Made by a program: the position numbers and the translations under genes | Virus record (IMG/VR): IMGVR_UViG_3300025280_004535 | Location: 1 to 31,980 of that record | Direction: 5' to 3' (one strand) | Origin: a virus | Length of the DNA: 31,980 bases | Notes under the pieces: model-generated | What the model was told of the DNA's origin: nothing | The model's input: only the letters and a program-made list of their open reading frames with translations | The model's database searches: none | Part shown: piece after piece, positions 1 through 31,980 of the stretch | Position numbering within the stretch: position 1 is the first letter of the stretch | How the letters are laid out: each line of letters begins with the position of its first letter

Positions 1-558
1 ACTGCTTATCCAGATGAGCAGGGTATATTGTGGGCTACGGAACGAGCAGCAACCGCCAGCAGCTTTGGAATGCAAGAAATATTGGAATGGTCGCCACGAC
101 ATGGAACTCACGCCATTAACCACACTCTTACAAGTTATCATTGGGCGGATGAAGTATATAAAAACTCCAAGATTATAAAAACTCCAAGATTGCCTCCGCA
201 TATTGAAACTGATAATATCAAACTTCTTTGTTTAATTAGAAACTATAAAGAGTGCCTATATAGCCAAATGGTCCAAGATGGATTGACTAATGTGTCGCAA
301 TTAACAATTGATAATTTTTTAACTGACAACCATCTGCCTTCTTATATGAAAATCCTTCAAACATATGATGAATTTCCCAATCAAAAAAAGCTTATTTACT
401 ATGAAGATCTGATGAGCAACACACATGAGATATTGAACGACAGCGTGATTAATTTTGCTAGAAGCGACAATATTGCATATGAGAACGAAATGAAAAAGAA
501 TCTAACAAATTTAAGTGACAATTCACAAAAACACGCATATATCCTTACAAAACTATAG
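1..558 (+). CDS. Sulfotransferase-like protein, 5' partial, N-terminal and middle part (reading frame broken)
   Basis: The frame is open from the first base of the window, so the start and the usual 5'-PSB motif (PKSGNTW) lie upstream. What is visible resembles the third sulfotransferase of this window (13626-14543). A strand ending in KIIKT is followed by the 3'-phosphate loop IRNYKECL (residues about 79-86 of the visible part), then by LIYYEDL, both shared with that paralog. Such enzymes use PAPS to sulfate a sugar or other hydroxyl; the acceptor is unknown. The frame stops at 556-558, just where the paralog continues, and the matching C-terminus is found in the next frame (515-715). This is therefore one gene split by a one-base shift. 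The family is fairly sure; activity as read is doubtful. Confidence 0.6.
   Translation, partial: TAYPDEQGILWATERAATASSFGMQEILEWSPRHGTHAINHTLTSYHWADEVYKNSKIIKTPRLPPHIETDNIKLLCLIRNYKECLYSQMVQDGLTNVSQLTIDNFLTDNHLPSYMKILQTYDEFPNQKKLIYYEDLMSNTHEILNDSVINFARSDNIAYENEMKKNLTNLSDNSQKHAYILTKL
158..191 (+). repeat. Perfect 17-bp tandem duplication inside the first sulfotransferase
   Basis: Bases 158-174 (ATAAAAACTCCAAGATT) are repeated exactly at 175-191. Because 17 is not a multiple of three, the two copies are read in different frames (KNSKI, then IKTPR). It lies in the gene that is also broken downstream. Confidence 0.9.
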
Positions 559-715
559 AAAGGGAGCCGGAAAAGCTCAAACCGGCGGCAATTCTGTAGA
601 CTATTATTCAAATTTATTGTCCACAGAAACAAAAAGATTGCTTGATGAATATGTGCTTGAAAACTATCCCAAATTAACTGAAAAATATCTACAAAGGTAC
701 CAAGAGGCAAAATAA
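515..715 (+). CDS. C-terminal fragment of the same sulfotransferase, +1 frame
   Basis: This frame encodes NYRKGAG followed by a helix-rich end (LLDEYVLENYPKLTEKYLQRY) that resembles the C-terminus of sulfotransferases and the end of the paralog at 13626-14543 (YSKYLERYAEK). The only start in this frame is a GTG at 515, inside the upstream frame and without a clear ribosome site. An independent gene is therefore unlikely. Removing one A from the ACAAAAC run near 549-554 would join the two frames into a continuous protein of about 237 visible residues. The product is best read as the tail of a frameshifted gene, either a real pseudogene or a sequencing/assembly indel. Confidence 0.5.
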   Translation: MTIHKNTHISLQNYRKGAGKAQTGGNSVDYYSNLLSTETKRLLDEYVLENYPKLTEKYLQRYQEAK

Positions 716-717
716 AC

Positions 718-2067
718 ATGTCTGATAAATTAACACAAATTATTGATTTAGTTGAAGAATATATCAACGAGAAAGAGAAAAATGAAACATGGACTCCGGG
801 CGAAGATTGGGTATCTTATTCTGGTCCTATGTACGATAAAGATGAATACATGGCAGCAGTAGAAGTGCTGCTCGGCGGCTGGTTGATTTTTGGGAAACAT
901 TCTAGAGATTTTGAACTTGAGTTTCCAAAACATTTGGGCAAAATGCACGGAAGCCTAACTAATTCGGGCAGTTCCGCCAATCTTTTGATGGTTGCTGCAA
1001 CCAAATCTAGACGATTTCCCAAAAAGTTGAACGACGGTGATAAAATCATAACTCCAGTTGTTTGTTTCCCCACCACGATTAATCCAATTATCCAATCTGG
1101 ATTACAGCCAGTCTTTGTAGACGTTGAAATGCCAAGTCTAAATCTAGACTTAGATAAAGTAGAAGCCGCATTAGAGGCAGATCCGTCAATTAAGGGTATT
1201 ATATTTGCGCATGTATTAGGAAACCCTCCTGATATGGATCGATTAATGCAATTAGTGGAAAAATACGATCTTGTTTTTATGGAAGATTGCTGCGATGCTT
1301 TAGGTTCAACATACGATGGAAGAAAGCTTGGTTCATATGGTATTATGTCAACCTGTTCTTTCTTTCCCGCGCACCACATGACCACAGGAGAAGGCGGATT
1401 TATTGCAACTAATAGCCAAATGATACGCACAATTCTGGCAAGCACAAGAGATTGGGGTCGTGCATGTTATTGTAACACCATGAAACCGGGCTCGGTACTA
1501 GCCGGAACGGCATGTGGTGATAGATTTAAAAATTGGCTCCCCGGTCAGCCCGATGCAATTTATGATCATCGATACGTTTTTGATGAGATCGGATACAATT
1601 TAAAGCCACTAGATTTACAAGCAGCAATGGGCTTACAACAGCTTCAAAAATTGCCCCAACTAGACGAGGCTCGTAGAGCAAATTGGAGCCGTCTGAGGGC
1701 GATTTTCGAGCCGTATGGGCAATACTTTTACTTGCCCGAGGCAACCAAAAAGGCAGATCCATGCTGGTTTGCATTTTTGCTCACAATTAAGGAAGACGCG
1801 CCATTTAATCGAAATGATATTGTATCGCATTTGGAAAATGCTAAAATTCAAACACGATCATATTTCTCTGGCAATATCCTGGCACACCCAGGATATAATC
1901 ATCTAGCAGCGGATTATGACGACATGGGCAAGGCATTTCCAAATGCCAATTTGGTTACGACAAATTCGTTCTTTTTGGGAACCTTTGCGGGTTTAACTCC
2001 AGATAAAATGGATTATATTCAACATACAGTTGATGATTTTTTTAAAAAAATAAGGAAGGTAAAATAA
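718..2067 (+). CDS. rfbH: RfbH/DdhC-type CDP-4-keto-6-deoxyglucose 3-dehydrase (E1) homolog
   Basis: DegT/DnrJ/EryC1-fold enzyme of 449 aa, the usual length for E1. E1 enzymes use PMP and a [2Fe-2S] cluster to remove the C3 hydroxyl of a CDP-4-keto-6-deoxyhexose, a step toward 3,6-dideoxysugars of surface polysaccharides. The diagnostic swap is visible: the PLP lysine of ordinary aminotransferases is replaced by histidine in FPAHHMTTGEGG (H220). Cluster-type cysteines are present at C192, C250, C252 and C266; the last gap is longer than the C-x-C-x7-C I recall for the Yersinia enzyme. ATG at 718 follows a GAGG-like site. The stop overlaps the next start by one base. The usual E3 reductase partner is not in the window. 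The family is sure; the exact sugar is inferred. Confidence 0.87.
   Translation: MSDKLTQIIDLVEEYINEKEKNETWTPGEDWVSYSGPMYDKDEYMAAVEVLLGGWLIFGKHSRDFELEFPKHLGKMHGSLTNSGSSANLLMVAATKSRRFPKKLNDGDKIITPVVCFPTTINPIIQSGLQPVFVDVEMPSLNLDLDKVEAALEADPSIKGIIFAHVLGNPPDMDRLMQLVEKYDLVFMEDCCDALGSTYDGRKLGSYGIMSTCSFFPAHHMTTGEGGFIATNSQMIRTILASTRDWGRACYCNTMKPGSVLAGTACGDRFKNWLPGQPDAIYDHRYVFDEIGYNLKPLDLQAAMGLQQLQKLPQLDEARRANWSRLRAIFEPYGQYFYLPEATKKADPCWFAFLLTIKEDAPFNRNDIVSHLENAKIQTRSYFSGNILAHPGYNHLAADYDDMGKAFPNANLVTTNSFFLGTFAGLTPDKMDYIQHTVDDFFKKIRKVK
1874..1896 (+). repeat. 9-bp perfect inverted repeat within the rfbH-like gene
   Basis: ATATCCTGG (1874-1882) and CCAGGATAT (1888-1896) pair perfectly around a 5-base loop CACAC. 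It is coding sequence and no U-run follows, so it is not a terminator. It may be chance. Confidence 0.5.
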
Positions 2068-3026
2068 TGAGACAGATAAAAATTGTTTATGTTACAGGAT
2101 GTTTAGGGTTTATAGGAGCGTACATAACCAGAAATTGTCTTGCAAGGGGGTGGATGGTCTATGGCATAGATAAAGTATCATATGCATCCAACCCTCGACT
2201 ATTGGAAGAGTTTAGGCAATATCCGAACTTTCACTTTGAACGTGCTGATATTTGCCAACTAGTACATTTATATGATTGTGATTATGTAATAAATTGTGCG
2301 GCAGAATCTCATGTTGGCAACAGCATAGTTAATAGCGATAAGTTTGTTAATAGTAATATAGTAGGGGTAAAAAACTTACTAGATTTGATTCGTTCAAAAC
2401 AAGTCAATTGTAATGAACGTCCGATGTTGTTTCACCTAAGCACAGATGAAGTATATGGCGATGTAAAGAAAGGCGTGCACAAAGAAACAAGTGTTTTGAA
2501 GCCAAGCAACCCTTATTCAGCAGCCAAAGCAGCGGCAGATATGTTAATTCATGCATGGGGTAGAACCTATGGTATTGAATACATAATTCTTAGACCTACT
2601 AACAATTATGGAATTGGTCAATACCCGGAAAAATTAATTCCGCTAAGCGTTAAAAATCTAAGACGCGGCAAGAAAATAAGACTTCATGATCAGGGCAAGC
2701 CATCTAGAAACTGGCTACATGTAGAAGATACCGCAGAAGCGGTTATGGCGATACTTGATGCAGATGTGCGAAATGAAATATTTAATGTTTCTGGAGGCTT
2801 CGAACAAACAAACATTGATACAGTTAAAAAAGTAATTTCCGCTTTCCACAGCCCAGACGAAGACTGGACCAACCATGTAGATTTATCATACGATAGAGAA
2901 GGACAAGATGTAAGATATGCTATTGATGACTCTAAGCTTAGAAAACTAGGATGGGAGCCAGAAAAAGACTTTAATGAAGAAATATATGATATCGTAACAC
3001 ATCATAAAGAAAATTTTAGGTGGTAA
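2067..3026 (+). CDS. NAD-dependent sugar-nucleotide 4,6-dehydratase, RmlB-like (extended SDR)
   Basis: 319-aa extended short-chain dehydrogenase. The Rossmann motif GCLGFIG sits at residues 11-17, AAESHV at 78-83, the Asp-Glu catalytic pair in STDEVYG at 125-131, and the Tyr/Lys pair YSAAK at 150-154. TDE plus AAESHV is typical of dTDP-glucose 4,6-dehydratase, which forms 4-keto-6-deoxy sugars. It is somewhat shorter than standard RmlB, and the sugar and nucleotide are not fixed by the sequence. ATG at 2067 overlaps the rfbH-like stop (TAATG), implying translational coupling. The two enzymes could act in series, since the E1 substrate is a 4-keto-6-deoxyhexose; that would require a CDP-glucose substrate here. 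The family is certain; the substrate is not. Confidence 0.83.
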   Translation: MRQIKIVYVTGCLGFIGAYITRNCLARGWMVYGIDKVSYASNPRLLEEFRQYPNFHFERADICQLVHLYDCDYVINCAAESHVGNSIVNSDKFVNSNIVGVKNLLDLIRSKQVNCNERPMLFHLSTDEVYGDVKKGVHKETSVLKPSNPYSAAKAAADMLIHAWGRTYGIEYIILRPTNNYGIGQYPEKLIPLSVKNLRRGKKIRLHDQGKPSRNWLHVEDTAEAVMAILDADVRNEIFNVSGGFEQTNIDTVKKVISAFHSPDEDWTNHVDLSYDREGQDVRYAIDDSKLRKLGWEPEKDFNEEIYDIVTHHKENFRW

Positions 3027-3030
3027 TTGA

Positions 3031-3909
3031 GTGAGCGACAAAACAACTATTAATCGATTTGATGTAACAGCTTTATATGACAGCTTTGTTGAATCAGCTA
3101 TGGCGTGCCCCGCCCCGGAAGGACCATGGCGCAAGCCAAAGCTTGTAGAATACGTAAGAAACCAGGAAGAATGGGATGGTATTACATATTTTACAGATAA
3201 GTTGTTGCATTTGGCTCCCCAAGTTGAATCAAAATATAAAATTGCAATTCTGATGGAACCGCCAGAATTATTGCCACAAATATATAATATTGTACAACAC
3301 TTTGAAGAACATTATGATTTAATATTTACATATGCAACAGAGCTTGTCGAGCTAAATCCAGAAAAATATATATTTTATCCCGCAGACATGGCTGCGATTG
3401 AAGAAGAAAATTGTAAGATGCACGATAAAACTAAGTTAATATCGATGATTTATTCCAATAAAACAGAATTACCGGGACACCAACTTAGACACATTATTGC
3501 TGATCGGTTTATACCAGTAATAGAATACGATAAAATAGATTTGTATGGCACAGGCACAGACAATCCAATCAAAAATAAATCCGAAGGATGTATTGATTAT
3601 ATGTTTCAAATAGCAATTGAAAACACCAGTCGTAAAAGTTATTTTGCAGACAAGCTTTTAGATTGCTTTATTACAGGGTGCATACCTATTTATTGGGGAT
3701 GTCCCAACATAGATGAATTTTTTGATATACGAGGAATTCTCACGTTTAACAGTTTTGACGAATTAAAAGAAATATTAGAAAACTTAAGCGAGGCACAATA
3801 TTTCTCCATGCTAGAATATGCACAAAACAACTTTAACGTAGCAAATGAAAACTACACCTGTCCAGATGATTATATCTATCAAGAAGTTGTTAAAAGATTA
3901 AATATATGA
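3031..3909 (+). CDS. Glycosyltransferase family 10 (fucosyltransferase)-like protein
   Basis: 292 aa, GTG start at 3031 four bases after the previous stop. The C-terminal half (about 135-235) has the GT10 donor-site pattern: ISMIYSNKT, the IDLYGTG strand, IENT, then a SYFADKLLDCFITGCIPIYW-type segment followed by GCPNI at 203-227. In GT10 enzymes this part binds GDP-fucose; here it fits with Gmd and Fcl encoded later in the same cassette. No signal peptide or membrane segment is seen, so it would act in the cytoplasm on a lipid-linked or soluble acceptor. The N-terminal 60 residues match nothing I recognise. The stop overlaps the next ATG (ATGA). Family call is fairly confident; donor and linkage are inferred. 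Confidence 0.7.
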   Translation: MSDKTTINRFDVTALYDSFVESAMACPAPEGPWRKPKLVEYVRNQEEWDGITYFTDKLLHLAPQVESKYKIAILMEPPELLPQIYNIVQHFEEHYDLIFTYATELVELNPEKYIFYPADMAAIEEENCKMHDKTKLISMIYSNKTELPGHQLRHIIADRFIPVIEYDKIDLYGTGTDNPIKNKSEGCIDYMFQIAIENTSRKSYFADKLLDCFITGCIPIYWGCPNIDEFFDIRGILTFNSFDELKEILENLSEAQYFSMLEYAQNNFNVANENYTCPDDYIYQEVVKRLNI

Positions 3910-4619
3910 GCCATATTGTAATAAGAAATTATGATACAGAAAAATACAATTTTGCATATATGCTGCAAAATTTATATAATGTGAAAAACTTGAATCAAGT
4001 TCATATTCTTGATCCTGAATTGTGTGCTGGAGAATGGGCAGCAGTTCGATTTGACAATGAAGTTAAAACATATTTTCATCAAGTTTTCTATGGCAAGTTA
4101 CGAGAACCTTGGAAAGAGTTTGTAGATGCATATAACAGTTTTGTAGAAAATGAAATTGCTCCCCTGTTCGATGAAGATTTCGTATATCAAACAACACCAT
4201 CATTCCGAGTCCAGGTGCCAAACAATAAAGCAGTTTCATTATGGCATTGTGATAGCGATGAAAGGCACTTGCACCCTCTAGGGGAAATTAATTTTATTGT
4301 TCCAATGACAAAGGCATTTGACACTAATGCCACATGGGCAGAATCTGCACCCGGAAAAAAAGATTTTAAACCAATGGAAATGGAATATGGACAGTTTGCA
4401 CAATTTAATGGAAATCAATGCTTGCATGGAAATAAAATAAATCAAACTGGTATCAGCAGGGTTAGCTTTGATTTTAGGATTATGCCAATGAGCAAATACA
4501 CTCCAGAATTGTGGAATTTAGACGAACGAGCCAACTCAAGATCGGCGGCTGGTACCACTCCAACAAAATTTTTAATTGGTGATTATTATTCACTATACAA
4601 GAAGGTTCAACATGTATGA
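3906..4619 (+). CDS. Putative 2-oxoglutarate/Fe(II) oxygenase, StrG-like
   Basis: 237 aa. A facial-triad pattern can be read: H114-x-D116 in LWHCDSD, H174 in CLHGN, and an arginine in SRVSFDFR (R185 or R191) that could bind 2-oxoglutarate. The layout recalls StrG-like proteins of streptomycin gene clusters and related phytanoyl-CoA-dioxygenase-like folds. Such an enzyme would hydroxylate or otherwise oxidise a sugar or sugar-linked intermediate, though StrG's own role is not well defined. ATG at 3906 overlaps the upstream stop by four bases. It sits between a glycosyltransferase and an aminotransferase, which suits sugar tailoring. The fold is a moderately strong inference from the motif spacing; the substrate is unknown. 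Confidence 0.6.
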   Translation: MSHIVIRNYDTEKYNFAYMLQNLYNVKNLNQVHILDPELCAGEWAAVRFDNEVKTYFHQVFYGKLREPWKEFVDAYNSFVENEIAPLFDEDFVYQTTPSFRVQVPNNKAVSLWHCDSDERHLHPLGEINFIVPMTKAFDTNATWAESAPGKKDFKPMEMEYGQFAQFNGNQCLHGNKINQTGISRVSFDFRIMPMSKYTPELWNLDERANSRSAAGTTPTKFLIGDYYSLYKKVQHV

Positions 4620-5298
4620 GTCGCTAGAAAAAGTAACAAAATTGCTAGAAAATCAGGGATATGAAATCAACGATCCTTGGGATGTTGTAGATGCTTTTGA
4701 GAAAAAAGTCGCAGAGTATGCGGGTAGCAAATATGCAGTTTCGCTAGATAATTGCACAAACGCTTTATTCTTATGTTTAAAATACCTCAATGCCCATGGA
4801 TGGCTCCGCACGGGGCACACTATCACCATACCGTCCAGAACTTATCTTTCTGTTCCAGGAACGATTATTAATGCTGGTTGCGATGTAAAGTTTGAAGATA
4901 TTGAGTGGGATGGCTTATATCAATTAAAGCCATATACTATTTATGACAGCGCAACAAGATTTAGAAAAGGTATGTATGTTAAAGACTCATTTCAATGTTT
5001 GTCTTTTCATATGAAAAAGATCTTGCCTATTGGAAAAGGCGGCATGATTTTAACCAATAGTAAAAAGGCATATGATTGGTTTAAAGTGGCAAGATATGAA
5101 GGGCGTCATATAGAATTGACTTATGAGGATGATAGTTTTGATATGATTGGGTGGAATATGTATATGCCGCCAGAACAAGCCGCAAGGGGCATTATGCTTT
5201 TTGAGGAATGTGCAGAACAGAACGGCGACTGCGGCGGGTCTTGGAGATATAGAGATATATCACAGTTGGATATTTTTAAAAGGGCGGAAAATGAGTAA
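4612..5298 (+). CDS. Short DegT/DnrJ/EryC1/StrS aminotransferase-like protein
   Basis: 228 aa from ATG 4612, chosen because AAGAAGG lies six bases upstream; an upstream TTG at 4576 has no such site. The PLP residues of the DegT family are present: an Asp in YDSA (D112) and the Schiff-base Lys in SFHMKK (K136), then GKGG. Family members usually have about 370-400 residues, so the C-terminal small domain is missing or much reduced here. It could still be a sugar aminotransferase feeding an amino-sugar, or a non-aminating relative. The start overlaps the oxygenase stop, and its own stop overlaps the next start (ATGAGTAA). There is no sign of a frame break: the downstream frame is a different gene. 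Confidence 0.7.
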   Translation: MYESLEKVTKLLENQGYEINDPWDVVDAFEKKVAEYAGSKYAVSLDNCTNALFLCLKYLNAHGWLRTGHTITIPSRTYLSVPGTIINAGCDVKFEDIEWDGLYQLKPYTIYDSATRFRKGMYVKDSFQCLSFHMKKILPIGKGGMILTNSKKAYDWFKVARYEGRHIELTYEDDSFDMIGWNMYMPPEQAARGIMLFEECAEQNGDCGGSWRYRDISQLDIFKRAENE

Positions 5299-7228
5299 AA
5301 AAAACATATATTTATTTGAAATTAATGATATTATTGCAAACCAAATTAAACTCCCATACAGTACTGGTCTTATTTGGTCTTATTGCTTGCAAGACCAAAC
5401 AATAACAGACAATTACAATCTAGATGGATGGTTTTATTACAGGCAAGAAGTAGATGACATTCTATCACAAATAAACAATCCACATATTATTGGATTTAAT
5501 TGTTTTGTTTGGAATTATGAATATAATAAACAAATTGCAGAACTGATCAAGAAGAAATATCCAAACTGTATAATTGTGTTTGGAGGATGGCAAGTTCCCA
5601 TAGCAGATAGAAACCAGGGATTTTTTGTAGACTATCCATATGTCGATATTATTGTCCACGGAGAAGGCGAAATTGCATTTAATGATGTCTTGCTTGAGGC
5701 GCTTAAAGACGAGCCAGATTGGAAATCTATTACAGGATGTTCGATACCTAATGACGATTTAACAACATTTGTTACGCCATCAAGACCCCGTATAGATGAT
5801 ATCGATAAAATGCCGTCCCCCTATTTAAATGGATTGTTCGATGAGCTAGTGGCTAAATGTGATCATGATTATGTATTAGAAACCACTATTGAAACTACAA
5901 GAGGGTGTCCATATGCTTGCACTTTTTGTGAAATTGGAACCAAATATTATAATAAAATAAAAAGGCAATCCTATGAAAAGGTAAAAAAAGAAATTGATTG
6001 GATATCCGATAATAAAGTTGAATTTATTTATAACGCAGATTCGAATTTTGGTTTATTCCCAGAGCATTTGGATGTTACAAAATATATGGTACAGAAAAAG
6101 AAAGAAACAGGATATCCGGCTAAACATCGATGCGATTGGGCGAAAAACAAAGCAGATAAAATTATTCCGTTAGCCAAGATATTTACAGAAGCGGGCATGG
6201 ATAAAGGTATTACAATAGCCTTGCAATCTATGAATCCCAACGTGCTTAAAGCGGTTAAAAGGCAAAATGTAGATAATGGAAAGCTTGAGAAGTTTTTCGA
6301 GATGTATAACGATGAAGAATTAACAAGTTATGTAGAATTAATACTAGGCTTACCAGAAGAAACGTTAGACAGCTTTATGGATGGTGTATGTAAAACAATG
6401 GAACTTGGACAACACAATTACATTGGCATATACTCATTAACAGCATTGCCAAATACTCCGTTTGGAGATCCAGAGTATATTAAACAATATGGCTTGAATG
6501 TTATCAACACATACACGGCTTTTAACCATTATGACATAACGGAAGAAAATGATTTTGAGCGCGAAGATATGATTGCTGGCAGTAATACGATGACATATAA
6601 TGAATATAAAAGAGCACATATTTTTAGATGGGTGGTGATGTTTGGACATTATCTTGGGACAGTTCAATATATCTCAAGATTTTTGCACAATGTGAAAGGC
6701 ATTTCTTATAGAGAGTTTTATGAAGGTTTACTGGAGTACATGTATGACAATCCAGATAGCTTTGTGGGGAAAGAGTTGCAGAAAACAGTTAATAGCTTAG
6801 AGGCAGTCTTGGCAGTGGAACAACCATGGGGCAGAATATTGCCAGATGTAAGGCAAAACTTTGCTTGGGATTTCGAAGAAGCAACTGCAATTAGGGTTTC
6901 TCAAAACAAACAAGAATTTTATGACAATATTAGAGACTTCCTCTCGTCTGCATTTGACATAGAATTGAATTCTGCCATAGACGAATTGTTTGAATATCAA
7001 GTATTGGCACTAATAGATCCTACACGCGAATATCCAGTTAGAAGCGAATTTCAATATAACATTCATGATGTAATTACAAGAAAAAGTCAATTAAAAGAAG
7101 CGCACAGCAAGTTGAATTTTGTTGCTGATAATTATGATGGAGATTATTATCGCTGGGGAATAGAGAAGCTATGGTGGGGCAGACGAGTCGCAGCATGCAA
7201 AACAAAAGTAGAACGTGTCAACATATAA
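5291..7228 (+). CDS. B12-binding-domain radical SAM protein
   Basis: 645 aa from ATG 5291 (GGGCGG upstream; overlap with the aminotransferase stop). A longer frame starting at 5147 is rejected because it runs inside the previous gene. The N-terminal part (about 60-140) is a Rossmann-like B12-binding domain with VFGGWQVP and VHGEGE; no DxHxxG base-off motif is seen. The radical SAM cluster motif CPYACTFC gives C206, C210 and C213, followed by a TIM-barrel-like region up to about 450. The last 200 residues are unassigned. Relatives include C-, P- and S-methylases and other radical rearrangement enzymes. Within this cassette, modification of a sugar or aglycone is plausible, but the reaction cannot be told. 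Confidence 0.82.
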   Translation: MSKKNIYLFEINDIIANQIKLPYSTGLIWSYCLQDQTITDNYNLDGWFYYRQEVDDILSQINNPHIIGFNCFVWNYEYNKQIAELIKKKYPNCIIVFGGWQVPIADRNQGFFVDYPYVDIIVHGEGEIAFNDVLLEALKDEPDWKSITGCSIPNDDLTTFVTPSRPRIDDIDKMPSPYLNGLFDELVAKCDHDYVLETTIETTRGCPYACTFCEIGTKYYNKIKRQSYEKVKKEIDWISDNKVEFIYNADSNFGLFPEHLDVTKYMVQKKKETGYPAKHRCDWAKNKADKIIPLAKIFTEAGMDKGITIALQSMNPNVLKAVKRQNVDNGKLEKFFEMYNDEELTSYVELILGLPEETLDSFMDGVCKTMELGQHNYIGIYSLTALPNTPFGDPEYIKQYGLNVINTYTAFNHYDITEENDFEREDMIAGSNTMTYNEYKRAHIFRWVVMFGHYLGTVQYISRFLHNVKGISYREFYEGLLEYMYDNPDSFVGKELQKTVNSLEAVLAVEQPWGRILPDVRQNFAWDFEEATAIRVSQNKQEFYDNIRDFLSSAFDIELNSAIDELFEYQVLALIDPTREYPVRSEFQYNIHDVITRKSQLKEAHSKLNFVADNYDGDYYRWGIEKLWWGRRVAACKTKVERVNI

Positions 7229-7231
7229 ATT

Positions 7232-7681
7232 ATGTCAGATAAATGGACTTGGAAAACAGCACATCAGTCCCCAGGTGCGGGAATTATTATTGTTAAACAA
7301 ATATCAAATGAATGGAAAATATTAGGAATGTGGTGCCGAGGAGGATACGATATTCCCAAAGGACATACAGAAGAAAACGAATCTGCTTTAGAAACCGCAA
7401 TACGAGAATGTCGAGAAGAAGTCAATATTACAAATTTAAAGTTTACATGGGGTATAAAAAAAATAATATTAAACAAATTAACGGTCTACATTGCCGAAAC
7501 AGAGGAACCGGCAGAAATTGTTCCCAATGATAAAACCGGAATTTATGAACATGAATTTTTCCATTGGTTAGATTGGAATACAATGTACAAAAGCACATAT
7601 CATTATCTTAAGCCAGCAATTATTTGGGCTAAAGATTTGATTTATTTAGAGGATAAAAATAGTGAAATTACAAATACGTGA
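7232..7681 (+). CDS. Nudix hydrolase
   Basis: 149 aa. The Nudix box spans residues 44-66, with G44, E50, R58-E59 and E62-E63 in place; the usual late glycine is asparagine (N65). These enzymes hydrolyse nucleoside diphosphates linked to another moiety using Mg2+. In a nucleotide-sugar cassette it may act on NDP-sugars or on a damaged nucleotide, but phages also carry Nudix enzymes for general nucleotide pools. ATG at 7232 follows the previous stop by three bases. The 3' end overlaps the next gene by 20 bases. Confidence 0.85.
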   Translation: MSDKWTWKTAHQSPGAGIIIVKQISNEWKILGMWCRGGYDIPKGHTEENESALETAIRECREEVNITNLKFTWGIKKIILNKLTVYIAETEEPAEIVPNDKTGIYEHEFFHWLDWNTMYKSTYHYLKPAIIWAKDLIYLEDKNSEITNT

Positions 7682-8525
7682 TATACAAAATACTAAACAA
7701 GAAAAATCTGCAATAATCTGCGGACATGGACCCAGCTTGGGTCCAATTAAAGATAAAATTGAAAGCCTACAATCTCAAGGTAAGCTTGATCGATTTTCGC
7801 TAAACAATTGGTATGATTATTTTAATACTGTGCCAACTTATTGGATCATAAGTAATACAAATTTTAACATTTTTAACATGTTTCATCAAATGAACGAGTT
7901 TAATACGCCGATATTTTATTCTATTGACGGCGATCCTACTGAATACTCATTTATAGATGCTAATTTAAAATGTGATTATTTACCATATGATCAGAGACAC
8001 TTTAAGCAAAAAAACTGTAGGGATATTTTAGAATCATTCCGTAATCATTATCAAAAACATGAAAATTTTAATTTTATGGAATATGGCAATAATTCAGCAA
8101 TGTGGAAACCGCCAAGAACAGGTGGACCTTATGGGTGGGCTGGTTTTGATCCTTATCAAAGATGCTGCGGTAGAAAAATTACAGAGGAGGCAACAATTCA
8201 AGAGTGTTTACAAGAGTTGACCGGGCATAATGATCATTACAGCACGGCAGATACAGTTGCGTTCCACGCGGTAGCATTTGCTCTCTTAATGGGATACAAA
8301 ACAGTATATATTGCTGGCATGGACTTAGATTACAGCAAGGGATATGACAATCCAGAAATGCCTATCAACATTGATCATTTAAATATATGGCACAATTATA
8401 AAGAAAACACATTAAACGATATTCGAATATTAAGCGAAAGCGCCGATATGTTAAATTCTAAAATTGTGAATCTAACAATAGAGCCATGGTATGACGGATT
8501 TGAACGCGGGGCTTTGGAGTTGTGA
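7662..8525 (+). CDS. DUF115/GT42-like protein with nucleotide-binding GxGPSL motif, possible nonulosonate transferase
   Basis: 287 aa from a GTG at 7662 with GAGG about nine bases upstream. The N-terminal motif IICGHGPSLG (18-27) is the Rossmann-type loop found in DUF115/MptE-like proteins (including Maf flagellin glycosyltransferases) and in GT42 sialyltransferases such as CstII. A second conserved stretch, ALLMGYKTVYIAGMDLDYS (about 204-222), matches the CstII-style helix-strand before the active site. The next two genes encode NeuA and NeuB, so the simplest reading is a transferase that uses the CMP-nonulosonic acid they make. That role rests on context plus fold resemblance. The 3' end overlaps neuA by four bases. 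Confidence 0.55.
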   Translation: MKLQIRDIQNTKQEKSAIICGHGPSLGPIKDKIESLQSQGKLDRFSLNNWYDYFNTVPTYWIISNTNFNIFNMFHQMNEFNTPIFYSIDGDPTEYSFIDANLKCDYLPYDQRHFKQKNCRDILESFRNHYQKHENFNFMEYGNNSAMWKPPRTGGPYGWAGFDPYQRCCGRKITEEATIQECLQELTGHNDHYSTADTVAFHAVAFALLMGYKTVYIAGMDLDYSKGYDNPEMPINIDHLNIWHNYKENTLNDIRILSESADMLNSKIVNLTIEPWYDGFERGALEL

Positions 8526-9190
8526 GTGAAGGCAATCGTTTTAACCATTGTTGGTTTGTTATACCCGCTAGATCAAATTCTAAGGGATTACCATTAAAAA
8601 ATCAAAAATTGTTTAAATATACCATCAATACCATTCCAGACAAATTGCATAATAATATAATTGTGTCTACAGACGATTTGACGATATTAGAAAAATGTAA
8701 CAATATAGGATTAAACACAATAAAAAGAAGGGAAGAGTTATCTCAAGATCACGTTTCTATAAAGGATGTATTAATAGATGTTGTAAAACAAAAAAAAATA
8801 CTTGACGATGACGATATAATCATGTTATATTTAACATATCCTCAAAGAAATTTTGAAGATATTAAAAACGCCTACGAGTTTTATAAATCACAAAATGCTG
8901 ACAGCATGCTTTGTCGATTGCCGGTAAGAAGTAATCCATTTTTATGTTATTACGAACTCGACGGTCATAAGGGCAAAAAAATTATAGAACACAATTTATA
9001 TCGCAGACAAGACTATCCACCTTGCTTTGAAGCTTCACACTTTATTGCAATTACAAAGGCTCGCAAATTACTAGAATTGGACAGCAATTTATATTCAGAA
9101 AACACCGTTTTTTACCCTATAGATACAATAATTGATATAGACACATTAAACGATTACGTAAAATTTAAAAGTATTAAAAATGACAAATAG
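8522..9190 (+). CDS. neuA: CMP-nonulosonic acid cytidylyltransferase (NeuA-like)
   Basis: 222 aa, GTG start overlapping the upstream stop (GTGA). The nucleotide-binding signature IPARSNSKGLPLKN (14-27) matches the family's IPARxxSKxxxxKN, and VSTDD (48-52) is also typical. The enzyme joins CTP to a nonulosonic acid such as Neu5Ac, legionaminate or pseudaminate, giving the CMP-activated donor. Its length is normal for the catalytic domain alone. It lies directly upstream of, and overlaps by 11 bases, the NeuB-like gene. The exact sugar acid cannot be told from sequence. Confidence 0.83.
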   Translation: MSEGNRFNHCWFVIPARSNSKGLPLKNQKLFKYTINTIPDKLHNNIIVSTDDLTILEKCNNIGLNTIKRREELSQDHVSIKDVLIDVVKQKKILDDDDIIMLYLTYPQRNFEDIKNAYEFYKSQNADSMLCRLPVRSNPFLCYYELDGHKGKKIIEHNLYRRQDYPPCFEASHFIAITKARKLLELDSNLYSENTVFYPIDTIIDIDTLNDYVKFKSIKNDK

Positions 9191-10007
9191 AACTAAAATT
9201 ATCGCAGAAATTGGAATTAATCATAACGGCTCAGTTGAAACAGCCAAGCAGTTAATCGATGTGGCTAAAGTCGCAAGGTGCGACTATGTTAAATTCCAAA
9301 AAAGAACCCCGCAAATTTGTGTACCAGAGCATCAAAAAGATAAGCCAAGAGATACCCCATGGGGCGTCATGACATATCTGGAATACAAAGAAAAGATTGA
9401 ATTTAACAAGCAAGAATATGATGAAATATTTTCTTATTGTGAGCGCATAGGTATCGACTGTTTTGCATCCGTATGGGACGAACCATCAGTAGAATTCATG
9501 ACACAGTATACAAATGCCGCAAAGATACCATCAGCACTCATTACCAATCACAATTTATGCCTACAAACAAGAGAGCATAACGAACTTATGATTATTTCCA
9601 CTGGCATGAGCACGGAACAAGAAATAGAAGAGTGTGTAGATGTTTGCAACCCAGACGTTATAATGCATACAAATTCTTCCTATCCATCTAAAATAGATGA
9701 GCTAAATTTACATTATATTAATTGGCTTAAGCGCAAGTATTCTTGGGCGGAAATCGGATATAGTGGTCATGAATTTGGACTAGTCACTACATTTGCCACT
9801 GTTCCAATGGGAGCAACTTGGATAGAAAGACATATCACACTTGACAGAACAATGTGGGGAAGCGATCAAATGGCTTCTATTGAGCCACATGGTTTAATTA
9901 AACTTGTTAAAGGTGTCAGGGATATAGAAAAAGCTCTGGGTTCCACAGGTCCAAGAAAACTTTTAGGAAGCGAATTGGCGAAAAAACAATCATTGAGGGG
10001 AGCCTAG
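9180..10007 (+). CDS. neuB: NeuB-like nonulosonic acid synthase lacking the SAF domain
   Basis: 275 aa. The TIM-barrel synthase domain is clear: GINHNG (12-17), KFQKR (38-42), KIPS (115-118), STGM (140-143), GYSGHE (193-198) and ERHITLDRTMWGSDQ (216-230). It condenses phosphoenolpyruvate with an N-acylated hexosamine. Typical NeuB proteins have about 345 residues because of a C-terminal antifreeze-like (SAF) domain. This protein stops at KKQSLRGA, the linker just before that domain, and the following DNA encodes a different gene. In the known structures the SAF domain reaches over the partner's active site, so its absence matters for function. Synthase class is near certain. Confidence 0.88.
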   Translation: MTNRTKIIAEIGINHNGSVETAKQLIDVAKVARCDYVKFQKRTPQICVPEHQKDKPRDTPWGVMTYLEYKEKIEFNKQEYDEIFSYCERIGIDCFASVWDEPSVEFMTQYTNAAKIPSALITNHNLCLQTREHNELMIISTGMSTEQEIEECVDVCNPDVIMHTNSSYPSKIDELNLHYINWLKRKYSWAEIGYSGHEFGLVTTFATVPMGATWIERHITLDRTMWGSDQMASIEPHGLIKLVKGVRDIEKALGSTGPRKLLGSELAKKQSLRGA

Positions 10008-10009
10008 TA

Positions 10010-11086
10010 TTGGACAATTTATATCACATATCAGTTCATAAATGCGCCAGCCAATGGTATGAAGCATTATTAAAACATGAATTAGTGCAAAATTGTACAG
10101 ACTATGATGTCAAGCATTATGAAACAGATTTAAAAAATCCTCTTCTTTACATGCAAAATTATTTTACACACGCAGAAGTCGTTCCCGCAGCCCACGATTG
10201 GACCGCCCTTCCCGGACTACAGGATGCAATGACGCCATGGCGTAGCCGCCGTGGACCGGAAAGCAAATGGTGGAGAATCGATCCATCAGCACCAATCGAG
10301 CCACCACCAGAAAATTTATGTATATGTGGGCTATATACAAGTTATCAAAAATTTAAACACTTAGTTAACACGGATAATTTTAAAGGCTTTTACGCAATTC
10401 GTGATCCGAGGGAAATTTTGGTTTCCGCATATAAACATTTTACACTTAGAGAGCCAGCCCGACATGCCATATCGTTTTTTAGAAATTTCGTCTTAGCACA
10501 CCCAGAATGGGCATTAGTAATTGAGATATCAGATCAAGATTTTAAGATGGCAAAAAAAGATGATGGCGAGTACTCATACGATTACTGTGCTACTGAACAT
10601 ACCCCGCACGGAGTGATAGAGCATGTCAGGATGGGATTATATGGCGGCTTTGAAGGCTATATGGTCAATGATGATATTGAATGTGAAGAAGAGAGAAAAC
10701 AGGCTTGTTTGAGAAACATGATAGATATTTTAACTTTTAATCTTGGTTTATATCCATCGATGTATGATTGGGCAACAAAATGTAAAGATGATAGAATATT
10801 GATGATTAAGAATGAAGATTTTTTGATAGATTATAAAATTGAAAATTTTGAAATGCTTTTTGATCATCTAGAGATTAACATACCTAAAAACAACATAGCA
10901 CAAATATATGATGATATGAGGTTTGAAAAATTTTCAGAAGGACGTGCGCTAGGAGAACAAAATAACAATCACCATTACCGCAGCGGTACTTCTGATACTT
11001 GGAAAAAAGAATTAAACGACGAGACATTAGATTACTTTTATAAGAAAACGGGCGATCTAATAGACGTATTACAATATGACAGATAA
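10010..11086 (+). CDS. Sulfotransferase domain protein
   Basis: 358 aa from a TTG at 10010 preceded by GAGGGGAG. The PAPS-binding features are readable: 5'-PSB-like HKCASQW (10-16), a 3'-phosphate loop RDPREILVSAYKHF with R131 and S139, and the C-terminal RSGTSDTWK (324-332), which corresponds to the RKGxxGDWK motif of cytosolic sulfotransferases. No membrane anchor is seen. It transfers sulfate from PAPS to an acceptor; the cassette context suggests a glycan. It is not closely similar to the other two sulfotransferases here. A GC-richer patch is visible near 10190-10290. PAPS must come from host metabolism. Confidence 0.75.
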   Translation: MDNLYHISVHKCASQWYEALLKHELVQNCTDYDVKHYETDLKNPLLYMQNYFTHAEVVPAAHDWTALPGLQDAMTPWRSRRGPESKWWRIDPSAPIEPPPENLCICGLYTSYQKFKHLVNTDNFKGFYAIRDPREILVSAYKHFTLREPARHAISFFRNFVLAHPEWALVIEISDQDFKMAKKDDGEYSYDYCATEHTPHGVIEHVRMGLYGGFEGYMVNDDIECEEERKQACLRNMIDILTFNLGLYPSMYDWATKCKDDRILMIKNEDFLIDYKIENFEMLFDHLEINIPKNNIAQIYDDMRFEKFSEGRALGEQNNNHHYRSGTSDTWKKELNDETLDYFYKKTGDLIDVLQYDR

Positions 11087-11097
11087 GGATTATAATA

Positions 11098-11442
11098 ATG
11101 AACATATTTATTGATATTGACGACACAATTTGCAGAACACCAATTAATGGAGATTATGGTCAAGCCGAAGCGATACAAGATAGAGTAAATAAAGTTAATA
11201 GCTTATATGATGAGGGGCATGTAATTGTATTTTGGACTGCCAGGGGAAGTGGCACAGGAATTGATTGGACCGATATTACACAGCGACAATTAGAAGCCTG
11301 GGGAGTAAAATATCACCAATTGATGTTTGGTAAGCCCGTATTTGATGTTTTTATCGATGATAAATCGATTAATTCAGATATGTTTTTTGGCAATTTTGTA
11401 ACAAATGAAGAACAAACAGAACAGCCACAAGGTGAGGAATAA
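11098..11442 (+). CDS. Small HAD-superfamily phosphatase (polysaccharide-biosynthesis type)
   Basis: 114 aa. HAD motif I is FIDIDDT (D6, D8), motif II lies in FWTARGS (T47), and the conserved lysine plus acidic motif IV are seen in GKPVFDVFIDDKS (K79, D87, D88). Very short HAD proteins of this kind, with almost no cap, are common in capsule and LPS clusters, where they are thought to remove phosphate from a sugar phosphate. Here it could act on a nonulosonic acid 9-phosphate or another sugar-phosphate intermediate. An AAGGA-like site precedes ATG 11098. Confidence 0.75.
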   Translation: MNIFIDIDDTICRTPINGDYGQAEAIQDRVNKVNSLYDEGHVIVFWTARGSGTGIDWTDITQRQLEAWGVKYHQLMFGKPVFDVFIDDKSINSDMFFGNFVTNEEQTEQPQGEE

Positions 11443-11450
11443 AATATATT

Positions 11451-12737
11451 ATGCGTTTTTATAAAAATATAGAAGCCTGCAGAATTTGCGGTTCAAAAAA
11501 TCTAACTGAAGTAATACACATTGAAGATCAATATCTATCGCCCACATTTGTCCAAACAAATGTTAATAATCCTTTAGCCGATATTCGTGTACCACAAACA
11601 TTGGTATTGTGCGACAAAAGCGATAATAATGATGGCTGCGGCTTGTTACAACTTAAAGAAACAGTGGATCCTGATTTGTTATATCGTGAGTACTTTTACA
11701 GATCTGCTGTTAGCGATACTATGCGAAGGGATTTGCATGATGTTGTAGATGAAGTATTAAACAATACCCAAGTTACTGTACAGGATAATGATGTAGTATT
11801 GGATACCGGCGCAAATGACTGCACAATGCTCTCATATTTTCCAGAAACGCTAACACGAATTGGAGTGGAGCCAGCAAATAATATTGATTGGGGACACGTC
11901 CCAGATTCAATAAGCATTGTTAATGATTATTTTACATACGATGCTATTAAAGAAACTTTAGGCGATAAAAAGATTAAGATTTTAACTTCTTGTGCCATGT
12001 TTTATGACCTAGATGAGCCAAATAATTTTGTTGCAGATGTTAAAAAGACATTAGATCCGCAAGGTATGTGGTGTATACAGCTTAGCTATTTACCATCGAT
12101 GTTAAAAAATATTAATTTCTATGATATTTGCAATGAGCATTTAGAATATTATTCTTTGCAAACTTTGCACAATTTAATGGAAAGACATGGATTATCAATT
12201 TTTGATGCAACAACAAACCATGTTAATGGCGGAAGCGCTCGCGTGTTTATAACTCATAGCGAAAGAGAATTAGAAGAAACAGAGAGACTACAAGCATTAT
12301 ATAAAATGGAAGCTTCGTTAGATTTGAACAACGAGCAAACTTATTTTAATTTTAAAGCTAAAATTGACGAACTTAAAAACAAGATTAAAAGCACAATGTT
12401 ATCAGAAATTCAACAAGGAAAATTAGTATTAGGTCTTGGGGCATCTACCAAGGGCAACATGCTACTGCAACTTTTTGATATAGGCAAGGAGACAATTCCT
12501 TATATAAGCGAAAGAAACCCAGAAAAAGTGGGCTTAAAAACACTTGGCACAGATATTGAATTAATCTCCGAAGAAAGAGCAAGAGAGCTAAATCCAAGTT
12601 GCATGCTTGTTTTGCCATGGTATTTTAAAGATGAAATCGTTAAACGAGAAAAAGAATATTTAGAAAATGGCGGCAAGCTTTTGTTTCCCATGCCGTACCC
12701 ACACATAGTACATAAAGATGGAGAAACACAACTATGA
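11451..12737 (+). CDS. Sugar C-methyltransferase, NovU/TylC3-type
   Basis: 428 aa with the full three-part architecture of this family. An N-terminal zinc-binding part has C10, C13, C54 and C63. A SAM-dependent methyltransferase core has its glycine motif in VLDTGANDCTM (about 116-126). The C-terminal domain begins near the GASTKG motif (about 330-335). Family members C-methylate the C3 carbon of 4-keto-6-deoxy NDP-sugars or act on related cassette sugars. The substrate could be the product of the RmlB-like dehydratase or of the E1 homolog in this cassette. The 3' end overlaps the next ATG by four bases. Confidence 0.82.
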   Translation: MRFYKNIEACRICGSKNLTEVIHIEDQYLSPTFVQTNVNNPLADIRVPQTLVLCDKSDNNDGCGLLQLKETVDPDLLYREYFYRSAVSDTMRRDLHDVVDEVLNNTQVTVQDNDVVLDTGANDCTMLSYFPETLTRIGVEPANNIDWGHVPDSISIVNDYFTYDAIKETLGDKKIKILTSCAMFYDLDEPNNFVADVKKTLDPQGMWCIQLSYLPSMLKNINFYDICNEHLEYYSLQTLHNLMERHGLSIFDATTNHVNGGSARVFITHSERELEETERLQALYKMEASLDLNNEQTYFNFKAKIDELKNKIKSTMLSEIQQGKLVLGLGASTKGNMLLQLFDIGKETIPYISERNPEKVGLKTLGTDIELISEERARELNPSCMLVLPWYFKDEIVKREKEYLENGGKLLFPMPYPHIVHKDGETQL

Positions 12738-13633
12738 AAGTTCTGGTAACAGGCGGAACTGGCTTTGTGGGAAAACGTCTACAATCGATTAAACCAAATT
12801 GGATATATATATCTTCTAAGGATTACGATTTAGTAGCTACGGACGACTGCAAAAGAATGTATAATGACATACAACCAGATGCAGTTGTACATTTAGCGGG
12901 CAAGGTCGGAGGTATAAAGGCAAACGATATGAATCCAGCCGATTTTTATTACATTAACACGATGATTAACACTAATATCGTACATCAAGCTAAAGAATGC
13001 GGAATTAAGAGAGTATTATCTTCTTTAAGCACTTGTACATTTCCTGATGTCGTGCCAAGCTATCCATTAACAGAGCAAGATATTTTATGCGGACCCCCAG
13101 CCATTACCAATATGTCTTACGGTTATGCTAAGCGAAGTTTATATATTCAATCTAAAGCCTACCGTAAACAATATAATCTAGATTATTCTACATTTTGTCC
13201 ATCGAACCTATATGGACCAGAAGATAATTTTGATTATGATAGCTCGCATTTTGTCTCCGCACTGGTTCGTAGATTTTTCGAAGCTAAAAATGGCGATACA
13301 CTTGAATTTTGGGGCTCGGGAAATGCATTACGGCAGCAATTATTTGTTGATGATTTGGCTCATATCATCCCCATGTTGCTAGAAGAGCATCATAGCGATA
13401 TTCCAATAATTGTAGCACCAAACGAAAATTTGTCTATTTCTAATATGATTGATATTTTACGAAAATACATTAACAAAGATGTAAATATTAAATTTAATTC
13501 GCATCTAGATGGACAATACAGAAAAGACGGTAGTAACGGCAAGCTGCTAAATATGATTGGCAAATTTAACTTTACACCATTTAAAGATGGCATAAAAACT
13601 ACGTATAACTGGTATAGTGAACAAAATGGGTGA
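12734..13633 (+). CDS. fcl: GDP-L-fucose synthase (Fcl/WcaG)
   Basis: 299-aa epimerase-reductase of the SDR family. GGTGFVG (7-13) binds NADP. KVGGIKAN (57-64), S99/C101 in SSLSTCTFP, the Y129/K133 pair in SYGYAKR, NLYGPEDNFD (158-167) and H172 in SSHF match the catalytic set of GDP-fucose synthase. It turns GDP-4-keto-6-deoxy-D-mannose into GDP-L-fucose, using the product of Gmd, which is encoded one gene downstream. The two are separated by a sulfotransferase gene. Fucose made here would suit the GT10-like enzyme at 3031-3909. Confidence 0.9.
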   Translation: MKVLVTGGTGFVGKRLQSIKPNWIYISSKDYDLVATDDCKRMYNDIQPDAVVHLAGKVGGIKANDMNPADFYYINTMINTNIVHQAKECGIKRVLSSLSTCTFPDVVPSYPLTEQDILCGPPAITNMSYGYAKRSLYIQSKAYRKQYNLDYSTFCPSNLYGPEDNFDYDSSHFVSALVRRFFEAKNGDTLEFWGSGNALRQQLFVDDLAHIIPMLLEEHHSDIPIIVAPNENLSISNMIDILRKYINKDVNIKFNSHLDGQYRKDGSNGKLLNMIGKFNFTPFKDGIKTTYNWYSEQNG

Positions 13634-14543
13634 TATTGCCAACAGATACAAGCCGATATTTGGGGACAACCCCATGCGCATAAAGCCCCAAGATGAGCAA
13701 TTGGATGCTGAATGCTTATTGTTATCTTATCCTAAATCTGGAAATACATGGGCTAGATATATTGCAGAAACAATTTCAGACAGACCAACTATTGGATATG
13801 ATGTCAAATTACCTATACGACATGATTATCACAACTCATTAGATCATCCGATATATAGCAGAATTAATATATTTGGCGATCATTGGTCAAACAACGATGC
13901 TAGACAAAAATTTAATACATTTATCAACAACGAGAACATACTTTTAAAAAGACATACTTGGGATGACAAGGAGGCACATACTAAAAATGCCTATACAAAA
14001 TTAATCTTGATTGTTAGAAACTATAAAGAATGTCTTTTGCGAAATGATGTGCATATAGAAAGGTTATATTGTACGCAATGCACAGATGTAGATAAAGGAG
14101 AATTCTGCGATAGATCGCCTTTGCTTAAAACAGGGCATTCAAGATATTGCCATCATGCACACAAAGAAGTATATATATACCTTGACAATATAGAAAGATT
14201 TGATGAACATAAAGGTCCAAAATTATTAATTTACTATGAAAACTTGCTAATGAATCCAAAAGATGTTATATATAAACTAACAACATTTTTTAATTGGCAA
14301 ATGGAGAAAGCAGACAAGTTTGTTAGCGAATTACAACTCCATGAGCAAAGTAGCGTAAAACATTATATTTGGGGAGCAGAATCAGCCGTACAAAAAGATC
14401 CATATTGGCATTCAAGTAAGAAACTAAATGAGGATCCTACAATGTTGTATCAGGTCGATGTTGTTATGCGGCATAAAGCAGGTGCGTTATATAGCAAATA
14501 TTTAGAACGCTACGCGGAAAAAACTGGATTTGATTTAGACTGA
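13626..14543 (+). CDS. Sulfotransferase domain protein, paralog of the first gene
   Basis: 305 aa from ATG 13626; a GTG at 13617 is possible but no better supported. The canonical 5'-PSB motif SYPKSGNTW occurs near residues 35-43, the 3'-phosphate loop IVRNYKECL in the middle, and LLIYYENLLMN after it. The last two motifs are shared with the broken sulfotransferase at 1-715, including a 16-base exact match (14014-14029 and 236-251). It overlaps the fcl stop by eight bases and is wedged between the two GDP-fucose genes, suggesting a fucose-containing acceptor. It is probably PAPS-dependent and cytoplasmic. Confidence 0.78.
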   Translation: MGDIANRYKPIFGDNPMRIKPQDEQLDAECLLLSYPKSGNTWARYIAETISDRPTIGYDVKLPIRHDYHNSLDHPIYSRINIFGDHWSNNDARQKFNTFINNENILLKRHTWDDKEAHTKNAYTKLILIVRNYKECLLRNDVHIERLYCTQCTDVDKGEFCDRSPLLKTGHSRYCHHAHKEVYIYLDNIERFDEHKGPKLLIYYENLLMNPKDVIYKLTTFFNWQMEKADKFVSELQLHEQSSVKHYIWGAESAVQKDPYWHSSKKLNEDPTMLYQVDVVMRHKAGALYSKYLERYAEKTGFDLD

Positions 14544-14560
14544 CCGGAGGATGATATATT

Positions 14561-15535
14561 ATGAGTAAAACTGCATTAATTACAGGCGTAACAGGACAAG
14601 ATGGTTCATATTTAGCGGAAGAATTGCTAAAAAGAGGATATTTTGTTGTTGGGTTGAAAAGAAGAACATCAAGTATATCTACTGAAAGAGTAGATCACAT
14701 TTTTAATAATTCGAATTTTGAAATGAGATACTACAATCTACATGATGCAACCTGTATGTACAGACTTTTATCGGAATATGAGCCTGATGAGATTTATAAT
14801 CTAGGAGCACAATCTCACGTAAAAGTCTCTTCAGAGGTGCCAATAGAAACAATTGATACCATCGCTTTGGGTACAACAAAATTGCTTGAAGCCGTATTGT
14901 GGTGCTGCCCGGAAACCAGATTTTATCAAGCATCTTCATCGGAAATGTTTGGCGACAACCCCGAGAGCCCAAAAAATGAAAATACTGTATTTATGCCCGC
15001 TTCACCATATGCTTGTGCAAAGGTATGTGCACACCATCTTATAAGACATTATCGTGAAGGATATGGCATGCACGCGTCAAGTGGCATATTATTTAACCAT
15101 GAATCTCCACGCCGAGGCGAAACGTTTGTAACTAGAAAAATTACCAGAGCTGCTGCTAAAATTAAATTAGGTCTGCAAGATGAATTAAGCTTGGGTAATT
15201 TGTCCGCTCATCGAGATTGGGGATTTGCAGGGGATTACGTTGAAGCTATGTGGCTAATGATGCAACAAGATACGCCAGATGACTATGTTATTGCAACCGG
15301 CGAAACACATAGCGTAAAAGAGTTTTTGCAGACAGTGTTTGAACATGCAAAATTAGATTTAGATAAGCATGTAAAAATTGATCAACGATTATTTAGAAAA
15401 CACGAAGTGCCGCATCTATTAGGAGATGCGTCAAAAGCAAAAGAAAAGCTAGGCTGGGAACCAAGTGTTACCTTCAATGAACTAGCGATTATGATGTATG
15501 AATCAGATTTACAACAATTAACAAAGGAGTTATAA
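14561..15535 (+). CDS. gmd: GDP-mannose 4,6-dehydratase
   Basis: 324 aa. The NADP-binding loop is GVTGQDG (9-15), RRTSS (34-38) is the family's cofactor-phosphate segment, and NLGAQSHV (80-87), SSSEMFG (125-131), Y150/K154 in SPYACAK and [15 protein letters not shown] (179-193) are all Gmd signatures. It converts GDP-mannose to GDP-4-keto-6-deoxymannose, the substrate of Fcl. GGAGG lies upstream of ATG 14561. The length is slightly shorter than the usual about 345-370 aa. No GDP-mannose-forming enzyme is in the window, so the host or another region must supply it. This is the last glycan gene of the cassette. Confidence 0.93.
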
Positions 15536-15536
15536 A

Positions 15537-15773
15537 ATGACTATAGAACATAATGTGAACTTAACAATAGACAAACTTAGCGATCAGGCATTAGGAGCGA
15601 TAATGATGGCATTACAAAAATCATTATTGGAGCAATCCGATATCGTCCCGGTGCTTAAAGGATTTGACTTTGTTCGCACCGATCAAGGACTTGTTGTGCG
15701 CAACCCCCCTATCGTTAGGGCGGCGCACAACAATACAGAAGATGCAGAAGAGCTAGATGAGGCAACTGAATAG
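15537..15773 (+). CDS. Small conserved-looking phage protein of unknown function
   Basis: 78 aa with AAGGAG before ATG 15537. The N-terminal part is predicted amphipathic (IDKLSDQALGAIMMALQKSL), a short strand pair with GLVVRNPP follows, and the tail is very acidic. I do not recognise a characterised family, although the look is that of small proteins in T4-like marine phages. Its stop overlaps the next start by one base, placing it with the zinc ribbon, membrane protein and late sigma factor rather than with the sugar genes. Confidence 0.65.
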   Translation: MTIEHNVNLTIDKLSDQALGAIMMALQKSLLEQSDIVPVLKGFDFVRTDQGLVVRNPPIVRAAHNNTEDAEELDEATE

Positions 15774-16045
15774 TGCCGAGATATTCATATATTTGCACCA
15801 AATGCGATACAAATATGGAACTTAGGCATTCCATTTCTGAAACAATACAGGATTGTCCAAAATGCGAGGAATTGTCATGTCTAAAAAAAATTCCATCAAT
15901 GCCTATTATTATCTCAAAAGCACAAACCGTGCAAAAAGAACCAGTTGGTACTCTCGTAAAGCAGTATATTGAAGAAACGAAAAATGATGTAAAAAGCGAA
16001 AAGAAAAGATTAAAAAAAATAGATTACGAAGGAATAAAAGAGTAA
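15773..16045 (+). CDS. FmdB-type zinc-ribbon protein
   Basis: 90 aa from a GTG at 15773 that shares a base with the upstream stop. The protein opens with MPRYSYICTKC and has two CxxC knuckles, C8/C11 and C28/C31, the arrangement of the FmdB/CxxC zinc-ribbon family. The C-terminal half is lysine-rich and charged. Proteins of this family are often called regulators, but the function in phages is not known. Its place two genes before the late sigma factor would suit a transcription-related role; that is inference. Confidence 0.75.
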   Translation: MPRYSYICTKCDTNMELRHSISETIQDCPKCEELSCLKKIPSMPIIISKAQTVQKEPVGTLVKQYIEETKNDVKSEKKRLKKIDYEGIKE

Positions 16046-16049
16046 GAAT

Positions 16050-16436
16050 ATGTTGAAATTAGCAATAACATTAGGAATAACAAGTACAGCATTGCTGGCT
16101 ATTTGTGTATTTTTAATTTGGTATGGCAGAAAATTATTATCAAATTTGCTTTATCTATCGGAAAATATTGGAGATTTATTAGCTATAATGAAGAACTTTT
16201 CACTTCATTTAGAATCAATAAATGAAATGGAATTATATTATGGAGATCCAACATTAGAAAATTTGCTTACTCATTGTTCCGAAATTGCAACCGAGATAGA
16301 AGTATTTCAGGAAATAATTCAATTGTCTGAAATTAGTATTAGTGAGACACAAACAGATTCAGAAGAGGAATTAAATGAGGAGTCAAATAAACAGAATGAG
16401 CAAAACAGCCCCACCGAAGAAAAAGCGCAGGACTAG
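16050..16436 (+). CDS. Single-pass membrane protein with acidic C-terminus, unknown function
   Basis: 128 aa. Residues 3-25 form one strong hydrophobic segment (LAITLGITSTALLAICVFLI, positions 4-23) followed by a basic GRKLL, so the N-terminus is probably outside and the rest cytoplasmic. A helical middle contains EMELYYGDPTLENLLTH (about 70-86), and the last 30 residues are E/Q/N/S-rich. No enzymatic motif is seen. The 3' end overlaps the sigma factor gene by 62 bases. Confidence 0.65.
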   Translation: MLKLAITLGITSTALLAICVFLIWYGRKLLSNLLYLSENIGDLLAIMKNFSLHLESINEMELYYGDPTLENLLTHCSEIATEIEVFQEIIQLSEISISETQTDSEEELNEESNKQNEQNSPTEEKAQD

Positions 16437-17115
16437 AGGAAAAAAATCTGGAAGGCATTATTTTACCAAGGACCACGAAAATGCAATAATTCAATATGTT
16501 GCATCGTCTGATCAAAAAGAGCGTACAGAGTTATATGTTGAATATATCGGACCCGCTTTCAACGAAATGGTGGATAAAATTGTATATACATATAAATTTA
16601 CAACACTGCCTAATATTGATTTTTTAAAAGATGAGTGTAAAGTGTGGCTCACTACAATCCTCGACAAATATGATCAAAGCAAGGGGTCTAAAGCGTTTTC
16701 ATATTTTAGCGTAATTACCAAAAATTGGTTTATACACAAGGTTAAAAAAAATTCGATAAGGACAAAACGCGAAGTATATTACGAGGAAATGCCAAAAGAT
16801 GCAGAACTTGAATTTGTTTCTTCGGAAAATAAATATTTTGCAAACCGAAATGAACAAGAATTTTGGCGTTTTTTGTGGGAAGAGATAGATACATGGGACA
16901 CTGGCAATCTAAAAGAAAATGAAAAGAAAGTTTTAGAAGCCGTAAAAATCCTACTTTCCACCCCGGATGATATTGAAATTTTTAATAAAAAAGCAATTTA
17001 TCTTTATCTAAGAGAGCTTACGGGCTTAAATACCAAACAAGTAGTCAACAATTTAAACAAACTACGCGCAAAATATTTTATTTTTAAGAAGAATTGGGAA
17101 GACGGTAAAGTGTAA
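16375..17115 (+). CDS. 55: Late-transcription sigma factor, gp55-like
   Basis: 246 aa from ATG 16375 with AGAGGA five bases upstream; a second ATG at 16399 lacks such a site. The basic N-terminus is followed by a sigma region 2-like core with GSKAFSYFSVITKNWFIHKV (about 104-123), a motif I associate with T4 gp55-type late sigma factors of marine myoviruses, and a C-terminal helical part. In T4, gp55 replaces sigma70 on host RNA polymerase and directs it to TATAAATA late promoters. The neighbouring virion genes would be natural targets. I saw no convincing TATAAATA upstream of them in the window. Confidence 0.72.
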   Translation: MRSQINRMSKTAPPKKKRRTRGKKSGRHYFTKDHENAIIQYVASSDQKERTELYVEYIGPAFNEMVDKIVYTYKFTTLPNIDFLKDECKVWLTTILDKYDQSKGSKAFSYFSVITKNWFIHKVKKNSIRTKREVYYEEMPKDAELEFVSSENKYFANRNEQEFWRFLWEEIDTWDTGNLKENEKKVLEAVKILLSTPDDIEIFNKKAIYLYLRELTGLNTKQVVNNLNKLRAKYFIFKKNWEDGKV

Positions 17116-17161
17116 AAATTTTAGACATTTCTATTTATTAATATAACTGGGAGATGTTTAA

Positions 17162-17449
17162 ATGAAAACATTAGATTCATATCTTAAAGAAGCGATTGAT
17201 AACATACGAGATGATCGTGAAGTCACCAAAGAATTACTAGACGATGTTATTAAATATCTAGGTGCTGACGAATCTCGCCATAGAGAAGTAGGCGCAATAG
17301 CCGCCAAATATGTAGAAACCTTGCAACGTTCCAACGAACAGCTTGTAAAGGTTTCTTCTTTATTACAGAAAGAAAAAACAAGCTCCACTGGCTTGACTAT
17401 AGACGACAAGGAAGAGATATTCGACCTTATAGGGAATAGCGTCAAATGA
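17162..17449 (+). CDS. Small helical phage protein of unknown function
   Basis: 95 aa with GGGAG eight bases before ATG 17162. The sequence is almost entirely charged and helical, with a likely coiled-coil stretch AAKYVETLQRSNEQLVKV (about 46-63). No characterised domain is recognised. A 46-base gap separates it from the sigma factor, and it overlaps the hub gene by four bases (ATGA). It may therefore be the first gene of the tail operon. A DNA-packaging or tail-assembly adaptor role is possible but unsupported. Confidence 0.65.
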   Translation: MKTLDSYLKEAIDNIRDDREVTKELLDDVIKYLGADESRHREVGAIAAKYVETLQRSNEQLVKVSSLLQKEKTSSTGLTIDDKEEIFDLIGNSVK

Positions 17450-19095
17450 GCGTAGAACAGCCAGAATCGACCCCGGATACTGCTAATGCAAGCGCACCAT
17501 CAACCTCTGCTGGTTCATTAGGGGGGCTCCCGCCGTTAGATCAATTTGAATTTATGAACGAGAGCGTTGTGGAAACTCCTGTGATAACTCCCAATATAGA
17601 TCTCAAACGGGCAAACCCGTTTGAGGTAATGATGCGCTCAATCGACAAATTTTCAAACCCATCCTGGCTTGACGGACCTGGGGCTGGCACCGGGCTTAAA
17701 GCAATTGTGTTGCGAGTCGAAGATGACGGTTCCGATCCCAATTCATCGGAGGCTAGTGGATGGATCGGAGCCTGGAACAAGCTCAAGGACCAATTTTCAG
17801 CCATGTCACCGCCACCAGTGCTTCCAAGAGTAAAAGTTTATATCCCCAAGCTAGATTCGGATATGCCGTTCCCAGAAACTTATGGAAATAAAGACAATCC
17901 AGCAGCAGACCATAATTTAATTAATATGTTTCAAACTGCACAATGTGCAGATGAAGCGCTAGCAGGCGGAGGAGGCTCAACTGGTGGTCAAGGATGCCCT
18001 GGACCTGGAAGCATTGTTGAGGTTCAATTTGAAAATTTAATAAACCGCACCGGCTTAAGATATATTAAAGTAATTCAACATGTTGCAGGCGATGAAGGCT
18101 CGTCCCCAGGCGCGGGTTCAAATTTTGCAAACCAGGGAGGCGTTCTAAGCGCAGGCTCGGCAGAAGGTGCAGATCTTGAAGGAGCTTCATATACGGGGCA
18201 AGGAGTACCAGCCGAAATTTTAGTAACAAAAGACAGTTATGTGGGCGATAATCCCACCCTCCTTCCACCCGCAGCAGGAAATACATACACGAAAATTTGT
18301 TTGCCACCATCTCATCGAACAGCACGGGAAGGCTGGCCAGGTAAAGGTACCGGCGCAGCCGGTATTAGGCTATATCGAGCAGTGACCGAATTAAAGGCAT
18401 TTGTTAATGCAAGATTGGGAGAAGGTTATTGCGATTTGGGGCACTTAGGATCGGTTAGAGATTTAGAGAGCACATTTCAGCCCGGTGCGCCAGGAGCACC
18501 AACTAGGGTTGCAACAAGCAAACATGCTGTGGGATTAGCACAAGATATATATTTTTATACCAAAGCGCTAGACGACCAAGGCGTTGTTGGAGAACAGGTA
18601 GTATGCCCGCTTTCGCATGTGGAAGCCAACAAAACAATGCAGGTTCTCGCCCAGCAACGTGGATGGGGAAACATTACGCCTGATAATTATAATAGAATAG
18701 TAAATGACGAACCCCTCATTAGAGCAGTAAATGATTTTTTCGAATTGCCAGAGAACGGAGATCTAGTATGGGGAGGGCACTTCGGCGGCAATAATGCTTC
18801 ATGGGGCAGAAAATCATATGATTGGGTGCGCATGGGCACAGCCGGTGAGATGAAATCTATACGTATTGATGAAATACATCACATTGAAATTAGAGATGGG
18901 GCAGAATATTGGACAGAGTACATGGAACCATTATCTCCATATTTACAAGCAGCAGGCATACCAGTTCCTATGCAACAATCAGATTTATCGCAAGTGCTTC
19001 CTGCAATCTACAGCGCCATAAGAGAGGGTAACATGACAGCAATGGGAGACTTCGAGATGCCAGGGGCTGTTGTAGATGACGAGGCAGTAGTATAA
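17446..19095 (+). CDS. Baseplate hub/central spike protein with M15-type peptidase domain
   Basis: 549 aa. A flexible Ser/Thr/Pro N-terminus is followed by a beta-rich part (about 80-215, with AIVLRVEDD, PRVKVYIPKLD and GSIVEVQFEN) that looks like the OB-fold of gp5-type spikes. After a Gly/Ala-rich linker, residues about 300-485 resemble M15/VanY D-Ala-D-Ala peptidases, with zinc ligands H360 and D367 in SKHAVGLAQD and H479 in EIHHIEIR. The protein probably cuts peptidoglycan during genome injection. T4 gp5 uses a lysozyme instead, so this is a domain swap. The start overlaps the upstream stop by four bases. Confidence 0.7.
   Translation: MSVEQPESTPDTANASAPSTSAGSLGGLPPLDQFEFMNESVVETPVITPNIDLKRANPFEVMMRSIDKFSNPSWLDGPGAGTGLKAIVLRVEDDGSDPNSSEASGWIGAWNKLKDQFSAMSPPPVLPRVKVYIPKLDSDMPFPETYGNKDNPAADHNLINMFQTAQCADEALAGGGGSTGGQGCPGPGSIVEVQFENLINRTGLRYIKVIQHVAGDEGSSPGAGSNFANQGGVLSAGSAEGADLEGASYTGQGVPAEILVTKDSYVGDNPTLLPPAAGNTYTKICLPPSHRTAREGWPGKGTGAAGIRLYRAVTELKAFVNARLGEGYCDLGHLGSVRDLESTFQPGAPGAPTRVATSKHAVGLAQDIYFYTKALDDQGVVGEQVVCPLSHVEANKTMQVLAQQRGWGNITPDNYNRIVNDEPLIRAVNDFFELPENGDLVWGGHFGGNNASWGRKSYDWVRMGTAGEMKSIRIDEIHHIEIRDGAEYWTEYMEPLSPYLQAAGIPVPMQQSDLSQVLPAIYSAIREGNMTAMGDFEMPGAVVDDEAVV
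17602..17625 (+). repeat. 10-bp perfect inverted repeat near the 5' end of the hub gene
   Basis: CTCAAACGGG (17602-17611) pairs exactly with CCCGTTTGAG (17616-17625) around a four-base CAAA loop. It lies inside codons 53-60 and no U-run follows, so it is not a standard terminator. It could form a stable mRNA hairpin. Confidence 0.85.
18348..18364 (+). repeat. 7-bp GC-rich hairpin inside the hub gene
   Basis: TACCGGC (18348-18354) and GCCGGTA (18358-18364) pair around GCA, extendable by two G-U pairs. Coding sequence; significance unknown. Confidence 0.5.
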
Positions 19096-19096
19096 T

Positions 19097-20008
19097 ATGG
19101 CTTGTAAGTTTAAAATAAATAAGTTTATGCAACGCGTAGAAGAATTGGATTTAGAATCATTCTTGCCACAAATTAAATGCTCGCCACAATCAACAGTAGC
19201 CCCACCATTGGCATCAAATCTTGACAATAAATCTGAAAGGCAACAGCGTACACCTTTAAATATTGATTCTCATATAAATTTTGGCGGGAAAGCAAGTGAG
19301 TTACTCGTTGAACGTTTTAAGCAGATATATAACACAAAAAAATATATATGGCTTGACGACGGCGCACCTTATTATTTAAATTTGATAGCAATACGAAATT
19401 CTTCGCCACAACGACATTACGATGATTTATTATACGTATGTTATAGAGATGAAGCTTTAGTTTGGCGCGTTCATGTATATCCGATCACTACACAACCGGG
19501 ATATCTACCAGGAAAAAATCTAGCTATGGCACCTGGACAATATATTAAAGCTTACCAGATTGGACACACCATTGATGACAAGCCAGATGTTCGTTGGGGG
19601 ATCTTGGGAAGAGAAGAAGGTCGAGCTTTAGTGCAAAGAAGACATCTTTATGCTCCTGCATATTATATATCAGTTAACAATGGCGAATTAAGAAAACAGT
19701 CTTTAAAATCAACAGCATATGCCTCAATACGACCAGCAGGCTATCGTTCGGGGGAATTCGATATATATGCTTTACCTGAATATTATGACGAGTACAATGT
19801 AACCGACAAATATAAAGGTCACCAGATATTCCAATCTTTTAAAGATTTTACTTTTTTTATGAATTTGTGTGAAAAAATTGCTCAATTTAGGGCAACTGCG
19901 AACAATATTTCTACTGCCAAATGGAATAGTGATGAGTCCATTACATATACTTTAATATTAGATACAGATATGGGATTGCAAGGAATTCCTGGACAAAATA
20001 AATTATGA
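19097..20008 (+). CDS. Tail/baseplate-associated protein of unknown function
   Basis: 303 aa, starting one base after the hub stop. The central part (about 109-190) has WRVHVYPITTQPG, LAMAPGQYIKAYQIG and ALVQRRH. The pattern of V/Y strands, TTxPG and a PGQY motif recalls an uncharacterised domain found in phage and phage-derived proteins, often near cell-wall-active tail proteins; I know no demonstrated activity for it. No signal peptide or membrane segment. Its position between the peptidase hub and the spike-like gene, with a four-base overlap to the latter, suggests a structural or cell-wall-directed tail role. Confidence 0.65.
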   Translation: MACKFKINKFMQRVEELDLESFLPQIKCSPQSTVAPPLASNLDNKSERQQRTPLNIDSHINFGGKASELLVERFKQIYNTKKYIWLDDGAPYYLNLIAIRNSSPQRHYDDLLYVCYRDEALVWRVHVYPITTQPGYLPGKNLAMAPGQYIKAYQIGHTIDDKPDVRWGILGREEGRALVQRRHLYAPAYYISVNNGELRKQSLKSTAYASIRPAGYRSGEFDIYALPEYYDEYNVTDKYKGHQIFQSFKDFTFFMNLCEKIAQFRATANNISTAKWNSDESITYTLILDTDMGLQGIPGQNKL

Positions 20009-20928
20009 GCGATTTAAAAAAAACTATTGATAGATCTGGAGCTTTTAGTCGTAATGTTGTAGGCAAGCAAGCAAACAAAACATTACAGGAAAGATATTAT
20101 GGTGCGGCAGGCGATATTCCAATTGAAGGACTGCCAAAGAGAATTGGTACGCCTAGGGAAAAAATATATTCAAATCAAAATGCTTATATAGTCTTAGGAG
20201 GAGACAGACCAGGAAGCAGACTATCAGGATATGCCGGTAAAGGCGCAACTCAATCTGCTGCCATCGATCTTGTTGTTGGGCTCGGTGGACCAACACCAGA
20301 ATCGGACAAGCACGTAGATCCAAACATACAAACAGATGCGGCTAGAATTTATATTAGTCAAAAAACCGATATTGATCAAAATTTTAATTTATGCCAAGGA
20401 TCGGTAGGCAGTCCCAAATCTAGATCGGCTATAGCGTTAAAAGCCGATGGCGTTAGGATAGTCGGGAGAGAAGGAATTAAACTAATTACAAATACTGAAG
20501 ACACAAACTCTAGAGGCGGCAAAATCAGAAGCACTGCTGGAATTGACATTATAGCTGGCAACAGAATTGACGGCTCGCACTCGCTCCAGCCCATGGTTAA
20601 AGGAGATAATCTAATTGAATGTTTAGCAGATTTAGCTGATCAGATAGAAGATTTGGCCAATATTGTACATGATTCATTAACAGACCAAATGAAATATAAT
20701 CAGGCGATAATGACGCATGTACATGTATCACCATTTTATGGAATAATGACCAGTCCCTCTCAAACAGTCATGCCGGAAGGAGGCGAAGCAATGATGAACC
20801 ATCTTGAAGGTGGTGTAATCCCTGGATTTCAAAATTCGCTAAATTTGGGCGTGACCTGGAGAAGAAAGTATTTACAGGCAGACGGCGGTACCGCTTATAT
20901 TTGCTCAAGATTCAATAAAGTAAATTAA
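20005..20928 (+). CDS. Spike-like virion structural protein with THxH motif
   Basis: 307 aa. A G/S-rich segment with LGGDRPGSR and SGYAGKG (about 64-79) leads into strands DLVVGLGG, AARIYISQKTDID, KSRSAIALKADGVRIV and GREGIKLIT, a beta-rich pattern seen in trimeric spike or fibre proteins. After a helical stretch, THVHVSPFYG (237-246) resembles the THxHxxxxG motif at the end of baseplate-V/gp138-type spikes, where HxH residues (here H238 and H240) of three chains can hold an iron ion. The C-terminus has more strands. This suggests a central-spike component next to the peptidase hub. The call rests on motifs and context. Confidence 0.6.
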   Translation: MSDLKKTIDRSGAFSRNVVGKQANKTLQERYYGAAGDIPIEGLPKRIGTPREKIYSNQNAYIVLGGDRPGSRLSGYAGKGATQSAAIDLVVGLGGPTPESDKHVDPNIQTDAARIYISQKTDIDQNFNLCQGSVGSPKSRSAIALKADGVRIVGREGIKLITNTEDTNSRGGKIRSTAGIDIIAGNRIDGSHSLQPMVKGDNLIECLADLADQIEDLANIVHDSLTDQMKYNQAIMTHVHVSPFYGIMTSPSQTVMPEGGEAMMNHLEGGVIPGFQNSLNLGVTWRRKYLQADGGTAYICSRFNKVN

Positions 20929-20937
20929 GAAATTATT

Positions 20938-23900
20938 ATGGCAAACGATATATATGGCAATTTAAATATACTTGATAGTGCACTATCTGATTCCGTCGTA
21001 GAAGCCGCCGAATCTGAAGAGGGGATTAAAAACTTAATCAGTTCCGATGGAGGCGACCCATCTGATTATTATATTTGGGAAAGAAAACTAGTTTTTGGTG
21101 AGCAAACCAAATGGGTTGCAAAAAAACGCGTAGGCGCTGGCGGTGTAAGTGGTATATTTGAAAACACAGAAGATTTTGGTATTAATGAATGTTATACACG
21201 AAAATGGTGCTTAAATACATTATGCGCGGACGATTTATTGAAAACTGGACACGATGTAAGTGAATTTACTATTAAAAAAGAAAATAATCAATTTGCCATT
21301 ACTCTTAATGATTTTTCCAAATCGCAAAAAAAGGCCAGACGATTTTTCACTCAGGTCACCGTCGCTGGCTCACCGTTATGGACTCGCGTTGATTCTGCCA
21401 CAATTGATTCTATAGTAAAAAAAAGCAAGTATTCCATTACGAAAAATAGTCCAATATTCGATTGTTTTGACGATCCAAGATGGGTGCCAAATTTAAATGC
21501 AACCCCTAGAGATTGGATAGCGCAACAAACCAATAGTACATGGCTTGAGCCAAGCACAGCACGTTATACTTGTGCTGTTAATAGCTTGTATGAAACATAT
21601 GATGGACAGGAAACAACCCGACAACAAGACATGATAGAACAAGCAGCAGAAACAATTCTTGGACATTTTGGTAAAAGCCCGACCCAAGAAGAAATTGATG
21701 TATTGTCTTCAATTGCGAAATTTGACGAAACATATATTGATCCAAGACCCGGCAGTAGAATGCGAGGTAAAATATCTCTCTCGGCTAAAGAGACAGATAT
21801 TTTGCTTAAGCAAATACCAGATAAAACAGCTAGCCATCCCGACAATTTAAAAACGGGTCCATCTGTAGAAGATATTGAAGGGCTAGGTGGCTGGATCGGC
21901 TCTGATGCTACAACGACTCAAGCTTCAGCGCCGACTCAAAAACAAATAGCGGCTGATCCGTCTGCATCGGGAGCAGCAGGAACCCCGACAGATGAAGAGC
22001 ATATAGGCGGGCAATTAGAAGTTGCATCTTATTCGTTATCTGATATGGCATCAAATATAGAAATAGTTGCGCAAGCATTAGAATATTTTGCCAACACTAA
22101 TGAAAAATCTGAGACTCCGATTAAAATTATGTCTAGCGTTTTTGGCTTTGATTTATTAGATGAAGCAAAGCGATTAAGACAAGTTGTACCAGAGATTAAA
22201 AAATTATTAAAAAATAATAATGCTAGCCAGGATGGCACCATAGAAATGGCAATGGATTTTGATTGTTCAATCCCCAACGTAAACATTGTTCAAGTTTTAC
22301 ATAATAGCGAACACTTAACAAAGGGAATCGAGCAGTTTATGGACTCAGAGCCGATAAGAAATGCGATGACGATGAATTATGTGGCAAAACTATACGACAT
22401 GGTTGGTTTTTTAAGAAATTCGGATCCGCCAACAATGCTAGATTTTATTGATAGATTTACTTTATCCGATATGTCGTTTCGAATGTTCACACCAGACGAA
22501 CTTTCTCGACTTGGCAGCAATCCATTTAGCAATTCGTGCTCATCAGCATTTAAAGAAAATGGTGGAACTCTAACGGAAAAAATATCAGATACGCTAAATG
22601 ATTCTCCAATAAAAACCTTGTTAGACAAAAAGAGAGAAGATGCACATTTGGGCTCACCAGAATTAAGACAAACAGTTAATTCCGAATCAGGAAAAACATT
22701 AGATTATGTTGGTGATAATCTTTTTGAATCTCCATCTGATCTTAATAAAGAATTATCTGGCGCAGACGGCGATAGTATATTTAAAAAATTGCTAAATAAG
22801 GTAAATTATAGAGATTTGATAGTAGCTCAAATTGAAGCCTGTTTGAGCGAAATGGTGGCACAAGGACGACTGGACATAGTTGTAAAAGCCTTACAAAAAT
22901 ATCCAAGACTAGCCGATTTGATGAATTCTAATAATAGTTGGGATATCTATAGTAGCATCGATGGACTTAAACAAGGTAGCAGTGGTGCGCTACAAGGAAA
23001 TAAATTTGGATTTAGCGTCCCCGGCTACCCCAATTCGCTTACGATGGTGTCAGATTTTGAAGGATGCTTGCCTGCATTAAAAAAGGGCGAGTTCGAACCA
23101 AAATTACCCAGCGGTATGGATCCTGCAGATTTAGATTTATCTGATGTTGATAATCTAGACGATTTGGACATACCTGATATTGATCTTCAATTTCTTAAAG
23201 ATTTAGAATTATCTGGAATTAATCTTAAAAATTTAGATTTGTCTGGAATTAATCTTAAAGATCTGGGCGGATTTGATTTTGGTAAATTAAATATAGATTC
23301 AATACCATCATTAGAACTTCCATCGCTTGACAAATTTGATCTTTTTGGTGGCGACCGGGGCTCACTCAAATCAATGACAAAGGGGGCAAATTCAACTTTA
23401 AATGGTATAGTTGGCGGCACACTTAGCGGATTTCTTGATGGGATATTAGGAAGTATGCCAGATTTCAAAGGATTGGACTTTGCAGGGTTTGATCCAGATA
23501 TAGATCTTGGCGGCATGCTGGGTTCACTTAAAGATCTTGATCCGCCAGATCTACAAAAATATCAAAAACTTGCAGGTCTTGATTTGCAATTTGGAGAATT
23601 TAATTTTATCGATATTTTATCCGAATTTAAAGGTTTTGAACTAGGAGCATTTGATTTAGATCTAGATCTCTGGCAAGATTTTTTTAACAATTGCTTCTCA
23701 AAAGACAATAGAAAGAAAATTTTAAACTTACAAAAAAGCCTATTTCCTGATGGTGATCACACCAAATTTGATTTAAGATGGAATGATTTTCTTAAAGGAA
23801 TTGATTTATCATTAAATCCCATTGAGTTATCCAAATTATATCAAGGCAATGCTGACGATGATTTATTGAGAACAGTGCGAGAAAAAATAGAGTTCGATTT

Positions 23901-26900
23901 TCCTGATTTTTCTCTCGGATTCCCAAATAACGCGTCAATTTCTGATTTTTTCAAATCAATGGGAGACAATGTTGATTGTGACAGTTTATCTAAAATTGCA
24001 TTACCATCATGGGATCTCGTTCTAAAAGGATTAAACTTGAAAAAGTTTAAATCTAAATTTTCAGATAAAACAGGAATAGTTGCTAATTTGGTTGAAGATC
24101 TCCTGGCATCTAAAAACGATGGAAAAATTACTGCTGATGAAATAGCACAAGCAACAGTTGATGTATTAGCACAAAAAGAAAAATGCTTATTTGGGGCATT
24201 AAGAAATTTCGATCAAGGCAACCCCTTAAAGGGTGCCATGCCGCCACTAATCGGCAGCCCGAGTGCGTTGATTCCCAATTTACCACCTAGAGTCGCACAA
24301 GCGGTAGATATTACCCTAGATTCTATTATTGATCCCGTTATAATAGCATTTAATAGCGATGCGTCAGAATGGATAGATTCACTTTATTGTATAAACTATG
24401 ACTATTGGGACAATTATGAGGGTCATTACCTGAAAACTGGAGCAGACAGGAGCCCAAACGGCACGTTGCCGGGCATGGGCGGATGGGGTGGCGGGATCGT
24501 TCCTTTTCACAATATGTCAAACTACTTCGAGTCACAGATGTCTAAAGCAACGGGCGCGATCCCCCTCACCACTGGACCTCCATGGGACTCGGATGATAAA
24601 CTATTCCAGATTGGAGTAGCAGACGAGCTTATAGAAAGCATTATAGCGGCATCTGCAACATCTGTAATAATGCCAGGACCAGGGGGAACCACAAACACAA
24701 CAATTCTATATGATATAGATCGCTTTAATTATCCAACTCCTTGGTGGGCTCGAACCGAGTCATTAAAACAAATAGCAAAATTAGCACTTATGGCTGGTTT
24801 ACCAGGAATGCCAAAGAAAGAAATAGCATGCGAATATTTTAGCACACTTGGCTGGACTCCCACGCAGGGGGTTGACCGTCTTGTGGAGGTCAACGAGCAC
24901 ACCCTCAGCGGACTGTCCATCGAAATCAACGAGCCAAGGGCGTTGTCTAAAAATAGCGGTTTGCCACTTATAAACTTAGAACATTTTATGCCTGCTGCGT
25001 GTGTAGACACTTATGTGCCAAAAGATGAATATCAATTAGTAATGCAAGGGTCCACCACAAAAATGAAACCTGATACAGTTGTACCAAGAGTTGATGTGTT
25101 TGGGGCACTCCGGGTGAGGAATTTGTATGATAGCGGCTTAAGAATTGAAACGGTACGTAGTGCTATTACCGACGCTGCCAGTCCCATATTAGAAGGTGCA
25201 AATGCTACATTGCTTGGCTTCAGCGACAGCAACGCCGAAAGCACAGGTCAGCGGTCAATAGATCAATCGCAAATATTTGCATCGATGATTGTAAAAAGCG
25301 CACAAGATTTATTACTCCCTATAACAAGCCCTGGCACAAACGAAGCAAACATTAAATCAGCATTAGATGATTTACATATCAAATTCAAATCCAAAAAATG
25401 GAGCGAATATATGGAAGATCTTTACAATAATATTTTTAATGAAGTAGCGAATTCATCATTAAATAGCTTCTCTGCGTTAAATTCATTAACATTGACACCA
25501 TCTACAGAAGATGCATGTGGATCTGGTGTACCTATAGATTTAATGAATGCCACAGAACATAAAAAGGATGCAAAAGACCTATTAAATAAACTTCTTTTTG
25601 ACGATAATGCAAAGACAAAACAAAAATTATCCCCTGTACGGGAAGTCGGGGCAGAAACAATTGTAGGTTTAACGATTAGACTATACATTGTAGAATTTTG
25701 GTTGAAAAATCTATTCTTATTATCCGAATTTAAATGTTCCGAATTACTACAAAATTCTGAAGTACCAAATTTTATACAGTCTAAAATAAAAGAGGAGCTT
25801 GAAGACAGAGGATATTATGAAGACTTTTTGTGCGTTTTAGAAAATCTATATAATAGCAAACGCGAACAAGAAGAAGAATTACCTCAAGCATCCGACAGGG
25901 AAGATATGTTGGCAGCATTAATTGATATCGAGATGAAGAAAGCCGATTTTTTTGATGAAATAATTGGTGAAGATTCGATGAACATACATGACCACTTATT
26001 GCGAAAATGGATACCATTAAGAGAGGTAGCCGATGTCGGCTCGTCACCCGCCCCTGCCGACGCGATTAATGAAAATATATGTTATCAAGAAGCTAAAGAC
26101 TTCGGCACAGCATATGGATATACAACATATCCCACTTATTGCGGCAAATCGGGAGCAGGCGCAGGATGGTTGGGCTCAAATTCACATAATTGGCAATCAG
26201 GCTATGGTGCCAACGGCGAGGGCAAATGGAATGTTAATAATTATGAAAAAAAATACCATCATGGTTTTGTTTTAGAGCGTTATATTAAAATTGATGACAC
26301 CGACCTGTCCAACTTGCAGCGCAGCAATTCAAGTTATGGTACACGCCATGCAATTTCGAACCTTGGACATTCAGGGTTGTTTGGTACGTGCAATATTGAA
26401 GCATTCCAAGATTTTATAAACGAACGACTCAATATGACCGGCATTGATACTAGCAATACTGTTGAAGATTTCTTCGCAGGAGTATCATATGGACTTAGAT
26501 TAAGTTATGTAGATTTTGATAGTACAGACCACGACAACGATGACATGCACGCGGACGCTTTCAACTCCGGGGTCGCGCTGCACGACCAGATTCCCATCGG
26601 ACTCCCCGGCAACGCCAACGGTGACACATATTTTCATGCATGGGGATATCAACCTAATAGTGGTGTAGATGGCACCGGAGAAGCTGCGCCAAATAGCGTA
26701 TATGCAACGTTGTTTGGTGCAGGGGGCGCAAGCCGGGGCGAATTAAAAAATAAAATCAGGGAAGAAAAAGCTTTTTGTGTCACAGAGGGTGGTCCATGGA
26801 ATGCGCCTAAACCATATGAACTGTCGGGACGTGCAGGAGATCGTTGGGGAGATCTGGATGACGATGCGAAACCCCTCTCCGCAAATGTATATGTATTCCC

Positions 26901-27711
26901 ATTAATAGAATCAGAAGTGTGCATCGATCCAACAACCACCCTAGGCGAATTAGTAGATGGAAATGTATTTGCAGGTTGGGAAGAATCACATGAACAATTA
27001 CTGACCAACCTAAAAGAATCCGAGGGCTATGATTTATTATTTAATTATTGTTTTCAAGTTAAAAGAAACTTAGAAATAGCCTCAATATACTCATCAGAAA
27101 CGTTATCTAGAACACAAAATTTAGAAGACAGATTTACACACACTAAGCGAACTTTAGAAAAAGCGCTTCATCGTATGACAAAAGGCGGCACTTATGGTTA
27201 TAGAGATCCAGATATTAAAAACAAAGGCGGCTTCGCTGGTGAGCATTTATCAGCGTTAAACCTGCAATCAGCAATGCAATCGGGGGCTTCGGGCAATGAT
27301 ATTGATTTTGAAAAACTGATGATACAACTTAGAATAAAGACCCCATTTCTTATCTTACAGGGGCTTTGTGAGCAATTCGACCCTTGTGTCAGCATTGCTG
27401 CAAAAATTGTTGATGCAATGATACTTTTAGATCCTGGATTATCTTGCTATCGTGGAGAATTAACAATTGGCATTATAATGGTAATGTGTTTTATTCCATG
27501 GGCACCCAAGCCAACAGCGTTTGGAATTATATATATTGTCATTACATTGGCAATGGAAGCATCCGGTTCACCAGGACCGGGAGAAAAATCAAATTGCCGT
27601 CGTTTGGGACTATTTGGAGATAGTTATGATAAGACAATTGACTCAAGTAAAAAATATACAGGCGACATCGACGGACAAACCAAAACTATACAAAAACCAG
27701 GAGATTGTTAA
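20938..27711 (+). CDS. Giant (2257 aa) virion structural protein, function unknown
   Basis: An uninterrupted frame of 6.8 kb. The order is: N-terminal globular part (1-320), an Ala/Thr/Pro linker (about 323-355), helical region, an L/D/N-rich pentapeptide-like tract (about 731-800) with a second related L/D/F-rich tract (about 841-920), then several hundred residues of mixed alpha/beta with Gly/Tyr-rich loops near 1715-1766. Close to the end are two hydrophobic segments (about 2176-2208) around PWAPKP. There is no signal peptide. I recognise no known fold. Its position between the spike-like protein and gp25/gp6 makes a baseplate or tail role likely. It is not obviously a tape measure: no long coiled coil is seen. 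No clear ribosome site precedes ATG 20938. Confidence 0.75.
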   Translation: MANDIYGNLNILDSALSDSVVEAAESEEGIKNLISSDGGDPSDYYIWERKLVFGEQTKWVAKKRVGAGGVSGIFENTEDFGINECYTRKWCLNTLCADDLLKTGHDVSEFTIKKENNQFAITLNDFSKSQKKARRFFTQVTVAGSPLWTRVDSATIDSIVKKSKYSITKNSPIFDCFDDPRWVPNLNATPRDWIAQQTNSTWLEPSTARYTCAVNSLYETYDGQETTRQQDMIEQAAETILGHFGKSPTQEEIDVLSSIAKFDETYIDPRPGSRMRGKISLSAKETDILLKQIPDKTASHPDNLKTGPSVEDIEGLGGWIGSDATTTQASAPTQKQIAADPSASGAAGTPTDEEHIGGQLEVASYSLSDMASNIEIVAQALEYFANTNEKSETPIKIMSSVFGFDLLDEAKRLRQVVPEIKKLLKNNNASQDGTIEMAMDFDCSIPNVNIVQVLHNSEHLTKGIEQFMDSEPIRNAMTMNYVAKLYDMVGFLRNSDPPTMLDFIDRFTLSDMSFRMFTPDELSRLGSNPFSNSCSSAFKENGGTLTEKISDTLNDSPIKTLLDKKREDAHLGSPELRQTVNSESGKTLDYVGDNLFESPSDLNKELSGADGDSIFKKLLNKVNYRDLIVAQIEACLSEMVAQGRLDIVVKALQKYPRLADLMNSNNSWDIYSSIDGLKQGSSGALQGNKFGFSVPGYPNSLTMVSDFEGCLPALKKGEFEPKLPSGMDPADLDLSDVDNLDDLDIPDIDLQFLKDLELSGINLKNLDLSGINLKDLGGFDFGKLNIDSIPSLELPSLDKFDLFGGDRGSLKSMTKGANSTLNGIVGGTLSGFLDGILGSMPDFKGLDFAGFDPDIDLGGMLGSLKDLDPPDLQKYQKLAGLDLQFGEFNFIDILSEFKGFELGAFDLDLDLWQDFFNNCFSKDNRKKILNLQKSLFPDGDHTKFDLRWNDFLKGIDLSLNPIELSKLYQGNADDDLLRTVREKIEFDFPDFSLGFPNNASISDFFKSMGDNVDCDSLSKIALPSWDLVLKGLNLKKFKSKFSDKTGIVANLVEDLLASKNDGKITADEIAQATVDVLAQKEKCLFGALRNFDQGNPLKGAMPPLIGSPSALIPNLPPRVAQAVDITLDSIIDPVIIAFNSDASEWIDSLYCINYDYWDNYEGHYLKTGADRSPNGTLPGMGGWGGGIVPFHNMSNYFESQMSKATGAIPLTTGPPWDSDDKLFQIGVADELIESIIAASATSVIMPGPGGTTNTTILYDIDRFNYPTPWWARTESLKQIAKLALMAGLPGMPKKEIACEYFSTLGWTPTQGVDRLVEVNEHTLSGLSIEINEPRALSKNSGLPLINLEHFMPAACVDTYVPKDEYQLVMQGSTTKMKPDTVVPRVDVFGALRVRNLYDSGLRIETVRSAITDAASPILEGANATLLGFSDSNAESTGQRSIDQSQIFASMIVKSAQDLLLPITSPGTNEANIKSALDDLHIKFKSKKWSEYMEDLYNNIFNEVANSSLNSFSALNSLTLTPSTEDACGSGVPIDLMNATEHKKDAKDLLNKLLFDDNAKTKQKLSPVREVGAETIVGLTIRLYIVEFWLKNLFLLSEFKCSELLQNSEVPNFIQSKIKEELEDRGYYEDFLCVLENLYNSKREQEEELPQASDREDMLAALIDIEMKKADFFDEIIGEDSMNIHDHLLRKWIPLREVADVGSSPAPADAINENICYQEAKDFGTAYGYTTYPTYCGKSGAGAGWLGSNSHNWQSGYGANGEGKWNVNNYEKKYHHGFVLERYIKIDDTDLSNLQRSNSSYGTRHAISNLGHSGLFGTCNIEAFQDFINERLNMTGIDTSNTVEDFFAGVSYGLRLSYVDFDSTDHDNDDMHADAFNSGVALHDQIPIGLPGNANGDTYFHAWGYQPNSGVDGTGEAAPNSVYATLFGAGGASRGELKNKIREEKAFCVTEGGPWNAPKPYELSGRAGDRWGDLDDDAKPLSANVYVFPLIESEVCIDPTTTLGELVDGNVFAGWEESHEQLLTNLKESEGYDLLFNYCFQVKRNLEIASIYSSETLSRTQNLEDRFTHTKRTLEKALHRMTKGGTYGYRDPDIKNKGGFAGEHLSALNLQSAMQSGASGNDIDFEKLMIQLRIKTPFLILQGLCEQFDPCVSIAAKIVDAMILLDPGLSCYRGELTIGIIMVMCFIPWAPKPTAFGIIYIVITLAMEASGSPGPGEKSNCRRLGLFGDSYDKTIDSSKKYTGDIDGQTKTIQKPGDC
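23212..23259 (+). repeat. 18-bp direct repeat, 30-bp period, encoding LSGINLK units
   Basis: TCTGGAATTAATCTTAAA occurs at 23212-23229 and again, identical, at 23242-23259. In protein it forms part of a five-residue-period run (xDLSG / xNLKx) like pentapeptide repeats. Confidence 0.85.
24850..24945 (+). other. GC3-rich patch in the giant gene
   Basis: Within an AT-rich gene, 25 of 32 codons here end in G or C (for example runs such as GTG GAG GTC AAC GAG CAC ACC CTC). A milder patch lies at about 24460-24600. Confidence 0.6.
26527..26625 (+). other. Strongly GC3-rich patch in the giant gene
   Basis: 28 of 33 codons end in G or C (GAC CAC GAC AAC, then CTC CCC GGC AAC GCC AAC), flanked on both sides by A/T-ending codons. 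The frame is open through it, so it is translated. Confidence 0.7.
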
Positions 27712-27714
27712 ATA

Positions 27715-28107
27715 ATGGCTGGATTATCACCAAAATTACCTTTAAGACGAGACTTCACTGATGGATATGCATTAAATAAAAATTTTAGGGATCTAGTAAA
27801 GCAAAATTTTAAAATGTTATTATTAACAATTCCTGGCGAACGAATGATGATGCCAAAGTTTGGTGTTGGCTTAAAAAGATATTTATTTGAATTAAATACC
27901 CAAGCGAATAGCAACATAATACAAACAGAGATTAGAACTCAAGTTCGTCGCTATCTGCCATTTATAAACTTGGAAATAATTGATATACAATCATCAAATA
28001 CAGATCCTACAATATCTAATAATTTTTTAAGCGTTTCAATTAGATATCGAATTGAGCCTTTAGGCAATTTAAAAGATGTATTAACTGTTAATATTGGTGA
28101 TCTTTAA
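27715..28107 (+). CDS. 25: Baseplate wedge protein, gp25-like
   Basis: 130 aa, the usual length of gp25/GPW-type wedge proteins with a lysozyme-like fold but no lysozyme role. The pattern DLVKQNFKMLLLTIPGER, MMPKFGVGLKRYLFE, IIQTEIRTQVRRYLPFINL and a final strand SVSIRYRIEPLG is characteristic, including the GE-R and FG-GL-RYLFE motifs. It forms the inner wedge ring that links the hub to gp6 and starts sheath assembly. It begins three bases after the giant gene's stop and precedes gp6, as in many contractile systems. Confidence 0.88.
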   Translation: MAGLSPKLPLRRDFTDGYALNKNFRDLVKQNFKMLLLTIPGERMMMPKFGVGLKRYLFELNTQANSNIIQTEIRTQVRRYLPFINLEIIDIQSSNTDPTISNNFLSVSIRYRIEPLGNLKDVLTVNIGDL

Positions 28108-28174
28108 TCAATAAGAGCAATTAATTCAAGTATAAAATTACTTAAATGAGTAATTATAGTTGAGGTGGTTGACA
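28108..28174 (+). promoter_or_regulatory. 67-base gap with an AT-rich hairpin and TATAAAAT, before gp6
   Basis: The longest gap in the window. AATTACT (28136-28142) pairs with AGTAATT (28149-28155) around TAAATG. TATAAAAT at 28131-28138 differs at two positions from the T4 late consensus TATAAATA. AGGTGG (28164-28169) is the ribosome site for ATG 28175. A late promoter is possible but weak. Confidence 0.3.
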
Positions 28175-29974
28175 ATGGCAAACGATAGAAAGAATTTAGC
28201 AATTAAATATACAAGCAGAGACTTCAACTCCATCAAACATGATTTAGTTGAATATGCAAAAAGATATTACCCTGATACTTTCCAAGATTTTAGTGAGGCA
28301 TCATTTGGGGCGTTAATGGTTGACACAGTAGCCTATATAGGTGATATATTATCATTTTATTTAGACTACCAAGCAAATGAGTGTTTTTTAGATAGCGCAG
28401 TTGAATATAATAATGTAATTCGGTTAGGCAAGCAATTTGGATATAAATTTAGAGCCGCGCCATCTTCGCATGGTACCGTCACATGCTATATTCTAGTGCC
28501 AGCCGCTGATTTGGGCTTGGGACCAAATACTTCATATTTACCAGTTTTGAAAAAAGGTTCTACTTTTGAAACTAAAAATGGCAACATGTTTACATTAGCT
28601 GAAGATATAGACTTTGCTAACACAAACAATGAAGTTGTAGTTGCAAATGCCAACTCAACGACTGGTATTCCAACCTCTTATGCTATAAAAACAGAAGGAA
28701 GGGTAATGTCGGGCGACTTGAAAGTTAAAAAATTTACAGCGGGCAATTTTCAAAAATTTCTCAGATTCGAACTCCCCGGAAGAAATACTTCAGAAATAGT
28801 ATCAGTAATTGATGCAGAGGGGCACCCATATTACGAAGTAGATTACTTATCTCAAAATACAGTTTATGCCAAAATACCAAACACCTCTGATACAGAACAT
28901 AATACTCCAAATATTTTAAAACCAGTTATAGTTGCTAGAAGATTTGTAGTCGAACGCGAGAGAGGCAAAACGTTTCTTCAATTTGGCTATGGTTCTGATA
29001 GCGAGATGAAAAATGCATCTATCGCAGACCCAGCAGATTTAGTTTTGCAAAGACACGGCAAATCTTATATTACTGATGTATCTGTAGATCCGGGCAATTT
29101 AACCAAAACAGATAAATTTGGCATCGCACCCGCCAACACATCATTGACCGTTATTTATCGTGTCAACACCTCTGATGGCGTCAATGCATCCGCAAATTCG
29201 GTCACTAGAGTAGTGAACCCAACATTTAGATTTAAAAATACAACAAGTTTAACCACAGAATTAAAAAACTTTGTCATGTCTTCATTGGAAGTTACAAACG
29301 AAGAACCAATAACAGGCGATATATCATTACCGAACACAACAGAACTAAAAAGAAGAATTACTGATGTATTTGCGACACAAAATCGAGCAGTAACGCAAAG
29401 CGACTACAAGGCTATGATTTACTCAATGCCTGGAGAGTTTGGAGCAATTAAAAGATGTCACATCGTTCAAGATCCAGATTCATTTAAAAGAAATTTGAAT
29501 ATGTACATAATATCGGAAAATGTAGATGGCACCTTAATTCCAACAAATAGTGTAATAAAGGAAAATATAAAAACTTGGCTTAATCGATATAAAATGATAA
29601 ACGATACTGTAGATATATTAGATGCTAAAATAGTCAATTTAGGAATTGATTTTGAAATTTTAACAGCACAAGAGGCTAATAAATTTGAAGTATTAAATGG
29701 CGCTCTTAGAGCATTAAGACAAAGTTATAGTAGCCATTATGATATAAGTGAGCCATTTTCCATAGCCGCTATATACAGAATATTAAATCAAGTAGCTGGA
29801 GTAGCCGACACTCTAAACGTAAAAGTTTATAAAAAATCTGGTGGAGAATATGCTAGTAATCGATTTAACGTAACGGCAAACCTAACACCTCAAGGAAGGC
29901 AACTATTAGCTCCAGAGAACGTAGTTTTTGAAATTAAATTTCCAACTGCTGATATTAAGGGAACAGTCACATAA
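28175..29974 (+). CDS. 6: Baseplate wedge protein, gp6/baseplate J-like
   Basis: 599 aa from ATG 28175, which has AGGTGG at the right distance; a TTG at 28160 in the same frame is less likely. The N-terminus (NLAIKYTSRDFNSIKHDLVE, then ASFGALMVDTVAYIGDILSF and YLDYQANECFLDSA) is the hallmark of gp6-type wedge proteins in T4-like phages. The middle part has the baseplate-J beta domains, and AVTQSDYKAMIYSMPGEFGA (near 405-424) is the conserved segment after them. It dimerises to build the inner baseplate ring with gp25. The stop overlaps the next ATG by one base. Confidence 0.87.
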   Translation: MANDRKNLAIKYTSRDFNSIKHDLVEYAKRYYPDTFQDFSEASFGALMVDTVAYIGDILSFYLDYQANECFLDSAVEYNNVIRLGKQFGYKFRAAPSSHGTVTCYILVPAADLGLGPNTSYLPVLKKGSTFETKNGNMFTLAEDIDFANTNNEVVVANANSTTGIPTSYAIKTEGRVMSGDLKVKKFTAGNFQKFLRFELPGRNTSEIVSVIDAEGHPYYEVDYLSQNTVYAKIPNTSDTEHNTPNILKPVIVARRFVVERERGKTFLQFGYGSDSEMKNASIADPADLVLQRHGKSYITDVSVDPGNLTKTDKFGIAPANTSLTVIYRVNTSDGVNASANSVTRVVNPTFRFKNTTSLTTELKNFVMSSLEVTNEEPITGDISLPNTTELKRRITDVFATQNRAVTQSDYKAMIYSMPGEFGAIKRCHIVQDPDSFKRNLNMYIISENVDGTLIPTNSVIKENIKTWLNRYKMINDTVDILDAKIVNLGIDFEILTAQEANKFEVLNGALRALRQSYSSHYDISEPFSIAAIYRILNQVAGVADTLNVKVYKKSGGEYASNRFNVTANLTPQGRQLLAPENVVFEIKFPTADIKGTVT

Positions 29975-31485
29975 TGGCAATTAAAAGATGGGTGGCAGAC
30001 GCAGATACAACAATTACTAATGCATATAAGCAGAATATGCGAACCAGAGCCACAGGCTCTAATATGGGATTGGCTGATTCTTTAGAAGTGTTTCATATTT
30101 ACGGACAACAAGACTCTGGTTCTAGTGAAAATGCACGTATATTAATTAAATTTCCTATTTCCAATGTTTCAAGCAGTAGAAATAGTGGAGATATACCCGT
30201 AAGCGGTAATGTAGATTTTTATCTAAAAATGTTTAATGTTGAACATCCATTTACGCTTCCACGCGGATATAATTTAGCAATTTCGGCTATATCTAAATCA
30301 TGGGATGAAGGAAGCGGAATGGATATGGATAGCTATTCTAATAGCGGAAGCGCAAATTGGATTTCTGCCGCAAGTGCATCTAGTGGAGTTACCAATTGGA
30401 CCGCCCAAGGCGGAGACTATCACACCGAGCCAGTATTCACCGCCTCATTTGACAATGGCACAGAAGATATAGAAGTGAACATCACTGATTTGGTAGAACA
30501 GTGGTTGTCGGGAGCAGCACTAACAGCCGCTCAAACAGACGGCGCATATGCTAAACAAAATTATGGCTTTGGTATAAAATTATCTGGCACCGCAGAAAGC
30601 GCCTTATCTTCATCATATACAAAGAAATTTTCTGCAAGGGGAACCGAATTTTTCTTCAAAAAACCTGTACTTGAGGCAAGGTGGAATTCGTCTAGGCAAG
30701 ACGATAGGGGAAATTTATATTATAGTAGCTCTTTGGCAAACTCCGAAGACAATTTAAATACCGTATATTTATATAATTATGTTCGCGGTCAACTAAGAAA
30801 TATCCCCTCAGTTGGCACCGGGTTAGTCTACGTGAGTGTATATTCAGGATCAAAGGATAATACTGAGCCCTCTGGCTCTAGATTGGTGCTAGTCTCTGAT
30901 GGCACACATGTTACTTCGGATAACGCATATGTTGTAACGGGCGGGTACGTATCTACGGGTATTTATTCTGCTTCTTTTGCGTTAACTGCAGCGGCAACCA
31001 AATTAACAAATATATTTGAGGTTTGGCATAGCGGAACAACACAATATCACACAGGGACCATCACCCCACAAACACTACAGGGTTCTAACATGAATCCTAC
31101 AACAAAATATGCCATGGCAGTTTCTAATCTCAAGTCATCATACAACTCCACAGAAACAGCCAGATTTAGAATCTCTACGAGATTAAAAGATTGGAGCCCC
31201 AACATTTATTCAAAGGCAAAAAATGAACCAGAGCTATCTCTAGTTGAATCCGCTTCGTATAGAGTATATAGAGTTTCTGATAATATGAACGTAGTTCCAT
31301 ATGGAACATCAAGCACTTATCACACTTTATTGTCTTACGATATATCAGGAAGTTATTTTGATTTAGATATGTCGTTGCTAGAGCCTGATTATTCATATGC
31401 AATTAAAATTGCACTTTATAACGGTGCTATAAGTTCTTTTATAGAACAAGACGAAACGTTTAAATTTAGAGTGGAGCCGGTATAA
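29974..31485 (+). CDS. Virion structural protein, DNRLRE-like N-terminal beta domain
   Basis: 503 aa, ATG overlapping the gp6 stop. The N-terminal 230 residues have the layout of a DNRLRE/carbohydrate-binding beta-sandwich: ILIKFPIS, then a segment SKSWDEGSGMD, WTAQGGDYH, a strand IEVNITDLVEQWL and NYGFGIKLSG. A more Ser/Gly/Thr-rich second half (YLYNYVRGQLRNIPSVG onward) looks like further beta domains. In T4-like phages this slot is filled by wedge or peripheral baseplate proteins. It may bind a surface glycan; that is inference from the fold resemblance. Confidence 0.65.
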   Translation: MAIKRWVADADTTITNAYKQNMRTRATGSNMGLADSLEVFHIYGQQDSGSSENARILIKFPISNVSSSRNSGDIPVSGNVDFYLKMFNVEHPFTLPRGYNLAISAISKSWDEGSGMDMDSYSNSGSANWISAASASSGVTNWTAQGGDYHTEPVFTASFDNGTEDIEVNITDLVEQWLSGAALTAAQTDGAYAKQNYGFGIKLSGTAESALSSSYTKKFSARGTEFFFKKPVLEARWNSSRQDDRGNLYYSSSLANSEDNLNTVYLYNYVRGQLRNIPSVGTGLVYVSVYSGSKDNTEPSGSRLVLVSDGTHVTSDNAYVVTGGYVSTGIYSASFALTAAATKLTNIFEVWHSGTTQYHTGTITPQTLQGSNMNPTTKYAMAVSNLKSSYNSTETARFRISTRLKDWSPNIYSKAKNEPELSLVESASYRVYRVSDNMNVVPYGTSSTYHTLLSYDISGSYFDLDMSLLEPDYSYAIKIALYNGAISSFIEQDETFKFRVEPV

Positions 31486-31488
31486 AGC

Positions 31489-31980
31489 ATGGCTATTAAA
31501 AAACTATTTGGCAATGTGCGAGATATACCCACTATTGAAGGTAGTCGCCCAAGTCAAGTTGAAGGCATAACAGGGATGATTGCATCAGCCAGTTTTGATA
31601 CATTGGTAGAATTTGGCATAGAGTCGCCAGAATATATTGAAGCCTATATTAAAGATAGGGATAAATTTATACCAGCAATTGATTTCACTACCGCATCTAA
31701 TTTTGCGAAATATGGTTCTGCTGAGCAATATTATGAAGATGCTGTCACAAGAATACATAGGGCATATCCCTACGACGGTTCAGCCAAAGAAAGGCTTCAA
31801 TGGCACAACAGTTCTTCATATTTAGATCGATATGTTTTTGATAAATTATACCCTAGAAGACACGGATACGCTCAATTTGCATATGATGGCTGGGGAACGC
31901 AAGTTGACAGCGCGAATGGATATGGAGCAACAGCAACCGCATCATATGAATATGTACAAATTAAAGGTGGTCCTCATGCC
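31489..31980 (+). CDS. Virion structural protein, 3' partial
   Basis: ATG at 31489, three bases after the upstream stop, and open to the window end (164 codons). It starts MAIKKLFGNVRDIPTIEG and contains PYDGSAKERLQWHNSSSYLD and YVFDKLYPRRHGYAQF, with no recognised enzymatic motif. The segment resembles the N-terminus of large structural proteins that follow gp6 in marine T4-like phages, probably peripheral baseplate or fibre-attached proteins. Its true length and C-terminal domains lie outside the window. Confidence 0.65.
   Translation, partial: MAIKKLFGNVRDIPTIEGSRPSQVEGITGMIASASFDTLVEFGIESPEYIEAYIKDRDKFIPAIDFTTASNFAKYGSAEQYYEDAVTRIHRAYPYDGSAKERLQWHNSSSYLDRYVFDKLYPRRHGYAQFAYDGWGTQVDSANGYGATATASYEYVQIKGGPHA

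Follow-up and report, generated by a model that had tools for sequence, protein, structure and literature searches.

We analyzed a stretch of viral DNA of 31,980 nucleotides (the window; positions 1 to 31,980 of IMG/VR record IMGVR_UViG_3300025280_004535), of which ~15.5 kb form the right part of a phage glycosylation locus. The source contig, an IMG/VR fragment, begins within this locus, in its variable part. Sixteen ORFs lie at 718-15535. All are open and run on the + strand, and most overlap or are separated by just a few bases. Assigned with Pfam and NCBIfam profiles and their cut-offs (equivalog cut-offs where quoted), they confirm the original prediction of about 16 intact, tightly packed genes of named enzyme families. 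No RNA families were found in the window with Rfam. The features are:

1..558, +, partial third sulfotransferase, cut by the contig edge (PF00685, 26.3 bits, cut-off 22)
718..2067, +, RfbH-like NDP-4-keto-6-deoxyhexose 3-dehydrase, 449 aa (NF011936 RfbH, 468 bits, above 423)
2067..3026, +, RmlB-type NDP-sugar 4,6-dehydratase (TIGR01181, 292 bits, below the RmlB equivalog cut-off of 365)
3031..3909, +, GT10 (fucosyltransferase-family) glycosyltransferase (PF00852, 35.3 bits, above 23.9)
3906..4619, +, 2OG-Fe(II) oxygenase-like protein, 'sporadic carbohydrate cluster' type (best match TIGR04324, 43 bits, far below the cut-off of 150)
4609..5298, +, short DegT/DnrJ-family PLP protein, ~229 aa (PF01041, 77.7 bits)
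5288..7228, +, B12-binding radical SAM enzyme, related to KedN5 C-methyltransferases (NF033712, 272 bits, below the cut-off of 700)
7232..7681, +, Nudix hydrolase (PF00293, 36.2 bits; Nudix box)
7662..8525, +, DUF115/MptE-like protein, GT42-fold candidate CMP-nonulosonate transferase (PF01973)
8522..9190, +, NeuA/PseF-type CMP-nonulosonate cytidylyltransferase (PF02348, above cut-off; TIGR03584, 61.9 bits, below cut-off)
9180..10007, +, NeuB-type nonulosonate synthase, catalytic barrel only (PF03102, 220.6 bits)
10010..11086, +, sulfotransferase 1 (PF00685, 33.7 bits, above 22)
11098..11442, +, short HAD phosphatase, EcbF/BcbF capsule type (TIGR01689, weak)
11451..12737, +, sugar C-methyltransferase, TylCIII-like domain set (PF08421, PF13489, and PF08484)
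12734..13633, +, Fcl/GMER-like epimerase-reductase (NF047922, 201 bits, below the equivalog cut-off of 500)
13617..14543, +, sulfotransferase 2, YPKSGNTW motif (PF00685, 32.3 bits, above 22)
14561..15535, +, Gmd (TIGR01472, 438.8 bits, above 415)
15538..15773, +, small ORF, right border of the variable region (similar small ORF before FmdB in relatives, by sequence and maps)
15773..16045, +, FmdB-like zinc-ribbon protein, conserved right anchor (PF09723/phrog_1076)
16050..16436, +, orf128, conserved right anchor (56 of 57 loci)
16375..17115, +, gp55-like late sigma factor, conserved right anchor (phrog_234)
17131..17138, +, CTATTTAT, candidate late promoter of the clade, preceding orf95

The sugar genes had been described as lying right next to baseplate genes; their nearest neighbors are FmdB, orf128, and gp55, and hub and baseplate genes do begin ~2 kb beyond these.

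Conservation and turnover in related phages

Parts of the window's gene set occur upstream of FmdB, orf128, and gp55 in dozens of IMG/VR contigs. One relative (G049) retains most of the set in unchanged order, another (L004) has all of it except the sulfotransferases and the HAD gene, and most genes shared with a relative of conserved order are ~36-74% identical at the protein level. Because the gene order recurs in independent contigs, the arrangement is not due to chance. Relatives thus carry connected, syntenic versions and not unconnected fragments. The genes are phage DNA, neither host DNA nor a chimeric join, and the prediction of a phage-borne glycan cassette is supported. In 56 of 57 loci FmdB precedes gp55, and the gp55-like factor is found in at least 597 IMG/VR contigs.

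Relatives of sufficient length reveal the order of the full locus: PhoH, orf205, a PD-(D/E)XK nuclease, two conserved, soluble GT4 glycosyltransferases, hypervariable sugar genes, FmdB, and gp55. Judged from these sequences, the locus keeps its fixed place across a large clade of T4-like marine phages, which are abundant and mostly uncultured. The GT4 pair lies outside the window contig, and we infer its presence in this phage from the relatives. The nuclease was seen in 17 of 20 regions taken upstream of relatives' islands; GT416 followed it in all 17 (with one intervening ORF in two), and GT427 was present in 16, the 17th region being cut there. GT416, the first of the two glycosyltransferases, is close to gp55 and PhoH in conservation (mean identity 60% over 16 loci vs. 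63% and 62%, respectively), and is encoded by at least 501 viral contigs. The arrangement extends to cultured phages: Flavobacterium phage immuto (nuclease-GT416-GT427-sugar genes), Microcystis phage Mel-JY01 (nuclease-GuaB-GT416-GT427-glycosyltransferase/methyltransferase genes), and Rhodothermus phage RM378 (GT416 and a weak GT427-like neighbor).

The hosts of these three phages belong to different phyla. Membership of the clade in the Far-T4 (RM378) group was considered and rejected, since the capsids of two relatives (G042 and G039) match those of immuto, Mel-JY01, and LR756508, and not those of RM378, T4, or P-SSM2; the GT416 homologue of RM378 is real nonetheless.

The sugar genes between these borders are exchanged faster than the core, most of them being swapped between close relatives: in one example gp55 is 95% identical and no island families are in common, and in another gp55 is 97% identical and 22% of island families are in common. 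The sugar genes had been taken for one unit; they are rather the right part of a longer and changeable locus with two conserved glycosyltransferases at its far end.

Deoxysugar, nonulosonate, and sulfation genes

In the RfbH-like protein, His replaces the PLP lysine (HHMTTGEGG), and the cysteines are spaced as Cys192-X57-Cys250-X1-Cys252-X13-Cys266; its gene and that of the RmlB-type dehydratase are conserved as neighbors in four relatives (L004, L014, L088, and G042). GT10 is 50-56% identical to the copies of syntenic relatives. The 2OG oxygenase gene adjoins that of the short DegT protein in at least eight loci; relatives of the latter are mostly 205-230 aa long, and their alignment conserves SFHxxK...GKGGM. 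The radical SAM enzyme carries a CX3CX2C motif. One relative's contig is contained in a Flavobacteriales MAG; no close homologue of the radical SAM gene was found in 42 genomes of the same order, so that this gene does not point to a host for the window phage.

The C-methyltransferase, whose domains include the Methyltransf_13/14 pair, had been grouped with RmlB, RfbH, and DegT. In relatives its gene adjoins Fcl and Gmd, and the three stay together where no RmlB/RfbH pair is close by, so the enzyme more likely acts on the GDP-sugar branch. Gmd co-occurs with Fcl in 18 of 18 cases among 57 loci.

DUF115, NeuA, and NeuB stay together in relatives, and NeuB is associated with NeuA (P = 8e-5, 57 loci, a value that ignores shared ancestry and the 10-kb view). 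The NeuB-type synthase lacks the C-terminal SAF domain; the best-matching relatives are 272-281 aa long. Its PDB matches are pseudaminic acid synthase and a 290-aa NeuB (6ncs); those of the NeuA/PseF-type protein are CMP-NeuAc synthetases. The DUF115 protein, whose gene adjoins these two, has no meaningful match in the PDB by sequence. The top PDB matches of its AlphaFold model (pLDDT 78) in Foldseek are to the Campylobacter jejuni sialyltransferase CstII (GT42; probability 1.00, E = 2.5e-4), with a TM score of 0.38-0.46, thus below 0.5, and 14-16% identity, which makes the protein a candidate nonulosonate transferase with a GT42-like fold. No enzyme for the six-carbon precursor (NeuC, PseB/C/G/H, or LegB/C/G) reached its equivalog cut-off in the window, whose locus is cut on the left. 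The short HAD gene is very common in the islands of relatives. As a dedicated partner of NeuB, in a KDN- or KDO-like three-step route, the HAD phosphatase was rejected (no association between NeuB and HAD, P = 0.23, 57 loci, shared ancestry and the 10-kb view again ignored).

Both of the intact sulfotransferases originally predicted score above the PF00685 cut-off, and the ORF at the contig edge adds a broken third: its frame is broken near 541-556, and the C-terminal part runs in another frame to ~714. APS kinase, which makes the sulfate donor PAPS, is absent from the window and present in 4 of 50 relatives; three of these four are among the seven with a sulfotransferase match, several such matches being below the Pfam cut-off (P = 0.007, shared ancestry and the 10-kb view ignored). 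The presence of APS kinase in sulfotransferase-bearing phage records suggests sulfation with the phage's own donor supply.

Searches for membrane assembly, DNA modification, and late promoters

The original prediction saw no polymerase or flippase. This could not be judged from the window alone, because the contig begins inside the locus, but it holds in relatives with a longer locus. None of 646 island ORFs has more than two hydrophobic segments (by the same rule, E. coli Wzx/Wzy/WcaJ have 5-9 and WbbH/WcaD 6-8), and 17 further regions gave 192 ORFs beyond the nuclease, on its downstream side, none with two or more. The polysaccharide-synthesis flippase PF13440 was found in 0 of 21 relatives' records (14 of 14 control genomes positive), as was the undecaprenyl-phosphate sugar-phosphate transferase PF02397 (0 of 21; 9 of 14 controls positive; the search covered PF02397 and not the WecA family). 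The relatives therefore lack the flippase, PF02397 transferase, and multi-spanning polymerase that mark a Wzx/Wzy-type O-antigen or capsule locus, and the earlier suggestion that something existing is decorated is supported across them.

The thymidylate-synthase fold of dCMP/dUMP hydroxymethylases (PF00303) was found in none of 16 relatives, seven of them longer than 180 kb (9 of 14 controls positive). A motif, ACTATTTAT, marks the late genes of the clade and precedes an island ORF just once; the first sites resembling late promoters come downstream of the island. The T4-type late promoter TATAAATA was discarded as a candidate, the window showing no excess of it.

Possible targets of glycosylation

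The explanation that we favor, and to which as a whole we give about an even chance, is that a hypervariable locus of fixed position glycosylates a cytosolic, phage-encoded acceptor. Gmd and Fcl would produce GDP-fucose or, if joined by the C-methyltransferase, a 3-C-methyl-6-deoxy GDP-sugar, and GT10 would transfer the fucose-type sugar; RmlB and RfbH would yield a 3,6-dideoxy-4-keto sugar; and NeuB and NeuA would provide CMP-nonulosonate for transfer by the GT42-like DUF115 protein. The product would be capped by the two PAPS-dependent sulfotransferases and tailored by the radical SAM and 2OG enzymes. Glycosylation would take place in the cytoplasm on a protein that the phage encodes, most likely one of the virion, with the two conserved glycosyltransferases laying a common core and the variable genes altering the outer sugars, so that closely related phages would have different glycan coats ('serotypes'). 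More tentatively, the whole may be seen as a phage 'serotype locus', in which two ancient, vertically kept glycosyltransferases specify the virion core glycan, and mobile sugar and sulfation genes a variable outer glycan that includes nonulosonates, fucose, and sulfate.

The main alternative, possible though on the doubtful side, is that the variable sugars and sulfate are put onto the LPS/LOS core at the cytoplasmic face of the host envelope, blocking superinfection or adsorption to debris during long infections of slow-growing marine hosts. Surfaces are typically decorated with nonulosonate, fucose, dideoxysugars, and sulfate; at the cytoplasmic face, soluble glycosyltransferases could modify LPS core or lipid A; and the LPS genes of P-SSM2 (PMC2984593) and of pelagimyophages (PMC7029224) have been interpreted as modifying the host O-antigen. 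The position upstream of the late-promoter-like sites also fits early or middle expression and speaks against a virion target, co-expression with virion genes being only putative. What favors a phage-encoded acceptor is that the glycosyltransferase pair is retained in Flavobacterium and Microcystis phages, whose hosts differ in surface chemistry, and that the islands examined are free of flippase, PF02397 transferase, and polymerase-like or other multi-spanning proteins, which points to assembly in the cytosol. Virion glycosylation is, moreover, established in mycobacteriophages, according to PMC12619734.

Two further readings appear far less probable. Sugars might be placed on phage DNA (glycosylated hydroxymethyl-pyrimidines) against restriction, a reading that we think improbable. 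In its favor, T4-like phages do so with phage-encoded DNA glycosyltransferases (e.g., PMC6024577 and PMC13216743), and the locus adjoins a nuclease gene upstream of gp55. The 16 relatives are nevertheless devoid of the thymidylate-synthase fold, a search that covers the hydroxymethylase route and not the 2OG-oxygenase route. We know of no sulfation or nonulosonate chemistry on DNA. It is similarly unlikely that the island is transient cargo with no selected function, 'stuffer' DNA for headful packaging, an idea raised for cyanophage LPS clusters (PMC3037559). Hypervariable content and one frame-broken sulfotransferase would fit, but 16 intact overlapping genes, an order conserved at the protein divergence given above, the co-occurrence of functional partners, and a fixed glycosyltransferase pair whose first member is conserved like core genes argue otherwise.

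Marine phage genomes have sugar genes dispersed throughout, and what these are for is a standing question. It can be put directly to a laboratory phage (immuto, grown on Flavobacterium sp. LMO8), given a fixed locus whose two core glycosyltransferases occur in cultured phages as well as in more than 500 environmental contigs. Should the target be the virion, glycan coats would rank as a major, fast-changing trait of marine viruses; should it be the host surface, the locus would form a widespread barrier to superinfection.

Comparison with known systems

Phages had been thought known for single LPS genes only, but large clusters of sugar genes in phages are not new: the LPS genes of P-SSM2 number 24 and form two clusters (PMC2984593), and a host-recognition island of pelagimyophages includes genes of LPS type (PMC7029224). 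A limited literature search found no paper that ties such a locus to the present clade. Like the clade, the cyanophages P-SSM2, S-SSM7, and S-SM2 (PMC3037559, PMC2984593) are T4-like marine phages with big blocks of epimerase, glycosyltransferase, methyltransferase, and 2OG-oxygenase genes, and the Gmd of P-SSM2 matches that of the window at 55%. The P-SSM2 clusters, however, lie near hli03 and/or phoH and not between nuclease and gp55, the one cluster viewed has no annotated nonulosonate or sulfotransferase genes, and the T4-type capsid of P-SSM2 has no sequence similarity to that of the clade. The pelagimyophage cluster (PMC7029224) is likewise hypervariable, belongs to uncultured marine myophages, and encodes glycosyltransferases and deoxysugar enzymes, but surrounds tail-fiber genes and has GT8 as its main reported family, whereas the clade has fixed non-tail borders and two GT4 genes.

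Mycobacteriophages (PMC12619734) resemble the clade in the mode of action proposed here, in which the phage encodes the means to glycosylate its capsid and tail proteins; the comparison is one of mode, and in PMC12619734 we found no mention of a dedicated hypervariable sugar-nucleotide locus or of sulfation. The predicted virenose pathway of Coxiella burnetii (PMC3539893) similarly combines a GDP-mannose dehydratase, a C-3 methyltransferase, and a GMER-type reductase, a likeness that stops at the enzyme combination, the window being known from genes alone. Also comparable are immuto and Mel-JY01, which share capsid, gp55, and gp6 homologues with the clade and have the same succession of nuclease, GT416 and GT427 homologues, and sugar genes. 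Their sugar genes are other than those of the window clade, and the glycosyltransferase locus is ~18 kb from gp55 in immuto and ~70 kb in Mel-JY01, whereas the two are adjacent in the window clade.

Borders of the glycan locus

The window, a 31,980-bp fragment from IMG/VR, carries 16 intact, almost contiguous sugar genes, and profile assignment of these genes recovered the enzyme families named in the original prediction. The genes to their right are phage genes, so the DNA is that of a phage, and the cassette is phage-borne as had been claimed.

Features of the window
1-714, third sulfotransferase, truncated by the contig end; frame broken near 541-556, which may be a sequencing error or a pseudogene
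718-15535, + strand, the 16 sugar genes
4609-5298, short DegT protein
9180-10007, NeuB
Right flank, in order: small ORF, FmdB, orf128, gp55 (late sigma factor), hub-like protein, 2257-aa protein, gp25, gp6
17131-17138, candidate late promoter
17446-19095, hub-like protein; a D-Ala-D-Ala-carboxypeptidase-like stretch is apparent by eye, with no profile match

In G042, a near-complete relative, the island (the hypervariable sugar-gene region) lies at about 111.3-130.9 kb, and we retrieved 20 further stretches upstream of relatives' islands. A PD-(D/E)XK nuclease is encoded in 17 of the 20, with orf205 and PhoH preceding it in every stretch long enough to show them. It is followed by a GT4 glycosyltransferase, GT416, in 17/17 and by a second GT4 enzyme, GT427, in 16/17, the remaining stretch being cut at that point. 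Conservation of GT416 is close to that of gp55 and PhoH, and at least 501 viral contigs encode it. The most window-like relative with a complete left side, G049, has the entire locus in one piece.

Gene order in G049
Left part: PhoH, orf205, nuclease, GT416, GT427, sulfotransferase, GT10, oxygenase, DegT, radical SAM, Nudix
Right part: DUF115, NeuA, NeuB, HAD, DegT type, C-methyltransferase, Fcl, Gmd, FmdB, orf128, gp55

This full-length locus, together with the glycosyltransferase pair left of relatives' islands, indicates from gene order that the window starts within the variable part.

Variation among related phages

Relatives of the window NeuB (54-74% identity) occur in at least 80 viral contigs, many of which hold several other window genes a short way upstream of gp55; one locus (L004) keeps 13 of the 16 in order, lacking sulfotransferase and HAD genes. 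As an anchor picked independently of the sugar genes we used gp55 (at least 597 contigs), and 57 gp55 loci had >8 kb of upstream sequence. FmdB and orf128 are present in 56 of these 57, and upstream of them lie sugar-gene-rich regions whose content varies phage by phage. Epimerase/dehydratase, methyltransferase, glycosyltransferase and cytidylyltransferase families were the top Pfam families among 145 random island ORFs, and 646 island ORFs fell into 388 families (50% identity). A pair with 95% identical gp55 had no island family in common, and a 97% identical pair had 22% in common.

Among cultured phages, immuto (of Flavobacterium) and Mel-JY01 (of Microcystis) are the closest in gp6, gp55 and capsid. 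Both have the nuclease, GT416 and GT427 in the relatives' order, then other sugar genes; in Mel-JY01, guaB separates the nuclease from GT416, which is split across two ORFs. GT416 also occurs in Rhodothermus phage RM378, beside a weakly GT427-like gene, and neighbouring stretches of the 484-kb uncultured phage LR756508 encode the nuclease, GT416, NeuA, GT10, Fcl, Gmd, NeuB and HAD. Capsid sequence ruled out membership of the clade in Far-T4. DegT-type, C-methyltransferase, Fcl and Gmd genes lie upstream of gp55 (75%) on a Flavobacteriales MAG contig (SI039_bin50, L086), a weak hint of a Bacteroidota host.

Predicted sugar and sulfation branches

Sequence comparison shows the enzyme families, their linkage and the lack of export genes; the sugar products are predictions. 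The Gmd assignment is well supported. Within the 57-locus set an Fcl-like gene accompanies Gmd in 18/18 cases, and where relatives have no close RmlB/RfbH pair the C-methyltransferase still adjoins Fcl and Gmd; a C-methylated virenose-type GDP-deoxysugar (virenose is predicted for Coxiella; PMC3539893) is therefore as likely a product as plain GDP-fucose. The presence of GT10 argues for fucose-type transfer. Motif reading of RfbH found the dehydrase signature, His-His and cysteines.

NeuB and NeuA co-occur (P = 8e-5, 57-locus set), and the DUF115 (MptE-like) protein adjoining them has a predicted model resembling the GT42 enzyme CstII; the three would form a nonulosonate branch. The window NeuB is without a SAF domain, as are uniformly its best-matching viral relatives (272-281 aa); the solved structure 6ncs (290 aa) is similar in length. 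The short DegT family (alignment A2, about 205-230 aa) keeps the PLP lysine region with a much reduced C-terminal part, and is frequently paired with a 2OG oxygenase.

Three sulfotransferase genes lie in the window. APS kinase occurs in 4/50 relatives, three of these four being among the seven with a sulfotransferase match (P = 0.007), of which only 4/7 are above the Pfam cut-off. Fused phage APS kinases lie within glycan islands or at other genome positions.

APS kinases fused to an N-terminal hydrophobic domain
L135:6678-7436
L146:7366-8097
G039:127874-128599

In the G042 island (locus L178, 124074-126796), ketopantoate-hydroxymethyltransferase-like and thiamine-diphosphate enzymes adjoin RmlB/RfbH, an arrangement reminiscent of branched-sugar (yersiniose-type) synthesis.

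Candidate late promoter and acceptor

The motif ACTATTTAT (variant ACTACTTA), with candidate sites in the window, in L172-L191 and in the 57 gp55 loci, looks like the late promoter of the clade, replacing TATAAATA of T4. In relatives it precedes gp18-, gp22-, gp23- and gp19-like proteins, plus gp6, gp25 and orf95, and downstream of gp55 there are 32 sites on the gene strand vs 2 on the opposite strand. The first such motif lies downstream of the island, so motif positions give no sign that the island is expressed late, together with the virion genes.

In the islands examined no predicted protein has >2 hydrophobic segments, and neither a PF13440 flippase nor a PF02397 transferase is encoded, so assembly and use of the product probably take place in the cytoplasm. 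That phages whose hosts are unrelated have kept the glycosyltransferase pair speaks for an acceptor encoded by the phage, and we give the virion about an even chance of being it. The host envelope, which published authors prefer for similar clusters (PMC7029224, PMC2984593), is a less likely acceptor here. Glycosylation of DNA is very improbable: a search for a thymidylate-synthase-fold hydroxymethylase found none in 16 relatives, which speaks against the T4 style of modification.

Comparison with known phages

Large sugar clusters in T4-like phages were already known from P-SSM2, S-SSM7 and pelagimyophages (PMC7029224, PMC2984593). As far as we have found, the new elements are a locus at a fixed place that keeps its pair of glycosyltransferases throughout the clade, its fast exchange, the joint presence of nonulosonate and sulfation branches, phage-borne APS kinase and the absence of export machinery.

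Follow-up and report, generated by a model that had tools for sequence, protein, structure and literature searches.

What does a protein of 2257 residues contribute to a contractile tail when its gene lies between a spike-like gene and the genes for gp25 and gp6? The window (the whole stretch of 31,980 nucleotides that was analyzed, from record IMGVR_UViG_3300025280_004535) carries the gene order spike-lysozyme, spike-like gene, giant, gp25 and gp6, which is that of a T4-type baseplate operon:

17446..19095, plus strand: probable spike-lysozyme, 549 aa (SxHxxGxAxD, M15-like by motif; Pfam only at E 0.31)
20005..20928, plus strand: spike-like gene, 307 aa (a gene of ~300–330 aa stands at the equivalent place in most relatives)
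20938..27711, plus strand: giant baseplate-module protein, 2257 aa (intact ORF; assigned to its family by C and M profiles)
27715..28107, plus strand: gp25 wedge protein (PF04965, 1.8e-15)
28160..29974, plus strand: gp6 wedge protein (phrog_219/6, ~1e-19)

The giant frame is uninterrupted from ATG to stop, beginning 9 bases after the end of the spike-like ORF and ending 3 bases before the start of gp25. Homology to relatives extends along its length (N, residues 1–700; M, 948–1155; C, 1987–2206), so the reading frame called in the initial annotation is a genuine gene, not one open by chance, and it is among the largest in these phages.

The surroundings of the operon

In relatives the ORF two upstream of the giant carries VanY (L012), M23 (L026, L072) or SLT (L013) domains and, judged by these domains, is a spike-lysozyme in which the catalytic hydrolase has been swapped. 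Between spike-lysozyme and spike the window has a 303-aa ORF (19097–20008) with no family match that is missing from most relatives. Ahead of the spike genes are two others, one sigma-like (phrog_234, 2.7e-5) and one FmdB-like, and ORFs matching in size and order are found in G001, a 195-kb relative. Positions 1–15535 hold a sugar-modification cassette of three sulfotransferases, a GDP-mannose 4,6-dehydratase, epimerases, a GT10 fucosyltransferase, a DegT aminotransferase, a C-methyltransferase and a B12/radical SAM gene. At the other end of the window, after gp6 and a 503-aa gene, lies a second very large ORF (31489–31980) that shows no similarity to the giant by blastp; it continues in L004 (at least 2827 aa), and its counterpart at the equivalent position in G001 has 3968 aa.

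A family nearly constant in its position

In environmental viral contigs, gp6 searches detected no fewer than 597 related stretches, and about 225 loci were gathered with gp6 as the anchor. Of the gp6 loci, 156 had 2.5 kb or more of sequence ahead of gp6, and in 152 of these an ORF matching the M or C profile stood beside gp25–gp6. Complete fused giants span 1240–3026 aa (median 2118), three extended records have longer ones of 3479, 3531 and 3818 aa, and the M domain is present in 120 upstream ORFs. Profile matches in the searched loci are confined to the ORF or ORFs at the giant position, the exceptions being L025 and a rejected match in Microcystis phage Mel-JY01 (see below); in L025 three ORFs (324, 170 and 264 aa; 7200–9525) separate a 1896-aa giant from gp25. 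Each of the long records G001–G004 has at most one M match, and G001–G003 have one C match each; G002 is not matched by a small M profile, and its locus (L117) is matched by a larger one. No second copy of the giant was found in the long genomes tested. On profile evidence the giant is thus a member of a large, previously unlabelled family and not an orphan, and the baseplate type that contains it looks common, the family having no named or structurally studied member in the collections searched.

Given its position, its operon partners and its constancy across the phylogeny, the giant is best read as a structural protein of the baseplate, and from gene position it is likely that it belongs to the virion baseplate and lies between the hub and spike-lysozyme on one side and the gp25–gp6 wedge on the other. 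Operon position does not prove a virion location, since chaperones and assembly factors can also occupy baseplate operons. The giant probably adds a further structural part to the injection device, and the account that we moderately favor is that of a modular scaffold for the contractile-tail baseplate, specific to a clade of uncultured marine phages that are relatives of Immutovirus and Mel-JY01. The earlier proposal, a component of the baseplate that T4 lacks, is supported both by this synteny and by the absence of the giant from the named T4-type relatives tested.

Modules and split forms

By profile and blast comparisons, N is followed by a D/L-rich linker specific to the lineage, then by M, a stretch of variable sequence, a block of helices and finally C. 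The window has the following parts:

20938..23007, plus strand: N module, aa 1–690 (jackhmmer, split forms, AlphaFold)
23128..23337, plus strand: D/N-L-rich tract, aa 731–800, described earlier as pentapeptide-like (periodicity test, jackhmmer, AlphaFold)
23779..24402, plus strand: M domain, aa 948–1155, helical (M profile, AlphaFold)
24403..25221, plus strand: variable stretch after M, aa 1156–1428 (AlphaFold pLDDT mostly <50; conservation in relatives)
25225..26019, plus strand: helical bundle, aa 1430–1694 (AlphaFold pLDDT mostly 80–95)
26896..27555, plus strand: C domain, aa 1987–2206 (C profile, AlphaFold; motifs EYxLLFxYxFP and TPxxIxKGxxExxDP)
27433..27561, plus strand: hydrophobic helical hairpin, aa 2166–2208, with turn PWAPKPTAFG (hydropathy, AlphaFold)

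The N module has a predicted alpha/beta core at residues ~178–300 and ~360–520 (pLDDT mostly 80–96), the helical bundle has local similarity to L010 and L064, and the family motif of the M domain, LTxxELCxLxNG, is degenerate in the window.

In several lineages these modules are encoded apart. L084 and L133 have three separate genes (622, 583 and 568 aa) and L050 has two (592 and 1316 aa), so that the N module stands as its own ORF of 592–622 aa in all three. The C domain is its own ORF of 310–612 aa in several relatives, among them six with a detached C gene of about 510–612 aa (L032, L034, L039, L053, L057, L059). A reduced form of 631 and 280 or 634 and 211 aa occurs in L214 and L216, with an M match that is significant in L216 and weak in L214. 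On a gp6 tree, from which the window's own gp6 was left out and whose deep branches are poorly supported, the reduced form, the three-way split and the six loci with a detached C gene fall into separate supported clades of their own, and they are therefore stable states, not sequencing breaks; the "split" labels of L025 and L047 on that tree are mechanical, and both were excluded from the split count. Because the patterns N/M/C, N/M+C and NM/C occur in separate clades, N, M and C can each be produced as their own chain at an unchanged position in the locus. The split forms also offer small expressible modules, so that what makes up the additional mass of the baseplate can be tested directly.

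Is the giant a displaced tape measure?

A large, largely helical protein with hydrophobic segments might be expected to be the tape measure of the tail, its gene moved into the baseplate operon and its hairpin corresponding to the membrane segment usual in such proteins, and one family member does reach a tape-measure profile (phrog_1272, E 0.011). The window's giant itself has no tape-measure match in PHROGs, members of the family vary between about 1.2k and 3.8k aa and may be divided among three genes, and the giant adjoins gp25 and gp6 and not the sheath and tube genes, contrary to the gene order of a tape measure. The split forms argue more generally against any function, such as this one, that needs a single continuous chain. 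In addition, G001 has a sheath match, a tube gene (phrog_4542) and a hub gene (phrog_150) followed by an 883-aa ORF with a coiled-coil-like N-terminus and eight hydrophobic segments, a separate tape-measure candidate whose presence disfavors that role for the giant. The phrog_58 tape-measure profile was negative in 12 of 12 long records, and the call on the 883-aa ORF consequently rests on position and hydrophobic pattern. We regard the displaced tape measure as very improbable and retain the baseplate scaffold.

Divergence along the giant

In all usable pairs of loci the giant has diverged more quickly than gp6, and in all except L083/L092 also more quickly than gp25 (L104/L131 was left out of the comparison owing to a wrong ORF pairing). 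L107 and L111, for example, are 91 per cent identical in gp6 and 92 per cent in the spike and 59 per cent in the giant, and the window and L005 share 85 per cent in gp6, 80 per cent in gp25 and 66.5 per cent in the C part of the giant. Mean identity across 42 pairs is 54 per cent in M. It is 47 per cent both in C and in the 400 residues that precede M, and 34–35 per cent in the stretches directly following M and directly preceding C. In L149 and L150, where gp6 and gp25 are 95 and 94 per cent identical, the giant falls to 15–25 per cent per 100 residues after M, a drop that suggests, from the alignment, an exchange of the middle part.

Fast evolution of this kind, with a middle that varies even between phages whose gp6 is nearly unchanged (L149/L150), would suit a host-contact protein, that is, a baseplate-mounted short tail fibre or receptor-binding adaptor with the stretch after M facing the host. 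Such a protein might be expected to vary at a tip, and here the variation is spread across the protein; the giant is moreover predicted to be mainly helical with an alpha/beta core, shows no fibre-like beta repeats and matches no fibre family. A host-contact role is accordingly judged unlikely relative to a structural one.

Fold prediction and the D/N-L-rich tract

No homologue of known function was found for the giant by sequence or fold in PHROGs, Pfam, the PDB or named phages. The window's protein had no match above chance in PHROGs or PDB sequences, and nothing over the cut-off in Pfam; tblastn against 50,697 named phage records was negative, as were named-phage searches with three other family stretches and one M fragment. 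The best Pfam hit (LRR_EndoS, E 0.076) and a 4yfo chain (E 0.73) fall on a low-complexity tract and were rejected as not significant. AlphaFold models were made in overlapping segments, residues 1–1187 (48 alignment rows; mean pLDDT 59.2, pTM 0.54) and 1150–2257 (56 rows; 61.5 and 0.58, its helical and mixed cores, residues 1769–2214 among them, being predicted with confidence), and neither retrieved a PDB fold below E 1. The absence of a familiar fold, noted at the outset, is thus borne out within the limits of moderate-confidence models built on noisy alignments (mean column identity 7–10 per cent), from which a remote fold could be missed. Profile and fold searches likewise turned up no match of the giant to a tape-measure or wedge family, the outcome that the initial annotation had set against its own reading. 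The C-half model does match three unnamed viral BFVD models (A0A516MAR9, E 3.8e-14; A0A516M7H3, 3.9e-6; A0A1B1IUR6, 1.3e-5), which on model similarity are presumed to belong to the same family.

A small beta-helix had been proposed at residues 731–800 from a five-residue rhythm. The rhythm exists but is weak: no in-register run is longer than four units, well short of a long A(D/N)LXX run, four or more units turn up in ~2.5 per cent of local and ~14 per cent of whole-protein shuffles, and hydrophobic autocorrelation peaks at lags 3, 5, 8, 10 and 13 with no clean 5. The beta-helix itself finds no support, the Pfam pentapeptide profile giving no match to the giant at E 0.1 and the tract being predicted as unstructured, without strands (pLDDT about 30–42). 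By jackhmmer it sits in a region of the window's protein that has no clear counterpart in relatives.

The C-terminal hairpin

The hydrophobic pair reported near residues 2176–2208 is real. The two highest 17-residue hydropathy windows of the entire protein start at 2173 and 2194 (mean KD 1.73 and 1.71), AlphaFold places helices at 2166–2183 and 2194–2208, and the feature recurs in many relatives: a window above 1.5 occurs in the last 160 residues of 47 per cent of 142 distinct upstream ORFs, compared with 15 per cent of other 160-residue stretches in the same proteins.

It could be imagined that the giant is ejected or membrane-active, the hairpin entering the outer membrane or lining the injection path on contraction, and both its recurrence with a Pro/Gly turn and the nearby spike-lysozyme are consistent with this. 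The subclade with L083, L086, L092 and L132 nevertheless keeps a short C core and has no hairpin, so that membrane insertion cannot be the core task of the family, and the hydropathy (about 1.7) is moderate enough for such short helices to be buried packing. A membrane-active giant is consequently held to be rather improbable. The chance is slightly slimmer that it forms an extra, very large modular ring whose hairpin would be freed on contraction to reach the host outer membrane, an arrangement without counterpart in known contractile injection systems. For the scaffold preferred here, a tentative arrangement is that the M and C modules would act as assembly surfaces on hub and wedge, the variable stretch after M would be exposed, and the hairpin would be a buried packing pair and not a membrane insert.

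Comparison with known systems

By gp6 the nearest named relatives are Immutovirus (Flavobacterium phage immuto) and Microcystis phage Mel-JY01, at about 31 per cent identity, and the G001 terminase is likewise nearest to Immutovirus (48 per cent) and then Mel-JY01 (44 per cent). The far-T4 group and its isolate RM378 have been described (PMC4360716), and relatedness to Immutovirus and Mel-JY01 would place the giant-bearing clade on the far-T4 side of the T4 superfamily. These two sister phages have no giant before gp25, only ORFs of 139–371 or 176–343 aa with no detectable homology (hhalign of the giant against them gave nothing), and its role may therefore be accessory. Neither M nor C was found in RM378, HTVC008M, S-PM2 or immuto, and matches in Mel-JY01 are weak; that of the M profile to a 131-aa Mel-JY01 ORF (E about 1e-8) was rejected as covering only a charged helical part without the LTxxELC motif. 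Because gp48 (phrog_230) and phrog_350, which were not detected in the giant-bearing clade, are also undetected in immuto and Mel-JY01, no argument from a missing gene can be made for the giant.

With T4 itself the shared element is operon context, gp25 and gp6 with a spike-lysozyme upstream; the giant has no sequence, profile or fold match to the T4 wedge and hub families (gp5, gp6, gp7, gp25, gp53), and a gp53-like LysM segment lies in another gene of G001. Adjoining that gene in the G001 tail cluster is a 1452-aa ORF (165386–169744; L237) with no family match. Oversized ORFs are also present in the marine T4-type baseplate operons of cyanophage S-PM2 (3048 aa) and Pelagibacter phage HTVC008M (1016 aa). 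Theirs, however, follow gp6, on the opposite side from the giant, where the window has a large ORF of its own (from 31489 onward).
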